Assembly (NCBI RefSeq): GCF_900637655.1
Contig: NZ_LR134384.1
Location: 2,046,001-2,110,000 of the forward strand
Origin: Segatella oris
GTDB taxonomy: Bacteria > Bacteroidota > Bacteroidia > Bacteroidales > Bacteroidaceae
DNA length: 64,000 nt
Reading direction: 5' to 3'
Shown here piece by piece: positions 1 through 64,000 of the stretch. The notes beneath the pieces are model-generated. The model ran no database searches. It saw only the letters and a program-made list of their open reading frames with translations, and was not told where the DNA came from. A program made the position numbers and the translations under genes. Each line of letters starts with the position of its first letter. Within the stretch, counting starts at the first letter, position 1.

Positions 1-395
1 TGGAAGTGAACAGTTGCCTCGAACTCACCAACCTTCTTAATATCATGCATGGTGATAATCTTACGGTCAACCTCAATACCCTTCTTAGCAAGTTCCTCTG
101 CAACGATAGCAGCATTTACAGAACCATAGAGAGCACCAGTAGCACTAACCTTTGCTGCAATAGTAAGTGAAACGCCATCCAAAGCACTTCCCTTCTTCTC
201 TGCTTCAGCCTTAATTGCAGCAAGTTTGTGAGCCTGCTGCTTCAAATTCTCAGCCAAGACCTTCTTTGCAGATTCAGAAGCAATAACGCCTTTACCTGTT
301 GGAATCAGGTAGTTGCGTCCATAACCATTCTTTACATTTACAATATCATTCTTGTATCCAAGTCCGATAATATCTTCTTTCAGTATAATTTCCAT
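1..395 (-). CDS. rplI: 50S ribosomal protein bL9 (partial)
   Basis: The translated N-terminus MEIILKEDIIGLGYKND with the following NGYGRNYLIPTGKG segment is the hallmark of bL9, which binds domain V of 23S rRNA near the L1 stalk. About 131 codons are visible and the C-terminal end runs off the window edge at base 1. The start at 395 is preceded by a full AAGGAGGA Shine-Dalgarno site, which is unusual for this phylum but matches rpsR just upstream. It is the last visible gene of the rpsF-rpsR-rplI operon, 19 bases after rpsR. Confidence 0.96.
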   Translation of the reverse strand, partial: MEIILKEDIIGLGYKNDIVNVKNGYGRNYLIPTGKGVIASESAKKVLAENLKQQAHKLAAIKAEAEKKGSALDGVSLTIAAKVSATGALYGSVNAAIVAEELAKKGIEVDRKIITMHDIKKVGEFEATVHF

Positions 396-414
396 ATTGA
401 CAGTTCCTCCTTAA

Positions 415-687
415 TTATTTCATCAAATCGGTTACATATGGAAGCAGTGCTATCTGGCGAGCACGCTTTACAGCCTGTGCCACACGACGCTGATACTTCA
501 AAGATGTACCTGTGATACGGCGAGGCAAAATCTTACCTTGCTCATTCAAGAACTTCTTCAAGAATTCAGGATCCTTGTAGTCAATATACTTAATTCCGCT
601 TTTCTTAAAACGACAATACTTCTTCTTACGAGTGTCGATTGAAGGAGCTGTCAAATAACGGATTTCTGTCTTTTTCTGCTCTGCCAT
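415..687 (-). CDS. rpsR: 30S ribosomal protein bS18
   Basis: This 90-residue basic protein has the bS18 pattern: an [13 protein letters not shown] segment, then [26 protein letters not shown] and the ending LLPYV. bS18 pairs with bS6 on the small-subunit platform. It starts 2 bases after the rpsF stop and has an AGGAGG Shine-Dalgarno site upstream. In Bacteroidota ribosomes bS18, bS6 and bS21 are known to hold the 16S anti-Shine-Dalgarno tail, so a strong site here may matter for autoregulation (inference). Confidence 0.97.
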
Positions 688-689
688 AA

Positions 690-1034
690 TTAAGCCTCCT
701 CTTTTTTACCAAGTTTGTTTCTACGCTTTTCAGCATACTGTGCAGCATACTTGTCAAGACGTACAGTCATGTAACGAATAACTTTCTCATCGCGGCGATA
801 GCCTGTCTCGAGAGTGTTAACGATTGATGGCTCGCCCTTGAACTCAATCAGACAATAGAAGCCTGTTGATTTCTTGTCGATAGCGTAAGCCATCTTCTTC
901 AGTCCCCAAGCCTCTTCATTCAGAATTTCAGCACCGTTATCGGTGAGAAGTTTCTTGAATTTAGCGACCGTTTCCTTCATCTGTTCATCAGACAAAACGG
1001 GAGTCAAAATGAAAACGGTTTCGTATTGATTCAT
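690..1034 (-). CDS. rpsF: 30S ribosomal protein bS6
   Basis: The protein has 114 residues. [41 protein letters not shown] and the [18 protein letters not shown] block are diagnostic of bS6, which forms a heterodimer with bS18 on the 30S platform. It is the first gene of the rpsF-rpsR-rplI operon, with a clear promoter at 1126-1157. No Shine-Dalgarno site is visible before its own start, unlike the two downstream genes. The basic C-terminus ends in a short charged tail. Confidence 0.97.
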
Positions 1035-1125
1035 ACTAATAAAATTGAAAAAATTATTATTTAAATATTTAAATTACATCCCATAAAAACAAGCCTTAAA
1101 GGACCTATATTTCAGAAATGCGATG

Positions 1126-1157
1126 CAAAAGTACTGTTTTTTGATGACATAAACAAA
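1126..1157 (-). promoter_or_regulatory. Promoter of the rpsF operon
   Basis: On the minus strand, TACTTTTG (1126-1133) matches the Bacteroidota -7 box TAnnTTTG. A TTTG -33 box (1154-1157) lies 20 bases upstream, which is the ideal spacing. The predicted start of transcription is near 1121, giving a leader of about 85 bases before rpsF. The site overlaps a divergent promoter for the gene at 1190. Confidence 0.75.
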
Positions 1158-1173
1158 TTATTTCGTACTTTTG
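1140..1173 (+). promoter_or_regulatory. Promoter of the small membrane protein gene
   Basis: A TTTG at 1140-1143 and TACTTTTG at 1166-1173 are separated by 22 bases. This gives a leader of about a dozen bases before the ATG at 1190. It interlocks with the divergent rpsF promoter, so the two polymerase sites share sequence. Confidence 0.6.
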
Positions 1174-1189
1174 TACCAAACTTTTAATA

Positions 1190-1393
1190 ATGAAGAAATT
1201 CTATTCAACAATGCTCAAGCATGCTATTCAATATATTGGGTTGCCACTTGTATATTTAGGAGTTGCGCTCTTATGTGCCCACCATTTCCTAAATCTACAC
1301 CACCATAATTGGATACTTTTTACGAGTTTGGCGCTTGTCATTATTGGAATTATCGGTCACACAATAAATGACAAACACCAAACTAACTATTAG
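1190..1393 (+). CDS. Small two-helix membrane protein, unknown function
   Basis: A 67-residue protein with two hydrophobic segments: IQYIGLPLVYLGVALLCAHHF at about residues 13-33, and WILFTSLALVIIGIIGHTI at about 41-59. A histidine-rich loop (HHFLNLHHHN) lies between them. No family function is recognised, though such tiny membrane proteins are common beside ribosomal or regulatory loci in this group. It has its own promoter with a very short leader and runs convergently toward rprY, whose stop lies 10 bases beyond its own. The histidine cluster could bind metal, but nothing else supports this. Confidence 0.7.
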   Translation: MKKFYSTMLKHAIQYIGLPLVYLGVALLCAHHFLNLHHHNWILFTSLALVIIGIIGHTINDKHQTNY

Positions 1394-1402
1394 AATCTCA
1401 TT

Positions 1403-2101
1403 TTAATCATCTTCTGGTGTAATCAGCTTATAGCCTTTACCATGAATATTGATGATTTCAATCTGTGGATCATCTTTCAAATGCTTACGCAACTTCGTAA
1501 TATACACATCCATAGAACGCGCATTGAAATAGTTATCATCAATCCATATCGTCTTCAAGGCAAAGTCACGCTGAAGAATTTCATTTGCATGTGAACACAG
1601 CAACGCAAGCAGTTCATTCTCCTTGGTTGTCAACTTTGTCTGCTTTTCACCTATAACAAGCAACTGCTTCTGGGTATCAAATGTGAACTTACCAATATGA
1701 TAAAGCGTACTTTCCTTATTCTTCTTACCACGTACGCGACGCAGGATGGCCTCAATACGGAACACGAGTTCTTCCATGGAGAAAGGCTTTGTAATGTAAT
1801 CGTCAGCACCAATCTTAAAACCTTCAAGGATATCTTCCTTCAATGTCTTTGCTGTCAAGAAGATAATTGGAATTTCAGCATTGGCCTGACGGATTTCCTG
1901 TGCCAAAGTGAAACCATCTTTCTTTGGCATCATAACATCAAGCACACAGATATCAAATTTATTCTTCAAGAACTCTCTATAACCAACCTCACCATCAGGG
2001 CAAAGCGTAGCGGCAAAACCTTTTGCCTGTAAATATTCACGAAGAAGCATACCTAAGTTTTCGTCATCTTCGCACAAAAGAATTTTCAACTTGTCTTCCA
2101 T
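1403..2101 (-). CDS. rprY: OmpR-family response regulator RprY
   Basis: The protein has 232 residues. The receiver domain (about 1-120) shows the acidic pair EDDE, the phospho-acceptor Asp in DICVLDVMMPKKDG and the conserved Lys in IPIIFLTAKT. The winged-helix DNA-binding domain (about 130-230) ends with SMDVYITKLRKHLKDDPQIEIINIHGKGYKL. RprY was described in Bacteroides as the partner of RprX and binds promoters of redox and transport genes. It lies 44 bases downstream of rprX in the same direction, so the pair is probably one operon. The gene name is assigned from family resemblance and from the RprX partner. Confidence 0.88.
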   Translation of the reverse strand: MEDKLKILLCEDDENLGMLLREYLQAKGFAATLCPDGEVGYREFLKNKFDICVLDVMMPKKDGFTLAQEIRQANAEIPIIFLTAKTLKEDILEGFKIGADDYITKPFSMEELVFRIEAILRRVRGKKNKESTLYHIGKFTFDTQKQLLVIGEKQTKLTTKENELLALLCSHANEILQRDFALKTIWIDDNYFNARSMDVYITKLRKHLKDDPQIEIINIHGKGYKLITPEDD

Positions 2102-2145
2102 AACTTCATTATTTTAAATGTTAGTAATCTATTATAACTTCAAAG

Positions 2146-3708
2146 TTAGTTTTCTACAAACGGCAATTTTATCGTAAAGGTAGTACCTTTTCCATATTCA
2201 CTGTCAACATAAATCTCTCCATCTTGAAGATCAACCATCTTTTTGACATAGGCCAGGCCAAGTCCAAAGCCCTTGACATCATGAACATTACCGGTATGAA
2301 CGCGATAAAACTTATCAAAAACCTTCTTCAAATTTTCTTTCTTAATGCCCAATCCCGTATCCCTTACCGACACGCAAACCTTCTTTCCTTCATTCCATGT
2401 CTTGAGATAGACATTCAATGGCTTATCTGGTTTCTTGTATTTCACCGCATTATCCAAAAGATTGAAAATCACATTTTGAAAATGCATCTCGTCTACATAA
2501 ATCGTTGAGTCTACCGCTTCTATGTCCGTATAAACCTTTCCCCCCGTATGCTCTACACGCAATGTGAACGAATTTCCTATGCTCTCAATCATTTCGTTGA
2601 TATCAACCTCACGATTTTTAAGCACCGCTTTCTTACGGTCATACATGCTCATCTGCAGCACTTTTTCTACCAAGAAACGCAAACGACGGCTTTCATCATT
2701 GATAACTCCTCCCAAATGTGCCATCATCGTCTCGTTCATGGTCACACTCTTGTCATTCAACATTTGTGCAGCTAAAGAGATACTGGCTATCGGAGTCTTT
2801 AACTCATGCGTCATATTGTTTATGAAATCATTCTTAATCTCGCTATAGCGCTTGGATCGGAAGATAACAACTATCGTGAAGACAAACGTTATCAAAAGTA
2901 CCAATGTAAAGATTATACTCGGTATCATGAAACGGATACTGGAGAATATATAGTTATTCATATCCGGAAAATGTATCTTCACAACACCCATTTTCGCCTG
3001 GGGATCATTTCTGAACAACACCTGTGAATAGGTAAATTCTTCACCTTCATCAGAATAGTCGGGGCAACGATAAACCACTCTTCCGTCCTGTGTAGAGACC
3101 GTAAAATGATAGGGAATATTGATACCATTATTCATTAATTCCGCTTTCAAATCCTGATCCAACAGCTTGAAGTTAATGCGTTCTTTCAAAGGCTTATCCG
3201 AAGCAGAGTACAAAATGGAATAAACTACTTCATCCAACAAAGCTTTCTGATATACATAGCGGTTCTTAACAATTTCCTGTAAAGATTTGGATGCCTCCGA
3301 AAGCGAACTCTTATCTGTTTTTACAATCATCCCTTTCGGCATAGACGCTGGCTTGGTTGCGATGGTTTTCAATTCAAATGAGGAATAAACGGTTCCATCT
3401 TTTCCTATTGTTGAATACTGACGACTCTGCTGTATTGTCCCATCATTGGGCTGTCCTGAACGCGTTCCAATGGAGTCACGAATAAAAGAACGTCGCTCTG
3501 TCTCTTTCACATCTTTTTCCAGATACCTAAGCGTCTCATTCAATTCAAGATTGCGTGAAGCTTGATAAAGGGCACGATTGACAGACTCGTCAAACTGCTC
3601 TTTCTTCATCTCTGCCATCTCCTGTATATAGCTCAACTGCAGGAAAAGAAGCCCCATAAATGAAAGCCCCATAATGATAGCAATTGTCCATATCGTTCTT
3701 TTCTTCAT
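2146..3708 (-). CDS. rprX: Sensor histidine kinase RprX
   Basis: The 520-residue membrane kinase has an N-terminal membrane helix (about 7-27) and a long periplasmic sensor region. A second helix (IPSIIFTLVLLITFVFTIVVIF, about residues 265-285) precedes the cytoplasmic kinase. The H box is NNMTHELKTPIASIS, with the phospho-acceptor His near residue 300. The ATPase domain shows the N box (NVIFNLLDNAVKYKK), G1 (RDTGLGI), the F box (FDKFYRV) and G2 (GFGLGLAYV). It should phosphorylate RprY, encoded next. A TATCTTTG -7 box ends only 5 bases before the ATG, so the mRNA may be nearly leaderless. Confidence 0.88.
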   Translation of the reverse strand: MKKRTIWTIAIIMGLSFMGLLFLQLSYIQEMAEMKKEQFDESVNRALYQASRNLELNETLRYLEKDVKETERRSFIRDSIGTRSGQPNDGTIQQSRQYSTIGKDGTVYSSFELKTIATKPASMPKGMIVKTDKSSLSEASKSLQEIVKNRYVYQKALLDEVVYSILYSASDKPLKERINFKLLDQDLKAELMNNGINIPYHFTVSTQDGRVVYRCPDYSDEGEEFTYSQVLFRNDPQAKMGVVKIHFPDMNNYIFSSIRFMIPSIIFTLVLLITFVFTIVVIFRSKRYSEIKNDFINNMTHELKTPIASISLAAQMLNDKSVTMNETMMAHLGGVINDESRRLRFLVEKVLQMSMYDRKKAVLKNREVDINEMIESIGNSFTLRVEHTGGKVYTDIEAVDSTIYVDEMHFQNVIFNLLDNAVKYKKPDKPLNVYLKTWNEGKKVCVSVRDTGLGIKKENLKKVFDKFYRVHTGNVHDVKGFGLGLAYVKKMVDLQDGEIYVDSEYGKGTTFTIKLPFVEN

Positions 3709-3713
3709 AATCG

Positions 3714-3721
3714 CAAAGATA
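3714..3721 (-). promoter_or_regulatory. -7 box of rprXY
   Basis: TATCTTTG on the minus strand matches TAnnTTTG exactly and lies 5 bases from the rprX start codon. No convincing -33 TTTG is seen at the expected distance. The predicted transcript would have almost no 5' leader. Confidence 0.55.
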
Positions 3722-3821
3722 AACTAAATCTTAATTAGTTAACATCATTGTGTTAAATAAATCATCTATATTTATCAATTTTAACAAATAATCAGAATTG
3801 TAGTTTTATATATGCAAATAA

Positions 3822-3853
3822 AAGAGACAAGAATAATTAAATTCTTGCCTCTT
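3822..3853 (-). terminator. Terminator of the EF-G2 gene
   Basis: A 13-base inverted repeat (AAGAGACAAGAAT / ATTCTTGCCTCTT, with one G-U pair) lies just after the EF-G2 stop. On the minus strand it is followed by a T-rich stretch (TTTTATTTG). Confidence 0.75.
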
Positions 3854-3874
3854 CAATCTTCAATCAGTCACAGA

Positions 3875-6037
3875 TTATTCCTCTTCTTCTGCCAGCTCTG
3901 CAGCATGTTCACTAATCAGTGAAGTTTGAAGTTCTGTTGGAACAAGCTCATAACTTGCAAACTTTGTTGTGAATGAAGCTCGTCCACCTGTCAGCGAACT
4001 CAATGAAATACTATAGTTGCTCAATTCTTTTAATGGAATCTTTGCCTGCAGTTTCTGATAACCCGCTTCTGTATCCATACCCATAATCAGAGCTCTTCGT
4101 CCCTGCAGATCGCTCATGACATCACCCATAAAGTCGGCTGGAACAAACACTTCCAAATCATAAATTGGCTCCAAAATCTTCGGACCTGCATTTCTGAAAG
4201 CATCTGCGAAGGCATGACGAGCTGCCAACATAAACGAAAGTTCGTTACTGTCAACCGGATGCATTTTACCGTCATAGACAACAACCCGCACATCTCGTGC
4301 ATAACTTCCAGTCAACGGACCATGTTCCATACAATCCATCACACCTTTCAGAATGGCAGGCATGAAGCGGGCATCAATAGCACCACCGACAACAGAATTG
4401 ATGAATACCAACTTACCACCCCATTCCAAGTCGACAACTTCCTTGCCTTTGATGTTCATTTTGAACTCTTGCCCATTGAAATTATAGTGAGTTGGATCAG
4501 GCATACCCTCTGCATATGGCTCTACTATCAGATGCACTTCACCGAACTGACCGGCACCGCCACTCTGTTTCTTATGCCTATACTCCGCCTTTGCTTTCTT
4601 GGTAATAGTCTCACGATATGGAATTCGAGGCTCACCAAACTTTACCTGCAGCTTCTCATTGTTTTCAAGACGCCACTTCAACGTTCTTAAATGGAATTCT
4701 CCCTGGCCGTGAACAATAATCTGTCGCAACTCTTTGCTTTGCTCAACCACCCACGTTGGGTCTTCCTGATGCATCTTTATCATAGCAGCCATCAGCTTCT
4801 CTGTGTCTTGCGAATTGACAGCCTTTATAGCTCTGCTGTATTTTGAATTTGGATATTTGATGAAATTATAACGCCAATCACAGTCTTTACCATTCAAGGC
4901 ATTACCTGTCTTCACATCTTTCAATTTAACCGTACAACCGATATCACCGGCATTCAGAGAATCAACAGCGATACGATTTGCACCTGCACAAGCGTAAATC
5001 TGACCAATACGCTCACGACTTCCACGGTCGGCATTCGTCAAATCATCACCTGGTTTCACCTGTCCACTCATCACTTTAAAATAGCTGACCTCACCAATAT
5101 GCGGTTCCATTCCAGTCTTGAAGAAATACAAACTGGTGGAACCTGCCGGATCAGGTGCAACTTCTTCTCCGCGTGTATTATGCAACTTTGGCATCTCACT
5201 AACGAAAGGAACCACGTTTCCGAGGAATTCCATCAGACGCTGAACGCCCATATCCTTGCCTGCACAAACACAGAAAACAGGGAATATACTACGCGTAACA
5301 AGACCTTTACGAATACCTTCGCGTAATTCATCTTCGGTCAAGGTTTCTTCTTCAAAGAACTTCTCCATCAAGGTTTCATCGTTCTCAGCTGCTGCTTCAA
5401 CCAAGGCTTTATGAAGTTCCATGGCCCTGTCCATTTCCTCAGCAGGAATATCTTCAATGATAGGTGCACCGCCTTCGGGTTTCCATGAATACTTCTTCAT
5501 CAACAGAACATCAATAAGTGCATTGAAACCTGGCCCTGTCTGCAAGGGGTATTGCACAAGAACACATTTCGAACCATAGATATCCTGCATCGAAGTTATG
5601 ATGCTGTCAAAATCACATTTATCGCTATCCAACTGATTAATCAAGAAGATAACAGGCTTCTTAAGCTTCTCCGTATACCGGAAATTATTCTGTGTTCCAA
5701 CCTCTGGGCCATACTGACCGTTAATCAAAATAACCGCCTCATCTGTTACATTCAATGAAGTTATAGCACCTCCTACGAAGTCATCACTTCCCGGACAATC
5801 AATAATATTCAGCTTCTTATTGTTCCACTCAACATGAAAAACAGTTGGAAATACTGAGTAACCATATTCCAACTCAACCGGAAAATAATCGCTTACAGTG
5901 TTCTTTGCCTCAACACTGCCACGGCGTTTAATGACTCCGGCTTCAAAAAGCATACTCTCGGCAAGTGTAGTCTTGCCGCTGCCCGCACTGCCAAGCAATG
6001 CAATGTTTTTGATTTCATTCGTTTGATAAACTCTCAT
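3875..6037 (-). CDS. fusA2: EF-G paralogue with altered GTPase motifs (EF-G2 type)
   Basis: The 720-residue protein has full EF-G architecture: G domain, domain II, then domains III-V (GGAGQFGEVHLIVEP, GALTGSYARDVRVVVYDGKMH-like, and LQGRRALIMGMD). The P-loop is intact (GSAGSGKT, residues 16-23). Other G motifs depart from normal EF-G. The switch I RGIT block reads EYGYS. Switch II is DCPGSDDF (80-87), with Ser84 where EF-G has its catalytic His. G4 reads NQLD (134-137) in place of NKxD. A Bacteroides paralogue, EF-G2, is reported to translocate without GTP hydrolysis and to aid growth under carbon starvation. The motif losses seen here fit that type. It is a single gene with its own terminator. 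The alternative is an RF3-like or ribosome-protection GTPase, but the length and domains IV-V favour EF-G. Confidence 0.85.
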   Translation of the reverse strand: MRVYQTNEIKNIALLGSAGSGKTTLAESMLFEAGVIKRRGSVEAKNTVSDYFPVELEYGYSVFPTVFHVEWNNKKLNIIDCPGSDDFVGGAITSLNVTDEAVILINGQYGPEVGTQNNFRYTEKLKKPVIFLINQLDSDKCDFDSIITSMQDIYGSKCVLVQYPLQTGPGFNALIDVLLMKKYSWKPEGGAPIIEDIPAEEMDRAMELHKALVEAAAENDETLMEKFFEEETLTEDELREGIRKGLVTRSIFPVFCVCAGKDMGVQRLMEFLGNVVPFVSEMPKLHNTRGEEVAPDPAGSTSLYFFKTGMEPHIGEVSYFKVMSGQVKPGDDLTNADRGSRERIGQIYACAGANRIAVDSLNAGDIGCTVKLKDVKTGNALNGKDCDWRYNFIKYPNSKYSRAIKAVNSQDTEKLMAAMIKMHQEDPTWVVEQSKELRQIIVHGQGEFHLRTLKWRLENNEKLQVKFGEPRIPYRETITKKAKAEYRHKKQSGGAGQFGEVHLIVEPYAEGMPDPTHYNFNGQEFKMNIKGKEVVDLEWGGKLVFINSVVGGAIDARFMPAILKGVMDCMEHGPLTGSYARDVRVVVYDGKMHPVDSNELSFMLAARHAFADAFRNAGPKILEPIYDLEVFVPADFMGDVMSDLQGRRALIMGMDTEAGYQKLQAKIPLKELSNYSISLSSLTGGRASFTTKFASYELVPTELQTSLISEHAAELAEEEE

Positions 6038-6153
6038 ATCAAAAGATTTAAAGCGTTAGTAATAATTCATGGTTTCTAAAGGCATTATACCTTTGTTGGC
6101 CTCTAAGTTAGAAAAAAAAGACATACTGACCAAGAATATTTTAGGAAAATTAG

Positions 6154-6161
6154 TAATTTTG
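6154..6161 (+). promoter_or_regulatory. -7 box of hemW
   Basis: TAATTTTG matches TAnnTTTG and lies 15 bases before the hemW ATG. The upstream -33 region (ATTTTAGG) is only a weak match. Confidence 0.5.
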
Positions 6162-6176
6162 TCATAAAAAAACAAC

Positions 6177-7331
6177 ATGGCAGGTCTATACATTCATATT
6201 CCCTTTTGTGCAAGTCGCTGCATCTACTGTGGTTTCTACAGCACAACCCAGCAGTCACTCCATCAGCAATATGTTGACATGCTCTGTCATGAAATGGACC
6301 TGCGCCAAACAGAAATCACAGGAGAACAGGCCGATACCGATAATACCATCACTACCATTTACTTGGGTGGAGGTACGCCAAGCATGCTCTCTGGAAATCA
6401 ATTGGAACAGATTTTATTATATATATATAAGGTATGGGGCAAACATATCGACCTGCGCGAACTGACTATAGAATGCAATCCCGACGATGTGACCGAGGCT
6501 TTTGCTGCCCGCCTTGCCACGCTCAATGTCAACCGTGTCAGCATGGGTGCACAGACATTCAACAATAATCGCCTCCGGTTTCTTCACCGCCGCCACAACC
6601 GAGAAGAAATTATGCAAGCCGTGAACCATTTACGTCATGTAGGTATCAAGAATATCAGCATCGACCTCATGTTTGGCTTCCCTGAAGAAACCATGGAAGA
6701 ATGGCAGACCGATCTGCAAGAAGCTATCAAACTTAATGTAGAACACATTTCAGCTTACAGTCTGATGTATGAAGAAGGTACACCGCTTTTCCACATGAAG
6801 CAGAAGAAGAAAATAAAAGATATTGACGAAGAAACAAGCCTTGCCATGTATGAGATGCTTATAAACCAGCTCACCAAAACAGGCTATGAGCACTATGAAA
6901 TCAGCAACTTTGCCAGGCCAGGCTACCGAAGTCTGCACAACAGCAGCTATTGGCATGAGGTTCCCTACATAGGCCTTGGTGCTTCTGCTCATAGTTACGG
7001 CCATGGAACCCGCAAATGGAATATCAGCAACATCAAGACTTATATGGACAGTGTCGCATGCAACCGGCTTCCCTATGAAATCGAAATCCTTAATCAAAAC
7101 ATGCAATACAACGACTTGATAACCACGGCACTCCGCACACGTGAAGGCATTAACCTGACAAATTTCAAAAGAAAATACGGTGAAGAACGTCTAAACTACC
7201 TGCTCCACGAGGCAAAACCGCATCTTGATTTAGGCAATATGGAACTTTCAAAACATCATCTCTCACTCACAAGGAAAGGACTTTTCACGTCTGACGACAT
7301 CATGAGCGACCTCATATACATTGAAGATTAG
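6177..7331 (+). CDS. hemW: HemW, radical SAM heme chaperone
   Basis: The 384-residue protein opens with GLYIHIPFCASRCIYCGF. This contains the CxxxCxxC iron-sulfur site (Cys-Ala-Ser-Arg-Cys-Ile-Tyr-Cys), with Tyr before the last Cys as in the HemN/HemW group. TTIYLGGGTPSML, YSLMYEEGTPL and GYEHYEISNFARPG follow as in HemW. HemW binds heme and hands it to respiratory enzymes; it was formerly annotated as coproporphyrinogen oxidase. The N-terminus begins directly at the radical SAM core, which is typical of HemW and unlike the longer HemN. A -7 promoter box lies just upstream, so it is probably transcribed alone. Confidence 0.9.
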   Translation: MAGLYIHIPFCASRCIYCGFYSTTQQSLHQQYVDMLCHEMDLRQTEITGEQADTDNTITTIYLGGGTPSMLSGNQLEQILLYIYKVWGKHIDLRELTIECNPDDVTEAFAARLATLNVNRVSMGAQTFNNNRLRFLHRRHNREEIMQAVNHLRHVGIKNISIDLMFGFPEETMEEWQTDLQEAIKLNVEHISAYSLMYEEGTPLFHMKQKKKIKDIDEETSLAMYEMLINQLTKTGYEHYEISNFARPGYRSLHNSSYWHEVPYIGLGASAHSYGHGTRKWNISNIKTYMDSVACNRLPYEIEILNQNMQYNDLITTALRTREGINLTNFKRKYGEERLNYLLHEAKPHLDLGNMELSKHHLSLTRKGLFTSDDIMSDLIYIED

Positions 7332-7601
7332 GTATCAACAATCATCTAAATACCTCTTCGCCTGCATAAACCTATACATTCAATATACCTCACCCAATCA
7401 TTAATTTATCCTATCTTGCAAGCAATAACTTCAAAGAGCGGATTATATGTTAATTCTTATCAAATGATTTAACAAATCTCGTTACAATGTTCATACTTTC
7501 GAAACAAAATAAATTCCTCTTCCAAATACACGTGTTTTTCTAATATTTCATAATCCATTGACATTCAAAACATTACAAAAGTAAAGCCAAAAAGTGATAC
7601 A

Positions 7602-7711
7602 ATATCATGCGAAAAAGTACTGCAATTTGCATCAAAATACCACGCAATATGCATCAAATCATCACGCGTTTTGAGTCAAAAAGCAATGCAATTAGACTCA
7701 AATTGCAATGT
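7602..7711 (+). repeat. 22-base-period degenerate array, copy 1 (5 units)
   Basis: Five consecutive 22-base units occupy the otherwise empty 7332-7910 interval between hemW and the lipoprotein gene. The unit reads roughly AATnTGCATCAAA followed by a variable stretch ending in ACGC or ATGC. The anchor TGCATCAA/TGAGTCAA recurs at 7628, 7650, 7672 and 7694, exactly 22 bases apart. No ORF or spacer-repeat structure is present, so it is not a CRISPR array. Related arrays lie near 17.8, 28.4, 36.1 and 44.1 kb. The rest of this gap is AT-rich, with no other feature seen. Confidence 0.75.
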
Positions 7712-7912
7712 ATAACGAGGCAGATTACACCCTAACCTTCACAAAATTACAGAACAACATGCTCTTTTTTGCACCATCTATCAGCTTTATTTCTCCAGAA
7801 TAAACTACTCGGAAGTGTTAAAAAGTGACAGTAATCTTTACAAAAGAAAGAAGGCATGGAAACACAGTCACTGCTAAATTAGAATATCAACAGGCGACAT
7901 TCAAAGAATAAC

Positions 7913-7951
7913 TACAAACAAAAAAACCGCTGAACCTTAATGGTTCAGCGG
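7913..7951 (-). terminator. Terminator of the small lipoprotein gene
   Basis: A perfect 10-base stem, CCGCTGAACC / GGTTCAGCGG, surrounds a 5-base loop. On the minus strand a long T tract follows, the complement of the A-rich stretch at 7913-7926. Confidence 0.9.
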
Positions 7952-7983
7952 CAATCTCTCATTTTTTCAGTTCGAGTGCAAAA

Positions 7984-8151
7984 TTATTTTGCAGTGTCAG
8001 CAGCAGCTGTGTCAACAGCAGCAGTATCAGCAGTATCAACCTGAGCAATAGAGTCAGAGTCGTTATTACCAGCATTTGCTGCAGTTTTGTTACCACAAGA
8101 TGCGAAAGAGATAGCTGCTACAGCTACGAACATTAAAACTAATTTCTTCAT
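7984..8151 (-). CDS. Small secreted lipoprotein, Asp/Ala/Thr-rich
   Basis: The start chosen is MKKLVLMFVAVAAISFASCGNK. A longer ATG 30 bases upstream would only add a basic leader. The 55-residue product has a lipoprotein signal with lipobox FASC. It continues as a low-complexity acidic tail with repeats of the type DTADTAAVDTAA. After processing it would be a short, disordered, lipid-anchored peptide. Proteins like this are common in Prevotella and Bacteroides; no function is known to me. It has a -7 box at 8204-8211 and a strong terminator, so it is a well-expressed single gene. Confidence 0.8.
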   Translation of the reverse strand: MKKLVLMFVAVAAISFASCGNKTAANAGNNDSDSIAQVDTADTAAVDTAAADTAK

Positions 8152-8203
8152 TTTCTTTGCTTTTTTAAATCTGTAAAACAATCATTTGTTTATTAAAACG
8201 ATG

Positions 8204-8211
8204 CAAAGATA
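8204..8211 (-). promoter_or_regulatory. -7 box of the small lipoprotein gene
   Basis: TATCTTTG on the minus strand is an exact TAnnTTTG match, about 50 bases before the ATG at 8151. Confidence 0.5.
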
Positions 8212-8366
8212 AGTATTTTTTTTATATGACATTCAACTTTTAACGACTTTTTTTTGTTCTCTCTGTAACTTTTTATTAAACAGCTGATACACAGCGACTT
8301 ATAAATATTAAAATAATGTTAACAAAATGATTGACTGTTGAGGATAATACTTATCACTGAAGATAA

Positions 8367-8406
8367 GAGATGTCTCCGACAGGTAAAAATCAGCCGGAAA
8401 CATCTC
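8367..8406 (-). terminator. Hairpin after carB
   Basis: A 14-base inverted repeat (GAGATGTCTCCGAC / GCCGGAAACATCTC, with two G-U pairs) lies 17 bases after the carB stop. No strong T run follows, so it may be a weak terminator or an mRNA-stabilising hairpin. Confidence 0.6.
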
Positions 8407-8422
8407 TATGAAACCTCTATCC

Positions 8423-11400
8423 TTAGTATTCATTCCAGGATTTAATATCAATATCATCAAGTGTCATCGTGCAGAAAGCATTGATGAAAGCACTTGCCAA
8501 GCGGCTATTCGTAATCAGTGGCACATTAAGGTCAATCGCAGCACGCCGAATTTTATAACCATTAGTCAGTTCATGCACCGTCAGGTTCTTCTGAATATTA
8601 ACGACCAGATCAATCTTTCGCTCGTGCAACAGATCCAAAGCCTGTGGTTGTTGTCCCGCTTCCGATGGCCAGTAAACCCGCGTATTGGCTATACCATTCT
8701 CTTCGAGAAACTTACTGGTGCCACCAGTGGCATAGAGTTCATAGCCATGTGCAACCAATTGTTTGGCAGCATCAAGCATATCAACTTTCTGTTTTGCACC
8801 ACCTGTAGAAAGCAGTACTGTCTTCTTAGGAATTCGCTGCCCTACAGACAGCATGCTTTTCAACAGCGCGGCATTCGTATCATCAGCCAAACAGCCAACT
8901 TCTCCCGTAGAGCTCATATCAACACCCAGCACAGGATCGGCCTTCTGCAAACGGTTGAAAGAGAATTGACTGGCCTTGATGCCCACATAATCAAGGTCGA
9001 AAAGGTTCTTACTTGGCTTCTCAACAGGCAGTCCAAGCATCACTCGCGTGGCCAATTCTATAAGATTAATCTTCAATACCTTACTTACAAATGGGAATGA
9101 ACGACTGGCACGCAGATTACACTCGATAACCAGTATGTCATTATCTCGGGCCATAAACTGAATATTGAAAGGGCCGTTGATATGAAGTTGCTTGGCAATC
9201 TGCCGACTTATACGTTTAATACGACGCACCGTCTCTACGTAGAGCTTTTGCGGGGGGAACTGAATGGTGGCATCTCCAGAGTGAACTCCGGCAAACTCTA
9301 TATGCTCACTGATAGCATAAGCAAGTATCTCTCCATTCTTAGCTACGGCATCCATCTCGATTTCCTTAGCATGCTCAATGAACTTTGAGACTACAACTGG
9401 ATGGTCTTCACTGACATTTGCCGCCAATTGGAGGAAGCGTTTCAGTTCTTCTTCGTTGGAACAGACATTCATAGCTGCACCGGAAAGTACATAAGAAGGA
9501 CGCACAAGCACGGGGAAACCGACTCTACTGATAAACTCATCTATATCTTCCATACTCGTCAAGGCACTCCACTCTGGTTGATTGATGCCATTTTCGGTCA
9601 GCATAGATGAGAACTTTGCACGGTCTTCTGCACCGTCAATATCCTGCGCTTTAGTGCCTAAGATAGGCACATTCTGCTCATCAAGCTTCATCGCCAGATT
9701 GTTTGGAATCTGTCCGCCAGTACTAACTATCACGCCATGTGGATTCTCCATTTCGATGATATCCATGACACGCTCGAATGTCAGCTCATCAAAATAAAGA
9801 CGGTCACACATATCATAATCTGTTGAAACGGTCTCTGGATTATAGTTTATCATTACAGAACGCCAGCCTTCCTTGCGGATAGTATTCAACGCCTGCACAC
9901 CACACCAGTCGAATTCAACGGAACTTCCAATACGATAAGCACCCGAACCAAGTACGATAACAGAGCGTTTGTCATTTTCAAACGTAATATCACTCTTCAC
10001 ACCACCATAGGTAACATAAAGGTAATTCGTCTGTGCAGGATACTCAGCAGCAAGGGTATCAATCTGCTTCACCACAGGAAGGATACCATAAAACTTACGC
10101 TTATTTCGAACCAACATGGCTGCCTTATGCATATTTCCTATTTCCTTTTCCAACCCAATAGCACGTGCTATCTGAAAGTCGGTGAAACCATAAACCTTTG
10201 CCGTACGCAGCAATTCCTTATCCAACGTGTTGATATTGTTCTTCTTCAACGCCTCATCAATATCGATGATGTGTTTCAGTTTTTCCAAGAACCATTTATC
10301 AATCTTGGTGAGTTCGTGTATCTGATCTACCGTATAATCCTTATGCATGGCCTTCGATATGACGAAAACACGCTTGTCGGTAGGTTCACGAAGAGCTGCA
10401 TCAAGGTCTTCTATCTTGAGCTCCTTGTTCTCAACAAAGCCATGCATTCCCTGACCAATCATGCGAAGTCCTTTCTGAATAGCTTCTTCAAAGTTACGAC
10501 CAATAGCCATAACTTCACCGACAGACTTCATACTTGACCCCAATTCCTTGTCTACACCGTGGAATTTGGAAAGGTCCCAACGAGGAATTTTGCAGACCAC
10601 ATAATCGAGAGCAGGCTCAAAGAAAGCACTGGTCGTTCTGGTAACAGAGTTCTTCAACTCAAAAAGTCCATAGCCCATACCCAGCTTGGCAGCGACAAAA
10701 GCCAAAGGATAGCCCGTAGCTTTCGAGGCAAGTGCAGACGAACGAGACAATCGGGCATTAACTTCAATAACACGATAGTCCTCACTCTTGGGGTCGAAAG
10801 CATACTGCACGTTACACTCTCCTACAATACCTATATGGCGAACAATCTTGATTGACAGTGCGCGAAGCTTGTGGTATTCACTGTTAGTCAATGTCTGAGA
10901 AGGTGCAATAACAATACTTTCACCGGTATGAATGCCCAAAGGGTCGAAGTTTTCCATGTTACAAACCGTCACACAGTTGTCATAACGGTCACGCACCACC
11001 TCATATTCTATCTCTTTCCAACCTTTCAAACTCTTTTCAACAAGCACTTGAGGGGAAAAAGAAAAGGCCTTTTCACAAAGTTTGTTCAGTTCAGTTTCAT
11101 CATCAGCAAAACCTGAACCCAGTCCACCTAATGCATAAGCAGCACGCACGATGACAGGATAACCAAGAGAAGACGCAGCTTTTCGGGCTTCTTCAACATT
11201 TTCACAAGCCTCACTCTTAATGGTCTTTACATGAATTTCATTCAGCTGTTCAACAAAGAGTTCACGATCTTCAGTATTCATAATGGCAGCAACTGGTGTA
11301 CCCAACACCTTGACACCGTACTTTGCAAACACACCCATTTGTTCTAATTCCACACCACAATTGAGCGCTGTCTGTCCACCGAAAGAGAGCAAAACGCCAT

Positions 11401-11647
11401 CAGGATGTTCCTTTTGAATAACCCGTTCTACGAAATAAGGCTGCACAGGAAGAAAGTAAATCCGGTCAGCAACGCCTTCAGAAGTCTGGACTGTAGCAAT
11501 ATTCGGATTGATAAGAACGGTCTCAATACCCTCCTCATGCAATGCTTTAAGCGCCTGTGAACCCGAATAGTCAAACTCTCCGGCTTCGCCAATCTTTAAG
11601 GCTCCCGAACCAAGGAGTAACACTTTCTTTATATTTTCGTCTTTCAT
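8423..11647 (-). CDS. carB: Carbamoyl-phosphate synthase large subunit
   Basis: The 1074-residue length matches the family (about 1070). There are two ATP-grasp halves. The first starts IKKVLLLGSGALKIGEAGEFDYSGSQALKAL and the second starts RSVIVLGSGAYRIGSSVEFDWCGVQAL. A C-terminal MGS-like allosteric domain (KQLVAHGYELYATGGTSKFL, about 940-1074) ends the protein. It makes carbamoyl phosphate from ammonia, bicarbonate and two ATP, feeding pyrimidine and arginine synthesis. It lies 7 bases after carA, so the two subunits are co-translated. A hairpin follows the stop. Confidence 0.97.
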   Translation of the reverse strand: MKDENIKKVLLLGSGALKIGEAGEFDYSGSQALKALHEEGIETVLINPNIATVQTSEGVADRIYFLPVQPYFVERVIQKEHPDGVLLSFGGQTALNCGVELEQMGVFAKYGVKVLGTPVAAIMNTEDRELFVEQLNEIHVKTIKSEACENVEEARKAASSLGYPVIVRAAYALGGLGSGFADDETELNKLCEKAFSFSPQVLVEKSLKGWKEIEYEVVRDRYDNCVTVCNMENFDPLGIHTGESIVIAPSQTLTNSEYHKLRALSIKIVRHIGIVGECNVQYAFDPKSEDYRVIEVNARLSRSSALASKATGYPLAFVAAKLGMGYGLFELKNSVTRTTSAFFEPALDYVVCKIPRWDLSKFHGVDKELGSSMKSVGEVMAIGRNFEEAIQKGLRMIGQGMHGFVENKELKIEDLDAALREPTDKRVFVISKAMHKDYTVDQIHELTKIDKWFLEKLKHIIDIDEALKKNNINTLDKELLRTAKVYGFTDFQIARAIGLEKEIGNMHKAAMLVRNKRKFYGILPVVKQIDTLAAEYPAQTNYLYVTYGGVKSDITFENDKRSVIVLGSGAYRIGSSVEFDWCGVQALNTIRKEGWRSVMINYNPETVSTDYDMCDRLYFDELTFERVMDIIEMENPHGVIVSTGGQIPNNLAMKLDEQNVPILGTKAQDIDGAEDRAKFSSMLTENGINQPEWSALTSMEDIDEFISRVGFPVLVRPSYVLSGAAMNVCSNEEELKRFLQLAANVSEDHPVVVSKFIEHAKEIEMDAVAKNGEILAYAISEHIEFAGVHSGDATIQFPPQKLYVETVRRIKRISRQIAKQLHINGPFNIQFMARDNDILVIECNLRASRSFPFVSKVLKINLIELATRVMLGLPVEKPSKNLFDLDYVGIKASQFSFNRLQKADPVLGVDMSSTGEVGCLADDTNAALLKSMLSVGQRIPKKTVLLSTGGAKQKVDMLDAAKQLVAHGYELYATGGTSKFLEENGIANTRVYWPSEAGQQPQALDLLHERKIDLVVNIQKNLTVHELTNGYKIRRAAIDLNVPLITNSRLASAFINAFCTMTLDDIDIKSWNEY

Positions 11648-11654
11648 CGTCTTT

Positions 11655-12731
11655 CTACTTTAATGTTTCTACAAATTTATCAAACATAAACTCAGTGTCA
11701 ACAGGCCCCGAGCAAGCCTCTGGATGGAACTGACTTGAGAACCAAGGATTCGTTTTATGACGTATTCCTTCATTGGAACCATCATTCATGTTGACGAATA
11801 ACTCCTCCCAGTCCTTGCCTAAAGTTTTTGCATTCACAGCATAACCATGGTTCTGACTTGTAATAAAACATTTCTCGGTACCCACGAGGCGCACTGGTTG
11901 ATTATGCCCACGATGACCATATTTCAGTTTATAAATCTCACCACCTGCAGCTTTTGAAAGCAGTTGGTTACCCATACAGATACCACATATAGGCTTTGTG
12001 GTCTGGCTCATCTGCTTTTTGATAATATCAACTGCATCAGAACACATATCAGGATCACCCGGGCCATTGGCAAGGAAAAGGCCATCATACTCCATATTGG
12101 TGTAATCATGGTTCCAAGGAACTCTGATAACCTCCACACCTCGATTGATTAGACAACGAATAATATTAGCCTTCACACCGCAATCAACCAAGACCACTTT
12201 CTTCCCTGCACCTTCATTATATCTGATAATCTCCTTGCAAGAAACCCTATCTACAAAGTTCACTCCTTCATAATCGGCTTCGGGTATGTTTTCTGGTTCG
12301 TCATCAAAGATAATCTTTCCCATCATGACGCCATGTTCACGCAAGACTTTAGTCAACTCACGCGTATCAATTCCAGTTATACCTGGCACATGTTCACGCT
12401 TCAACCAATCGGCAAGACTCTCTGTTGCATTCCAATGACTATATTCCTCACTATAGTCATTTACGATGATGGCAGAGGCATAGATCCGATCGCTTTCCAT
12501 GAAAGTAGGGAGTCCGTTGGCTTCAAAAGTGAAAGGAGGCACACCATAGTTTCCCACAAGTGGATAAGTCAAAGTCATCAACTGCCCTGCATAAGAGGGA
12601 TCGGTGAGACTTTCCGGATAGCCCATCATTGCCGTATTGAAAACTACCTCACCGGCAACAGGCGCGTCATAGCCAAAACTTTTGCCATGGAATTTAGTTC
12701 CATCACTCAAGACTAAAGTTACGTTCTTCAT
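11655..12731 (-). CDS. carA: Carbamoyl-phosphate synthase small subunit
   Basis: The 358-residue protein has the N-terminal CarA domain (VAGEVVFNTAMMGYPESLTDPSYAGQ in the first 60 residues). Its C-terminal class I glutamine amidotransferase has the nucleophile Cys in ICGICMGNQLL and the catalytic His/Glu in SQFHPEACSGP. It hydrolyses glutamine and channels ammonia to CarB. It sits 58 bases after the PurF-like gene and 7 bases before carB, so three glutamine-dependent enzymes (GlmS, PurF-like, CarA) are adjacent. Confidence 0.97.
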   Translation of the reverse strand: MKNVTLVLSDGTKFHGKSFGYDAPVAGEVVFNTAMMGYPESLTDPSYAGQLMTLTYPLVGNYGVPPFTFEANGLPTFMESDRIYASAIIVNDYSEEYSHWNATESLADWLKREHVPGITGIDTRELTKVLREHGVMMGKIIFDDEPENIPEADYEGVNFVDRVSCKEIIRYNEGAGKKVVLVDCGVKANIIRCLINRGVEVIRVPWNHDYTNMEYDGLFLANGPGDPDMCSDAVDIIKKQMSQTTKPICGICMGNQLLSKAAGGEIYKLKYGHRGHNQPVRLVGTEKCFITSQNHGYAVNAKTLGKDWEELFVNMNDGSNEGIRHKTNPWFSSQFHPEACSGPVDTEFMFDKFVETLK

Positions 12732-12789
12732 TATATACCTTTATATAAAGTTTAAACAAATCATTTTATCCTTCTGCTATTATCTGTCA

Positions 12790-14676
12790 TCAACAACCTT
12801 TTTCTATTCGTTCATAGTAGTTAATGAAAGCTTGATTACACAGTTTTGTCCCCCCCGGAGTCGGGTAATGCCCCGTGAAATACCAATCACCCTTTTGCGA
12901 AGGGATCGCTTTATGAAGTCCTTCAATGCTCTGATAAACCAGTTCTATTGGTGTAGAAACACTTTCCGGACAAAGCATCTCCACTATCTTTGCATTGATT
13001 TCGTCTACAGTAAACGGCGCATATATAGCGCGAACCCGGTTAATCATCTGTTCCTTAGGCTTTCGAAGCTCTTCCAAGCAAGCCTTATAAGTATCGTAAA
13101 TGACACTCTCCATGCATCGCTCTTTCAGCAAGGCAATAGTTGCACGGAACACACAGAACTCTTCCAAGCAAGGCATATCAATGCCATAATAGTCAGGGTA
13201 ACGTATCTGTGGTGCACTACTTACTATCACCATCTTCTTCGGATGCAAACGATCAAGTATCCGAAGAATACTCTTCTTCAGCGTTGTTCCTCTTACAATA
13301 CTGTCATCTATAATCACAAGATTATCTTGATTGGCCTCTATGCTCCCATAAGTTATATCATAAACATGGCTCGCCAAATCATTACGACTGTTTCCTTCCG
13401 TGATAAATGTGCGGAGTTTAATATCTTTCCAAGCCACCTTTTCAGAGCGAACGCCTTCATGCATGATAGCCATAAGCTCCTCATGCGTAGGCACGTGTCC
13501 CAACGCTTCAATCTTCTTTATCTTTTCGTTGTTCTGATAACGCATGAAACCGTCTAACATTCCATAATATGCAACCTCGGCAGTATTAGGAATATAAGAG
13601 AATACTGTATGCTCCGTATCATAGTTTACAGCCTTCAAAATCTGTTCTGTCAACTGCTCTCCTAACTTCTTCCGCTCATTATAAATATCACGGTCAGAAC
13701 CTCGACTGAAGTAAATACGCTCAAAAGAACAAGCGGCATCACCACGTGGTTCAAGAATTCTTTCAATTGAACATTCCCCGTTTTTCTTCACCATCAACGC
13801 CTTTCCTGGTTCCAACTCCTTCACATCTTCGTACTCAAGTTCAAAGGTTGTCTGCAAAACAGGACGTTCACTTGCCAACACTACCATTTCATCATTCTTG
13901 TAATAGAATGCCGGACGAATTCCCCAAGGGTCACGCATAGAGAACATCTCCCCACTTCCGGTTACACCACACACCACATAACCGCCATCAAAATCAGGCA
14001 TTGTAGTTTTCAAGACATTCTCCATCTTGACATGATCTTCAATATAACGGGTAATATCAGTATTCGTAAGGTTCTGCTTTCTGGCTTCGACAAAATTCCT
14101 TTCGACCTCACGGTCAAGTCTATGTCCCATGAGTTCAAGCATGATGTACGTATCACTGTAAATGCGGGGACACTGCCCCTGCAAGGTCAACTTCTCAAAG
14201 ATTTCATCAACATTAGTCATGTTGAAGTTTCCACAGAAGCAGAGATTTTTTGCCCGCCAATTGTTTCTTCTCAAGAAAGGATGCACATACGTAATGCCAC
14301 TCTTACCCGTTGTACTATACCGAAGATGTCCCATATAAAGCTCTCCGGCAAAAGGAAGGTGTGCCTTTGCATAGTCTACATCCGCCAACTGTTGAGGACT
14401 TACATCTGCATAATTCTTATGTACATTACCAAATATCTCTGTAATGGCATTCGAACCCTCGGCCCTTTCACGGAACATATACTCATGTCCGGGTCTCGAA
14501 TTCAGCTTTACACAAGCCAATCCTGCACCTTCCTGCCCTCGATTATGCTGTTTCTCCATCATGAGATAGAGTTTATTGAGGCCATACATCCAAGTGCCAT
14601 ACTTCTGCTGATAGTATTCAAGTGGCTTCAACAAGCGTATCAACGCAACGCCACAATCTTCCTTTATCTCTTCCAT
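12790..14676 (-). CDS. purF: Long amidophosphoribosyltransferase (PurF-like)
   Basis: The 628-residue protein is a class II glutamine amidotransferase joined to a phosphoribosyltransferase domain. Cys8 (EEIKEDCGVAL) would become the N-terminal nucleophile after removal of a 7-residue propeptide. MEKQHNRGQEGAG and MGHLRYSTTG are further glutaminase motifs. The PRPP loop LVIIDDSIVRGTTLKKS is intact. The expected reaction is the first step of purine synthesis, PRPP plus glutamine to phosphoribosylamine. It is more than 100 residues longer than usual PurF, with extra sequence before the PRPP loop (around IEALGHVPTHEELMAIMHE) and at the C-terminus. It may be a second, specialised paralogue, because it sits between glmS and carA and not in a pur cluster. 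Confidence 0.8.
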   Translation of the reverse strand: MEEIKEDCGVALIRLLKPLEYYQQKYGTWMYGLNKLYLMMEKQHNRGQEGAGLACVKLNSRPGHEYMFRERAEGSNAITEIFGNVHKNYADVSPQQLADVDYAKAHLPFAGELYMGHLRYSTTGKSGITYVHPFLRRNNWRAKNLCFCGNFNMTNVDEIFEKLTLQGQCPRIYSDTYIMLELMGHRLDREVERNFVEARKQNLTNTDITRYIEDHVKMENVLKTTMPDFDGGYVVCGVTGSGEMFSMRDPWGIRPAFYYKNDEMVVLASERPVLQTTFELEYEDVKELEPGKALMVKKNGECSIERILEPRGDAACSFERIYFSRGSDRDIYNERKKLGEQLTEQILKAVNYDTEHTVFSYIPNTAEVAYYGMLDGFMRYQNNEKIKKIEALGHVPTHEELMAIMHEGVRSEKVAWKDIKLRTFITEGNSRNDLASHVYDITYGSIEANQDNLVIIDDSIVRGTTLKKSILRILDRLHPKKMVIVSSAPQIRYPDYYGIDMPCLEEFCVFRATIALLKERCMESVIYDTYKACLEELRKPKEQMINRVRAIYAPFTVDEINAKIVEMLCPESVSTPIELVYQSIEGLHKAIPSQKGDWYFTGHYPTPGGTKLCNQAFINYYERIEKGC

Positions 14677-14689
14677 CTCTTTGATTTGA

Positions 14690-16534
14690 TTATTCTACGG
14701 TAACAGACTTCGCCAAATTTCGAGGCTGATCAACATTCTTATTCTTACAAACTGCAATATGATATGCAAGAAGTTGAAGAGGAATTGTTGCCAACAAAGG
14801 TTCAAGACATTCCAATGTCTCGGGCAGTTCGATAACTTTGTCTGCAATTCGGCTAATCGTTTCATCCCCTTTGGTTATCAAGGCAATCACTCTCCCTTTG
14901 CGTGCTTTGATCTCTTGAATATTACTCAGCACCTTCTCATACATGGCATTGTGCGTTGCTATAACGACAACGGGCATGTCAGAATCAATCAAAGCGATTG
15001 GTCCATGCTTCATTTCTGCAGCCGGATAACCTTCAGCGTGAATGTAACTGATTTCTTTCAACTTCAATGCACCTTCCATTGCAACCGGATAACTATAGCC
15101 GCGTCCCAGATAAATAAAGTTATGAGCATAGGTGAAAACCTGGCTCAGATTAGCTATTTTATCATTTAGCTTCAACACTTCCTGCATCTTATGAGGAATC
15201 AAAGAAAGTTCTTTAACAACCCTTTCGTAATCCTCTTTGCTCACTGTTCCTTTCTCTTTTGCCAGTGCCAAAGCCAACATTGTCAATACAATCACTTGCC
15301 CTGTGAAGGCTTTTGTTGATGCAACGCCGATTTCCGGCCCTACATGAATATAGCTTCCAGTATCAGTTGCACGAGGTATACTTGACCCCACAGCATTACA
15401 AATGCCGTAAATAAAAGCACCGGCTGCCTTTGCAAGTTCTACAGCAGCCAACGTATCAGCCGTTTCTCCGCTTTGCGACATGGCAATAACAACGTCATCA
15501 CTCGAAACCACCGGATTGCGGTATCTGAACTCACTCGCATATTCTACGTTTACAGGTATACGGCAATAGGTTTCTATGAGTTGCTTGCCAATCAGTGCAG
15601 CATGCCAACTTGTACCGCAAGCTACAATGATAATTCGTTTCGCCAGAAGCAAACGGTCTTTATTGTCTATGACAGCACTCAAGGTCACATTTGTAGCCTC
15701 AGCATTTATACGCCCACACATACACGTTTTCAAGCAATCGGGTTGCTCAAAGATTTCTTTCAGCATAAAATGTGGATAGCCACCTTTTTCTATCTGACCG
15801 AGGTTGATATCAATGGTTTGAACCGAAGGATTCTGCTCCCGATTGAGCAGATTAACAACCTTCAACTCTTCACCCAAGCGCATCACGGCTATATTTCCAT
15901 CTTCCAAGTAAACCACTTTATCAGTGAATTCAACTATCGGACTGGCATCCGAACCCAAGAAGAATTCATCTTTTCCGATGCCTACAACCAAAGGACTCTG
16001 CTTGCGTGCCGCTATAATCTGATTGGGTTCACGCCTGTCAAGCAAGGCTATAGCGTAGGCACCAATCACCTGATGAAGCGCCACTTGCACGGCAGTCAGC
16101 GTATCAAGGTTCTTCTTCACCTGCACATATTCTATCAACTGAACAAGCACTTCCGTATCCGTTTCTGATTGAAACACAACCCCTTTGGCTATCAGGTTAC
16201 GCTTTATCTCTGCATAATTCTCAATAATTCCATTGTGGATGATAGCTAAATTCTTAGACGAAGAATAATGCGGATGGGCATTAACGGATGAAGGCTCACC
16301 ATGGGTAGCCCAACGTGTATGTGCTATTCCAACTGATCCAGACGTATTCTTATCTGCACAAAATGCCTCCAAATCAGCAACTTTCCCTTTCGTTTTATAG
16401 ACGTTAAGATTGTCTTCACAATCTATCAATGCAACTCCTGCACTGTCATATCCTCTATATTCCAATCTCTTAAGCCCCTTTATCAAAATGGGATAAGCCT
16501 CACGCTTACCTATATATCCTACAATTCCACACAT
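14690..16534 (-). CDS. glmS: Glucosamine-6-phosphate synthase (isomerizing)
   Basis: The 614-residue protein starts MCGIVGYIGKREAYP, with Cys2 as glutaminase nucleophile. HTRWATHGEPS and the HNGIIENY motif follow. Two SIS domains contain CGTSWHAALIGK, MSQSGETADTLAA and the C-terminal DQPRNLAKSVTVE, which is the classic ending. It makes glucosamine-6-phosphate from fructose-6-phosphate and glutamine for peptidoglycan and LPS precursors. A terminator at 16568-16612 separates it from the export lipoprotein upstream, while the PurF-like gene follows after 13 bases. No glmS ribozyme is seen upstream. Confidence 0.97.
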   Translation of the reverse strand: MCGIVGYIGKREAYPILIKGLKRLEYRGYDSAGVALIDCEDNLNVYKTKGKVADLEAFCADKNTSGSVGIAHTRWATHGEPSSVNAHPHYSSSKNLAIIHNGIIENYAEIKRNLIAKGVVFQSETDTEVLVQLIEYVQVKKNLDTLTAVQVALHQVIGAYAIALLDRREPNQIIAARKQSPLVVGIGKDEFFLGSDASPIVEFTDKVVYLEDGNIAVMRLGEELKVVNLLNREQNPSVQTIDINLGQIEKGGYPHFMLKEIFEQPDCLKTCMCGRINAEATNVTLSAVIDNKDRLLLAKRIIIVACGTSWHAALIGKQLIETYCRIPVNVEYASEFRYRNPVVSSDDVVIAMSQSGETADTLAAVELAKAAGAFIYGICNAVGSSIPRATDTGSYIHVGPEIGVASTKAFTGQVIVLTMLALALAKEKGTVSKEDYERVVKELSLIPHKMQEVLKLNDKIANLSQVFTYAHNFIYLGRGYSYPVAMEGALKLKEISYIHAEGYPAAEMKHGPIALIDSDMPVVVIATHNAMYEKVLSNIQEIKARKGRVIALITKGDETISRIADKVIELPETLECLEPLLATIPLQLLAYHIAVCKNKNVDQPRNLAKSVTVE

Positions 16535-16567
16535 GTTTTCGTCTGATTATTTTATATCTATGATATT

Positions 16568-16612
16568 AAAAAAAGAAGAATGAAACCGATTAGAAATCAA
16601 TCATCATTCTTC
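16568..16612 (-). terminator. Terminator between the polysaccharide export gene and glmS
   Basis: A 9-base stem, GAAGAATGA / TCATTCTTC, is followed on the minus strand by seven T residues. It would end transcripts of the export gene before glmS, although some read-through is possible. Confidence 0.75.
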
Positions 16613-16628
16613 ATTTTCCTTTTTCATT

Positions 16629-17405
16629 CTATTTTAACACCGTTACTAAGAGAGAAGTCAAACTGGTAACTATCCCAACAAAGGAGAACCAAAGCGACGT
16701 CGAAGTGCCGATTATCGAGTTACGAGCCTTCACCTTGTTCGGTTCAACATAGATTACATCGTTTTGCTGCAAATAGTAATAAGGAGAGTTCACGATGTTC
16801 GCATCATTCAAGTTCAAGCGATGATACTCCTTTCCACCGTCAGCATTCTCGCGCAAGAGTATGATATTATCACGCTTTCCATAAACCGTAAGGTCACCAG
16901 CCTGCGCCAAAGCCTCAATAATGCTCATCTTCTCCGTTGACACAGGAATGACTCCCGGAGAGCCAACTTCACCTATCACCGTGATGCGATAGCTTGATGT
17001 CCGCACTGTAACGATAGGCTTCTCTTCATCTGAAAGATAAGGGGCCAACTTGCGTTTTATCAAGTCTTCGCACTGTTCTTTCGTGAGACCTGTCACATGT
17101 ATCTTGCCGATTACGGGAAAATTTATATCCCCCTTGTTGTCAACTAAATAACCTTGGGAAGCACTACTGGTGCTCTGCCCGTTGGTTCCCGTCAGATTAA
17201 ATGGGGCTGAAACCGCCGGATCAACTGTATTAACAGTAATCGTCAACAAGTCTTTTGGCATGATATGCGCATCATAAAGACCTTTAGATGCCGCGAAATC
17301 TACCTGATCAATATTTTGAAAATAGGGCACTTTCTTTACCGAAGCACAACTGCTCAGAAATAAAACTATCGCTAAAACAAACAGCGAAGACAATGTTTTC
17401 TTCAT
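16629..17405 (-). CDS. Polysaccharide export lipoprotein (Wza/BexD family)
   Basis: The 258-residue protein has a lipoprotein signal with lipobox SSCASVK. Its polysaccharide biosynthesis/export domain contains PKDLLTITVNTVDP and DINFPVIGKIHVTGLTKEQCEDLIKRKL. An SLBB-type domain contains VIGEVGSPGVIPVSTEKMSIIEALAQAGDLTVYGKRDNIILLRE. A C-terminal hydrophobic helix (LWFSFVGIVTSLTSLLVTVL) could cross the outer membrane, as in Wza. The usual partner, a Wzc-like chain-length/tyrosine kinase, is not next to it here. It has a strong own promoter. Confidence 0.88.
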   Translation of the reverse strand: MKKTLSSLFVLAIVLFLSSCASVKKVPYFQNIDQVDFAASKGLYDAHIMPKDLLTITVNTVDPAVSAPFNLTGTNGQSTSSASQGYLVDNKGDINFPVIGKIHVTGLTKEQCEDLIKRKLAPYLSDEEKPIVTVRTSSYRITVIGEVGSPGVIPVSTEKMSIIEALAQAGDLTVYGKRDNIILLRENADGGKEYHRLNLNDANIVNSPYYYLQQNDVIYVEPNKVKARNSIIGTSTSLWFSFVGIVTSLTSLLVTVLK

Positions 17406-17433
17406 ATCCTTATTTGGGTAAATTAAACCTTTG

Positions 17434-17465
17434 CAAATTTAATTCTATTTTTTCAGAATGGCAAA
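17434..17465 (-). promoter_or_regulatory. Promoter of the polysaccharide export gene
   Basis: Minus-strand TAAATTTG (17434-17441) and a TTTG -33 box (17462-17465) are separated by exactly 20 bases. The expected leader is about 25 bases. Confidence 0.75.
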
Positions 17466-17797
17466 TTTTTCACTCATTAAATAAATCTTATCCACCAATT
17501 TGCAGGTAATAACAAACTCGTTCCCTACATGGGAATTCTTCATCTACACATAAACGCGATATCAAGTAAGGTTGATTTGCACACAACTCAGATATGCAAA
17601 TTATCTTACAAAACCCCTCTCAAGAAGGCCTCTGTTTCAAAATAAAACCAAGGAGGATGCAAATACGCGAGTTATGAGCCACATAAATAAACCCCTGATA
17701 ACCAGCAATATAACTCCAAAGCAAGGAGAACAGCTTAAATTATCAGGCAAAATATCAACTCAGTCTATGCCAAACAACATTGAAAAGCATTGGAAAC

Positions 17798-17885
17798 AGC
17801 TTGCAACAAGCCTCACTTTAGCCTGCAAAATGACACAGATCAGAGGCTGAAGTGACGCTAAATACCGTGTAATGTGACACAAATC
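17798..17885 (-). repeat. 22-base-period degenerate array, copy 2 (4 units)
   Basis: Read on the minus strand, four 22-base units begin GATTTGTGTCAC, ATTTAGCGTCAC, GATCTGTGTCAT and AAAGTGAGGCTT. They share the xxTGnnTCAnnTT frame of the other arrays. The fourth unit resembles the fourth unit of the array at 28.4 kb more than its own neighbours. It fills part of the 17466-18033 gap, which otherwise holds nothing convincing; a 92-codon open frame there is judged spurious. Confidence 0.65.
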
Positions 17886-18033
17886 ACGACACAGAATAAC
17901 CGAAAAGGCAATACAAGAGTATATTTTCCACTAAGTCCTTTTCTATTTCATGGAAAATCAGATGCACTTTTTTAGTGAATAAAATCTTACATAACGATGT
18001 GTTTCTCAAATCTTGTCAACCCGTTTTATACAA

Positions 18034-18066
18034 AAAGTGAGACACTCAAACAAAGCATCTCACTTT
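18034..18066 (-). terminator. Terminator after tRNA-Ser
   Basis: A 9-base stem, AAAGTGAGA / TCTCACTTT, lies 8 bases past the tRNA 3' end. On the minus strand it is followed by TTTTTG. Confidence 0.8.
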
Positions 18067-18073
18067 CATTTCG

Positions 18074-18161
18074 CGGAAAGGATAGGATTCGAACCTACGA
18101 ACCGCTTTAGGCGGTTACACGCTTTCCAGGCGTGCCTCTTCAACCACTCGAGCACCTTTCC
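18074..18161 (-). tRNA. tRNA-Ser (GGA)
   Basis: The minus strand folds into an 88-base class II tRNA. The acceptor stem is GGAAAGG / CCTTTCC with discriminator G. The anticodon stem CACGC / GCGTG closes loop CTGGAAA, giving anticodon GGA for UCC/UCU serine codons. A long variable arm (ACCGC / GCGGT) and the T-loop TTCGAAT are present. The 3' CCA is not encoded. A terminator follows directly. Confidence 0.96.
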
Positions 18162-18281
18162 TTTTTCTAAATGCGGTGCAAAACTAATACTTTTATTTTA
18201 ATTTCTACCATTAAAAAGCAAAAAAAATACGGTATAAGACAATTAAAATGAATGTTTGCCTGTTTTGTCATAGAAAACAAG

Positions 18282-18289
18282 TACCTTTG
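18282..18289 (+). promoter_or_regulatory. -7 box of uvrA
   Basis: TACCTTTG matches TAnnTTTG, with TTTG candidates upstream at non-ideal distances (18255 or 18264). It lies 28 bases before the ATG at 18318. This argues against the in-frame ATG at 18252, which would precede the promoter. Confidence 0.55.
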
Positions 18290-18317
18290 CTACTCTCTGA
18301 AACATTGCATTTCATTT

Positions 18318-21137
18318 ATGGACGAATATATAGAAATAAAAGGAGCACGCGTCAACAATCTCAAAAACATTTCGCTCAACATTCCCCGCAATCAATTCAT
18401 CACTGTAACGGGGGTATCAGGTTCAGGCAAGTCTTCTTTAGCCTTTGACACGCTCTATGCCGAAGGACAACGCCGTTATGTTGAGAGTCTTTCGGCCTAT
18501 GCCCGACAGTTTTTAGGGCGTATGAGCAAGCCCGAATGCGACTTTATCAAAGGGCTTCCACCAGCCATTGCCATCGAACAGAAAGTGATTTCGCGCAATC
18601 CCCGCTCTACAGTGGGCACCAATACAGAGATTTACGAATACATGCGCCTGCTCTTTGCACGTATAGGACATACCTTCTCGCCCATAAGCGGAGAGGAGGT
18701 AAAGCGTCATACGCCTGAAGATGTCATTCATTGCATCATGGAATATGCCAAAGGAACGAAGTTCATGATGCTCTCACCACTGCATATCATCGAAGGCAGA
18801 ACGTTGGAGAAACAACTCGAAATGTATATGCAGGAGGGCTATTCCCGCCTTTACAAAGGGGGCGAAGTCGTACGTATTGAAGACATGTTGAATGAAGGTG
18901 ATATTGAGAAAACAGACATTTCAACCCTCTTTTTGGTCATAGCCCGCATGAGTGTTGACGACACCAAGGATGCCATTTCGCGTATGACCGACTCTGCTGA
19001 AACGGCATTCTACGAGGGCGATGGCCTGCTGAAACTGGTATTTCTGCCCAGTAATATCACCTATGAATTCTCTACACGCTTTGAAGCCGACGGCATCAAG
19101 TTTGAAGAACCCAACGACAACATGTTCTCATTCAACTCACCTTTGGGTGCCTGTCCAACGTGCGAAGGCTTTGGAAACGTTATTGGAATTGATGAAAAAC
19201 TTGTCATTCCCAACTCTACACTCAGTGTCTATGACGGCTGTGTACAATGCTGGCATGGTGATAAAATGGGGGGATGGCTGACGGAATTCATACGACGTGC
19301 GGCTACAGATAACTTCCCTATATTTGAACCTTACTATCAACTCGACCGCAAACACAAAGACATGCTTTGGCATGGACTGCCCAGTGAAAAGGGAAAAGAC
19401 ATACATGATAAAGTCTGCATTGATGCCTTTTTCCAAATGGTGAAAGAGAACCAGTATAAGATTCAATATCGTGTAATGATGAGTCGGTACAGGGGAAAGA
19501 CTGTATGTCCTGACTGTCATGGAACCAAACTGAAGAAAGAAGCCACATGGGTAAAGGTGGGCGGAAGAAGCATTACCGAGCTTGTTGAGATGCCAATCAG
19601 TAAACTTAAAGATTGGTTTGATAAGCTTCAACTCGAAGAACATGAGGCAGACATCGCCAAGCGCTTGCTTACTGAAATTAAGAACCGATTAGGATTTCTG
19701 GTTGAAGTGGGGCTGGGCTACCTCACACTCAACCGCCAATCGAGCACACTCAGCGGTGGAGAGAGTCAGCGCATCAATCTCACGACATCGTTAGGCTCTT
19801 CATTAGTGGGTTCACTCTATATTCTCGACGAACCGAGTATCGGTCTCCATAGTAGGGATACCGAACGATTAATCCATGTACTGAAAGACCTTCAGAAACT
19901 TGGAAACACGGTCATGGTGGTTGAACATGACGAAGAAATCATGCGTGCTGCCGACTATCTGATTGACGTCGGCCCCGATGCCGGAAGCCATGGAGGTGAG
20001 ATTGTCTTCCAAGGAAGTACCGAAGAACTGAACAACACAGCAGAGAAGCTGCTCAAGAAATACCCACGCTCCTACACTATTAAATATCTCACCGGGAACG
20101 AAAGCATTGAACCTCCCAAGTCAAGGCGCAAATGGAACAGAGCCATTGAACTGAAAGGAGCACGCATGAATAACCTCCGTGGCATTGATGTCAAGTTTCC
20201 TCTCAATGTCTTTAACTGTGTAACAGGTGTGTCAGGATCAGGCAAATCAAGCCTCATCAAAGGCATACTCTATCCTGCCATGAAGCGTCATTTAGACGAA
20301 GTGGCCGATGCCCCCGGCGAATATACGGCTCTTGAAGGTGACTGGGAGGCCGTTAAACACGTGGAATTCGTTGACCAAAACCCCATCGGAAAGAGCACTC
20401 GGTCTAATCCTGCCACCTATGTCAAGGCCTATGAAACCATCCGACAACTTTTTGCCGACCAGCCATTGGCCAAGCAAATGGGCTTCACGCCCCAATATTT
20501 CTCATTCAATACAGAAGGCGGACGATGTGAAGAATGCAAGGGAGCTGGCGTTATCAATGTTGAGATGCAGTTCATGGCTGACCTCATTTTGGAATGTGAA
20601 GCCTGCCATGGCAAACGCTTTAAGCATGACATTCTGGAGGTACGGTTCCATGACAAGAACATCAATGACGTGCTTAACATGACGGTATCTGAAGCCATTG
20701 AATTCTTTGGAGAATACAAACAACAGACTATCGTAAACCGTCTGAAACCTTTAGAGGATGTAGGACTCGGCTATATCAAACTTGGTCAGAACTCAAGTAC
20801 GCTGTCCGGTGGTGAGAACCAGCGCGTGAAATTAGCTTACTTCATCGGTCAGGAGAAGCAAGAGCCCACATTGTTCATTTTCGATGAGCCTACAACAGGA
20901 CTTCACTTCCATGACATACAACGATTGCTAAATGCTTTCAATGCACTGATAGAACGAGGCCACACCATTCTTGTCATAGAGCATAACATGGATGTTATCA
21001 AGTGTGCCGACTATGTGACAGACCTTGGTCCTGAAGGTGGTGACAAAGGTGGAAATCTCGTTTTCGAAGGTACTCCGGAAGAACTTGTAAAGTGCAAGGA
21101 AAGTATAACGGCAAAATTCTTAAAGGATAAACTTTAA
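18318..21137 (+). CDS. uvrA: UvrA excinuclease ABC subunit A
   Basis: The start chosen is MDEYIEIKGARVNNLKN (939 residues, the normal UvrA length). There are two ABC modules, with Walker A GVSGSGKSSLAFDT and GVSGSGKSSLIKG. The signatures are LSGGESQRINL and LSGGENQRVKL, and the Walker B motifs are LYILDEPSIGLHSRD and LFIFDEPTTGLHFHD. Zinc-binding pairs include CPTCEGFG, CPDCHG, CEECKG and CEACHG. It recognises bulky DNA lesions in nucleotide excision repair. After ARIG the protein reads HTFSPISGEE where many UvrA1 proteins have a CPxCG pair, so it may be one of the additional UvrA paralogues known in Bacteroides-type genomes. Confidence 0.9.
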   Translation: MDEYIEIKGARVNNLKNISLNIPRNQFITVTGVSGSGKSSLAFDTLYAEGQRRYVESLSAYARQFLGRMSKPECDFIKGLPPAIAIEQKVISRNPRSTVGTNTEIYEYMRLLFARIGHTFSPISGEEVKRHTPEDVIHCIMEYAKGTKFMMLSPLHIIEGRTLEKQLEMYMQEGYSRLYKGGEVVRIEDMLNEGDIEKTDISTLFLVIARMSVDDTKDAISRMTDSAETAFYEGDGLLKLVFLPSNITYEFSTRFEADGIKFEEPNDNMFSFNSPLGACPTCEGFGNVIGIDEKLVIPNSTLSVYDGCVQCWHGDKMGGWLTEFIRRAATDNFPIFEPYYQLDRKHKDMLWHGLPSEKGKDIHDKVCIDAFFQMVKENQYKIQYRVMMSRYRGKTVCPDCHGTKLKKEATWVKVGGRSITELVEMPISKLKDWFDKLQLEEHEADIAKRLLTEIKNRLGFLVEVGLGYLTLNRQSSTLSGGESQRINLTTSLGSSLVGSLYILDEPSIGLHSRDTERLIHVLKDLQKLGNTVMVVEHDEEIMRAADYLIDVGPDAGSHGGEIVFQGSTEELNNTAEKLLKKYPRSYTIKYLTGNESIEPPKSRRKWNRAIELKGARMNNLRGIDVKFPLNVFNCVTGVSGSGKSSLIKGILYPAMKRHLDEVADAPGEYTALEGDWEAVKHVEFVDQNPIGKSTRSNPATYVKAYETIRQLFADQPLAKQMGFTPQYFSFNTEGGRCEECKGAGVINVEMQFMADLILECEACHGKRFKHDILEVRFHDKNINDVLNMTVSEAIEFFGEYKQQTIVNRLKPLEDVGLGYIKLGQNSSTLSGGENQRVKLAYFIGQEKQEPTLFIFDEPTTGLHFHDIQRLLNAFNALIERGHTILVIEHNMDVIKCADYVTDLGPEGGDKGGNLVFEGTPEELVKCKESITAKFLKDKL

Positions 21138-21148
21138 AATCTGAACTT

Positions 21149-22030
21149 ATCAAAACAGAACTAAGCATACTCATTCCCTGCTACAACTGTCAATGTGTAG
21201 AATTGGTAAAGGCGCTTGACGTGCAATGTGAAGACATTGAAGGCTTGCGTTATGAGATTATCGTGGCTGATGATGGCAGTACTGATAAACATACATGCCA
21301 TATCAACAAAGAGATACTTGAACTTGAAAATGCCCGTTATATTCTGCGTAAAGAGAACGTAGGACGTGCCGCCATTCGCAATTTCCTTGCTGATGAAGCC
21401 GCCTATGAATGGCTTCTGTTTATTGACAGTGACATGACAGTGCTCCTTGACGACTTCATTCTGCACTATATAGAACTTGCCAACAGCTTCAAAGTTGCAT
21501 ACGGAGGTTATCAATTGGGCAATGGAGCAATATCCAATTTAAGGTATCTTTATGAGAAAAATGCAGTCAGCAAGGGTCTTCCAAAATCCAGGAAGCAGAA
21601 CGCTTACAGCAATCTGCACACGGCAAATCTGTTGATAAACCGAATGACAGCCCTTGCCCACCCTTTCGATGAACGCTTCAAACACTATGGATATGAAGAT
21701 GTGCTCTTAGGGAAAAGACTGTCAGAAGATGATATATCCTTTGCCCAAATAAACAATCCCCTGCTGTTTGACAAATTTGAAAGCAACAGTAGGTTCGTGG
21801 AAAAGACAGAAGAAGCCATGCGGACACTCTACACTTTCCAAGCAGACCTAAAAGGCTTTTCGCCATTATTAGACACGGTTCATGAAATGAAACGTTTTCA
21901 TCTGCAAGGTCTTTTCTTGTTTTTTTGGAAAACAAGAAAGGAGAGTTGGCGTGCAAAACTCTGTGGCACACATCCTAACTTAAAACTTTACAAACTATAT
22001 AAATTGGGATATTTTATTTCACTCTTTTAG
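21149..22030 (+). CDS. Family 2 glycosyltransferase lacking a standard start codon
   Basis: The GT-A fold is clear: LSILIPCYNC, YEIIVADDGSTDKHT (nucleotide-binding Asp), LFIDSDMTVLLDDFI (DxD motif) and a galactosyltransferase-like C-terminal part (DERFKHYGYEDVLLGKRL). The reading frame containing the first strand (ELSILIPCYN) is open from 21131 but has no ATG, GTG or TTG before it. The only standard start, TTG at 21203, would delete that strand. At 21149 an ATC codon sits exactly where MKTELSILIPCYN would be expected, so I annotate from there. This may be a non-canonical start or a recent start-codon loss. It lies 11 bases after uvrA and its end overlaps the convergent lipoprotein gene by 17 bases. 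Confidence 0.7.
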   Translation: MKTELSILIPCYNCQCVELVKALDVQCEDIEGLRYEIIVADDGSTDKHTCHINKEILELENARYILRKENVGRAAIRNFLADEAAYEWLLFIDSDMTVLLDDFILHYIELANSFKVAYGGYQLGNGAISNLRYLYEKNAVSKGLPKSRKQNAYSNLHTANLLINRMTALAHPFDERFKHYGYEDVLLGKRLSEDDISFAQINNPLLFDKFESNSRFVEKTEEAMRTLYTFQADLKGFSPLLDTVHEMKRFHLQGLFLFFWKTRKESWRAKLCGTHPNLKLYKLYKLGYFISLF

Positions 22031-22484
22031 GGAGTCCCTCAAGATCAACCAACCATTTCCCATTTTGAAAACGGAGTTTGAGTTCATAGGTAGCTTTATC
22101 CACAAGATGAGCAGCCTTTCCAACCGTATCCATACACAAGAAACCATTTACTTCAACATGCGAAATCGCCGTTGAATCTTCGGGATTTTCTTCGACATCT
22201 ACAATCTGGCATTCTGCTCCCCGCACCATGCTGCGCAGTCGGTCAACGTCAGCCTGTTCCACTTGACTGGCCGCATAATATAACCATTGGTGAGAAGAAT
22301 GTGTAACATAAGGCATGGCCTGTTGGAACTTCCAATTGAAATAGTTCTGCGAAAAGGAATCTACGCTCATTTTGACAGCATCGCCTTCTTCCTGATGACT
22401 ACACGAACCGAAACCAAACCAAAACAGACTCAGCAAACCTATCGTCATTACTTTCCTGACAAATGGATACAGAATAAAACTCAT
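22014..22484 (-). CDS. Small lipoprotein, DUF4878-like
   Basis: The 156-residue protein has a lipoprotein signal ending FGFGSC. An NTF2-like or DUF4878-type body follows (VKMSVDSFSQNYFNWKFQQAMPYVT near the start, YELKLRFQNGKWLVDLEGLP at the end). Such proteins are probably periplasm-facing binding folds of unknown ligand. A second ATG at 22448 would also give a signal peptide. A -7 box (minus TATCTTTG, 22504-22511) lies 19 bases upstream of the chosen start and supports it. Family assignment is by overall pattern only. Confidence 0.7.
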   Translation of the reverse strand: MSFILYPFVRKVMTIGLLSLFWFGFGSCSHQEEGDAVKMSVDSFSQNYFNWKFQQAMPYVTHSSHQWLYYAASQVEQADVDRLRSMVRGAECQIVDVEENPEDSTAISHVEVNGFLCMDTVGKAAHLVDKATYELKLRFQNGKWLVDLEGLPKRVK

Positions 22485-22520
22485 ATACTAATTTATTTTA
22501 AGACAAAGATAGATAAATTC

Positions 22521-22552
22521 TTTGGCTTTTTCATCTTTTCTTAATAATTTTG
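22521..22552 (+). promoter_or_regulatory. Promoter of the MBL-fold hydrolase gene
   Basis: TTTG at 22521-22524 and TAATTTTG at 22545-22552 are 20 bases apart, the ideal spacing. The transcript start near 22557 gives a leader of about 85 bases before 22644. Confidence 0.75.
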
Positions 22553-22643
22553 TAAAGCAAAAGCCGACACCCTCATCTATAACAGACCATATTTCTATTG
22601 GGTGTTGACTAAGCTATATTATATAGAAAGAATTAAGAAGATA

Positions 22644-23447
22644 ATGCTAAAATTCATATCATTCGGCAGTGGTAGTAGTGGAAACTGCTATTATCTTTAC
22701 ACTGAAACCGATGGACTTATCATAGATGCCGGCGTGGGAATACGCACCTTGAAGAAGCACTTTAAGAACTACGGACTGCACTTGGATAATGTCCACCACA
22801 TGCTTATCACACATGATCACGCTGACCACGTGAAATCGGTAGGCAGTCTGAGCAAGGACTATGGACTTGACGTTTATACAACTCACAGTGTACATGTAGG
22901 TATCGAACACAATTACTTCGTTAAGAAGAAGATTGAGCCCACACACGTGAAAATAGTAGAAAAGGGTGTAACTTTCAAGTTAGGAGAATTCAAAGTGACT
23001 CCTTTCGGCGTTCCTCACGACAGTTCCGACAATGTGGGATATAAAGTTTGCTATGGTGATGTGGTCTTTGTACTGATGACAGATATCGGACATATCACAC
23101 CCGAAATGCAGCCCTATATCAACGAAGCCAATTATCTTGTGATTGAAGCTAACCACGATGTAGAGATGTTGTCACAAGGTCCTTACCCTCAACATCTGAA
23201 AATGAGGATACTTGGCCCCAATGGTCATCTAAGTAATGCAGACTGTGCGCAGGCTATTGCAGATGATGCCACCCCACAACTAAAGAAAGTATGGCTGTGT
23301 CATCTAAGTGAAGAAAACAACCATCCTATTTTAGCCCAGAAGACCATTGAAGACATTTTGCGCAGTCATGGCATTATTGCAGGGGTTGACTTTACCGTTG
23401 AAGTGCTTAAACGCAAAGTGCCAACAGGGGTATACGAGCTGCTCTAA
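22644..23447 (+). CDS. MBL-fold metallo-hydrolase (YycJ/WalJ-like)
   Basis: The start MLKFISFGSGSSGNCYYLY is chosen; in-frame upstream codons would only add a basic stretch before it. The 267-residue protein has the MBL metal site THDHADH (about residues 53-59), an upstream LIIDAGVG strand and further His residues in FGVPHDSSDN and HLSEENNHP. The SGSSGNCYYL start is typical of the YycJ/WalJ branch, implicated in coordinating cell division or DNA processing. Its substrate here is unknown. Confidence 0.85.
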   Translation: MLKFISFGSGSSGNCYYLYTETDGLIIDAGVGIRTLKKHFKNYGLHLDNVHHMLITHDHADHVKSVGSLSKDYGLDVYTTHSVHVGIEHNYFVKKKIEPTHVKIVEKGVTFKLGEFKVTPFGVPHDSSDNVGYKVCYGDVVFVLMTDIGHITPEMQPYINEANYLVIEANHDVEMLSQGPYPQHLKMRILGPNGHLSNADCAQAIADDATPQLKKVWLCHLSEENNHPILAQKTIEDILRSHGIIAGVDFTVEVLKRKVPTGVYELL

Positions 23448-23476
23448 AGAACCACTTTCCTAACAGGAAGTCGTCT

Positions 23477-25690
23477 TTAGAACGGCAGGCCGACAGCAAA
23501 ATGGAAAGCTATATCACGCCCAAAGTCAGGATGGAAGATTGCATAATGCTCATTACGGGTTCTATAACCTGGATTAATGGCTTTCATACCCACATCAAAA
23601 CGAAGGATAAAATAGTCAAAGTTCAGTCGTAAGCCCAAGCCATAGGCCACAGCGATTTGCTTATAGAACGTAACAATATTGAACTGACCACCCGGCTGTT
23701 CGGCATAGTTGCGTAGCGTCCAGATATTACCTGCATCGATAAAGGCTGCTCCATTCAGTTTCCAGAAAAGGTAAGAGCGGTATTCAAGATTAAGGTTTAA
23801 CTTCACATCTCCTGTCTGGTTGATGAAGTCTATACGTCCATCACTACCGCGATATTTACCTGGTCCGAGTCCTCTTACAGTCCAACCACGCACACTGTTG
23901 GCTCCACCCGAGAAATAACGCTTTTCAAAAGGTAATACAGTACTGTTGCCATAAGGCCACGCTATACCCAAATCCACATGGGCGGCCAATGAGTTTCGAC
24001 TGTCAAAATGAAACAGATGCGTGTAGTCTATATCGAATTTTACATACTGGGCATAGGCTATATTAAATAAGGTATATTGTCCATTCTTATTCTGTTTGAA
24101 CCGAAAAGCATTAGATAATCCACGAAGAATATTGCCTGCAGTCTCTATATTTGCACGCACAGCATTCTCTCCATCGCTATAAGACAAGCCCGCACCAATC
24201 TTCATGATAAACAAGTCCTCATAGTTATAGCGCAAGATAGCATTACGATTGGTAACGTCATCAAGATAATCACGCTTGAAAGTAGAACTAATCCAAGGCA
24301 TATAGATATAGTTGAGATCAAGCATGTCTACACGATAACTGATATGGTGATGAGGCTCAGACCAGCGGTAACGCCATGCAGAAGAGAACACCCGACGATG
24401 AAACTCAGGCCGGTTCTGCAGGTTATAACTTAAAGAGAGTTCTGAAGTTGCAAGACTTCTGTGTTTGAATGTACTTGAAAGGAAAGGAGCAAGAAACCTT
24501 GGAAACTGAAGCTTTGACTCCAATCCATACTCCACATAATTCTGATTTTGATAGCCTTCCAACCCTGTAATAGCCTCATAAGCACCACGAAGCTGGACAC
24601 TCAACAACTCTGACCCACGGAAAAGATTACGGTTTTCCCATGTTAAGCTGGCCGCAGCACCGAAGTCGCCTGCCGTATTCGTTCCTTCCGGCTGAAAAGA
24701 AATCGTGTTAGGTTTATTAGTGCTTATTTGAATATCACAATCAAGCAGAGTTGTATCAGGATGTTCACGAAAACTGATATTCGTATATCTCACAGCCTGA
24801 AGACGGGCAAACTTGTTATAAGTCTGCTGTAAACCATCAGCGCTATAGGGTGTATGTGCATCGAGCATCGTTGCATTACGAAGCACACTTTTTCTCAAAT
24901 GAAGCCTTTCATCATCGTCTCCGCTCAAATAACGTATAGAGTCTATGGTGTAACAGGGATGCAATGTATCAGATGAAAGATTGGTTGTACGGTAAGGAAG
25001 CAACTGAAGTGTGATATTGATATCCCGACTATTACGTGCCGAGTCGGCACTATATTGAATGAAATCCTTATGGAATTTATAGTAACCATGATTTAGAAGG
25101 AAAGACGTCAGCTTAGTGCGTTCCGCATTGAGCGCATCAACTGTAAATCTACTTCCACTCTTTAATGAGGGCTTAAAGGCATTCCTGCCCCTATATGTGG
25201 CTATCAACTTCTTGATCAGACTATCCTGAATATCATAATGTACTATGGCAATCCGATAAGGTTCACCTGGAAGAAGCCGATAGACAACCTTGACCTTACG
25301 CCCTTTTCGCGTGACTTTCATCTCGGTTCGACCATGCATATATCCCATATTGTGCATGGCTGTCGTGAGGTCATCCATGGAAAGTTGAGCCTGCAGGGAG
25401 TCGAAAACAACAGGCTCTTCACCGATATGCCTGAGCATACGGTTAAGCCATTTCGTTGAATCCCGGCCTGCAAGTGCATAGGTTCCCATAGGTATCTTGA
25501 ACAAAGAAAACCATTTAGAATTTCCTTTTTGGCGCACATAGTCCTGAAGTGTTGAAGCATCAAGTTCTTTGTCGGCCGACTCCACCTTGACACCATCAAG
25601 CAAATAACTTCCCTCGGGAACGAACTTCGTTGCATTGCAAGACACCAATAGCAATGAAACCACTAATATGTAAATCCACTTATACTTCAT
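23477..25690 (-). CDS. TamL-like lipidated outer-membrane BamA/TamA-family protein
   Basis: The start at 25690 gives MKYKWIYILVVSLLLVSCNAT, a lipoprotein signal with lipobox LVSC. An upstream ATG in frame would add an implausible leader. The 737-residue protein has POTRA-like repeats in its N-terminal half. A C-terminal Omp85-type barrel carries RYFSGGANSVRGWTVRGLGPG (the conserved RGW/RGF block) and ends in FHFAVGLPF with a terminal Phe. Lipidated TamA homologues (TamL) are specific to Bacteroidota and probably act with TamB in envelope assembly. A TamB gene is not adjacent here. The -7 box 8 bases before the ATG implies a very short leader. Confidence 0.85.
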   Translation of the reverse strand: MKYKWIYILVVSLLLVSCNATKFVPEGSYLLDGVKVESADKELDASTLQDYVRQKGNSKWFSLFKIPMGTYALAGRDSTKWLNRMLRHIGEEPVVFDSLQAQLSMDDLTTAMHNMGYMHGRTEMKVTRKGRKVKVVYRLLPGEPYRIAIVHYDIQDSLIKKLIATYRGRNAFKPSLKSGSRFTVDALNAERTKLTSFLLNHGYYKFHKDFIQYSADSARNSRDINITLQLLPYRTTNLSSDTLHPCYTIDSIRYLSGDDDERLHLRKSVLRNATMLDAHTPYSADGLQQTYNKFARLQAVRYTNISFREHPDTTLLDCDIQISTNKPNTISFQPEGTNTAGDFGAAASLTWENRNLFRGSELLSVQLRGAYEAITGLEGYQNQNYVEYGLESKLQFPRFLAPFLSSTFKHRSLATSELSLSYNLQNRPEFHRRVFSSAWRYRWSEPHHHISYRVDMLDLNYIYMPWISSTFKRDYLDDVTNRNAILRYNYEDLFIMKIGAGLSYSDGENAVRANIETAGNILRGLSNAFRFKQNKNGQYTLFNIAYAQYVKFDIDYTHLFHFDSRNSLAAHVDLGIAWPYGNSTVLPFEKRYFSGGANSVRGWTVRGLGPGKYRGSDGRIDFINQTGDVKLNLNLEYRSYLFWKLNGAAFIDAGNIWTLRNYAEQPGGQFNIVTFYKQIAVAYGLGLRLNFDYFILRFDVGMKAINPGYRTRNEHYAIFHPDFGRDIAFHFAVGLPF

Positions 25691-25698
25691 AAACTGCA

Positions 25699-25706
25699 CA
25701 AAGATA
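25699..25706 (-). promoter_or_regulatory. -7 box of the TamL-like gene
   Basis: TATCTTTG on the minus strand ends 8 bases before the chosen ATG at 25690, which supports that start and predicts a leader of only a few bases. Confidence 0.5.
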
Positions 25707-25828
25707 ATATCTTTTTCTGATATATGCAAGTTATAAAATTCTGTGAAAAGCAAGCCTTAAAACCGTAATATTACGCCTCTTAACATTCACTAACATGGCA
25801 AATGCTCGTGTTTTTACAAAAATATATG

Positions 25829-25836
25829 TAAGTTTG
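25829..25836 (+). promoter_or_regulatory. -7 box of the SpoU methylase gene
   Basis: TAAGTTTG matches TAnnTTTG and ends 4 bases before the ATG at 25841, so the mRNA may be leaderless. No good -33 TTTG is present. Confidence 0.45.
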
Positions 25837-25840
25837 CAGT

Positions 25841-26593
25841 ATGATCAGTAAGACAAAAACCAAATTCATCAAATCCCTTCAGCTGAAGAAGAACCGAGAA
25901 CAGACACGTCTTTTTATTGCTGAAGGACATAAACTTGTCGAAGAATTGCTTGCCATGAGCCGAGCACATACCCTTGTTGCCACTCAAGAATGGCTTGACA
26001 GTCACTCTGCCCCACCTGCAGATGAGGTAATAGAAGTGACTTCTGATGAACTTAGAAAAGTCAGTTTGCTGCAACATCCACAACAAGTGCTGGGACTATT
26101 CCCTTTCTTTGCTTCTGACACTCATGCTATCAACACATCAACTCTATCGTTGATGCTTGACGGCATCCAAGACCCGGGAAACCTTGGAACGATTATTCGT
26201 ATTGCTGATTGGTTTGGTATCAACGACATCTATTGCTCGCAAGAGACAGCTGATATGTATAATCCCAAGGTCATACAGGCTACTATGGGAAGTATCACAC
26301 GCGTAAGACTCCATTATGGAGCACTTGAACCTATGCTCAAACAACTCCCAGCAGACTTTCCCATTTATGGCACCCTGCTTGAGGGGAACGATATCTATAG
26401 CGAGCAACTTTCTGCTCATGGTCTCATCATCATGGGCAATGAGGGCAATGGAATATCTGCCCAAGTCAGGCAAATGGTCAACTGTCCACTGCTTATTCCC
26501 AACTATCCACCCAATACTCCCACGGCAGAATCACTCAATGTAGCAATAGCAACAGCTATCACCTGTGCGGAATTCAGACGAAGAATAAAATAA
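25841..26593 (+). CDS. TrmH/SpoU-family RNA 2'-O-methyltransferase
   Basis: The 250-residue protein has an N-terminal L7Ae-like substrate-binding segment (IKSLQLKKNREQTRLFIAEGHKLVEELL). The SPOUT knot carries motif 1 (LMLDGIQDPGNLGTIIRIADWFG), motif 2 (LIIMGNEGNGIS) and motif 3 (LLIPNYPPNTPTAESLNVAIATAI). It should 2'-O-methylate a ribose in rRNA or tRNA using SAM. The final Pro-to-Ser-Leu-Asn motif is complete apart from reading PPNTPTAESLN. The target is not evident from sequence. Confidence 0.88.
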   Translation: MISKTKTKFIKSLQLKKNREQTRLFIAEGHKLVEELLAMSRAHTLVATQEWLDSHSAPPADEVIEVTSDELRKVSLLQHPQQVLGLFPFFASDTHAINTSTLSLMLDGIQDPGNLGTIIRIADWFGINDIYCSQETADMYNPKVIQATMGSITRVRLHYGALEPMLKQLPADFPIYGTLLEGNDIYSEQLSAHGLIIMGNEGNGISAQVRQMVNCPLLIPNYPPNTPTAESLNVAIATAITCAEFRRRIK

Positions 26594-26641
26594 ATCATCA
26601 GAAAGATAAAACCATAAGAAGAATGAAAGGAAATCATTAAT

Positions 26642-27514
26642 ATGGAAAACGACATCTATAAAAACAGAAGCATATCGGCCTGTATCAAAGCTTCCTTTGA
26701 TGTGCTGACTATCAATTTTGCAACTATTTTCAAGAAAACATGGCTTGGAAGCCTTGCATGGGCCATTTGCCTGACTGCTTTAGTCTTTTTCTTTGGCAAG
26801 TTCGCCCTCACTGTTACAGCCAATGAACCTTCAGTATGGGCAACAGCTATCCCTACACTTTGTGTCCTTCTGCTCAGCTTGACAGCCTCATCCTACATGA
26901 CAGCCAATATCGTCACCCTGTTCTTCAAGCACGCTCTCAAACCTGTTTTCCTAAGAGCATTTATTACGATTATCTTATTGACAGTTCTCTCTTTGGCTGC
27001 TCTTATCCTTGTCCCGGAAGTTTCTAAAGGCTTTGCACAATTACTGTCCACAGGCAAACTGCTATCCCCTATCCAAGCTGTTATCGCAGGGTTCGTGTTA
27101 TTTGGCCTGATTATTTTAGCCATCCTCGCATTCATGTTACCGCTTGGATATAGCCTGACACACTATATCTGTACACCAAAAGCAAAGTTAATCCAAGCGT
27201 TCGGTAAAGACTATAAGGTAGGTTTGCACCACTGGGGATTCCTTTTCATCGGGCAAATCCTGACAATATTCTGTGCTATCATACCACTTACAATCCTTGC
27301 TTTGCCCCTATCCATTCTGTTTATGGCCTATGGTTACAACCTTTGGGGCATGCTGACACTTGCTGATCCAGATGGTCTCCCTGCATATTTTATTCCTATG
27401 ATGATTGCATTTGTTGGCATCATCTGTTTCATTGCAAGCTATATTTTCACTTTCGGCGTTTTCACCAATATCTACGTATACGGCTCTATAAACCAACAGA
27501 TAAACAGCAAATAA
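26642..27514 (+). CDS. Multi-pass membrane protein, unknown function
   Basis: The 290-residue protein has about six or seven hydrophobic segments, for example LAWAICLTALVFFFGKFAL, FITIILLTVLSLAALILV, AVIAGFVLFGLIILAILAF and FIPMMIAFVGIICFIASYI. A short cytoplasmic N-terminus precedes them (MENDIYKNRSISACIKASFDVL). No catalytic motifs are seen. Similar proteins in Bacteroidota are annotated only as hypothetical. It follows the methylase gene by 48 bases in the same direction and may share its transcript. Confidence 0.75.
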   Translation: MENDIYKNRSISACIKASFDVLTINFATIFKKTWLGSLAWAICLTALVFFFGKFALTVTANEPSVWATAIPTLCVLLLSLTASSYMTANIVTLFFKHALKPVFLRAFITIILLTVLSLAALILVPEVSKGFAQLLSTGKLLSPIQAVIAGFVLFGLIILAILAFMLPLGYSLTHYICTPKAKLIQAFGKDYKVGLHHWGFLFIGQILTIFCAIIPLTILALPLSILFMAYGYNLWGMLTLADPDGLPAYFIPMMIAFVGIICFIASYIFTFGVFTNIYVYGSINQQINSK

Positions 27515-27608
27515 CAATCCTTCAGAAACAGAAAGCACGCAAGTTGAAACATACGAAGTCAAATAGTTAACGAGTATTAAAAGGCAAAGATTTATCTTCT
27601 GTCACCCT

Positions 27609-27637
27609 TTTGATTTCGACAAAATTGCGTAACTTTG
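27609..27637 (+). promoter_or_regulatory. Promoter of rplU-rpmA
   Basis: TTTG at 27609-27612 and TAACTTTG at 27630-27637 are 17 bases apart. The resulting leader of about 80 bases contains GGCTCAAAGAAG and TGACAAGGGTCAGACG, which could form a small hairpin before rplU. Confidence 0.65.
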
Positions 27638-27721
27638 CACCGATTTAGTCCGTTTTCAGGCTCAAAGAAGTGCTGACAAGGGTCAGACGCCTGGCGGAAA
27701 AACCCGTTTAATAAATAAACA

Positions 27722-28039
27722 ATGTACGCAATCGTAGAAATTAACGGTCAACAGTTCAAGGTTGAAGAGGGCAAAAAGCTCTTCGTGCATCACATCAAAG
27801 ATGCTGAAGCCGGAAAGACTGTTGAATTCGACAAGGTGCTGCTCGTTGACAACAACGGTACAGTAAAAGTCGGTGCACCAACTGTAGACGGTGCAAAAGT
27901 AACAGTAGAAGTTGTGAACCCACTCGTGAAAGGCGACAAAGTAATCGTGTTCAAGATGAAACGTCGTAAGGACTATCGCGTAAAGAATGGTCATCGTGCA
28001 CAGTTCACAGAAGTAACAGTTAAATCAATCAACGCTTAA
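27722..28039 (+). CDS. rplU: 50S ribosomal protein bL21
   Basis: The 105-residue protein [25 protein letters not shown] has the bL21 body ([42 protein letters not shown]). It binds 23S rRNA. It precedes rpmA by 17 bases, the nearly universal rplU-rpmA order. No strong Shine-Dalgarno site is seen before it. Confidence 0.97.
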
Positions 28040-28056
28040 AATCAGGAGGACAAACA

Positions 28057-28344
28057 ATGGCACATAAGAAAGGTGTAGGTAGTTCTAAGAACGGACGTGA
28101 ATCTGCTTCACAGAGATTAGGCGTAAAGATTTGGGGTGGTCAGAAGATCATTGCCGGCAACATCATTGTTCGTCAGCGCGGCAACAAGCACTTTGCTGGT
28201 GAGAATGTTGCTCAAGGTAAGGACGATACGCTCTATGCACTTGCTGACGGCGTGGTATACTTCCACAAGGGCAAGTTCAACAAGAGCACAGTATCTGTAC
28301 TCTCTCCAGAAGCCTACGCAGAAAAAACAAAGGCTGAAGCTTAA
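28057..28344 (+). CDS. rpmA: 50S ribosomal protein bL27
   Basis: The 95-residue protein begins [31 protein letters not shown], the canonical bL27 N-terminus that reaches the peptidyl-transferase centre. The initiator is followed directly by AHKK, with no Firmicutes-type cleaved extension. A strong AGGAGG Shine-Dalgarno site precedes it. A perfect terminator follows the stop. Confidence 0.97.
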
Positions 28345-28377
28345 ATAAACAAAGCACTTATTCCAAACAAACAATAG

Positions 28378-28404
28378 AATGCCAATCTCGCTGAGATTGG
28401 CATT
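28378..28404 (+). terminator. Terminator of rplU-rpmA
   Basis: A perfect 12-base stem, AATGCCAATCTC / GAGATTGGCATT, has a 3-base loop and is followed by TCTTCTTT. Confidence 0.9.
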
Positions 28405-28428
28405 TCTTCTTTAAAAGCTATAGCATTC

Positions 28429-28516
28429 AGTTTGCAACATGAGGCACTTTGCATTGTAATATGAGCCATATTACAACATGAAATGAGGCATATTGCACGC
28501 TATTCTGACGCAAATT
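28429..28516 (-). repeat. 22-base-period degenerate array, copy 3 (4 units)
   Basis: On the minus strand the units begin AATTTGCGTCAG, AATATGCCTCAT, AATATGGCTCAT and AAAGTGCCTCAT, exactly 22 bases apart. The first unit matches a unit of the 7.6-kb array at about 17 of 22 positions. The array fills the gap between the convergent ends of rpmA and uxaC, between their two terminators. Confidence 0.72.
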
Positions 28517-28544
28517 AAAACAGCAGAAGAAACAAGTGAACCAC

Positions 28545-28579
28545 AAAAAAGCAATCCCTTTGATAATCAAGGGGATTGC
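28545..28579 (-). terminator. Terminator of uxaC
   Basis: A 13-base stem, GCAATCCCTTTGA / TCAAGGGGATTGC (one G-U pair), has a 3-base loop. On the minus strand six T residues follow. Confidence 0.9.
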
Positions 28580-28599
28580 TCTATAATCAGAAAAGCTTT

Positions 28600-30003
28600 T
28601 TAATAGAATTTGAAATACTGACGGGCGTTGTTATAGGAAATATCTTCCACCATACGCGCCAGACTTTCTTTATCATTCGGCAGAAGGCCTTTCTCCACGT
28701 CATTACCCAACAGATTGCAAAGCAAACGACGGAAATATTCATGGCGTGGATAGCTCAAGAACGAGCGACTGTCTGTCAACATACCAACGAAACGAGTCAA
28801 CAAGCCCAATACAGAAAGGGCTTTCAGCTGTTTAGTCATACCGTCAAGCTGATCATTGAACCACCAACCTGAGCCGAATTGCATCTTCCCCGGACATGAA
28901 CCATCCTGAAAATTACCAATCATAGTGGCAAGAACTTCATTGGCACATGGGTTCAGACAATAGAGTATTGTACGCGTAAGCTTACCTTCCTTGCTCAATT
29001 CGTCCAGGAAATGACTCATGGCACGCGCCGTATTAAACTCTCCGATAGAGTCAAAACCCGTGTCAGGGCCAAGCTTGTCGAACATCAAACTATTGTTGTC
29101 GCGGATAGCTCCATAGTGGTATTGCTGGGTCCAATCGGCCTCAGCATCCATTTCTCCACACAGCTTAAGGAAAGCATGCTTATATTGACGGATTTCAAGT
29201 GTACTCAATTGCTGACCTCGAAGTGCTTTCTCAAAGATAATCTCTATCTGACTGTCGGTATAAGGTTCATCATAGAACTCCTCCACTCCGTGATCTGAAA
29301 GACGGCATCCATTTTCTGCAAAGAAGTCATGACGCTTCTTCAAAGCATCTACCATATCAGCGAAATGATTGATTTCTACACCGCTCACTTCGCCTAATTG
29401 AGACATATATTCGGCATAGCCCGGCTTTTCAATATTCATAGCCTTATCGGGACGCCAAGCGGGTATCATCTTGATTTCAAAGCCACTTTCACGTGTCTTC
29501 TTATGATAACGCAGATCATCAATAGGGTCATCGGTGGTACAGACACACTCCACATGATAATGCCTCATCAGCCCACGTGCACTGAATTCAGGCTGTTGGA
29601 GCTTCTCATTACACTCATCATAGATTTCACGGGCAGTCTTTGGACTGAGCTGTTTAGTGATTCCGAAAGCCGTTTTCAACTCAAGATGACTCCAATGATA
29701 CAATGGGTTACAGAAAGTATAAGGCATCGTCTCGGCCCATTTCTCAAACTTTTCCCAATCATTAGTATCCTCTCCTGTGCAGTATTTCTCATCAACTCCA
29801 TTCGTGCGCATGGCACGCCATTTGTAATGATCACCTCCCAACCATAACTCCGTGATGCTACGGAACTTATGATCATTGGCAACCATCTCCGGAACCAAAT
29901 GACAATGATAGTCGATAATAGGCATTTTAGCCGCATGATTGTGATAGAGTTCCTGCGAGGTAGCCGTTTCCAAGAGGAAATTCTCATCCATAAATTGTTT
30001 CAT
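28600..30003 (-). CDS. uxaC: Glucuronate isomerase
   Basis: The start at 30003 (MKQFMDENFLLETATSQELYHNHAAKMPI) gives 467 residues, matching the family's usual length; the longer open frame adds a hydrophobic non-conserved leader. IIDYHCHLVPEMVA carries the metal-binding HxH. FGSGWWFNDQLDGMTKQL and MLTDSRSFLSYPRHEYFRRLLCNLLG are UxaC signatures. It interconverts D-glucuronate and D-fructuronate (or galacturonate and tagaturonate) in uronic acid breakdown. No other uronate genes are adjacent. A minus-strand -7 box CAAATGTA lies at 30124-30131. Confidence 0.96.
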   Translation of the reverse strand: MKQFMDENFLLETATSQELYHNHAAKMPIIDYHCHLVPEMVANDHKFRSITELWLGGDHYKWRAMRTNGVDEKYCTGEDTNDWEKFEKWAETMPYTFCNPLYHWSHLELKTAFGITKQLSPKTAREIYDECNEKLQQPEFSARGLMRHYHVECVCTTDDPIDDLRYHKKTRESGFEIKMIPAWRPDKAMNIEKPGYAEYMSQLGEVSGVEINHFADMVDALKKRHDFFAENGCRLSDHGVEEFYDEPYTDSQIEIIFEKALRGQQLSTLEIRQYKHAFLKLCGEMDAEADWTQQYHYGAIRDNNSLMFDKLGPDTGFDSIGEFNTARAMSHFLDELSKEGKLTRTILYCLNPCANEVLATMIGNFQDGSCPGKMQFGSGWWFNDQLDGMTKQLKALSVLGLLTRFVGMLTDSRSFLSYPRHEYFRRLLCNLLGNDVEKGLLPNDKESLARMVEDISYNNARQYFKFY

Positions 30004-30123
30004 AAATGATTTGATATTTTGATTGTCTTCGATTAAATAGATTAAGTTGTTCATTAAAACATTGACGGAAAGTGCAAAGAGAAATCTATTCAAGCCTTGC
30101 ACCAAGCCTGCCTATGCTTTATG

Positions 30124-30131
30124 CAAATGTA
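30124..30131 (-). promoter_or_regulatory. -7 box of uxaC
   Basis: TACATTTG on the minus strand matches TAnnTTTG about 120 bases before the uxaC ATG. It is divergent from and adjacent to the ansA promoter. No clear -33 box is present. Confidence 0.45.
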
Positions 30132-30140
30132 ATGCTATTT

Positions 30141-30172
30141 TTTGGAACTACGAGAAAATTAAACTATATTTG
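30141..30172 (+). promoter_or_regulatory. Promoter of ansA
   Basis: TTTG at 30141-30144 and TATATTTG at 30165-30172 are separated by 20 bases. The leader is about 30 bases. Confidence 0.75.
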
Positions 30173-30205
30173 CAATGTTTTTTACGTAAACGATGACGTA
30201 CACGC

Positions 30206-31261
30206 ATGGATAATCAGAGAACTATAAACCCTACAGGCAGAGTGCTGCTCATCTATACAGGCGGCACCATTGGCATGGGAATCAATCATCAGACCAATGC
30301 TCTGGAACCTTTGGATTTCAATCATTTGGTGAGCAACCTGCCCGAAATGAAATATCTTACGACAGGTATTGATGTGTTTCAGTTTGACCATCCCATCGAC
30401 TCCAGCGACATGGCGCCCGAGCTTTGGGCCAGTCTCGTCAGGATTATTGCCGAAAAATACGAGGCGTATGATGGTTTTGTCATTCTCCATGGCACCGACA
30501 CCATGGCTTATACGGCATCAGCTCTCTCCTTCATGCTTGAGAATCTTACCAAGCCTGTAATCCTTACAGGAAGCCAATTACCCATCGAACACCTCCGCAC
30601 TGATGCCAAGGAAAACCTCATTACGAGTATCGAGTTGGCCTCGGCTCAGCATGAAGACGGCACTCCTTTCGTTCCCGAAGTCTGCATCTACTTTAGTGGC
30701 AGACTGTTGAGAGGCAATCGTTCAACCAAGCAAAATGCTGACGGTTTCAACGCTTTCGACTCTTTCAACTATCCACACCTGTGTGAAGCAGGAGTCAGAT
30801 TTCAATTCTCTACGCATCATATTCTGAAACCTGACTATACAAAGCCTATGGTTCCACACTTCGAGTTGAACCCCAACATCATGGTTTTGTCATTATTTCC
30901 AGGCATTCAGGCTAGCATTTTCAAGCATGCGCTCGATGCCCCCGAACTGAAAGGGGTGGTCATGAGAAGCTTTGGAAGCGGCAATGCGCCTCAGCAACCA
31001 TGGTTAATGGAAATTCTAAAGAAAGCCTCACAGCGAGGTGTCACCATTGTCAACATCAGCCAATGTGTGACAGGCTTTGTTGAAATGGGGCGCTATGACA
31101 CAGGCTATCAGCTAAAAGACACAGGAGTTATCAGCGGACAAGACAGCACGGTGGAGGCCGCCGTCACCAAACTGATGTATCTCTACGGACGCTATGGAGA
31201 TGACACCAAGACCATACGCCAAATGCTATCCTGCTCTTTAGCCGGCGAACTTCACGTCTAA
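30206..31261 (+). CDS. ansA: Type I L-asparaginase
   Basis: The 351-residue protein has the first catalytic Thr in VLLIYTGGTIGMG (about residues 13-25). The second is in GFVILHGTDTMAYTASALSF. PVILTGSQLP and the Lys-containing TDAKENL complete the active site. There is no signal peptide, consistent with a cytoplasmic type I enzyme converting asparagine to aspartate and ammonia. It has its own strong promoter. Confidence 0.93.
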   Translation: MDNQRTINPTGRVLLIYTGGTIGMGINHQTNALEPLDFNHLVSNLPEMKYLTTGIDVFQFDHPIDSSDMAPELWASLVRIIAEKYEAYDGFVILHGTDTMAYTASALSFMLENLTKPVILTGSQLPIEHLRTDAKENLITSIELASAQHEDGTPFVPEVCIYFSGRLLRGNRSTKQNADGFNAFDSFNYPHLCEAGVRFQFSTHHILKPDYTKPMVPHFELNPNIMVLSLFPGIQASIFKHALDAPELKGVVMRSFGSGNAPQQPWLMEILKKASQRGVTIVNISQCVTGFVEMGRYDTGYQLKDTGVISGQDSTVEAAVTKLMYLYGRYGDDTKTIRQMLSCSLAGELHV

Positions 31262-31267
31262 ATGGAT

Positions 31268-31275
31268 TAACTTTG
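31268..31275 (+). promoter_or_regulatory. -7 box of the sulfhydrylase gene
   Basis: TAACTTTG lies 33 bases before the ATG at 31309, just after the ansA stop. It shows the gene can be transcribed separately and supports the shorter start. Confidence 0.5.
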
Positions 31276-31308
31276 CCAACAGATATCAAACAAATTAACA
31301 GACACAAT

Positions 31309-32580
31309 ATGAAAAAAAGCCTTGAAACTATCTGCATTCATGGCGGATGGAAACCAACAAAAGGGGAGCCTCAGCAGCTGCCGATTTATCAGAGTACAAC
31401 ATTCAAATATGACACCAGCGAACAAATGGCACGCTTGTTTGACTTGGAGGACAGTGGCTATTTCTACACACGTTTGGCCAATCCCACCAATGATGCAGTA
31501 GCCAAGAAGATTGCAGCCCTTGAAGGAGGCATCGGAGCCGTGCTCACCTCTTCAGGCCAGGCAGCCAATTTCTATGCTGTGTTCAACATTTGTGAAGCAG
31601 GAGATCACATCGTTACTTCCAACGCCATTTATGGTGGAACGTTCAATCTTTTCGGCGTTACGCTGAAGAAAATGGGCATTGAATGCACGTTCATCGACCC
31701 GGAATGGGATGACGAAAAAATAGAGGCCGCGTTCAAACCAAATACAAAATGCTTCTTCGGCGAAACAATATCCAATCCGGGAGGCAACGTGTTTGATATC
31801 GAACGTTTTGCTAAAATAGCCCACAAGCATGGAGTTCCACTGATTGTGGATAACACATTTGCCACGCCTATCAACTGCCGTCCTTTTGAATGGGGCTGTG
31901 ACATTGTTACCCACTCTACGACAAAATATATGGACGGACACGCCACACAGGTGGGAGGCGTAGTCGTAGACTCCGGCAACTTTGATTGGGAAGCCTATGG
32001 TGAAAAGTTCCATGGGTTAACTACTCCCGATGAAAGTTATCATGGTCTGACCTACACTAAAACCTTTGGAAAAATGGCATACCTCACCAAACTCATCAGT
32101 CAATTGATGAGGGATTTGGGAAGTATTCCAGCACCACAAAACTCATTCCTGCTCAATATAGGACTCGAAACTTTACACCTCCGCATGAAACAACACTGTT
32201 CCAATGCACAAAAGGTGGCTGAATGGTTGGAAAAGAACGAGAAAGTGGCTTGGGTAAACTATTGCGGTCTGCCCTCAAATAAATATTACAGGCTGGGGCA
32301 AAAATATCTTCCCAAGGGCTCATGTGGTGTCATTGCATTTGGCTTAAAGGGCTCACGAGAGGATGCTATCCAATTTATGGACCGCCTTGATTTCATTTCT
32401 ATCGTAACCCATGTGGCTGACGCCCGCACCTGTGTGCTACACCCAGCCAGCCACACTCACCGTCAGCTGACCGACGAACAACTCCAAGAAGCAGGTGTTG
32501 CCCCTGATTTAATCCGCCTCTCTGTGGGCATTGAGAATGTGGATGACATCATTGCCGACATCGAACAGGCTTTGAAGTAA
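31309..32580 (+). CDS. metY: O-acetylhomoserine sulfhydrylase-like PLP enzyme (Cys/Met metabolism family)
   Basis: The start MKKSLETICIHGGWKPTKGEPQQLPIYQSTTF gives 423 residues, the usual MetY size. An earlier in-frame ATG overlaps the promoter. The family motifs are SGQAANFYAVFNI, VDNTFATPINCRPFEWG and the PLP lysine in HSTTKYMDGHATQVGG. The C-terminal THRQLTDEQLQEAGV...IRLSVGIEN is standard. It probably makes homocysteine from O-acetylhomoserine and sulfide. Cystathionine synthase or lyase activity cannot be excluded from sequence alone. Confidence 0.85.
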   Translation: MKKSLETICIHGGWKPTKGEPQQLPIYQSTTFKYDTSEQMARLFDLEDSGYFYTRLANPTNDAVAKKIAALEGGIGAVLTSSGQAANFYAVFNICEAGDHIVTSNAIYGGTFNLFGVTLKKMGIECTFIDPEWDDEKIEAAFKPNTKCFFGETISNPGGNVFDIERFAKIAHKHGVPLIVDNTFATPINCRPFEWGCDIVTHSTTKYMDGHATQVGGVVVDSGNFDWEAYGEKFHGLTTPDESYHGLTYTKTFGKMAYLTKLISQLMRDLGSIPAPQNSFLLNIGLETLHLRMKQHCSNAQKVAEWLEKNEKVAWVNYCGLPSNKYYRLGQKYLPKGSCGVIAFGLKGSREDAIQFMDRLDFISIVTHVADARTCVLHPASHTHRQLTDEQLQEAGVAPDLIRLSVGIENVDDIIADIEQALK

Positions 32581-32597
32581 ATCTGCAATAAGAATAT

Positions 32598-32629
32598 AAA
32601 AAGGCACTCAATGATTGAGTGCCTTTTTC
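32598..32629. terminator. Bidirectional terminator between metY and the outer-membrane barrel gene
   Basis: AAAAAGGCACTCA and TGAGTGCCTTTTT form a stem with A and T tracts on both sides. It can therefore end transcripts from both convergent genes. Confidence 0.9.
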
Positions 32630-32676
32630 GTAACTTTATAAAACCACCGCACTAAACCAAACGGAACCATTGATTA

Positions 32677-35604
32677 TTACATCGGCCGTCTGACGAAACC
32701 ACCTGGGACTCCTCTTCTCCCGGGTCTTTCCATCGGCAGACCAGGCATTCCCTTAGGTGCAGCCTTTCCTCCAAACAGGTTCAGACGATAGACCACATGG
32801 AGCATGGCATAGCTGTAAATGCTATTATACTCTGTATCACTACGCATGAGCGCATTGACCACACGACTGAAATTACTTTGCTGATGAAGAATATCATAGA
32901 ACTGCAAACTTATCGTCAGAGGCTTTCCTTTCATCAATCCTTGAGAAAACTGTGCATTCCATATCAGTTCGTTGGTATTCATAGAGGCATCACTGTAACC
33001 TCGACGTGAATTGTTATGCAGGTCTGTTGCCACCGACATTCCCCATGGAAACGTGACATTCAACGAACCTCCATAGGCAAATTGCCATGTGTCAAGATTG
33101 CTTCTTTGCTGAAGCTGATTGCGACTGTGTGTATAGTTCAGTGAGCCATCAAGAGCAAATTCAAGCCAACTGTTACGCAGGCTGGCCTCTATCCGTTCAC
33201 CCAAAGACGTGGAACGGGTTGTATTCTTTACAGAGGACGAACCGGCATTCTGAGCTGCATAGGCCACATAATTATTATAGTTCACATTTGTAAAGGTGTT
33301 GATATTGAAATACCCTGTAGAGTCAATAGCCGTGTTGAACATGAAAGCTCCCATCACATTCCAGTTTCCATTGATGTTTTCGGGCTGAATGGTCCGCCCA
33401 CCCGTCTTCTCATCATAGGTCACCTTGTCACTGATGCTGTTATGTGTGTTGCTATAGTTCACAAAAGTCATGATAGCCCGTTGCCTGTTTTCTATATAAT
33501 TATTGTAAAACAACCTAAAGTTGTTGGTAAACGAAGGCTTCAGGCCAGGATTACCTTTTGAGACATTCAGAGGGTCACTGTCGTCAGTGATATCCAGAAG
33601 CTGTGATATGCCGGGCTGAGCAGTAGTACCGCGATAGCTGATGCGGAAATTGCTCACCTTGCTGAAACGATAACGGAAATCGAGTGTAGGCGAGAAGTTG
33701 GTCACCGTGCGCACAGTGTCAACATGAACACCCTGATAATCCTGCCTGTATTCCGATTTCTGTGGCTGAAGCATCACGCCGACATTCAAATTATACTTCT
33801 TACGGATAACGCGCAACATCAACTGAAAATCATGAATATAATTACGATACTCCGAAAAACGACTCAAATTACTGTCATAATAACTTTCAAGCGGATTTGT
33901 CAGACGCGCGAGATAATGATTCCATGCACCATATTCCAGTGGTAGCCCACTGAAAAATGTTTCTCCCAGATTACTGAAATCATAGGTTGAGCGGTCGCTC
34001 TTGCTGTACTTATACTGGAACTCATAAGTGAATTGCAGAAACATCGCCCGCAGGATTGGTTCACTATAAGCAAAGCACAGGCTGTAACCATAGTTCGTTG
34101 TTGGCATAAGTTTCCAACGGTTTTTCTGATAGGTAGAGTCAAGCCCCATGGCATTCATCACCTGATAAAGATGAACATTGCTCAACGACAGATTACGGTT
34201 GTCGCGCATTCCATAGTTACCACCGACACGCAATGTGACATTACGCCCCCGACTTCCAAACTTACGATTAAACTGGAGCACACCCTTTATGCTCTTATTC
34301 TCATTATTACTGATGCCACTGTTCTCACGCTTATTGACCATTAGCCCCTCTGCATCGAGTTTTTCAATAGACTCGGCAGCCAGCGGATTGACCACATAGA
34401 GATAAGGGTCGGCATTGAATGAGGCCGAGAGATTACTTGTGAGATTATCACTATTGGTATAACTGAACTGTGGCCGAAACATAATATTCGTCATCGTATC
34501 GGGCTTCCATTCCAGACGCAGACGCCCCTCCCACGAATCACTGCGCGACAAAGTGAACTTATTGCTGTTGGAAAAAGCACCAACCTTACTGACAAAATTC
34601 TCAACAGAGCCAATTGCATTCACATCTCCGTCAGAATGATTCCAACGCAGGGATGCATCGAGTTGCAGTTTGTCCTTCAATTCAAAGTTATAGTTCACAC
34701 CAAGCATCTTTGAAGCATTAAGCCCCTGTAATTCACTACCGAAGCCACGAAAGCCTCCGCCAGGAAACCCCTTGTCATTGATGTTATTGGCATTTGCAAA
34801 CACCATGAAACGATTCTTATCATTGAAATAACTGCCCATGGCTTTCTCCGCATAACGATGATCAGTGCCAATGCCCAAATCAACATTGCCAAACACTCCC
34901 TTGTTCATACCTGGTTTCATGCCGAAATCAAGCACAGCTTCTTCTTCGCCATCATCTATGCCGGTGACTTTTGCCATATCACTCTTCTGATCATAGGCCT
35001 TGATTTTATTGATAACTGAGACAGGAATGTTCTTCAAAGCAGTCTTCGTGTCACCTGCCATGAATTCTTTTCCTTCAACAAGAATCTTCTTAACCTCCCT
35101 GCCATTAATCGTAATCTTTCCGTCATCACTGACCTGTGCACCCGGCAAGCGCTTCACCAACTCTTCTATCGTAGACCCTTCAGGAGTTCTGAATGCCGAT
35201 GCATTATAGATGAAAGTATCTTCTTTCAGCGACACTTTAGTGGCCTGTCCCGTAATGGTTGCCCCTTTCAGCATCACGGCATCAGCACTGACAAGTATCG
35301 TTCCAAAATCCACATCTTTCCCACCTCTGATATCTGCATGCTTGACAACGGTTTTATAACCCACGCTCGTAATCCTAACAAGGAAGTTCCCATCGCCAGG
35401 CGCTTTCACTGAAAACCTACCATTATTGTCAGAAATGGCACCCGCCACAAATGAACTGTCCTTAACCCGAAGCAGCTGAACAGTCGTCTGCGCCAATGCT
35501 TCCTTGGTGTCTTTATCTGAAAGCGTCCCACTTATCTGGCGACTTTGTGCAAGACAGACCGTCCATGTGATTGTCAAAAACAAGACTGCAATTATCCTTC
35601 TCAT
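32677..35604 (-). CDS. Large outer-membrane beta-barrel protein (carboxypeptidase-regulatory domain, TonB-receptor-like)
   Basis: The 975-residue protein has a signal peptide (MRRIIAVLFLTITWTVCLAQ). A CarboxypepD-regulatory-like domain follows (RQISGTLSDKDTKEALAQTTVQL). Next is a plug-like region (IEELVKRLPGAQVSDDGKITINGREVKKILVEGKEF), then a long barrel of aromatic strands. This matches the 'outer membrane beta-barrel family' (OMP_b-brl_3) of Bacteroidota, related to TonB-dependent receptors but without a SusD partner here. After the last strand (HVVYRLNLF) comes an unusual Gly/Pro/Arg/Met-rich tail (GMPGLPMERPGRRGVPGG). The substrate is unknown. Only a weak distant -7 box (minus TATCTTTG, 35869-35876) was found. 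Confidence 0.85.
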   Translation of the reverse strand: MRRIIAVLFLTITWTVCLAQSRQISGTLSDKDTKEALAQTTVQLLRVKDSSFVAGAISDNNGRFSVKAPGDGNFLVRITSVGYKTVVKHADIRGGKDVDFGTILVSADAVMLKGATITGQATKVSLKEDTFIYNASAFRTPEGSTIEELVKRLPGAQVSDDGKITINGREVKKILVEGKEFMAGDTKTALKNIPVSVINKIKAYDQKSDMAKVTGIDDGEEEAVLDFGMKPGMNKGVFGNVDLGIGTDHRYAEKAMGSYFNDKNRFMVFANANNINDKGFPGGGFRGFGSELQGLNASKMLGVNYNFELKDKLQLDASLRWNHSDGDVNAIGSVENFVSKVGAFSNSNKFTLSRSDSWEGRLRLEWKPDTMTNIMFRPQFSYTNSDNLTSNLSASFNADPYLYVVNPLAAESIEKLDAEGLMVNKRENSGISNNENKSIKGVLQFNRKFGSRGRNVTLRVGGNYGMRDNRNLSLSNVHLYQVMNAMGLDSTYQKNRWKLMPTTNYGYSLCFAYSEPILRAMFLQFTYEFQYKYSKSDRSTYDFSNLGETFFSGLPLEYGAWNHYLARLTNPLESYYDSNLSRFSEYRNYIHDFQLMLRVIRKKYNLNVGVMLQPQKSEYRQDYQGVHVDTVRTVTNFSPTLDFRYRFSKVSNFRISYRGTTAQPGISQLLDITDDSDPLNVSKGNPGLKPSFTNNFRLFYNNYIENRQRAIMTFVNYSNTHNSISDKVTYDEKTGGRTIQPENINGNWNVMGAFMFNTAIDSTGYFNINTFTNVNYNNYVAYAAQNAGSSSVKNTTRSTSLGERIEASLRNSWLEFALDGSLNYTHSRNQLQQRSNLDTWQFAYGGSLNVTFPWGMSVATDLHNNSRRGYSDASMNTNELIWNAQFSQGLMKGKPLTISLQFYDILHQQSNFSRVVNALMRSDTEYNSIYSYAMLHVVYRLNLFGGKAAPKGMPGLPMERPGRRGVPGGFVRRPM

Positions 35605-36074
35605 TTCGTTTATTCTAATATAAAAGTCTGATAGGTTAGACGCCTAAAACCAAAAACCGTTTAATCAGAGTGCATATTTCTTCATAAAACACGTCCAACA
35701 TCACCACCCCACATTTGCCATTTTCGCTTCATACACTCACCCCCAAAAGCAACCTATATTTCCAAGAGAGAGAGTTAAATTATAACAATATTAATCAACA
35801 GATTTACCATGAGTCGCTTTACCTTTTCTTCAATGAATAAGGAGAAACATTTTAACAGGTATCTTTTACAAAGATAAAACATCATATGAAGAAAACCATA
35901 AAAAAGAGGTTTCCGCGAGAGTTAACAGAAGTTAAAGAGAATAAGGCGCCTGTTTGCACCCACAAAAGAGACCATTTACAAAGAACATGTGCAAGAAAAA
36001 GAACACTATAAACGCACACAAAAACTCATTCTGCTCGGGATAAGACAAAATGAGGTTTCATCACATGGCGTTTC

Positions 36075-36184
36075 AACTTACATTGAATCACCTCGCAATT
36101 CAAGTCATTCTACGGCCTGATTTGATTCAGAAAGCAATGTAATCTATCTCAAATTGCCATGTAAACTGATATGAATTAAACTCA
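36075..36184 (+). repeat. 22-base-period degenerate array, copy 4 (about 5 units)
   Basis: The best units are GATTTGATTCAGAAAGCAAT(GT) at 36119 and AATCTATCTCAAATTGCCAT(GT) at 36141, with weaker flanking units in the same 22-base phase. The TCA anchor recurs at 36105, 36127 and 36149. It lies in the 1-kb divergent gap 35605-36654. The remainder of that gap (35640-36060) is AT-rich with nothing else recognisable except the inverted-repeat element at 36215. Confidence 0.6.
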
Positions 36185-36214
36185 CTGATGAAAAAACTTT
36201 GCCCAAGATTCTCT

Positions 36215-36483
36215 AAAATATTACATATTACATATTACATGTAACATTTAGGTCGATACACTGTTTTGAGGATTAGGAGAGAGAGATAGTTTATTATAAT
36301 ATATAAATTATTATATATTATAATAATATAATAATACTAATAATTATTATATATAATCTCTATAAAGCTATCAATCTGTAAGCATCCAGCCTCTCTTATG
36401 CATCATGCGCAATTATGCATTATGAATTGTGAATTAACATATGGTGCTAAATGTTACATGTAATATGTAATATGTAATATTTT
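36215..36483 (+). mobile_element. MITE-like inverted-repeat element, complete copy A
   Basis: A 269-base AT-rich element is bounded by perfect 36-base inverted repeats (36215-36250 and 36448-36483). The left arm begins AAAATATTACATATTACATA and ends TGTAACATTTA. Its core (36285-36387, from GATAG through CTATC to GCATCC) is 103 bases. It matches the core of the copy at 60.4 kb, which also measures 103 bases but is inverted. It encodes no protein. No target-site duplication is obvious. Confidence 0.8.
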
Positions 36484-36592
36484 GAAAGTTCACAACTCTC
36501 TCCTACTCTACGCCTAAAAAATTTTATCTCACACTCTCACAACAAGTTAACTAAACATTAACAGCTCGACAGGCATGGGTAAGCTCCAAAAA

Positions 36593-36624
36593 TTTGCATA
36601 ATTCAGATTCTTTTTATAACTTTG
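36593..36624 (+). promoter_or_regulatory. Promoter of the DUF4494-yggS pair
   Basis: TTTG at 36593-36596 and TAACTTTG at 36617-36624 are 20 bases apart, with the ATG 30 bases downstream. Confidence 0.78.
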
Positions 36625-36654
36625 CTCAACAAATAAAACATAATAAAAGAAAAG

Positions 36655-37179
36655 ATGAGAAGCAGAACCGCAGTTTGGTTTGAAACCAAAATACGTTACG
36701 AAAAAACAATGGAAGACGGCATGCAGAAAAAAGTGTCTGAAAGCTATGTCGTAGATGCCTTGAGCTTTACCGAGGCCGAGAACACCATTATTGAAGAGAT
36801 GCGCGTTTATATCAGTGGAGAATTCAAAGTGACCGACTTGAAGCAAGCAGCTTACGGAGAGATATTCTTCAGCGATGCCGATGCTGACGACAAATGGTAT
36901 AAGAGCAGACTGCAATTCATTACCATTGACGAGAAAACCGAAAAGGAGAAGCGCTCAACAGTGACTTACTTAGTACAGGCAGGAAGCGTTCCGGCGGCCG
37001 TGAAGCATATAGAGGAAGTCATGGGAGGAACACTGATTGACTATGTCATCGTGAGCATTCAGGAAACCCAGATCATGGATGTATTCGAGCACAATGGCCC
37101 CAAGAAGAACCCAGGCGGAGGCAATGACGTTCCGGAATATGAGGCCCCTGAAAAATCAGAAGAACCGACAGTTGAATAA
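36655..37179 (+). CDS. DUF4494 family protein
   Basis: The 174-residue cytoplasmic protein starts MRSRTAVWFETKIRYEKTMEDGMQKKVSESYVVDALSFTEAE. It has alternating strands and helices and ends in a Pro/Glu/Gly-rich tail (GGGNDVPEYEAPEKSEEPTVE). This matches the Bacteroidota-specific DUF4494 family, which has no assigned function. It is followed by yggS after 6 bases and shares its promoter, so a role linked to PLP homeostasis or to the same growth conditions is possible (inference). Confidence 0.8.
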   Translation: MRSRTAVWFETKIRYEKTMEDGMQKKVSESYVVDALSFTEAENTIIEEMRVYISGEFKVTDLKQAAYGEIFFSDADADDKWYKSRLQFITIDEKTEKEKRSTVTYLVQAGSVPAAVKHIEEVMGGTLIDYVIVSIQETQIMDVFEHNGPKKNPGGGNDVPEYEAPEKSEEPTVE

Positions 37180-37185
37180 AGGCGT

Positions 37186-37860
37186 ATGAATGTTGATGTA
37201 GCAAAGAATTTGCATGAGGTGCTGGGCAATCTGCCTAAAGACGTCAGATTGGTTGCTATCAGCAAATATCATCCCTACGAATATATCGAGGCGGCATATG
37301 CTGAAGGCCAGCGCATCTTTGGGGAAAGCCATGAGCAGGAACTCAAACTGAAGGTTGAGAAACTTCCCAAAGACATCCAATGGCACTTCATCGGACACCT
37401 GCAGACCAACAAAGTGAAATATATCGCACCTTATATTTCAATGATTGAGGCTGTGGACAGCATGAAACTGTTGAAAGAAATCAACAAGCATGCCAACAAG
37501 CACAACCGCATCATCAAAGTGCTTTTAGAGCTACACATAGCCGAAGAGGAAACAAAATATGGACTGACACCCGACGCCTGTCGGGAACTGTTGGCTGACG
37601 GAGAATGGCGCACGCTCGACCACGTGCAGATATGCGGCTTGATGATGATGGCCAGCAACACCGACAATCAAGACCAGATTGCCAGCGAGTTTGAAACGGC
37701 CGCACGTTTCTTCGACGAGATAAAAACCCACTACTTCGCCGACGATGATGCCTTCAAGGAACGCTCATGGGGCATGAGCCACGACTACAAGACAGCTATC
37801 TGTCATGGTTCGACAATGGTTCGCGTAGGAACAACGATTTTCGGCCCACGTGTTTATTAA
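37186..37860 (+). CDS. yggS: YggS-family PLP-binding protein
   Basis: The 224-residue single-domain TIM barrel has the PLP lysine in VRLVAISKYHPYEYI. Further motifs are FGESHEQELKLKV, DIQWHFIGHLQTNKVKYI and WGMSHDYKTAICHGSTMVRVGTTIFGPR. These are the signatures of YggS/PLPBP, which buffers free pyridoxal phosphate. YggS proteins typically have Asn in GEN-Y where this one has GES-H. The gene is tightly coupled to DUF4494. Confidence 0.92.
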   Translation: MNVDVAKNLHEVLGNLPKDVRLVAISKYHPYEYIEAAYAEGQRIFGESHEQELKLKVEKLPKDIQWHFIGHLQTNKVKYIAPYISMIEAVDSMKLLKEINKHANKHNRIIKVLLELHIAEEETKYGLTPDACRELLADGEWRTLDHVQICGLMMMASNTDNQDQIASEFETAARFFDEIKTHYFADDDAFKERSWGMSHDYKTAICHGSTMVRVGTTIFGPRVY

Positions 37861-37894
37861 ACCTGCAAAGAAGATATCGTTTCAAAAAAATTAC

Positions 37895-37902
37895 TACCTT
37901 TG
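37895..37902 (+). promoter_or_regulatory. -7 box of the aminotransferase gene
   Basis: TACCTTTG lies 53 bases before the ATG at 37956. It supports that start over the much longer in-frame opening that would overlap yggS. Confidence 0.5.
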
Positions 37903-37955
37903 CAAACAAAACGAAGAATGATGGTCTGAAAAGCCATTTCAAAAAGAACAATTTT

Positions 37956-39164
37956 ATGCCAGAAATATCAGTACGCGGATTAGAAATGCCAGAGTCGCCC
38001 ATTAGAAAATTGGCTCCTCTCGCGGCAGCAGCAAAGAAACGTGGCACGAAGGTATATCATCTCAACATCGGTCAGCCCGACCTTCCAACTCCCCAGTGCG
38101 GACTCGATGCATTGAAGAAAATCGACCGCAAACTGCTGGAATACTCTCCAAGCCAGGGCAATCTGAGCTATCGGGAAAAGTTGACAGGCTACTACAGAAA
38201 ATACAACATCAACGTTGAAGCCGACGACATCATCATCACTTCGGGTGGTAGCGAGGCTGTGTTGTTTGCTTTCATGAGCTGTCTGAATCCCGGAGACGAG
38301 ATTATCATTCCAGAGCCAGCCTATGCCAACTACATGGCATTTGCTATCAGTGCCGGAGCCACTATCCGCACGATAGCAACGACTATCGATGAGGGTTTCT
38401 CCCTGCCAAAAGTTGAAAAGTTTGAGGAATTGATCAATGAGCACACTCGTGCCATTATGATTTGCAACCCCAACAACCCTACCGGATACCTCTACACACG
38501 ACGCGAGATGAACCAAATCCGCGATCTTGTGAAGAAATATGACCTCTATCTGTTCTCTGATGAAGTCTACCGGGAATACATCTATACAGGTTCGCCCTAT
38601 ATCAGCGCCTGCCATTTGGAAGGCATCGAGGAAAATGTCATCTTGATTGACTCTGTTTCAAAACGATATTCTGAATGCGGTATTCGCGTAGGTGCATTGA
38701 TAACAAAGAATACCGAAGTGAGAAAGGCCGTGATGAAATTCTGCCAGGCCCGACTCTCTCCACCCCTCATCGGACAGATTGTTGCCGAGGCCTCTCTGGA
38801 TGCGCCCGAGGAATACTATCGTGATGTCTACGATGAATATGTGGAGCGCAGAAAATGCCTTATTGACGGTTTGAACCGCATACCCGGTGTTTATTCGCCA
38901 ATACCAATGGGAGCTTTCTATACCGTGGCAAAACTTCCGGTTGACAACAGCGAGAAGTTCTGCCGTTGGTGTCTTGAAGAATTCAACTATGAGGGCGAAA
39001 CCGTAATGATGGCACCAGCCTCTGGTTTCTACACCACACCAGGTGCAGGCATCAATCAAGTGCGCATTGCCTATGTCTTGAAAAAGCCCGATTTGGAGCG
39101 TGCCTTGATAGTATTGAAGAAAGCCCTTGAAACCTATCCAGGGCGCGTTGTCGACGAAGAATAA
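37956..39164 (+). CDS. Class I/II aminotransferase (aspartate aminotransferase-like)
   Basis: The start MPEISVRGLEMPESPIRKLAPLA gives 402 residues. Fold-type I motifs are LNIGQPDLPTP, SGGSEAVLFAF, CNPNNPTG (substrate carboxylate), FSDEVYREY (PLP-contacting Asp and Tyr) and the Schiff-base lysine in DSVSKRYSECGIRVG. The C-terminal INQVRIAYVL contains the carboxylate-binding Arg. It probably transaminates aspartate or an aromatic amino acid. The exact substrate is not decided by these motifs. The permease gene follows after 9 bases. Confidence 0.87.
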   Translation: MPEISVRGLEMPESPIRKLAPLAAAAKKRGTKVYHLNIGQPDLPTPQCGLDALKKIDRKLLEYSPSQGNLSYREKLTGYYRKYNINVEADDIIITSGGSEAVLFAFMSCLNPGDEIIIPEPAYANYMAFAISAGATIRTIATTIDEGFSLPKVEKFEELINEHTRAIMICNPNNPTGYLYTRREMNQIRDLVKKYDLYLFSDEVYREYIYTGSPYISACHLEGIEENVILIDSVSKRYSECGIRVGALITKNTEVRKAVMKFCQARLSPPLIGQIVAEASLDAPEEYYRDVYDEYVERRKCLIDGLNRIPGVYSPIPMGAFYTVAKLPVDNSEKFCRWCLEEFNYEGETVMMAPASGFYTTPGAGINQVRIAYVLKKPDLERALIVLKKALETYPGRVVDEE

Positions 39165-39173
39165 CAGCCAACC

Positions 39174-40421
39174 TTGAACCTACCTCTTTTCATAGCAAGG
39201 AAAATCTATGGTGGCAAGACCGAGGGAAAACAAGTATCTCGCCCTGCCATACGAATAGCTACGGCAGGCGTGGCTATCGGTCTTGCCGTGATGTTGATAT
39301 CGGTGAGTGTCGTGTTGGGCTTCAAACATACTATCCGCGACAAGGTTATCGGATTTGGAAGCCACATTCAGGTGGGTAGCTTCATGACTTTGCAAACAGG
39401 TGACTTCTACCCCATTCAAATGGATGACTCGATGCTGACCGTTCTGAAAACGATTCCGGGAGTGAAGCATGTTCAGCGCTATGCTATGAAACAAGGCATT
39501 CTCAAAACCGACCACGACTTTTTGGGAGTGATATTCAAAGGAATAGGGGCTGAATATGACACAACTTTCCTGCATCAAAACATGCGCCAAGGCCATATTC
39601 CGCGCTTCACGGACAATGCCTCAAGCAACAAGATTCTCATTTCACAAAGCATTGCCGACAAATTGGGGGTGAAGGCCAATGACAAGATTTACAGTTACTT
39701 CATCGACAAAAACGGTGTGCGCACCCGACGTTTTACCATAGAAGGAGTCTATCAGACCAATCTCTCACAATATGATGACATCACCTGCTTTACCGACCTC
39801 TATACGGCCGTAAGACTCAATGGGTGGGAAGACGACCAGACAACAGGGGCAGAGCTGACCGTCAAGGATTTCAGCCAGTTAGACGATGTAGAAAACCTTG
39901 TGGTGAAAAAAGTGAACCGCACACTCGACCACTATGGTGAAACCTATTCTTCGAAAACCATTCGCGAACTGTGTCCCCAAATCTTCTCGTGGCTCGACCT
40001 GCTCGACCTCAATGTATGGATTATTTTGGCATTGATGATTGCCGTGGCTGGCGTAACGATGATTTCCGGTTTGCTCATTATCATTCTTGAACGAACCGTG
40101 ATGATAGGTATTCTGAAAGCATTGGGCGCCCGAAATAAAACCATTCGCCATACCTTCATGTGGTTTGCCGCCTTCATCATTGGCAAAGGAATGCTGATCG
40201 GCAATATTGTCGGACTTGGACTGATTTCCCTTCAACAGTTTACAGGCCTTGTCAAGCTCAATCCACAGACCTATTATGTCAACACAGTCCCTGTGGAATA
40301 CAACATTCCATTGTTCATCATTCTGAACGTAGCCACCCTACTGATTTGTCTTTTTGTGCTCATAGCCCCAAGCTATCTGATTTCTCATATACATCCCGCT
40401 AAATCCATGCGGTACGAGTAA
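39174..40421 (+). CDS. LolC/LolE-type ABC transporter permease
   Basis: The 415-residue protein begins LPLFIARKIYG and probably starts at a TTG codon, since no ATG fits the conserved N-terminus. The first membrane helix (about 24-48) is followed by a MacB-like periplasmic domain. Three C-terminal helices follow (IILALMIAVAGVTMISGLLIIIL, FMWFAAFIIGKGMLIGNIVGLGLI, FIILNVATLLICLFVLI), the FtsX fold. This matches Bacteroidota LolE-type permeases for lipoprotein release. Its ATPase (LolD) is not adjacent. Confidence 0.82.
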   Translation: MNLPLFIARKIYGGKTEGKQVSRPAIRIATAGVAIGLAVMLISVSVVLGFKHTIRDKVIGFGSHIQVGSFMTLQTGDFYPIQMDDSMLTVLKTIPGVKHVQRYAMKQGILKTDHDFLGVIFKGIGAEYDTTFLHQNMRQGHIPRFTDNASSNKILISQSIADKLGVKANDKIYSYFIDKNGVRTRRFTIEGVYQTNLSQYDDITCFTDLYTAVRLNGWEDDQTTGAELTVKDFSQLDDVENLVVKKVNRTLDHYGETYSSKTIRELCPQIFSWLDLLDLNVWIILALMIAVAGVTMISGLLIIILERTVMIGILKALGARNKTIRHTFMWFAAFIIGKGMLIGNIVGLGLISLQQFTGLVKLNPQTYYVNTVPVEYNIPLFIILNVATLLICLFVLIAPSYLISHIHPAKSMRYE

Positions 40422-40460
40422 TCAAAAACAACTGCTGACAATAAATAATGCACATAAAGT

Positions 40461-40491
40461 TTTGAGATGTGCAGATAATACCTTATCTTTG
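40461..40491 (+). promoter_or_regulatory. Promoter of the acyl-CoA synthetase pair
   Basis: TTTG at 40461-40464 and TATCTTTG at 40484-40491 are separated by 19 bases. The ATG follows at 40515. Confidence 0.75.
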
Positions 40492-40514
40492 CACAAAATT
40501 TTTGATATTGTGCA

Positions 40515-42182
40515 ATGAATTCATTACCAAATTTCAATAGCTACATAGAACAAAGCATCATCAACAATTGGGAGAAGGATGCCCTGACCGATTATAAAGG
40601 AGCCACCCTCCAATTCCATGATGTAGCAAGGAAGATAGAAAAGCTACACATTCTTTTTGAAAACAGCGGTCTTCAGAAAGGCGATAAGATTGCACTATGT
40701 GGCAGAAACAGTTCGCATTGGGCCGTGGCCTTTCTCGCCACACTGACCTATGGTGCCGTTGCCGTACCCGTACAAAACGAATTCAAAGCCGAACAAATAC
40801 ACAACATTGTCAATCATAGCGAGTCAAAACTGCTATTCGTAGGTGATGTCGTGGCTACCGAGATTAACGCTGATGAAATGCCTTCGTTGGAAGGTGTAAT
40901 TTATATTCCCGACTTTTCAGTCATGCTTTCACGTTCTGAAAAGCTGACATACGCTCGCGAACATCTGAACGAAATCTTCGGACATAAATACCCCAAATAT
41001 TTCCGAAAAGAGCATATCCACTATCATGTGGACCAGTCTGAGGAACTGGCATTAATCAATTACACCAGTGGAACAACGGGCTTTTCCAAGGGGGTGATGC
41101 TTCCCTACCGTGCACTCACAAGCAACTATGATTTCCTTGCAGAAGCCATTGGAACCAAACTTCCCAAGCACTGCGATGTGCTGGCAATCCTTCCGATGGG
41201 CCACATGTATGGTATGGTGTGTGAGTTCATTTTGGAATTCTGTTTAGGCAATCATACTTATTTCCTCACAAGACTACCGAGTCCGACGATTATCCAACAG
41301 GCATTTACTGAAATTCGTCCGGCTATCATCGTTGCCGTGCCTTTGGTTGTCGAAAAGATTATCCGGAAAAACGTATTCCCAAAGATACAGACCAACGTGT
41401 ATAAACTGCTGATGAACATGCCTGTCATCAGCAAGAAGGTCAAGGAACGCATTCTCGATATTGTCCGCACAGAGTTTGGTGGCAATATGTATGAGGTCAT
41501 TGTGGGTGGTGCCGGACTGAACAAGGAAATTGAAGACTTCCTCGTAAACATCGGTTTCCCTATCACTATGGGCTATGGAACCACGGAGACGGCTCCTCTG
41601 ATTACCTATACAGACTGGCATGATTTCCAAGCAAGAAGCTGTGGCACTCCCGTCAAGAACATGGAAGTGAAGATTGCAAGTAACGACCCGGAAAACATTC
41701 CAGGAGAGATTATCACGCGTGGACTAAACGTGATGTTGGGCTATTATAAAAACGAAGAGGCCACAAAAGCCGTTATGGATAACGAGGGCTGGTATCACAC
41801 GGGAGACCTCGCTACCATGTCGGCTGACGGACATGTGTTTATCCGCGGACGCATCAAGAATATGCTTCTCGGTGCAAACGGACAGAATGTCTATCCCGAA
41901 GAAATTGAAAACAAGCTGAACTCAATGACCTTGGTAAGTGAATGCCTTGTCCTGCAAAAGGAGGAAAAACTCATAGCATTGGTTCACCCCGACTATGAAG
42001 AGGCCGAAGCCATGGGCTTCAGCGGAGAAGACTTGCAGAGCATTATGGAGCAAAATCGTGGAAATCTTAACGATATGTTGCCAAGCTTTTCAAAGATTTC
42101 CGCTATCCAACTCCATGAAGAAGAATTTGCAAAAACTCCAAAAAAGAGCATCAAACGCTATCTGTATCAGGATGCAATCTAA
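40515..42182 (+). CDS. AMP-dependent synthetase, long-chain acyl-CoA ligase-like (first of a tandem pair)
   Basis: The 555-residue protein has the AMP-binding P-loop LINYTSGTTGFSKGVML (about residues 175-192). Further motifs are MGYGTTETAPLI, GWYHTGDLATMSADGHVFIRGR and the C-terminal catalytic lysine in TPKKSIKRYLY. It should activate a carboxylic acid, probably a fatty acid, to its CoA ester through an acyl-adenylate. It opens a two-gene operon with a close paralogue 51 bases downstream. Its N-terminus lacks the membrane segment of some long-chain ligases. Confidence 0.85.
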   Translation: MNSLPNFNSYIEQSIINNWEKDALTDYKGATLQFHDVARKIEKLHILFENSGLQKGDKIALCGRNSSHWAVAFLATLTYGAVAVPVQNEFKAEQIHNIVNHSESKLLFVGDVVATEINADEMPSLEGVIYIPDFSVMLSRSEKLTYAREHLNEIFGHKYPKYFRKEHIHYHVDQSEELALINYTSGTTGFSKGVMLPYRALTSNYDFLAEAIGTKLPKHCDVLAILPMGHMYGMVCEFILEFCLGNHTYFLTRLPSPTIIQQAFTEIRPAIIVAVPLVVEKIIRKNVFPKIQTNVYKLLMNMPVISKKVKERILDIVRTEFGGNMYEVIVGGAGLNKEIEDFLVNIGFPITMGYGTTETAPLITYTDWHDFQARSCGTPVKNMEVKIASNDPENIPGEIITRGLNVMLGYYKNEEATKAVMDNEGWYHTGDLATMSADGHVFIRGRIKNMLLGANGQNVYPEEIENKLNSMTLVSECLVLQKEEKLIALVHPDYEEAEAMGFSGEDLQSIMEQNRGNLNDMLPSFSKISAIQLHEEEFAKTPKKSIKRYLYQDAI

Positions 42183-42233
42183 AAAATGAAAACTATATCT
42201 AAAGCAAAACAGTAAACCAGAAAAAATAACATT

Positions 42234-43898
42234 ATGGAACAAACACCAAGTTTCAATAGTCTGATACAACAGTCTATCATCGACAATTGGGATAAGGATG
42301 CACTCACAGACTTTAAGGGTGCAACGCTGCAGTATCATGATGTAGCACGTAAGATTGAGAAACTTCACATCATGTTTGAAAGTAGTGGTGTGGTTAAAGG
42401 CAACAAGATTGCACTGGCCGGACGCAACAGTGCCAACTGGGCTGTGGCTTTTCTGGCTACGCTCACCTATGGTTGTGTGGCCGTTCCTATCCTTCATGAA
42501 TTCACACCCGACCAGATGCACAACATCGTTAACCACAGTGAGGCCCGCCTTCTCTTTGTTGGAGATGTTGTAGCCACACAGATTGACGCAACGAAAATGC
42601 CCGGACTTGAAGGCATCATCTATATCCCCGACTACTCGCTTGTGCTCTCACGCACAGACAAACTGACCTATGCGCGCGAGCATCTGAACGAGATGTTTGG
42701 CAAGAAGTATCCTAAATACTTCAGAAAAGAACATGTCAATTACTATATTGACACTGATCCCGAAGAGTTGGCACTCATCAACTACACCAGTGGAACGACA
42801 GGATTTTCCAAGGGCGTGATGATTCCTTATCGTGCATTATGGAGCAACACCTACTTTGCCAACCAAGTATTGGGCAAACAGATTAAATGTGGAGACAATA
42901 TCATCAGTATTCTTCCCATGGCTCATATGTATGGCATGTCGTTTGAATTCATCTTCGAGTTCATCAAAGGTTGTCATATCTTCTACCTTACCCGGGTGCC
43001 AAGTCCGGCCATTATCGCCCAGGCTTTCAGTGAAGTAAAGCCCAAGGTTATCATCAGCGTGCCATTGGTCATCGAGAAGATTATCCGCAAGAAAGTGTTC
43101 CCGAAAATACAGAACAACCGCATGCGCATGCTCCTTCACATGCCTGTTGTGGCTAAGAAAGTGCGCGAAAAGATATGCGAACAGGTTACCAATGCCTTCG
43201 GTGGTGAATTCTATGAAGTCATTATCGGTGGTGCCGCCTTTAATCAAGAGATTGAACGCTTCGTACATCGTATTGGTTTTAAATACACAGTAGGATATGG
43301 TGCCACGGAATGTGCCCCTATCATTTGTTATTCAGATTATAAAGACTTTGTGCCGGGAAGCTGTGGCCGGGCTGTTGTCAACATGAAAGTGAAGATTGAC
43401 AGTCCAGACCCAGAGAATGTACCAGGAGAAATTCTTGCAAAGGGACTCAACGTAATGTTGGGCTATTATAAGAACGAAGAAGCCACGCGTCAGACCATTG
43501 ATGCCGACGGCTGGTATCACACGGGCGACCTCGGAACAATGGATGCCGACGGGAATGTCTTCATCAAAGGACGTTCCAAAAACATGCTCTTGGGTGCAAG
43601 TGGACAGAATATCTACCCTGAAGAGATTGAAGACCGCCTGAACTCAATGCCTATGGTCAATGAGAGTGTAGTGATTCAGGAAGGTGACAAACTCATTGGA
43701 TTGGTTTATCCTGATTATGAAGAGGCCAAGAACATGGGCTTCTCCAACCAAGACTTGGAAACCATCATGGAGCAGAACCGCAACGAACTTAACCAGACGC
43801 AACCCGCCTACTGCAAACTCACGGCTATCCGTATCCATGAAGAAGAGTTCGAGAAAACACCGAAAAAGAGCATCAAGAGATACCTCTATCAAAAGTAA
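42234..43898 (+). CDS. AMP-dependent synthetase, long-chain acyl-CoA ligase-like (second of a tandem pair)
   Basis: The 554-residue protein is collinear with the preceding gene from end to end, with roughly two thirds of residues identical by eye. It keeps the P-loop (INYTSGTTGFSKGVMI), VGYGATECAPII, GWYHTGDLGTMDADGNVFIKGR and TPKKSIKRYLYQ. Both copies look intact, so this is a tandem gene duplication with probable divergence in acyl-chain preference. Differences concentrate around 225-270 (GKQIKCGDNIIS against GTKLPKHCDVLA) and near the acyl pocket. Its promoter is that of the first gene. Confidence 0.85.
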   Translation: MEQTPSFNSLIQQSIIDNWDKDALTDFKGATLQYHDVARKIEKLHIMFESSGVVKGNKIALAGRNSANWAVAFLATLTYGCVAVPILHEFTPDQMHNIVNHSEARLLFVGDVVATQIDATKMPGLEGIIYIPDYSLVLSRTDKLTYAREHLNEMFGKKYPKYFRKEHVNYYIDTDPEELALINYTSGTTGFSKGVMIPYRALWSNTYFANQVLGKQIKCGDNIISILPMAHMYGMSFEFIFEFIKGCHIFYLTRVPSPAIIAQAFSEVKPKVIISVPLVIEKIIRKKVFPKIQNNRMRMLLHMPVVAKKVREKICEQVTNAFGGEFYEVIIGGAAFNQEIERFVHRIGFKYTVGYGATECAPIICYSDYKDFVPGSCGRAVVNMKVKIDSPDPENVPGEILAKGLNVMLGYYKNEEATRQTIDADGWYHTGDLGTMDADGNVFIKGRSKNMLLGASGQNIYPEEIEDRLNSMPMVNESVVIQEGDKLIGLVYPDYEEAKNMGFSNQDLETIMEQNRNELNQTQPAYCKLTAIRIHEEEFEKTPKKSIKRYLYQK

Positions 43899-44070
43899 AA
43901 AAGCAAAAAAACAAGAAAACAGAAAAGAGGACAGAGAGGGTAAAAAAGTAAATGAGACTATTGAATGGAACGATAAGGAAATCATTCCCGACCAAACAAT
44001 TTCCAAATCTTTTTACTCTTTTGTCCTCTTACTTCATGTTTCCTTTACTTTTTACTTTCTAAAAGCATTG

Positions 44071-44180
44071 TAATCTGCATCAAATCATAAGCTAATCTGC
44101 ATCAAGTTACATCGTAATCTGCATCAAGTTATACGATAACTTGCATCAAGTTACAACGCATTCTGCATCAAGTTACAAGC
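44071..44180 (+). repeat. 22-base-period array, copy 5 (5 units, best conserved)
   Basis: Five units each contain TGCATCAA, at 44076, 44098, 44120, 44142 and 44164, exactly 22 bases apart. Four of them continue GTTA(C/T). It lies in the 43899-44302 gap between the convergent ends of the second synthetase and the DUF3127 gene. The rest of the gap is AT- and A/G-rich with no gene seen. Confidence 0.85.
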
Positions 44181-44302
44181 AAAGATCAGCGAAGAAAAAC
44201 TATCATACCGCTTTTATCATCATTTCACCGATAAATACCACTTTGCAGAAAGATAAATAAAAGGAAAACGGTATGCAGAGGAAGAACAAAAGAAGAATTA
44301 TG

Positions 44303-44340
44303 AAGAAAGGTGCATTGTCAACGGGCAATGCACCTTTCTT
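44303..44340. terminator. Strong hairpin terminator after the DUF3127 gene
   Basis: A perfect 15-base stem, AAGAAAGGTGCATTG / CAATGCACCTTTCTT, has an 8-base loop and lies 24 bases past the DUF3127 stop. It may serve both convergent transcripts. Confidence 0.85.
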
Positions 44341-44364
44341 CTGCTTTAGTAAAATCTGTTTTCC

Positions 44365-44772
44365 TTAGAATGGCAGATCATCTGCACTTTCACCTTCAGC
44401 ATTCTGCTGTGGAGGGAATGGAGCCTGAGCACCTGCAACAGGAGCCTGTCCAGCCGGAGCAGCACCAAAAGCCTCTGGAGGAACAGCTGCGCCAATCGTT
44501 GCCGGATCAATCTGACGGACATCAAATGCACGGATACTGTTGAACCAACGACCGTTATACTCATGGGCATCAATATCGAAAGAAACGTTCACTTCCTGGC
44601 CAATCTGAATATTGAAACGCTGCAGACGCTCTTCACCGAAAACGCTGAAAACCATCTTATGAGGATAATTCTCATGAGTCTCGATAACAAAATCCTGCGC
44701 TTTCCATTCGCCACGTGCAGAGGTACCCGAACGTGCGGGAAGTGCTGCAATAACCTTACCTTGTAAATCCAT
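44365..44772 (-). CDS. DUF3127 protein, SSB-like with acidic DDLPF tip
   Basis: The 135-residue protein has an N-terminal OB-like domain (MDLQGKVIAALPARSGTSARGEWKAQDFVIETHENYPHKMVF...FDVRQID). A disordered Ala/Pro/Gln-rich linker follows, ending in EGESADDLPF. The tail closely mimics the DDxxPF protein-interaction tip of single-stranded DNA-binding proteins. DUF3127 is a Bacteroidota family of unproven function. A single-stranded DNA or replisome role is inferred from the fold and tail, and from dnaN being the divergent neighbour. Confidence 0.8.
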   Translation of the reverse strand: MDLQGKVIAALPARSGTSARGEWKAQDFVIETHENYPHKMVFSVFGEERLQRFNIQIGQEVNVSFDIDAHEYNGRWFNSIRAFDVRQIDPATIGAAVPPEAFGAAPAGQAPVAGAQAPFPPQQNAEGESADDLPF

Positions 44773-44892
44773 AATCGTATTTTATATTATTTTTTCAAGT
44801 TTCAAAATGCAAAAAAGAAGTTTTTGTTTTTACACTTTATTCTGCGAAATTACTAAAATAGTTCTAATAAATGAAACATTTTGTACCTTTTT

Positions 44893-44924
44893 TTTGTTTT
44901 ACACAGGGGTTTTTACTATTTTTG
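44893..44924 (+). promoter_or_regulatory. Promoter of the dnaN operon
   Basis: TTTG at 44893-44896 and TATTTTTG at 44917-44924 have 20-base spacing. The leader is about 45 bases. Confidence 0.72.
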
Positions 44925-44973
44925 TATGTACAAAAAACATAAATGGAATAATAACTAATAAACAACGATACTA

Positions 44974-46095
44974 ATGAGATTTACATTATCCAGCAGCGCA
45001 CTGAATGCACGCCTGCAATCACTTGCCAAGGTTATCAACAGTAAGAACTCACTGCCTATCCTCGACAGTTTCCTTTTTGAAGTCAGCAACAGCGGACTCA
45101 AGATTACGGCATCAGACAGTGAGAACGTTATGACTTCGCTCGTGGCGCTTAGCGAATGTGATGGTGAAGGAAGCTTCGCTGTGCCCAACCGAACAATCCT
45201 TGACGCTGTCAAAGAACTGCCCGAGCAACCACTTTCGTTCGATGTTGACATTGAAGCGCTCACTATCAAAATTCTCTATCAGAACGGTATGTACAATTTC
45301 ACGGCACAGAATGCCGATGAATATCCTCATACACAGGCAGTGCCCGACGGTGCAAACGTTATCACCATGACTTCAGCTTCATTGGTGAGCAACATCACCC
45401 GCTCGCTCTTTGCAACGGCTACCGATGAACTTCGCCCTGTAATGAACGGCATCTACTTCGACTTGACAACCGACTATTTAGCCATTGTTGCCACAGACGG
45501 TCATAAGTTGGTGCGCAACCAAGACTATACGGTCAAGAGCGAAAACGCGGCATCATTTATTCTTCCCAAGAAGCCTGCTACGCTCTTGAAGAATGTTCTG
45601 AGCAAAGACGACAATGAAGTAGTCATCAGATTTGATGACCGCAGCACTGAAATCCGCTTTGCCGAGGGTCAACTCACCTGTCGCCTTATCGAAGGAAACT
45701 ATCCTAACTACAATAGCGTTATCCCACAGAACCCCCACAACATGAACATCGACCGCAAGAGCCTTATCGGTGCACTGCGTCGTGTGCTGCCGTTTGCAAG
45801 CGAGAGCAGTCAGCTTGTTCGGTTCCGCATTGAGGCTGGCAAGTTGGAGGTTTCGTCAGAAGACATTGACTTCGCTACCAGTGCCAAGGAGCAGATTATC
45901 TGTGACTACAACGGTCCGCAAATGAGTATTGGCTTCAAGGGAAGTTCATTGCAGGATATCCTTAACAATCTTGACGGTGATGAAGTCATCTTCCAATTGG
46001 CAGATCCAAGCCGTGCAGGGGTCATTGTTCCTGCTCAACAGCCTGAGAATGCCAACATTCTGATGTTGATTATGCCCATGCTTCTCAACGATTAA
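44974..46095 (+). CDS. dnaN: DNA polymerase III beta sliding clamp
   Basis: The 373-residue protein begins MRFTLSSSALNARLQSLAKVINSKNSLPILDSFLFEV. ATDGHKLVRNQDY, LIEGNYPNYNSVIPQNP and the C-terminal LMLIMPMLLND are standard clamp motifs (three repeated domains). It tethers the replicative polymerase to DNA. It is not next to dnaA here. It heads a run dnaN-exonuclease-coaBC-porD-recN that is typical of Bacteroidota. Confidence 0.97.
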   Translation: MRFTLSSSALNARLQSLAKVINSKNSLPILDSFLFEVSNSGLKITASDSENVMTSLVALSECDGEGSFAVPNRTILDAVKELPEQPLSFDVDIEALTIKILYQNGMYNFTAQNADEYPHTQAVPDGANVITMTSASLVSNITRSLFATATDELRPVMNGIYFDLTTDYLAIVATDGHKLVRNQDYTVKSENAASFILPKKPATLLKNVLSKDDNEVVIRFDDRSTEIRFAEGQLTCRLIEGNYPNYNSVIPQNPHNMNIDRKSLIGALRRVLPFASESSQLVRFRIEAGKLEVSSEDIDFATSAKEQIICDYNGPQMSIGFKGSSLQDILNNLDGDEVIFQLADPSRAGVIVPAQQPENANILMLIMPMLLND

Positions 46096-46121
46096 CCGCT
46101 TGCTCACGCTTAATATTGACA

Positions 46122-46982
46122 ATGAAATTAAATCTGAAAAAGCCCCTCGTAGTCTTTGACCTTGAGACTACGGGGCTTGATATTGTAAACGACCGCATCA
46201 TTCAGCTGTCGTTTATCAAGGTTTGTCCGGATGGAACTGAAGAGCGCGGAGATCATCTTATCAATCCGGGAAAGCATATTCCCGACATGGTGTCAGCCCT
46301 TACGGGTATTGACGATGAAAAAGTGAAGGATGCTCCAAGCTTCAAACAACTGTCTGCAACACTGGCCGAGAAGTTCAAAGGCTGTGACTTTGCAGGATTC
46401 AATTCCAACCGCTTTGATGTTCCAATGCTGGCCGAGGAATTCCTTCGGGCAGGTATAGATTTTGACTTTTCAAAGTGCAGGCTCATTGATGCGCAGACCA
46501 TTTTCCACAAAATGGAAAAGCGAAATCTGGCTGCTGCCTACGAATTCTATTGTGGACGAAAAATGGATGAAGACTTCGAAGCACACCGTGCCGACCAAGA
46601 TACCGAGGCCACCTATCGCGTGCTGTTGGGACAGCTCGACATGTATTCGGCAGACAAGCAGAGTGAAGCCGAGCGCATATTGCCCAACGACATGGATTAT
46701 CTGGCTGATTTCTCCAAGCAGAATGACAATGTTGACTTTGCAGGACGCATTGTCTGGGGGCCTGTAAAGGATAAAGACGGCAATCCTTTGCTGGATAAAG
46801 ACGGTCAACCACAGGTGCAAGAGGTGTTCAACTTCGGCAAATACAAGGACATGCCAGTGGCAGAAGTCTTGAAGAAAGACCCTGGATATTATTCCTGGAT
46901 GTTGGCGGCAGAGTTCTCAAACAACACCAAACAGGTGCTCACACGCATCAGACTACGAGAATTCAACAAGCGCTCATGCTGA
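46122..46982 (+). CDS. DnaQ-type 3'-5' exonuclease
   Basis: The ATG at 46122 is preferred to an in-frame TTG two codons earlier. Of the 286 residues, the DEDDh motifs are Exo I LVVFDLETTGLD (Asp/Glu), Exo II GFNSNRFDVPML (Asp) and Exo III HRADQDTEATYRVL (His/Asp). The C-terminal part (FGKYKDMPVAEVLKKDPGYYSWML) resembles the short domain after exonuclease X-type enzymes. It could proofread for the polymerase or act in repair. It starts 26 bases after dnaN and overlaps coaBC by 7 bases. Confidence 0.88.
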   Translation: MKLNLKKPLVVFDLETTGLDIVNDRIIQLSFIKVCPDGTEERGDHLINPGKHIPDMVSALTGIDDEKVKDAPSFKQLSATLAEKFKGCDFAGFNSNRFDVPMLAEEFLRAGIDFDFSKCRLIDAQTIFHKMEKRNLAAAYEFYCGRKMDEDFEAHRADQDTEATYRVLLGQLDMYSADKQSEAERILPNDMDYLADFSKQNDNVDFAGRIVWGPVKDKDGNPLLDKDGQPQVQEVFNFGKYKDMPVAEVLKKDPGYYSWMLAAEFSNNTKQVLTRIRLREFNKRSC

Positions 46983-48166
46983 AAGGAAAGAAGATTGTAC
47001 TTGGAATTACAGGCTCTATAGCAGCCTATAAATCGTGCCTCATCATTCGTGCTCTTATCAAACACGGTGCTGAGGTACAAGTTGTTATTACCCCATCGGG
47101 CAAAGAGTTCATTACGCCGATAACGCTTTCTGCACTCACCCATAAGCCTGTAATCAGCGAGTTTTTCTCTCAACGTGACGGCACATGGCACTCCCATATA
47201 GACCTTGGATTGTGGGCCGATGCCATGCTCATAGCCCCTTGCACGGCAAGCACACTCGGAAAAATGGCACATGGTGTGGCTGACAACATGCTTATCACCA
47301 CCTATCTCAGCATGAAAGCCCCTGTGTTTATTGCTCCGGCAATGGACCTCGACATGTTTCAACATCCTTCTACGCAGGCCAATCTCCAGCAACTGAAATC
47401 CTATGGCAACCATATCATAGAACCCGCAAGCGGCTTTCTGGCCAGTGGACTTGAGGGAAAAGGGCGAATGGAAGAACCGGAAAGAATTGTTGAACAACTC
47501 GACAAATTCTTCAACTCGACTGCTGACCTGCAGGGAAAGAATATCATGATTACGGCTGGTCCTACATACGAGAAGATTGATCCCGTGCGTTTCATCGGCA
47601 ATTATTCAAGCGGAAAAATGGGATATGCACTGGCCGAAGAATGCTATCGCCGTGGAGCTGAGGTCACATTGATAAGTGGCCCCGTGAGTCTTAGTTGCTC
47701 GGAGGGCATCAGAAGGATAGACGTGGAGAGTTGCGAAGAGATGTATGAGCAGGCAACAAAGGCCTTTCCACAACAACATGCAGCCATTCTGTGTGCGGCA
47801 GTGGCCGATTTCAAACCCGAAAACGTGGCAGAAACGAAGATTAAACGTGAGAAAGACGACTTGCTTCTCCGTCTCAAACCCACGCAGGATATTGCTTCTA
47901 CGCTCGGAAAGATGAAGACCTCAGATCAGCGTATCATCGCTTTCGCACTCGAAACCAATGACGAAGAGCAGAATGCCAAGCAAAAATTAGAGAAGAAGAA
48001 TGCCGATTTCATCGTGATGAACTCTACCCGAAATCCAGGAACGACATTCCAGAGCGATGAGAACCAGATAACGATTATCCATAAAGAAGGAAAGAAAGAA
48101 TATGCCAAGAAGCCGAAAACAGATGTTGCCAAAGATATTGTTGACGAGCTGGCTACTCTTTTGTAG
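46976..48166 (+). CDS. coaBC: Bifunctional phosphopantothenoylcysteine decarboxylase / phosphopantothenate-cysteine ligase
   Basis: The 396-residue protein has an N-terminal flavin-dependent CoaC domain (KIVLGITGSIAAYKSCLIIRAL, GLWADAMLIAPCTASTLGKMAHGVADN, PAMDLDMFQHP). A C-terminal CoaB domain follows (IMITAGPTYEKIDPVRFIGNYSSGKMGYALA). The two halves carry out consecutive steps of coenzyme A synthesis. The CoaC catalytic His is in WHSHIDLGL. It overlaps both neighbours, indicating translational coupling. Confidence 0.95.
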   Translation: MLKGKKIVLGITGSIAAYKSCLIIRALIKHGAEVQVVITPSGKEFITPITLSALTHKPVISEFFSQRDGTWHSHIDLGLWADAMLIAPCTASTLGKMAHGVADNMLITTYLSMKAPVFIAPAMDLDMFQHPSTQANLQQLKSYGNHIIEPASGFLASGLEGKGRMEEPERIVEQLDKFFNSTADLQGKNIMITAGPTYEKIDPVRFIGNYSSGKMGYALAEECYRRGAEVTLISGPVSLSCSEGIRRIDVESCEEMYEQATKAFPQQHAAILCAAVADFKPENVAETKIKREKDDLLLRLKPTQDIASTLGKMKTSDQRIIAFALETNDEEQNAKQKLEKKNADFIVMNSTRNPGTTFQSDENQITIIHKEGKKEYAKKPKTDVAKDIVDELATLL

Positions 48167-49028
48167 TGGCTCACTGCTGGCACAGGAACTGCAGGCTACC
48201 GTCAATATCAATCATGCACAGATACAAGGCACTGACAATTCGATATTCGATAATCTGCAAACTACCCTCATGCAATTTCTGAACGACCGCAAATGGACGG
48301 CTTTACAGTTTCAGAAAAATGAGCGTATACCCTGTAGTTTCAATATCACGGTGAACAAATACGACCGCAAGACCAACACTTTCAGCTGTAAGGCAATCGT
48401 TCAGGCTAACCGCCCGGTATTCAATTCTTCATACACCACCACCTTATATAATAATATTGATAACAACTTCGACTTTGAGTTTGCTGAATTCAGCCAGCTC
48501 GATTTCAACGAGGAACATATTGACAACCAACTGACGGCTCTCTGTGCCTACTATGCCTATCTCATCATCGGCATGAACCTTGACAGTTTCTCGCCCATGG
48601 GAGGAACTGACATTCTACAACAATGCCTCAACGTGGCCAATAATGCTCAAGGCTTGAACTTCACGGGTTGGAAGAGTTTTGACGATGACCGAAACCGATA
48701 TGCCTTTATCAATGGCTATATGGACGAGGCTTTGAAACCTTTCAGAATGCTTCAGTATGATTACTATCGGACAGGACTTGACGAGATGGCCAATAATGTA
48801 GAAAAGGCACGTGTGAACATCACTACGGCACTCGAGAACGACCTCCAGAAAGCCCATGAGAACCGTCCTTTGAGTATGTTGCCACAGATATGGACCGACT
48901 ATAAAAAGGATGAGCTTGCCAATATCTATCAAGGCAAAGGCACGCAGAAGGAGAAAGAAAGCGTCTACGAAATTCTTTTCAGACTCAATGCCAGCCTGAA
49001 TGAGGCATGGGATAAAATCAAACGATAA
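48102..49028 (+). CDS. porD: DUF4835 protein, PorD-like type IX secretion accessory
   Basis: The 308-residue protein has a signal peptide (LPKILLTSWLLFCSGSLLAQ). The mature part starts ELQATVNINHAQIQGTDNSIFDNLQTTLMQFLNDRKWT, the DUF4835 start. In Porphyromonas this family is called PorD and is needed for type IX secretion. The role in this organism is inferred. It begins inside coaBC (overlap 65 bases; an alternative ATG at 48126 overlaps 41 bases) and precedes recN by 10 bases. Confidence 0.82.
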   Translation: MPRSRKQMLPKILLTSWLLFCSGSLLAQELQATVNINHAQIQGTDNSIFDNLQTTLMQFLNDRKWTALQFQKNERIPCSFNITVNKYDRKTNTFSCKAIVQANRPVFNSSYTTTLYNNIDNNFDFEFAEFSQLDFNEEHIDNQLTALCAYYAYLIIGMNLDSFSPMGGTDILQQCLNVANNAQGLNFTGWKSFDDDRNRYAFINGYMDEALKPFRMLQYDYYRTGLDEMANNVEKARVNITTALENDLQKAHENRPLSMLPQIWTDYKKDELANIYQGKGTQKEKESVYEILFRLNASLNEAWDKIKR

Positions 49029-49038
49029 AACATAGACA

Positions 49039-50700
49039 ATGCTGAAACAATTATATATCAAGAACTTCACGCTGATCGACGAACTGAACATAGCATTCAA
49101 CAGCGGTTTCTCTGTGATTACCGGAGAAACAGGTGCAGGAAAAAGCATCATTCTCGGTGCTATCAACCTGCTTCTGGGTCAGCGTGCCGACACGAAAGTC
49201 ATAAAGGCAGACAGGGATAAATGCGTGATTGAGGCTCACTTCAATCTCTCGAAATATGGCATGGACCAGTTCTTCGCCGATAATGACATCGACTATGATT
49301 CAGAAGACTGCATCATCCGTCGGGAAATCAACAAGAATGGCAAGAGCCGTGCATTTGTCAACGACATGCCCGTACAGCTTACACTCATGCGAGAGTTAGG
49401 CGAGATGCTTGTAGATATTCACAGCCAGCATCAGAACCTCCTTCTGCAAAAAGAAAACTTCCAACTCAATGTGGTTGACATCATTGCCCACGACGAACAA
49501 GAACGCAAGAACTATCAGGAGAGTTTCAAAGCCTATCGGAAAGCTCATGCCGACCTGAAACAATTGGAGGAAAATATAGCACAAGGCAAAGAGAATGAGG
49601 AGTTTATGCGCTTCCAGTTCAATGAAATTGAAAAGGCAAACTTGAAAGCCGATGAACAGGAAAACATAGAACAGGAAACCGAACAACTCTCGCATTCAGA
49701 AGAAATCAAGGAGGCGCTTTTCGAGGGTGACGGCCTGCTTATAGGCGAAGAGCGGGGAGCCGTGGAACAAGTGAAACGAGCTGCCAACCGACTGCATGCC
49801 ATCGAGCAGGTGTACCCCAATGCCAAGGAATTGGCCGAACGACTCGACAACTGCCACATCGAACTTAAAGATATAGCCCAGGAAATCAGTCGTGATACTG
49901 ACCATATAGAATTCGACCCAGCCCGACTTGACCAACTCAATGAGCGCCTCGATACCATCTATTCCCTTCAACAGAAATTCCATGTGTCGACCATTGCCGA
50001 ACTCCTGCAAATCAAGGAAGAACTCGGGAAGCAGTTGGGCAACATCGACAACTCGGAAGAACTGCTTGAAGAAACCCGCCAACGCGTGAACCAACTCGAA
50101 CAACTCTGCCATGAGAAGGCCGAGATGCTCACACGGAAACGTGAGAAAGCGGCCTTGTTGGTAGAGAAAGAAATGGCCAACCGACTTGTACCTTTAGGGA
50201 TTCCCAATGTGAGATTTCAAATTCAACTCACTGTCAAAGAACTCTCTGAAGACGGTCGCGACAAGATAGCTTTCCTCTTCAGTGCCAACCGAAGTACGCC
50301 GCTCCAGCCTGTCAGTCAGGTGGCTTCGGGCGGTGAGATAGCCCGTGTCATGCTCTCTCTGAAAGCCATGATCAGCGGTGCTGTTCAGCTTCCGACAATC
50401 ATCTTCGACGAGATAGACACCGGGGTCAGCGGACGAGTGGCCGAGATGATGGCACAAATCATGCAGGAAATGGGCCAGCACGACCGACAGGTAATCAGCA
50501 TCACCCACCTTCCACAGATTGCTGCACTCGGCACCACCCATTATAAAGTGTCGAAAGAAGAAACCAATGAGGGCACGGTCAGCCACATGCGACTACTCAC
50601 CGACGATGAACGCATACAAGAGATTGCCCAGATGCTCAGCGGAAGTAATATCTCGGCCGAAGCTATCAGCAATGCCAAGGCCCTGCTCAAGAAAGCATGA
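49039..50700 (+). CDS. recN: DNA repair protein RecN
   Basis: The 553-residue SMC-like protein has Walker A GETGAGKSIILGAINLLLGQRAD near the N-terminus, then a long coiled coil (about 150-370). The ABC signature is VASGGEIARVMLSLK, and Walker B is PTIIFDEIDTGVSGRVAEMMAQIM. HDRQVISITHLPQIAALG completes the ATPase. RecN acts in double-strand break repair. It is the fifth gene of the dnaN run. Confidence 0.97.
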   Translation: MLKQLYIKNFTLIDELNIAFNSGFSVITGETGAGKSIILGAINLLLGQRADTKVIKADRDKCVIEAHFNLSKYGMDQFFADNDIDYDSEDCIIRREINKNGKSRAFVNDMPVQLTLMRELGEMLVDIHSQHQNLLLQKENFQLNVVDIIAHDEQERKNYQESFKAYRKAHADLKQLEENIAQGKENEEFMRFQFNEIEKANLKADEQENIEQETEQLSHSEEIKEALFEGDGLLIGEERGAVEQVKRAANRLHAIEQVYPNAKELAERLDNCHIELKDIAQEISRDTDHIEFDPARLDQLNERLDTIYSLQQKFHVSTIAELLQIKEELGKQLGNIDNSEELLEETRQRVNQLEQLCHEKAEMLTRKREKAALLVEKEMANRLVPLGIPNVRFQIQLTVKELSEDGRDKIAFLFSANRSTPLQPVSQVASGGEIARVMLSLKAMISGAVQLPTIIFDEIDTGVSGRVAEMMAQIMQEMGQHDRQVISITHLPQIAALGTTHYKVSKEETNEGTVSHMRLLTDDERIQEIAQMLSGSNISAEAISNAKALLKKA

Positions 50701-50760
50701 GACACCGTCTGGAAATATCCACCATATCACATTACGAAACAAGATAACCCTATATCAACA

Positions 50761-52416
50761 ATGAAAAAATCAATCATCATCATCTTAACCTTCGCATTCT
50801 CCCTGGGGATGTTCGCCCAATCGGCCTCCATGCAGAAGACTGCCAAATCCGTATTCACACTCACAACTTTCAATAAAGACGGCAGCCTGCGTGCCTCAAG
50901 CCATGGCGTCTTCGTGTCTTCCGACGGACAGGCTATCAGCACATGGGCACCCTTTGCCGGCGCTGATCATGCTATTGTCATTGATGCCAACGGCAAGCAA
51001 CACAACGTAGAGACCATCATTGGCGCCAACGAGCTCTATGACGTCTGCAAGTTCACCGTCAGCGGAACCACTCTCCCCGCTCCCATTGCCAGTTCTCAAG
51101 CCAATGGAAAGGCTTATCTCATAGGCTATTCAGTGGCTAAAGCCGACGTGAAGCCCTTCAAGATAGGCAGTGTGGAAAAGTTCATGAACAAATATAACTA
51201 CTATATTTTCACCCAAGATACCGCCGAAAACATGGCCAGCTGTCCGTTTGTCAACGACCGTGCACAGGTTATCGGACTCCTCCAGCATGGCAAGAATGGC
51301 GAAGTATATGCCACCGATGCCCAATTGGCCAACGACATCAAGGCAAATGCTTTCTCTGTCAACGACCCCGTATTGCGCACCTGCGCTATCCGCACGGCAC
51401 TGCCCGAGAAACAGGAAGAAGCCTTGCTCACCATGATGATGACAGGCGAGACGGTAGACTCTCTGAAACGACAAGCCTACATCGACGACTTCATCAAACG
51501 TTTCCCCACAGCCACTGAAGGCTACACCAACAAAGCCATAAGCTATGTGGATGCAGGCAAATATGCAGAAGCCGACAAGATGATGCAGACTGCCATTGAA
51601 CGTGCCACCAAGAAAGACGAGGCACACTCTGAATACGCCAAGGTCATCCTGCAAAAGCAAATCTATCATGCCGACAGTCCCTATCCTGCATGGACACTCG
51701 ACAAAGCCCTTGAAGAGGCACGAAAAGCCGAGGCCCTCAATCCGCTCGACGTCTATCGGCATCAACAGGCACAGATTATCTATTCACAAGGACAATATCA
51801 GCAAGCCTACGACCGTTTTATGGCACTCACCAAAAGCCCTATCCGCAATGGCGAGTTCTTCTATGAGGCCGCCCAATGCAAGACCATGCTCAAGGCTCCG
51901 CAAACCGAAATCATGGCCCTGCTCGACAGTGCGGTAGCTGCCTGTCCCCAACCGCTCACATCCGTGGCTGCCCCCTATGTGCTGGCACGCGGCATGGCCC
52001 TTGATGCCCAGGAAAACTACCGACTTGCCCTGAAAGACTACAATCTCTACGACTCACTCATGCAGGGACGCCCACTTGCCTCCAACTTCTATTACATGCG
52101 CTATAAGTGCGAGACCAAGACCCGCCAGTATCTTCAAGCTCTCAACGACATCGCCCGCGCTATCATCATGACCCCCGACGAGCCAACCTACTATGCAGAA
52201 ATGGCATCGCTCAGTCTTCGGGTAAAGCGCCTTGAAGATGCCGAGAAAGCCGCACAACGCTGTACAGAGCTTGCCCCCGAATATGCCGACGGCCACCTGC
52301 TTCTCGGCATTTCCCAACTCGAACTTGGCAAGAAAGAAACAGCCCGTTTATCATTGCTGAAGGCCAAAGAATTGGGTGACAAACGGGCCGATGAGTATCT
52401 TAAACGAATCAAATAG
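50761..52416 (+). CDS. Secreted degenerate trypsin-like domain plus TPR repeats
   Basis: The 551-residue protein has a signal peptide (MKKSIIIILTFAFSLGMFAQ). Its N-terminal domain (about 20-200) follows the trypsin/HtrA layout: SSHGVFVSSDGQAISTWAPFAGAD, then ENMASCPFVNDRAQVIGLL. The catalytic His (normally in TNxHV) is replaced around STWAPF, and the GNSGGP serine is lost (NMASCPF). It is therefore probably a pseudoprotease. The C-terminal two thirds is TPR-like (EGYTNKAISYVDAGKYAEADKMMQTAIERA, YADGHLLLGISQLELGKKETARLSLLKAKELG). It may be a periplasmic scaffold. A terminator follows. Confidence 0.82.
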   Translation: MKKSIIIILTFAFSLGMFAQSASMQKTAKSVFTLTTFNKDGSLRASSHGVFVSSDGQAISTWAPFAGADHAIVIDANGKQHNVETIIGANELYDVCKFTVSGTTLPAPIASSQANGKAYLIGYSVAKADVKPFKIGSVEKFMNKYNYYIFTQDTAENMASCPFVNDRAQVIGLLQHGKNGEVYATDAQLANDIKANAFSVNDPVLRTCAIRTALPEKQEEALLTMMMTGETVDSLKRQAYIDDFIKRFPTATEGYTNKAISYVDAGKYAEADKMMQTAIERATKKDEAHSEYAKVILQKQIYHADSPYPAWTLDKALEEARKAEALNPLDVYRHQQAQIIYSQGQYQQAYDRFMALTKSPIRNGEFFYEAAQCKTMLKAPQTEIMALLDSAVAACPQPLTSVAAPYVLARGMALDAQENYRLALKDYNLYDSLMQGRPLASNFYYMRYKCETKTRQYLQALNDIARAIIMTPDEPTYYAEMASLSLRVKRLEDAEKAAQRCTELAPEYADGHLLLGISQLELGKKETARLSLLKAKELGDKRADEYLKRIK

Positions 52417-52468
52417 AGGGCCTCAAACAAAGAGCATAAAACAGGAAAGTATCAAATAGCATGCAAGC

Positions 52469-52495
52469 CCGCCTCCTTCCATGGAGGTGGTTTTT
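52469..52495 (+). terminator. Terminator after the pseudoprotease-TPR gene
   Basis: An 8-base stem, CCGCCTCC / GGAGGTGG, is followed by TTTTT. It marks the end of the core dnaN-recN block. The T run touches the stop of the convergent DUF5675 gene. Confidence 0.8.
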
Positions 52496-52926
52496 CATTC
52501 TATCTCCACCTCCACACGCTCCCCTCTTCCCAAAGCCTCCGTCATCTTTTGCATCAGCAAATGCAGGGCAGTTCGAGAGTTCATCAATTCTCCCACCCTG
52601 CGGTTCCACCCCACAAGAATGCAACCTGAGGTGTCAGCGGGCCTATTTCCTGCATGAATGCGGATACCCTTAAATCCACGCACACCATAGACCAGTGGAA
52701 GCCAGCAACCAAAACGCGGGCTCTTGGTGATCAGCACCCGATAGCATCCCATGGGGATAGCCACCCTGCCACGTGCTTTTGCCAACTGAATATCACGGAG
52801 CGGTGTTTCCTTGGTCAATCCGCAATCAGCAGGTTCCAGCGTGTCACAAAAATATTGTCCGCCGACATAGAGATGTCCGATAGTATAATCCGTTTTTCGC
52901 GCTATACGTTTAATATTGATTTTCAT
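52495..52926 (-). CDS. DUF5675 family protein
   Basis: The start at 52926 (MKINIKRIARKTDYTIGHLYVGGQYFCDTLEPADCGL) gives 143 residues. The core reads RVAIPMGCYRVLITKSPRFGCWLPLVYGVRGFKGIRIHAGNRPADTSGCILVGWN. The His followed by S-G-C within a short span recalls the catalytic motif of L,D-transpeptidases, so a peptidoglycan-active role is plausible. DUF5675 proteins are common beside phage-like and VirE/HU clusters in Bacteroidota, often where an amidase would sit. No holin or other phage gene is seen here. Confidence 0.8.
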   Translation of the reverse strand: MKINIKRIARKTDYTIGHLYVGGQYFCDTLEPADCGLTKETPLRDIQLAKARGRVAIPMGCYRVLITKSPRFGCWLPLVYGVRGFKGIRIHAGNRPADTSGCILVGWNRRVGELMNSRTALHLLMQKMTEALGRGERVEVEIE

Positions 52927-52939
52927 AAGTACTTTTTTT

Positions 52940-53097
52940 AATGAATAATGCACAATTCATAATGCATAATTCATGAATCATGATTCCTCGTGCCACATTG
53001 CGCATTACGCATTATAAATTATGAATCATGAATTATGAATTATGAATTAACATATCGGGCCTAATGTTACATGTAATAATGTAATATGTAATATTTT
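52940..53097 (+). repeat. Truncated MITE-like element (copy C, right half only)
   Basis: Low-complexity steps built on AATTCATAATGCAT / ATGAATTATGAATT lead into GAATTAACATAT, CGGGCCTAATGTTACATG and then a right arm ending GTAATATGTAATATTTT. The last 60 bases match the right end of the complete element at 36.4 kb. The conserved core and left arm are missing. Confidence 0.65.
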
Positions 53098-53100
53098 ACC

Positions 53101-53226
53101 TTACCCCCGCCCCCTCTCCCAAAGAGAGAGGAGAGGTCTAATTTGAGTGGACTTACTCACCTTCCTCAAACAATATTCTCCAGCTCGCACTCCCCTCTCC
53201 TTGGGAGAGGGGTCGGGGGGAGGTGT
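53101..53226. repeat. GC-rich paired REP-like hairpins (copy 1)
   Basis: A left unit (CCCCCTCTCCCAAAGAGAGA...) and a right unit (CACTCCCCTCTCCTTGGGAG then AGGGGTCGGGGGGAGG) are each palindromic. They are arranged as an inverted pair around 50 bases of unique sequence. Two further copies lie at 61.4 and 61.6 kb. The composition contrasts sharply with the AT-rich element next to it. Confidence 0.75.
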
Positions 53227-53242
53227 CTGGGGAGAAGTTATC

Positions 53243-55480
53243 TTATATCTTCTTCCACATTCCTTTTCCAACACGTTCAATCCAGCCACTCGCTTTCCAA
53301 CGATGAATGACAACCCGAAGCGTACTCGCATGCTGATGTTTCAACACCTCAAGGTCGTGGAGGGTGAAAGTCGTTGGAAGTTCATCGAAAATCGTTGTAT
53401 CTCTCCTCTTCCGACCGACAGAGGAAACTGACTCCGCCTGTTCCAACAGCACCTCACCAAATAGCCTGCTCTGCTCGCGAAGTACATAATCTGCCATCAT
53501 TACGGCAAATTTCAAACATTCATTCGACTCTTTCCCATAGAGCAACCGATAGACCACACCACAACGAAAACCAATGACAGCAGCCCGCTTGCGATAGGTG
53601 TCCATCACTGTGTCGGCGCTCTTCATGGCCTCCAACCGCCGTGCCTCAACCCAGTTGGCCATAGCCCTGCGCAACCGAGGGGTATCCACAAATCCCTTAG
53701 CCTCTCTCAATCGGGTGACACACTCACTGATAGCCTGCCGGTGCGCATCATTCATGCCCTTGAAGTGAGGCATCGGGGCAAACGAATTATCAGGCATCTC
53801 GGCAAGCATCAGACGGGAGGAAAGTCCGTTTTCCACATTATCCGTCTTAAAACACTTGCGCAATGCTCCATACGTGCCAAGAATTGTCCAATTATAAGCC
53901 ACCTCAACAACTCCACTCTCTGCCTGGTCGGAATTATAATCCTGGCCCCAACGTCCGTTGTCGAAAGCCAATCGGTAGATGTCATATTTCGTAGACCACG
54001 AGCCAGCTCCATTGGTCTTATACAACGTATCGAGTTCTTCGCCGAAAGAATAAAGCGTGTGTCCATGTGCATTCTTCATTCGCTTTAGAAGCGTGGAACA
54101 GGAAATCGTGACAGGCACATTCCTAATCATCACTTCTGGGTCTCGAGGGGCTTTCTCATTGGCTTTCCTGCACTTTCGGGCCTGCTTCCATTCGTCCTCC
54201 TTATGTCGGGCAAGGGCATCCTCCTCGTCCATCTGCTTGAGCCACACGTCAATAGCTTCCTTACACGCACTCTTTCCCGAGGCCTGCGGACCAACGATGA
54301 CGCTCATCAGTCCCAACCTCATGCGCTTGCCATCACAATACTCCACCTCAACTCCGTCGGCATAACTTGCCGCCAAGGGCAACACGGCACAGAGCACAGC
54401 CATTTGCATAGGCTCAGGCACACCGAAGATTGACTCTCTCAATCCACGACACAACACCGAACTGAGCGCCTTTTCTTCTGTTTCCTGTAAAGGTTCAGAC
54501 ATTTCATCGCCCTTTGCCTCGCGTTCCAGATCGGCAATAATAGTCTTCAGCAGCCTTGAAATTCCCTTGGGCTGCTCCTTGCAAGCCGACTCAAGCACAC
54601 TTTTCATTTCCTGCTCCGGCAACCCCATGCGAGGCATCACGCGCATGAGCTTCCCTACATTATTGTCACAGATTGCTCTGAGATTGACTGCCAACTGATG
54701 AAGTTTCACATTGCGCTCTCCTTCCTGAGGCTCACCGCCCATCTTCTCCCACCAGCGAGAAATAATCGTGTCATAAGGAATCCCACGAAAGGTAGCAGCA
54801 ACCTCACCCTGTGCTTTCTCCTGACCAGCGGCAGGGGCAGGCAGAGGTTGTCGTGAGGCTTCCTGATTTCCAGACTCCTTCAACGCCGACAAGCATGCAG
54901 GCGTTTCAGAAATTGTTGGAGGTTCCGGCACGGCAAACAGCTTCTCGCTCTCATACAAGATATACGGCTCGGGAACAGCAAACGAACAGCGCGCATAATC
55001 CTTGACACTCTCATCATAGACGCTCATGCCCAACTGACTTGCCATCCACTTCTGCCCCTCAGCCAAAGCCATGCCTTGAGGAAGCACGAAAACCAGACGC
55101 AACCCCTCCAACGATGGCGAAACATGGGCAAGCACTATGCCCAACGTTTCTGCCCGCGGGGCAATCTCTCTCCATGTTTCGCGCGGAGCAGGAATATGGT
55201 CGATATCAAAAATACTCAATCCTGTTGGAACGGCTTCGGCATTCGCCCTGCGCCCCTTGGGAAACGTGGCATGAAAAAGAAACACTGGCAGACGGCGTTT
55301 ACATTCCGACTTGCGATGTTCGAAATCTTCCTGGCTCATCTCACCCCGAAGTTTCATCTCGCGGGCATCGGCTATCTCTGCACACAACCTACCGACTTTC
55401 TCTGACCGCACCACCTGGCGGAACAATTCGGGGGTACAATCTACTACCCCCCTGCTTATACTTGAACTATAACCAAACAT
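53243..55480 (-). CDS. VirE N-terminal (BT4734-like) / DUF3987 protein, predicted primase-helicase-like ATPase
   Basis: In this 745-residue protein, residues about 1-190 match the BT4734/VirE-N type (RLPVFLFHATFPKGRR, TGLSIFDIDHIPAPRE, LRLVFVLPQGMALAEGQKWM). The FDID acidic pair resembles primase-polymerase metal sites (inference). The DUF3987 part carries a P-loop, VIVGPQASGKSACKEAID (about 400), and IRNVPVTISCSTLLKRM. The C-terminus looks like a winged helix (LKHQHASTLRVVIHRWKASGWIERVGKGMWKKI). Such proteins recur in Bacteroidota with HU-like, DUF5675 or amidase and smalltalk genes. It is GC-richer than the RloA gene nearby. Confidence 0.82.
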   Translation of the reverse strand: MFGYSSSISRGVVDCTPELFRQVVRSEKVGRLCAEIADAREMKLRGEMSQEDFEHRKSECKRRLPVFLFHATFPKGRRANAEAVPTGLSIFDIDHIPAPRETWREIAPRAETLGIVLAHVSPSLEGLRLVFVLPQGMALAEGQKWMASQLGMSVYDESVKDYARCSFAVPEPYILYESEKLFAVPEPPTISETPACLSALKESGNQEASRQPLPAPAAGQEKAQGEVAATFRGIPYDTIISRWWEKMGGEPQEGERNVKLHQLAVNLRAICDNNVGKLMRVMPRMGLPEQEMKSVLESACKEQPKGISRLLKTIIADLEREAKGDEMSEPLQETEEKALSSVLCRGLRESIFGVPEPMQMAVLCAVLPLAASYADGVEVEYCDGKRMRLGLMSVIVGPQASGKSACKEAIDVWLKQMDEEDALARHKEDEWKQARKCRKANEKAPRDPEVMIRNVPVTISCSTLLKRMKNAHGHTLYSFGEELDTLYKTNGAGSWSTKYDIYRLAFDNGRWGQDYNSDQAESGVVEVAYNWTILGTYGALRKCFKTDNVENGLSSRLMLAEMPDNSFAPMPHFKGMNDAHRQAISECVTRLREAKGFVDTPRLRRAMANWVEARRLEAMKSADTVMDTYRKRAAVIGFRCGVVYRLLYGKESNECLKFAVMMADYVLREQSRLFGEVLLEQAESVSSVGRKRRDTTIFDELPTTFTLHDLEVLKHQHASTLRVVIHRWKASGWIERVGKGMWKKI

Positions 55481-55489
55481 ATGTTTTCA

Positions 55490-55625
55490 ATGTTTAATGT
55501 GAAATGTGAAATGTTTAATGTGGAATGTGGAATGAGGAATTAGAAATGAGGAATGTTTAATTATGAATTATGCATTATAAATTATGAATTAAATCAACTC
55601 CACATTACACACTCCTCACTCCTCA
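55490..55625. repeat. Low-complexity intergenic satellite
   Basis: Short steps of the type AATGTTTAATGTG, GGAATGAGGAAT and AATTATGAATTATGCATTATA fill the gap between the DUF3987 gene and the next one. The same vocabulary appears at 52940-53060 and 63490-63597. No coding or RNA feature is seen. Confidence 0.6.
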
Positions 55626-55937
55626 CTATAAATTATGAATTGCAAAATACATGAAGTCTGATGCTTCCTGACTTTCACGGTCAATCACCTCATAAGGACT
55701 TTCAATCTCTGTCCGTTCAACAGAGAGTGTCAGTCGGGCACGCTCCTTGCTGACGGTTGCTTTTCCATGTGCCAGCCGAATGGTCTTCGTTCCCGGCTCA
55801 CTCTCCTGCACTGGCTGTTTCCATGCATTGAAATTTCCCTCCTTGGGGTTCACCAATCCGATAGACCCTCTGACTCTGTTTCCACTTGCAATGAGCGACT
55901 GATACACCTTGTCGGCAATCTGAAGTTTGATTTCCAT
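55626..55937 (-). CDS. Small hypothetical protein
   Basis: The 103-residue protein MEIKLQIADKVYQSLIASGNRVRGSIGLVNPKEGNFNAW is mostly beta in character, with a middle block (KTIRLAHGKATVSKERARLTLSVERTE) and an acidic end. No family is recognised. It lies 15 bases after the OB-fold-like gene and in the same direction, so the two are probably an operon feeding into the DUF3987 gene. A role with DNA handling is suggested only by this company. Confidence 0.65.
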   Translation of the reverse strand: MEIKLQIADKVYQSLIASGNRVRGSIGLVNPKEGNFNAWKQPVQESEPGTKTIRLAHGKATVSKERARLTLSVERTEIESPYEVIDRESQEASDFMYFAIHNL

Positions 55938-55952
55938 GATGCTATCCTTTCT

Positions 55953-56234
55953 TTAGATGAGTTTTGTGATATAGATTTGATTCTCATGACGCTCCATGCC
56001 GTTCTTGTCGGTGAAAGGGCGCTGCTTGATATAGCCCTGCATGCGGTGCATCATGGTGCGGTCGTAAGGTTGGCAGTCGCGTGCCATGTCGCCCGTCATT
56101 TCAGCATAGAATTCATCGATGCCGTCACTCAGAATAAATCCCATCGTGTGGAAAGTCTTCTGCGTTCCGTCCTGGGCTGTATACTGGCGCGAAGTGTGCG
56201 CCCCTTGGTTGATGATTGTTACAAACTTTTCCAT
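55953..56234 (-). CDS. Small OB-fold-like (SSB-like) protein
   Basis: The start at 56234 gives MEKFVTIINQGAHTSRQYTAQDGTQKTFHTMGFILSDG, 93 residues in all. The strand pattern FHTMGFILSDGIDEFYAEMTGDMA followed by MQGYIKQRPFTDKNGMERHENQIYITKL resembles the last strands of single-stranded DNA-binding proteins (the Q/R-R-x-(F/Y)-T-D-x-x-G turn). It lacks an acidic C-terminal tail. With the DUF3987 ATPase and HU-like protein it would complete a small DNA-processing set (inference). A -7 box lies at 56335-56342. Confidence 0.7.
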   Translation of the reverse strand: MEKFVTIINQGAHTSRQYTAQDGTQKTFHTMGFILSDGIDEFYAEMTGDMARDCQPYDRTMMHRMQGYIKQRPFTDKNGMERHENQIYITKLI

Positions 56235-56257
56235 TTTTACTTTTCGTTTTTTTATTG

Positions 56258-56342
56258 AACAAAAGCAGCCTGCCGTTCTTCTTCCCGGGCATAAGAACAA
56301 AAGCCTGCCGACTCCATGTTTTGGAATCCACAGGCAAAGATA
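56258..56342 (-). promoter_or_regulatory. -7 box and repeat-containing leader of the OB-fold-like gene
   Basis: TATCTTTG (minus strand, 56335-56342) predicts a leader of about 95 bases. Within it GAACAAAAGC...CCTGCCG occurs twice on the plus strand (from 56258 and from 56296), giving direct repeats separated by CCCGGG. This may be a binding site or a structured leader. Confidence 0.45.
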
Positions 56343-56408
56343 GGGCAAAAAGAAACGCTGTGAACCGAATGGAAACACAGCGTAAAAAACAAAGTAAAAA
56401 AGTAAATT

Positions 56409-56870
56409 CTATCGTAAGAAAGTCAGCAGGCGGTCGGCAATAAGCTTCTGCCGGGAGAAACAGGTGTTCACCTTATCCGTGAGCGAAAAGCTTTCCCAAT
56501 GCTTATAATGCTTGTCAAGAATTCCATTCTTGGCCTTCTGCACGGCCTGATAATCACAAGGATAGTCAAGGGCATGGCTGAAAGGCAATTGCTCTGCACG
56601 CTGACAGAAAGCCGTCAGCTCACCGGGCCAGCCATAGAAATCTACCAGCACCCTGTAAATGGCCACCCACTGCGATTTAACCGTGAACAAAGGCATCAGC
56701 TCCTCTATTCCTCGGGCAATCTCTTCCTCGCTCTTGCCCACCGAAGCCTCTTTCCCAGCAGGCACAACCGCTCGGTCAACGTTCACCTCGGCGCCACTCA
56801 CACTCAAATTCACCGTCTCATTATCGTGGATGTCGATATACGACCCCTGCACATTGATTGTATTTCCCAT
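56409..56870 (-). CDS. Small protein with N-terminal G-S-Y-I-x-x-H-D-N tag, partner of RloAB
   Basis: The ATG at 56870, with AAGGA upstream, is preferred to a GTG 21 bases earlier. Of the 153 residues, the N-terminal 30 are beta-type: GNTINVQGSYIDIHDNETVNLSV. The C-terminal part is helical (FTVKSQWVAIYRVLVDFYGWPGELTAFCQRAEQLPF ... DKHYKHWESFSLTDKVNTCF). The tag recurs at the C-terminus of the HIRAN protein (VHGNYIEAHDNGQLVV). The start is 10 bases after the rloB stop, so it is the third gene of an rloA-rloB operon. Function is unknown; an adaptor or signalling role is inferred. Confidence 0.68.
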   Translation of the reverse strand: MGNTINVQGSYIDIHDNETVNLSVSGAEVNVDRAVVPAGKEASVGKSEEEIARGIEELMPLFTVKSQWVAIYRVLVDFYGWPGELTAFCQRAEQLPFSHALDYPCDYQAVQKAKNGILDKHYKHWESFSLTDKVNTCFSRQKLIADRLLTFLR

Positions 56871-56880
56871 ATCATCCTTG

Positions 56881-57618
56881 TTATTCTTCACGCGCTTTCC
56901 TGGTCTTCTCTATCTCATCAAGAACTATCTTGGGATTTCTAAGCTCCTTAACCAGCAAATCAACCTCAGTGCGTGGATTGTGAGCGGCATAATCGACTTC
57001 CCCTTCATGAGAACCACGCAACCTTTGAGCCCTACTCATAGCTTGGGCTTCATGGCCATGTTCTTGTAAAATCTGATAAAAGTCCTTGTCATTCTTCGCG
57101 TAGCTGAAATCCTCCTTTTTCAACTCCTTTTTCAATATGCTCTCAATCCTGTTGACATAGTCCTTACACTTACCTTCAACTCCTCCCTGGAAATGAAGAA
57201 GAAACCACAATTCGAAAGCCCCATTACTCCATGCGCATTTCATTCCTTCTTCCTCAGCCTTTACGATAGCTTCGTTGAAATCTTTGTATTCGTCTTTATC
57301 AAACACAACCCAAACGCGATCGAAAGGAACCTGATGCTTACACTTGTATTCCTTCTCCAACTTCTTTGCCTTCTCCACCAGCTTGCAGGTACCACAAGCA
57401 CCTCCGCCGATTACAGCTGCAGGGACCACTTGTGTTCTTTGCTTATCTATCTTTGCACCATTATTTTGTGATTTGCAATCATCGATAAGCGCCTTAAAAT
57501 AATTAGGCTCGGTTTTCTTTCCCTCACACACAATGAGAAATCTTACAATCTTGGCTCTCGTGCCTTGTTTTCGCTCACTATTAACTAAGGGGCCACGCAT
57601 CTTTGTTGTTTTCTTCAT
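56881..57618 (-). CDS. rloB: RloB family protein, Toprim-like (AbiLii-like)
   Basis: The 245-residue protein has the family's RFLIVCEGKKTEPNYFKALI (Glu32 in the Toprim-like E-G position). It also has RVWVVFDKDEYKDF (Asp107 and Asp109, a DxD pair) and CAWSNGAFELWFLLHF. RloB proteins pair with an AAA ATPase next door and correspond to the second component of AbiL-type abortive infection systems. By analogy with OLD and Gabija, the pair would be an ATPase-gated nuclease split over two genes (inference). It starts 14 bases after rloA. Confidence 0.85.
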   Translation of the reverse strand: MKKTTKMRGPLVNSERKQGTRAKIVRFLIVCEGKKTEPNYFKALIDDCKSQNNGAKIDKQRTQVVPAAVIGGGACGTCKLVEKAKKLEKEYKCKHQVPFDRVWVVFDKDEYKDFNEAIVKAEEEGMKCAWSNGAFELWFLLHFQGGVEGKCKDYVNRIESILKKELKKEDFSYAKNDKDFYQILQEHGHEAQAMSRAQRLRGSHEGEVDYAAHNPRTEVDLLVKELRNPKIVLDEIEKTRKAREE

Positions 57619-57632
57619 GGTTATGCCTGTGA

Positions 57633-58880
57633 TTATCGGATGAATGGAATGGCACCATAACGGCCTTCAATATAATTTTTCTCGAAATTGCGGTCATTGC
57701 GCTCCTTGAATTCAAGAAGCGAATAGAGGTCGCTGGCTTCGGTGGCATCTTTCTCGGTGAACCACACCTGATCACGGCGAAGGTAATCCTTATCAAGCAG
57801 ATGCGTGTCGTGGGTGGTGAATACGACCTGTGCCCCCTTAGGGTTGGTTTCCTTGTCCATGAACAGGCGCACAATGGCACGCGTCAGCATGGGGTGAAGC
57901 TTGGCATCAAGTTCGTCGACGAAGAGCACCTTGCCCTTTAGAAGTGTATCGAAAAGCGGCCCCGAGAACGAGATTATTTTATTCGTTCCATTCGACTCAA
58001 AAATCTCTGCATTAAATCTCGTCTGTCCCACTACTTTCCCCTCTTTGTCATAAACATGATGTGTCGTATATATATCATATTCCCTCGATTCCAAAGTTTT
58101 CTTAAGATTTACATCCTGCAAAGTAGCTATTTTTTCTTTTGTTTCATCAGAAATTTTGAATTCTTCGACCTCTAACTCGGTAAATCCCAAGTCAAGCTTT
58201 TTGAATAGATTTATGGCTTGGGCATAACCATCGAGTTTATTTGCAAGCATTTTAAGTGAAAACTGCTTATATCCTTCTCCTTCTAAGCCTGAAATCGTAT
58301 TGCAACACCTAAAATACGAGATGAGTTTTTGAGAAACTTCTCCATTGAGTTGAGCCACAAGTGAGAGAAAAAGGCGATTCTTGGTTGTAAGTTCCTTTTT
58401 ATTTTTGCCTTCAGGAAAATATTTTGTTGAGACAGTAAATTCTTCTCCTTGTCGTTCGAACAAAACATGCTCTTTACTATTCGGCTCAACCTTCTTTTCG
58501 TAAAGCCATTCCCTGACAATCTCTCTCGGTAGATATTCAAAACCATATTTATAAACCGCATTATCAAGCAAGAATTGAATTTCGAACGCTGTAGGAGCAT
58601 CTTTCGTTTGCGTATCAAGCATAAAAGGATTATGTGGAATAAAATTATCGGGATTAAGCTTAGTATTGTTTCTTACAATATATCTAAACCATCCCAACGC
58701 TTTGATAACATTCGTCTTTCCACTCGAGTTAGCCCCATAGATTGCAGCCACAGGGAGCAGGCGGAAACCATCTTTTTCGATAACAGACTCGGACAAGTCT
58801 TCAACTCTCCCCGCTTCCATGCGCAATGACTTGATGTCACGGAACGAGCGGAAATTACCAAAACTAAAATTAATCAGCAT
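57633..58880 (-). CDS. rloA: AAA ATPase, RloA/AbiLi-like
   Basis: The start at 58880 (MLINFSFGNFRSFRDIKSLRME) gives 415 residues. An upstream in-frame ATG overlaps the -7 box at 58906 and is rejected. Walker A is AAIYGANSSGKTNVIKAL (GANSSGKT at 49-56), Walker B is KVLFVDELDAKLHPML, and the switch His is in QVVFTTHDTHLL. The ending FEKNYIEGRYGAIPFIR is typical of AAA_21/AAA_15 ABC-like ATPases. The middle of the gene is distinctly more AT-rich than its neighbours, a sign of separate acquisition. It is probably the sensor or motor of the defence pair with RloB. Confidence 0.86.
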   Translation of the reverse strand: MLINFSFGNFRSFRDIKSLRMEAGRVEDLSESVIEKDGFRLLPVAAIYGANSSGKTNVIKALGWFRYIVRNNTKLNPDNFIPHNPFMLDTQTKDAPTAFEIQFLLDNAVYKYGFEYLPREIVREWLYEKKVEPNSKEHVLFERQGEEFTVSTKYFPEGKNKKELTTKNRLFLSLVAQLNGEVSQKLISYFRCCNTISGLEGEGYKQFSLKMLANKLDGYAQAINLFKKLDLGFTELEVEEFKISDETKEKIATLQDVNLKKTLESREYDIYTTHHVYDKEGKVVGQTRFNAEIFESNGTNKIISFSGPLFDTLLKGKVLFVDELDAKLHPMLTRAIVRLFMDKETNPKGAQVVFTTHDTHLLDKDYLRRDQVWFTEKDATEASDLYSLLEFKERNDRNFEKNYIEGRYGAIPFIR

Positions 58881-58905
58881 AATTGTATATGATAAATATT
58901 TAATG

Positions 58906-58913
58906 CAAAGATA
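58906..58913 (-). promoter_or_regulatory. -7 box of the rloA-rloB operon
   Basis: TATCTTTG on the minus strand lies 25 bases before the chosen rloA start, so the module can be transcribed independently of the HIRAN gene. No clear -33 box is present. Confidence 0.5.
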
Positions 58914-59003
58914 ACAAACAAAAACGCTCTTCATGGCGTTTTGCGAGATTTTTTCTCATAAAAGTGCGGTTATTTATATAAAATTACATCTAAAAGGGCT
59001 TTT

Positions 59004-60188
59004 TTACGATATTTTTTCGCGTTCATTAACGCTTTCTTTCTCGCCAACCACCAATTGCCCATTATCGTGCGCCTCAATATAATTGCCGTGCACGGTCAAC
59101 GAGCGAGGTATCTGTGCTTGCCGACGCTCTATCTCTTCATCCACCCGGGCAAGGAGCGCATCGGCCTGCGGGTAGCCATGCCGACGAACATACTCGAAGG
59201 TGCGGCGAAAGGCATGGAGCGTTTCATCATCAATACATTCAGTGTGGGCAGTCCATTGCCAGGGGAGTTCAGCCGAGGGTTTGCTCCGCTTCGCCACTTC
59301 TACGAACACGACGCCCGAGAGAAACTGCCACAATTGGCGCTTCGGCACCGAGGCATAATAGAGTCGGGAAAGGAAATTCTGACGGTCGTTCTGCCACACA
59401 CGATAAAGTCCTGCGGGGAAAGCCTCCAAAGAAGCAATCACCTTACCGACTTCATCGTCAGAGACCTGCAAGAACAGGCGCTTCGTGGTTTCTTCATCGG
59501 CCACCATTGAGAGCCAGCGCTCCATGGTCATCGCTTCACTGCCCAATTGGCGCCCCATTACGCTTCCAAGCCGTTCGAGCGAATGAATCACTTCGGCATC
59601 CACATCCACACCGATCGCTTCCATGCGCCCCACGAGTGCCTGCCGACGCTGAGTCATTTCACGGCTGATATCGAGCAGCGAAAGCGAGCTGAAGCGTACC
59701 AGCAGGCAGGCGAACTCCTCACGTTCAGAGGTGCTCCATTCGGGCCAGGCTTCAAGCAGGTCGTCGATGCCGTCGGCCACCGCCTCAAGGCGCTTCAGTT
59801 CGCGCGAACGCTCGAGCAGAGGGCCGGCATAGTGCCAGGCAGAGAAATCCAGAAGCGGAAGCGAAGCTGATGTCCCACTGCAATTTTTCACAAACTGCTC
59901 CACAAGCAATGAGTTATGCTCCTTGTCGACTTCGACTACTCTCGTGCGCAGGCGTTCCCTCTCCACGCAGGCAAAAGCCTCATGCGCCAGCCCACGCTGC
60001 CTCCTGCACACATAGCCTATCAGTCGCCCCTGCCAGTCGTAGGCCACAACAGCCTGCGGGTCGGCATGATTGTCGTGCTCAGCACGCAGGGTGACGGCTT
60101 TTCCAAGGGCCTCCCCCATGAAGTCCTCCATACAGCCGGCTATCTCATGATAGGGCAGTCCGACGATGCGCAGTTGAATTATGCTCAC
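59004..60188 (-). CDS. HIRAN-domain protein with C-terminal G-N-Y-I-x-x-H-D-N tag
   Basis: In this 394-residue protein the N-terminal 90 residues match HIRAN: IIQLRIVGLPYHEIAG, KAVTLRAEHDNHADPQAVVAY, and GRLIGYVCRRQRGLAHEAF. HIRAN domains bind DNA ends or damaged DNA. A long helical middle (about 130-350) matches no family I recognise. The C-terminus ends IPRSLTVHGNYIEAHDNGQLVVGEK, sharing its tag with the protein at 56409-56870. It lies 123 bases upstream of rloA in the same direction and has its own strong promoter. The gene is GC-rich compared with rloA. A damage- or phage-DNA-sensing role is inferred. Confidence 0.75.
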   Translation of the reverse strand: MSIIQLRIVGLPYHEIAGCMEDFMGEALGKAVTLRAEHDNHADPQAVVAYDWQGRLIGYVCRRQRGLAHEAFACVERERLRTRVVEVDKEHNSLLVEQFVKNCSGTSASLPLLDFSAWHYAGPLLERSRELKRLEAVADGIDDLLEAWPEWSTSEREEFACLLVRFSSLSLLDISREMTQRRQALVGRMEAIGVDVDAEVIHSLERLGSVMGRQLGSEAMTMERWLSMVADEETTKRLFLQVSDDEVGKVIASLEAFPAGLYRVWQNDRQNFLSRLYYASVPKRQLWQFLSGVVFVEVAKRSKPSAELPWQWTAHTECIDDETLHAFRRTFEYVRRHGYPQADALLARVDEEIERRQAQIPRSLTVHGNYIEAHDNGQLVVGEKESVNEREKIS

Positions 60189-60313
60189 TATGGTTTTTCT
60201 TTTGAAAGATTATTATTTCCTGAAAACTCATTTTGTTATCAGTGGTTTTGAAGAAAAGTCCAACTGACACTCCCCCTTAGTTTTTCAATCGGCATTTCTT
60301 TCGCATCCGATGA

Positions 60314-60344
60314 CAAAGATAAGAAAAAAAATTGGAAAAACAAA
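60314..60344 (-). promoter_or_regulatory. Promoter of the HIRAN gene
   Basis: Minus-strand TATCTTTG (60314-60321) and TTTG (60341-60344) have 19-base spacing. The leader is about 120 bases. Confidence 0.7.
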
Positions 60345-60374
60345 CGATTGAATATGTAATGAAAAAGAAAAAAT

Positions 60375-60701
60375 AAAAATATTACATATTACAATATTAC
60401 ATGTAACGTTTACTCAATTCATCATGCATGATGCACAGGAATATAAGGGATACTTACGGATTGATAGTTTTATGGAGATTATATATAATAATTATTAGTA
60501 GTATTATGTTATTATAATATATAATATATTATATATTATAATAAGCTATCTTATATTCAGACCTATTCACCATGCATAATGCATGGTTAAGAGATGTCAA
60601 GCGCTTTGTTTTCTCATGCAAATGCGCAATTATGCATGATGAATTAAAAAACAGTGAATTGAGTAAACGTTACATGTAATATTGTAATATGTAATATTTT
60701 T
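60375..60701 (-). mobile_element. MITE-like inverted-repeat element, complete copy B
   Basis: A 327-base element is bounded by perfect 47-base inverted repeats (60375-60421 and 60655-60701). The arms begin AAAAATATTACATATTACAA and include ATGTAACGTTTACTCAATTC. Its core at 60448-60550 is 103 bases and is the reverse complement of the copy A core (36285-36387) with only a modest number of substitutions. It also carries a perfect 9-base palindrome (ACCATGCAT / ATGCATGGT, 60569-60587). It sits between the divergent HIRAN and HU-like genes, close to both promoters. No ORF is present. Confidence 0.82.
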
Positions 60702-60818
60702 GATTCTGCATGACGAATCATGCATCATGAATTGTGCATTATGAATTACGAATTAATCTTTAACACCCATTAACACGCTCAAAATCCCTTTTTCCATGGT
60801 CTTCGGACGATTGTACTG

Positions 60819-60826
60819 TATCTTTG
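60819..60826 (+). promoter_or_regulatory. -7 box of the HU-like gene
   Basis: TATCTTTG starts a leader of about 100 bases. It contains GGGGCCGCTCACCCGGGAG and ends in AGAAGGAGG, a strong Shine-Dalgarno site 11 bases before the ATG. Such a site is unusual for a non-ribosomal gene in this window. Confidence 0.55.
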
Positions 60827-60929
60827 TAGGAAAGAAACAAAACCATGTAAACACACCCACATCAAAGTCCTTCTTCGCAGGTAAAAGTGGGGCCGCTCAC
60901 CCGGGAGAGTAGAAGGAGGCGTAATTACC

Positions 60930-61373
60930 ATGTTAAACTACAAGATTTACAAGAACAAAAACAAGAAATCGGCAGGCTATGGCAGATTCTATGCCCGATC
61001 AGTGATCAACGAGACCAAGAACATCGAACAGTTGGCTGAACACATGTCGTTTCACAACACTCCTTTCTCGAAAGGCGTCATCAAAGGCATCATCACCGAC
61101 ATGGTGGAGTGTATCAGGGAACTGGCATTGGCGGGCACGGCCGTGAAGCTCGACAATCTGGCCATTTTCTCCGTAGGCATCACCTCCAAGGGTGCAGAAT
61201 CGGGTGCAGCCTTCTCGCCTGCCAAACACATCAAGGCCTATCGCCTGCGTGCACGCCCGACTGGGAAATTCAATGCCCACAGCCTCAAGACCGCTACCCA
61301 TGTGCAGGAACAGACTGAATATCAGATTCAGAAAAAGAAAAAGAAAACTGAGACTGGAACACCTCAGGGATAG
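60930..61373 (+). CDS. HU-family DNA-binding protein (accessory-cluster type)
   Basis: In this 147-residue protein the HU-like fold is recognised from NIEQLAEHMSFHNTPFSKGVIKGIITDMVECIRELALAGTAVKLDNLAIFSVGITSKGAE. This is the helix-helix-strand core with the basic arm replaced by SAAFSPAKHIKAYRLRARPTGKF. A Lys-rich tail (QKKKKKTETG) ends it. This longer HU type accompanies VirE/DUF3987, DUF5675 or amidase and smalltalk genes in Bacteroidota. It probably binds DNA or coats a cluster-specific substrate. It is preceded by a strong Shine-Dalgarno site and followed by a REP-like repeat and smalltalk. Confidence 0.88.
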   Translation: MLNYKIYKNKNKKSAGYGRFYARSVINETKNIEQLAEHMSFHNTPFSKGVIKGIITDMVECIRELALAGTAVKLDNLAIFSVGITSKGAESGAAFSPAKHIKAYRLRARPTGKFNAHSLKTATHVQEQTEYQIQKKKKKTETGTPQG

Positions 61374-61380
61374 CGTATAA

Positions 61381-61503
61381 CACCTCTCCCCCAACCCCTC
61401 TCCCAAGGAGAGGGGAAAAGATTTGGGAAGACTAATTGAGAAGAATCTCTTCCCGGTCCTCTACCGTAGTTCCCCTCTCCCTGGAGAGGGGTTGGGGGTG
61501 AGG
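61381..61503. repeat. GC-rich paired REP-like hairpins (copy 2)
   Basis: The left unit is CACCTCTCCCCCAACCCCTC + TCCCAAGGAGAGGGG. The right unit is TCCCCTCTCCCTGGAGAGGG + GTTGGGGGTGAGG. They form an inverted pair around about 55 bases, and each half is itself a hairpin. The pair lies between the HU-like gene and smalltalk. Confidence 0.8.
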
Positions 61504-61533
61504 CTTCATTATTAATCTTAAAAAAATATCATC

Positions 61534-61626
61534 ATGAAAAACAACACTTGGAAAGTCATCCTTCAGACTGTCATCACCATTCTTACGGCCATTGCCACAA
61601 CCCTCGGGGTTAGCTCGTGCATGTGA
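61534..61626 (+). CDS. Smalltalk peptide (30 residues)
   Basis: The frame encodes MKNNTWKVILQTVITILTAI then ATTLGVSSCM: a basic, tryptophan-containing start, one hydrophobic helix and a short GVSSC end. This is the pattern of the tiny Bacteroidota 'smalltalk' family, usually found beside HU-like and amidase or VirE genes. The ending resembles a lipobox without a mature protein. It is flanked on both sides by REP-like repeats, and the second begins at the first base after its stop codon. Function is unknown; a membrane peptide is inferred. Confidence 0.8.
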   Translation: MKNNTWKVILQTVITILTAIATTLGVSSCM

Positions 61627-61777
61627 CACCTCTCCCCTGCCCTCTCTCCCAAGGAGAGGGGGAGTGTGCGCAGAGTCTTATGGAGAGTTTTTTTCAATTC
61701 GCCTTCTCAATTCGCCTTCTCAATTCGCCTTCTCAATTCGCACTCCCCTCTCCTTGGAGAGGGGTTGGGGGTGAGGC
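61627..61777. repeat. GC-rich paired REP-like hairpins (copy 3) with 13-base tandem repeat
   Basis: The left unit (CACCTCTCCCCTGCCCTCTC + TCCCAAGGAGAGGGGG) and right unit (CACTCCCCTCTCCTTGGAGA + GGGGTTGGGGGTGAGG) form an inverted pair. Between them CAATTCGCCTTCT is repeated 3.6 times in tandem (61695-61741). The whole unit fills the space between smalltalk and the dipeptidase stop. Confidence 0.8.
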
Positions 61778-61785
61778 TTCCTTTT

Positions 61786-63426
61786 TCAGGGCATCGGTGT
61801 GAGTTCTTTCGCCAACTTTCGGGCATAGGGTGCGGGGTATCCAGAGCGCCAGACAGGGGCAGGAGTTCCACGCTTGGTGCGCAGGAAGTTACCGTTTTCA
61901 TCGGTGGGTCTGACAACCATATCGTTGTATTTCACGATGAGGTGGAAAGCCAACTGCGTCCAACGCGCAAGCATGCGCTGTGCCTGCAGGTTGCTATAGT
62001 CGTTGAGCTGGCGCAGGGCTGCCGCCTTATCGGTGGCATAGCGCCGGCAGGCTTCTTTTTCAATTTCTGCCTGCTGGGCAAAATAGCTCTGTTCGAGACT
62101 GTCGCGCACGGCTTTCAGACTTGGGAACATCTGGCTATAACGCGGATAGACCATGTTGCTGACCCAATTGCACACCCAGAAGGCATTCTTCATCGAGAAG
62201 GTAAGGGCATCAGCCCCAGGCGTGTTATAGCATTCGGGACGCACGGTGTTGCCACAATAGACAGGGGTGTAGGCTATCATGTTTCCGTCGTCATTGCCAA
62301 ACCACAACACGCCACCAATCTCACGGGGAAGCCATGAACGCATTTCGCTGACATAGGAGAAAGTGGTTTGCTGGGTGCTCACGGGGCGCTCGTTGAAATA
62401 AGCTTTTCCATTGACTTTATAGACCAAGGGCGAGGGGCGGTAGGGCATTTGCCAGATGCCGCCTCCGATGTCGAGGGTGTCGGTGGCGAGAGGTGTGCCT
62501 TCATAATGGTCGCGCATGGCAGTCTGCACATCTTGCACACTGAGTTTATGCTTGGGCACTATCCAGAGCGGCATGTCTTCAGCGTTGGGATCAAGTCCCT
62601 CGGCCCAAGGCAAATAGCGGGAGAAGCCATCGGCAAAGCGATTGAAGAATGCCCACACGCGGGCATCACAGAAACGACGTCCTCCGAAGTCGGGGCGCGC
62701 ATAGGTCATCTTCCAGTTGAACTCGTCATCACGCCCCTTGAACCACCCTTTGCTTCGGGCAAAGGAAATGACGTTCTTGCTATAGAGCACATTCTTCTTG
62801 TCTTTCATGTTGAAGTTTCCGATACGGCTTTGGTTGGCATGTGCACAGATAGCGTCATCGGGGATGCGCTGGGCCACCCACACGACTTTCTTGCTTCCCG
62901 CGCCACAGCCCATCATCTCCATGATCCAGGCTTCATTGGGGTCGCAGATGGTGAAGGTTTCGCCCTCGCTGTTGTAGCCATAAGCCTCTACCAAGGTTGT
63001 CATCACGCGAATGGCTTCGCGGGCTGTGCGTGAGCGTTGCAGGGCAATGTAAATGAGACTTCCATAGTCGAGAATGCCTGTGGAGTCGACCATTTCGGCA
63101 CGCCCGCCATAGGTGGTTTCGCCAATGGTCACTTGATATTCGTTGATGTTGCCAATGATATTATAGGTCACGGGAGCCTCGGGGATGAAACCATGACACA
63201 CGCTTGTTTCCCAATCATTGACGGCACGCATTTCACCTTTCTCATGCGTGGCTGCCGGATAATGGGTCAACCCGAGAAACGAACCATAGCTGTCGGCATT
63301 GTAGGTGCAGATGACGCTTCCGTTGACACTGGCTTTCTTGCCTACAATGAAATTCGTGCAAGCCTCTGAAGGGACTGCATAAAGCATGAGGCCCAAAAGC
63401 AGAAAAAGAGTTTTATTGATGTTCAT
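61786..63426 (-). CDS. C69-family dipeptidase (PepD-like), secreted
   Basis: The 546-residue protein has a signal peptide ending before Cys23 (VPSEACTNFIVGKKASVNGSVI). The Cys would be the N-terminal nucleophile of the Ntn-hydrolase fold. TYNADSYGSF, GNINEYQVTIGETTYGGR, YNSEGETFTICDPNEAWIMEMMG and VAQRIPDDAICAHANQSRIG are family C69 motifs. It should cleave dipeptides in the periplasm or at the surface. It begins the return to ordinary metabolic genes after the accessory region. No clear promoter was found upstream, where a solo repeat arm lies. Confidence 0.92.
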   Translation of the reverse strand: MNINKTLFLLLGLMLYAVPSEACTNFIVGKKASVNGSVICTYNADSYGSFLGLTHYPAATHEKGEMRAVNDWETSVCHGFIPEAPVTYNIIGNINEYQVTIGETTYGGRAEMVDSTGILDYGSLIYIALQRSRTAREAIRVMTTLVEAYGYNSEGETFTICDPNEAWIMEMMGCGAGSKKVVWVAQRIPDDAICAHANQSRIGNFNMKDKKNVLYSKNVISFARSKGWFKGRDDEFNWKMTYARPDFGGRRFCDARVWAFFNRFADGFSRYLPWAEGLDPNAEDMPLWIVPKHKLSVQDVQTAMRDHYEGTPLATDTLDIGGGIWQMPYRPSPLVYKVNGKAYFNERPVSTQQTTFSYVSEMRSWLPREIGGVLWFGNDDGNMIAYTPVYCGNTVRPECYNTPGADALTFSMKNAFWVCNWVSNMVYPRYSQMFPSLKAVRDSLEQSYFAQQAEIEKEACRRYATDKAAALRQLNDYSNLQAQRMLARWTQLAFHLIVKYNDMVVRPTDENGNFLRTKRGTPAPVWRSGYPAPYARKLAKELTPMP

Positions 63427-63451
63427 ACTGATATATTAATGGTTAACATTC

Positions 63452-63597
63452 AAAAAAATTACATATTACATATTACATATTACGTTAAGCCCGATATGTT
63501 AATGAGAAATGAGGAATGTTTAGTGTGTAATGTATTTTAATGTATAATTATGAATTATGAATTATGAATTTTCCATTAAACATTAAACACTCAACAA
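63452..63597. repeat. Solo arm of the MITE-like element (copy D) with satellite tail
   Basis: AAATTACATATTACATATTA followed by CATATTACGTTAAGCCCGATATGTTAAT matches the reverse complement of copy C at 53.1 kb, including the GCCCGATATGTTAAT block. Low-complexity steps (ATTATGAATTATGAATT, AACATTAAACATTAA) follow. No core is present. Its arm faces the accessory region from the right, while copy C's faces it from the left. Confidence 0.6.
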
Positions 63598-63603
63598 TCA
63601 ACA

Positions 63604-63804
63604 TTAAACATTAAGCATCCTTATTTTTCCTTTTTCGATAAAAGCCTTTCCTCCTATCCATTCGGTCATAGCAGGCTCGCCATTGAACGTATAACTGTTC
63701 AACACCTCTTTGCCACAGACTTCGACAACGGCATGATGCAACGTGTGACCATCGTCGAAGACGACTTCATGAAAAGCCAATCGGCGGAGTGCATTTTCCT
63801 TCAT
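63604..63804 (-). CDS. Small hypothetical protein
   Basis: The 66-residue protein MKENALRRLAFHEVVFDDGHTLHHAVVEVCGKEVLNSYTFNGEPAMTEWIGGKAFIEKGKIRMLNV looks like a single compact beta sheet domain with one Cys. No family name is recognised, but small proteins of this build are common in Bacteroidota. It starts 3 bases after the stop of the next gene, so it belongs to an operon entering from the right. Confidence 0.72.
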   Translation of the reverse strand: MKENALRRLAFHEVVFDDGHTLHHAVVEVCGKEVLNSYTFNGEPAMTEWIGGKAFIEKGKIRMLNV

Positions 63805-63807
63805 AGT

Positions 63808-64000
63808 CTATCGGGTCATGGGCTTATCCAATTCACCCTCAGGTATCATGGGAGTTGAGGGAGGAGTAAGGGGTTGCCTCTGACGGGAAGAATCGCGCGA
63901 CAGGCTGTCGGCCTGGGCTTTCATTTCAAGCTTCTCTTGACTGGCATGCATGCGAAGGAGTCTGATTCCGCTGACTATCATCAGCTTGAGTGTCGTGGTG
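63808..64000 (-). CDS. C-terminal end of an unidentified protein (partial)
   Basis: The last 63 codons are visible: a hydrophobic-basic stretch (TTLKLMIVSGIRLLRMHA), a charged segment and a Pro/Thr-rich tail (QPLTPPSTPMIPEGELDKPMTR). It resembles the cytoplasmic tail after a membrane helix. The start lies beyond the window and the protein cannot be named. It is translationally coupled to the small gene at 63604-63804. Confidence 0.6.
   Translation of the reverse strand, partial: TTTLKLMIVSGIRLLRMHASQEKLEMKAQADSLSRDSSRQRQPLTPPSTPMIPEGELDKPMTR

What the first reader, a model, noticed from the sequence alone, without database searches (positions are those of the whole stretch)
7602..44180. Five dispersed intergenic arrays of a degenerate 22-base unit
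At 7602-7711, 17798-17885, 28429-28516, 36075-36184 and 44071-44180 the non-coding DNA repeats with an exact 22-base period. The loose unit is AATnTGCnTCAAA plus a TTnCAAnGC-like end. Each array has 4-5 units. Three are in one orientation and two in the other. Unit 1 of the 28.4-kb array matches a unit at 7.6 kb at about 17 of 22 positions. Unit 4 at 28.4 kb matches unit 4 at 17.8 kb at about 17 of 22. Copies thus look like relatives of a whole ~100-base element, not independent tandem slippage. Spacing between loci is about 8-10 kb, and every copy is intergenic. A 22-base step is close to two helical turns, so a protein binding the same DNA face repeatedly (nucleoid organiser, terminator or insulator protein) is a concrete hypothesis. 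It matches no repeat class I can name.
Basis: seen in the sequence. Interest (0 to 1): 0.78.

Follow-up and report, generated by a model that had tools for sequence, protein, structure and literature searches.

The report
Evenly spaced 22-base palindromic repeat arrays
Short blocks of near-palindromic DNA sites, almost always exactly 22 bases apart, sit between genes about every 13,000 bases in the part of this Prevotella-like chromosome that was read in full, and relatives carry blocks with the same 22-base step but a different spelling, which suggests docking sites for an unknown, fast-changing DNA-binding protein.

Summary
The five arrays are real and part of something larger. Each 22-base unit is a dyad, TGYAATnTGAnTCAnATTRCAn, so the reported orientations mean little. 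In 997 kb read of this 3.17-Mb genome (closest named relative found: Segatella buccae) I located 113 arrays; a contiguous 464 kb holds 35, one per 13.3 kb, none inside an ORF call of 300 bp or more. 379 of 384 unit steps are exactly 22. Single units outside arrays are at chance level. RNA-type covariation is lacking. Arrays with the same step but other units occur in other Prevotella/Segatella, Bacteroides and Parabacteroides; none in small samples of four other Bacteroidales families. S. buccae has 28 arrays in 400 kb, in two unrelated motif classes. Spacing is more even than random placement in real gaps in both species (P about 0.003 and 0.0006), and the two S. buccae classes avoid each other. 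48 of 113 own arrays carry a shared leader and/or tail, like the BrickBuilt MITE of Porphyromonas (23-base units). Best reading: phased sites for an oligomeric, species-specific DNA-binding protein, dispersed as MITE-like copies and kept at chromosome-scale spacing. The protein was not found. The main rival is a selfish element with insertion immunity.

The parts
7621..7729 (.). Array 1: five 22-bp dyad units (7621,7643,7665,7687,7709), in the convergent gap between the hemW-like gene (+) and carB (-)
   Evidence: flanks
7451..7610 (-). 'Tail' of the ~410-bp dispersed element, beside array 1
   Evidence: nhmmer E 8.8e-22
7728..7845 (-). 'Leader' of the ~410-bp dispersed element, beside array 1
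   Evidence: nhmmer E 5.8e-06
17802..17888 (.). Array 2: four units, between tRNA-Ser (-) and the polysaccharide-export gene 16629-17405 (-)
28433..28519 (.). Array 3: four units, in the convergent gap between rpmA (L27, +) and uxaC (-); stem-loops read by eye on both sides
36072..36180 (.). Array 4: five degenerate units, between divergent genes 32677-35604 (-) and 36655-37179 (+); 81% over 130 bp to the array at genome 1843427, which is 85% to 1699941
44069..44177 (.). Array 5: five well-conserved units, in the convergent gap between AMP-binding gene 42234-43898 (+) and 44365-44772 (-)

Best explanation
Each array is a run of mostly 4-7 operator-like dyad sites, one per 22 bp (about two helical turns), so an oligomeric DNA-binding protein can occupy the same face of ~90-150 bp as one complex. 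Arrays were spread in each lineage as whole copies, partly inside a MITE-like leader-array-tail element. They are kept, one per ~13-14 kb and more evenly spaced than chance, because the bound complexes act on chromosome structure (anchor, domain boundary or condensation site). The protein's specificity changes quickly, so species differ in unit sequence while the 22-bp step stays fixed. Shown: dyad unit, step, lack of isolated sites, lack of covariation, placement outside genes, over-dispersion in two species, different units in different genomes, occurrence in part of Bacteroidales in this sample. Inferred: the protein, its oligomer, the chromosome function.
For: Dyad consensus from 475 units. 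379 of 384 steps are exactly 22, the other five 23. Outside arrays, 634 kb hold 5 sites scoring >=14 against 4 in Markov sequence, versus 336 inside arrays. No covariation across unit or array dyads, which argues for protein rather than RNA. Neighbouring units match little better than units of different arrays (12.9 vs 12.1 of 22), so the step is not explained by recent slippage. Spacing CV 0.54 vs null 0.83, P 0.003, in own; 0.51 vs 0.87, P 0.0006, in S. buccae. The two S. buccae classes avoid each other (nearest 6.5 kb, P 0.0002; mean distance P 0.003), as expected if they do the same job. Same step with other units in other Prevotella/Segatella, Bacteroides and Parabacteroides.
Against: No cognate protein found; Y1 transposase, HU-HIG and Lrp/AsnC checks gave no general partner. 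Array positions are mostly not shared between this genome and S. buccae (1 of 8 array-bearing gene ends of 22 compared), odd for fixed architecture. 48 of 113 own arrays carry shared flanks, the mark of mobile elements. Units of one array are slightly but significantly more alike than chance (z 2.8-4.4). Array RNA folds better than shuffles (mean z -3.3 in 30 arrays), as expected of a palindromic consensus. Not every genome has one motif: Parabacteroides sp. PF5-6 has several, and some arrays elsewhere are not palindromic. No binding data exist here.
Confidence: 0.45

Rival explanations
1. Selfish MITE-like elements: the array is the binding region of a transposase supplied in trans, and bound transposase blocks new insertions nearby (target immunity, as recalled for Tn7 and Mu), which makes spacing even.
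For: Leader and/or tail on 48 of 113 own arrays; mostly one-sided shared flank in S. buccae class 2; whole-array homology in order; genome-specific sequences; positions mostly differ between own and S. buccae; placement outside genes.
Against: The two unrelated S. buccae classes exclude each other, though immunity would be expected to be family-specific. Few near-identical copies (best pair of >=80 bp 95% over 88 bp, next 87%). Strict 22-bp step kept across strong divergence. No general transposase partner. 65 of 113 arrays have no recognisable leader or tail.
Confidence: 0.27
2. Local transcription element: a roadblock, terminator, insulator or bidirectional promoter acting on adjacent genes.
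For: 22 of 45 convergent gaps of at least 150 bp hold an array versus 37 of 176 other gaps in the two species (Fisher P 5e-4; counts, test). BrickBuilt segments drive expression in E. coli in both directions (PMC4596501, abstract and passages).
Against: Arrays also lie in tandem and divergent gaps (49 tandem, 25 convergent, 17 divergent, one undetermined, of 92); a local role does not predict even spacing or mutual avoidance of classes; window array 3 already has stem-loops beside it (read by eye).
Confidence: 0.15
3. Structured RNA or DNA cruciform/hairpin element.
For: Palindromic units; RNA folding z mean -3.3 in 30 of 90 aligned arrays.
Against: Complementarity within arrays is at or below that of shuffled partners at all seven dyads tested and at nine of ten positions within units, the tenth at z +2.0; no Rfam match in the window at gathering threshold except a tRNA.
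Confidence: 0.03
4. Neutral tandem repeats: slippage of a 22-bp unit in intergenic DNA.
For: Some arrays elsewhere are nearly uniform and not palindromic (L141 11227, L143, L173); slight within-array similarity excess in own.
Against: Own units are nearly as diverged within arrays as between them, yet steps stay 22; 22 is singled out among lags not divisible by three in many genomes.
Confidence: 0.03

Closest known systems
BrickBuilt MITE / minisatellite of Porphyromonas gingivalis (Klein et al. 2015, PMC4596501; I saw the outline with abstract, found passages, and sections 5 and 8)
   Same: Tandem short unit without spacers, always intergenic, many non-identical copies, flanking leader and tail in some copies and neither in others.
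   Different: 23-nt unit (here 22), 19 loci against 113 located in a third of this genome, 1-22.8 repeats per locus (here 3-9), within-element mismatch 0-11% and indels 0-6% (here strongly diverged units, almost no indels), no BLASTn match outside the species. Section 8 says that short stem-loops from dyad symmetry may occur and predicts long stem-loops; the word 'palindrom' has 0 hits, and in the parts I saw there is no dyad unit definition, regular spacing or cross-species 22-bp rule.
REP/BIME palindromes with RAYT transposases (Nunvar et al. 2010, PMC2817692; start of abstract and found passages seen)
   Same: Palindromic, extragenic, often over 100 copies per genome, differing between species; RAYT partner.
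   Different: REPs bear a GTAG-type tag and a hairpin and stand in alternating orientation in BIMEs; here fixed 22-bp tandem arrays, no isolated units above chance, no covariation, and no Y1 transposase association in relatives. 'Bacteroid' and 'Prevotella' have 0 hits in that paper's main text.
Dispersed chromosome-organising sites such as parS, Noc sites and matS (recalled, not tested by any search)
   Same: Palindromic protein sites spread over a chromosome.
   Different: Those are single short sites with conserved motifs, concentrated in a region; here arrays spread evenly, with species-specific motif.
Plasmid iterons and other 22-bp-phased initiator or transposase sites (recalled)
   Same: Direct repeats two helical turns apart.
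   Different: Found at one origin or element end, not at over a hundred chromosomal gaps.

Membership tests
BrickBuilt MITE | 23-nt tandem unit | tested here: not met
   Step is 22 in 379 of 384 intervals; lag 23 shows 2 sites against 99 at lag 22 in own DNA
BrickBuilt MITE | leader and tail flanks | tested here: inconclusive
   A leader-array-tail element exists for 33 of 113 arrays, one flank only for 15, none for 65; homology of these flanks to BrickBuilt flanks not tested
BrickBuilt MITE | always intergenic | tested here: met
   35 of 35 outside ORF calls of 300 bp or more; 77 of 92 touch no ORF call of 240 bp or more, the other 15 only ORF calls of 240-570 bp that may be spurious
BrickBuilt MITE | terminal inverted repeats | tested here: inconclusive
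   None seen by eye in the leader and tail consensus; no systematic test
REP/RAYT | hairpin-forming palindrome with pairing conserved | tested here: not met
REP/RAYT | partner Y1 (tyrosine) transposase beside repeats | tested here: not met
   In own genome all three Y1 copies lie by arrays, but 29 Y1 loci from relatives (about 2.8 kb each) show only one hit at threshold, not palindromic
CRISPR array | identical repeats separated by unique spacers | tested here: not met
   Units abut at 22 bp with no spacers
Known RNA family | Rfam match | tested here: not met
   only the tRNA in the window, at gathering threshold
Chromosome-organising protein site | bound in vivo by a dedicated protein | not testable with these tools
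   no protein identified; no ChIP data
Chromosome-organising protein site | non-random placement along the chromosome | tested here: met
   over-dispersed spacing in two species

The most novel reading that the evidence does not exclude
A chromosome-wide docking system of Bacteroidaceae and Parabacteroides: a rapidly evolving oligomeric protein binds arrays of 22-bp-phased dyad sites set about every 13-14 kb, defining chromosomal domains or marking self DNA. The geometry is conserved across genera, the sequence 'password' is private to each species, and two passwords can share one chromosome (S. buccae).
Probability: 0.35. Interest if true: 0.93.

Novelty: new variant of a known kind. Interest (0 to 1): 0.82.

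Why it matters
How the chromosome of Bacteroidota, dominant gut and mouth bacteria, is folded and divided into domains is poorly known (general knowledge). A set of sites at even ~13-kb intervals, absent as single copies and with a fixed two-turn step, gives a concrete handle: the bait sequence for a species can be read from its genome, so the protein can be pulled down. A repeat system that conserves geometry but not sequence across genera would be unusual and would point to strong co-evolution of a DNA-binding protein with over a hundred sites. If it is instead a selfish element with immunity that works across families, that too would be new for MITEs as far as I know.

Tried and rejected
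Orientation of arrays: dropped, units are dyads. RNA hairpins: no covariation within units or across whole arrays. Leader and tail as structured RNA: RNAalifold gave E 0.0 for real and shuffled alignments on both strands; little weight, as the alignments are gappy. RAYT/REP: all three Y1_Tnp copies of this genome lie beside arrays, but 29 Y1 loci of relatives do not; read as REP-like elements inserted next to arrays here.

Cognate protein: HU-HIG (7 own matches, 5 over the cut-off; 3 of 7 loci hold an array within ~1.5 kb, not striking by a rough estimate that no call computed), Lrp/AsnC (2 copies, no array in their 3.2-kb loci), recurrent neighbour families: none convincing. Depletion around dnaA (2586525): R2 matches lie near it on both sides, so rejected. 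Own-motif arrays on viruses: 0 matches to two strict patterns in viral contigs; the same patterns find only 9 and 2 in 657 kb of own DNA, so the test is weak. A second motif class in the own 464 kb: only four weak lag-22 sites outside the motif arrays.

Conserved positions: gene ends with an array in the window or the blind stretches have an array in 15 of 53 relatives' gaps versus 0 of 40 for other ends, but this rests on few ends (uxaC, wza, carB), one gap can count for two ends, and most loci were chosen by uxaC. An earlier version with biased own sampling gave no effect (8 of 10 vs 26 of 37), and own versus S. buccae shows 1 of 8. I do not claim positional conservation; one possible syntenic case is L311, whose flanks match the two neighbours of own array 606216 at 79% and 38%.

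Literature: nine full-text searches gave no description of such arrays beyond BrickBuilt among the listings; most subscription papers are not held. PMC5771137 and PMC10969869 were seen in passages only.
Full report
WHAT IS THERE. The unit is a dyad. Over 475 units from 92 own-genome arrays the symmetrised consensus is TGYAATnTGAnTCAnATTRCA plus one base. The commonest seven-base centres are TGACGCA and its complement TGCGTCA (76 and 58 units). Left-type units precede right-type units more often than the reverse (34 against 10 neighbouring pairs), so whole arrays lean towards dyad symmetry too.

HOW STRICT. 379 of 384 unit-to-unit steps are exactly 22, the other five are 23 (the chain search charged 4 bits for a step of 21 or 23). 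Arrays hold 3-9 units, mostly 4-6 (45 with five, 20 with four, 17 with six of 92). Outside arrays, 634 kb contain 5 sites scoring 14 or more, against 4 in Markov-simulated sequence; inside arrays there are 336. Units of one array are hardly more alike than units of different arrays (12.9 of 22 for neighbours, 12.2 for non-neighbours, 12.1 between arrays), though in the aligned set the small excess is significant (z 2.8-4.4). So the step has outlived most sequence similarity.

HOW MANY AND WHERE. Own-genome searches with covariance models R1 and R2 returned 220 (E <= 1) and 185 (E <= 0.001) matches (only 150 candidates scored each time, both strands counted). The 92 arrays come from stretches taken mostly around R1 matches plus eleven blind 20-kb stretches. 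A contiguous 464 kb, without such choice, holds 35 arrays, one per 13.3 kb, none overlapping an ORF call of 300 bp or more; reversed, complemented and Markov controls give none. Together 113 arrays were located in 997 kb; about 240 per genome is an extrapolation from the 464 kb. Flanking genes in the window are ordinary: hemW-like, carB, polysaccharide export, uvrA beyond a tRNA-Ser, rplU-rpmA, uxaC, an AMP-binding enzyme. In the two species together, 22 of 45 convergent gaps of at least 150 bp hold an array against 37 of 176 others (counts, test).

PROTEIN, NOT RNA. Across the dyad of a unit, paired positions show no clear excess of complementarity over shuffled partners: of ten positions one has z +2.0, one +0.4, the others are at or below zero, and the innermost is strongly below (0.258 vs 0.472). 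About all seven unit and inter-unit centres of 90 aligned arrays z is -0.8 to -3.4. The low folding energy of arrays follows from the palindromic consensus.

RELATIVES. A core-agnostic detector (four units, at least 48% pairwise match) finds 99 sites at lag 22 in 657 kb of own DNA against 0-3 at lags 19, 20, 23, 25 and 26, and 17 at 21. In 80 named loci around uxaC (1.45 Mb) it finds 44 intergenic sites at lag 22 against 2-9 at lags 17, 19, 20, 23, 25, 26 and 28 and 4-24 at multiples of three. By group: 30 in 1087 kb of Prevotella-like and 14 in 367 kb of Bacteroides-like loci, the latter including Phocaeicola, Mediterranea and Parabacteroides; 14 in 240 kb of five further Prevotella genomes, of which several look like AT-rich chance hits (lags 18 and 20 give 5 each there; units); 0 in 160 kb of four other Bacteroidales families; 1 AT-rich hit in 400 kb of ten other Bacteroidota. 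With 40 kb per genome the negatives are weak for any one family. Of 68 arrays kept from 36 genomes by a stricter cut, 48 pass a dyad criterion, and unit similarity is 0.335 within a genome (58 pairs) against 0.152 between genomes (2220 pairs); 34 within-genome pairs exceed the 99th percentile of the others. Some of these loci had been fetched by similarity to the own motif, which biases this upward. Not every genome is uniform: Parabacteroides sp. PF5-6 has arrays of several motifs. The own-type motif is found in 9 of 60 genomes of a first set and 35 of 348 genus genomes, own included both times (strict filters), and the cores of those loci vary from genome to genome while the outer TGYAAT...ATTRCA is often kept.

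SEGATELLA BUCCAE. In 400 kb of S. buccae ATCC 33574 there are 28 arrays in two unrelated classes: nine of GTGCAnnGnCnnTGCAC, each of exactly four units, and nineteen of TnAnTnGGnCCnAnTnA with 3-6 units. One weak class-2 array has a step of 21, another an internal unit that does not score. Own motif finds none there, and the reverse. Nine of the 28 lie within ORF calls of 300 bp or more, eight of these under 650 bp; after dropping ORF calls under 650 bp that enclose an array, 25 of 28 lie in a gap. One array sits just inside the start of a 2.3-kb ORF call, possibly a wrong start.

SPACING. Placing the same number of arrays at random in real gaps of at least 150 bp gives mean CV 0.83-0.91 in own and 0.87-0.88 in S. 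buccae; observed are 0.541 (35 arrays; 0.546 for the 32 strongest) and 0.514 (P 0.0002-0.0036 and 0.0006-0.0008). Spacings under 5 kb: 2 against 9-10 expected (own) and 1 against 6.5-7 (S. buccae). Class 2 alone: P 0.009-0.011; class 1 alone is not significant (P 0.19-0.20, n 9). Class 1 and class 2 keep at least 6.5 kb apart (P 0.0002; mean distance P 0.003).

MOBILE SIDE. 33 of 113 own arrays have both a ~130-bp leader and a ~160-bp tail, 12 tail only, 3 leader only, 65 neither; one tail lacks an array. Window array 1 has both (7728-7845 and 7451-7610); the other four window arrays have neither. S. buccae class 2 arrays share a mostly one-sided ~100-bp flank; class 1 arrays show none at E 1e-4. 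Units in the same place of an array match better between arrays than units in different places (S. buccae class 1: 14.0 vs 12.6 of 22, 0 of 2000 shuffles as high; own: 12.87 vs shuffled maximum 12.57 in 60). So arrays were copied as wholes. Array positions are mostly not shared between own and S. buccae (1 of 8).

READING. The facts fit phased operator sites for an oligomeric protein, spread in MITE fashion and then held at chromosome-scale spacing. The alternative I rate next is a selfish element with immunity; the mutual avoidance of two unrelated classes in one genome speaks against it but is one case. The weakest point is that no protein is known. Closest published relative: BrickBuilt of P. 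gingivalis (PMC4596501; seen in part). Nine literature searches of the held library listed no account of the clade-wide 22-bp rule or of even spacing.

Noticed in passing
window 36215-36483 and 60375-60701: Two MITE-like elements with 44- and 47-bp inverted ends and a shared 104-bp AT-rich stretch (91%), edged by 7-bp tandem repeats; similar single ends at 53046-53097 and 63453-63503.
   Followed up: no
window 52939-53094, 55489-55591, 60703-60755, 63450-63618: Clusters of degenerate 7-base tandem repeats (AATTATG/ATGTAAT/AATGTGG types).
   Followed up: no
window 53089-53233, 61373-61513, 61619-61786: Dispersed CCTCTCCC / GGAGAGG imperfect inverted repeats, three places.
   Followed up: no
window 61694-61741: Perfect 13-base tandem repeat, 3.7 copies.
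   Followed up: no
L043, L044, L045, L046 (own genome 610881, 624154, 669038 and related stretches at 643308-644059, 695689-696620, 977980-978709): Y1 transposase elements with many hairpin (REP-like) repeats next to 22-bp arrays; related stretches between paired arrays have no Y1 match, and one copy has an internal stop.
   Followed up: partly
L202, genome 1421256-1421600: An array lies about 200 bp upstream of a gene for an HU-HIG type DNA-binding protein.
   Followed up: partly
window 60930-61373: ORF overlapping an HU-HIG (PF18291) match, window 60933-61277.
   Followed up: no
L141 11227 and 11450; L174 2897 and 3004; L179 3279 and 3369: Two adjacent 22-bp arrays with different units in the same intergenic gap.
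   Followed up: no
L143 19288, L173 11443, L141 11227: 22-bp arrays with little or no dyad symmetry, so the step can occur without the dyad.
   Followed up: no
window 40526-42074 and 42245-43796: Tandem duplicate genes, 71-72% DNA identity over 300-base pieces; the second ORF (42234-43898) matches AMP-binding enzyme, the first was not scanned.
   Followed up: no
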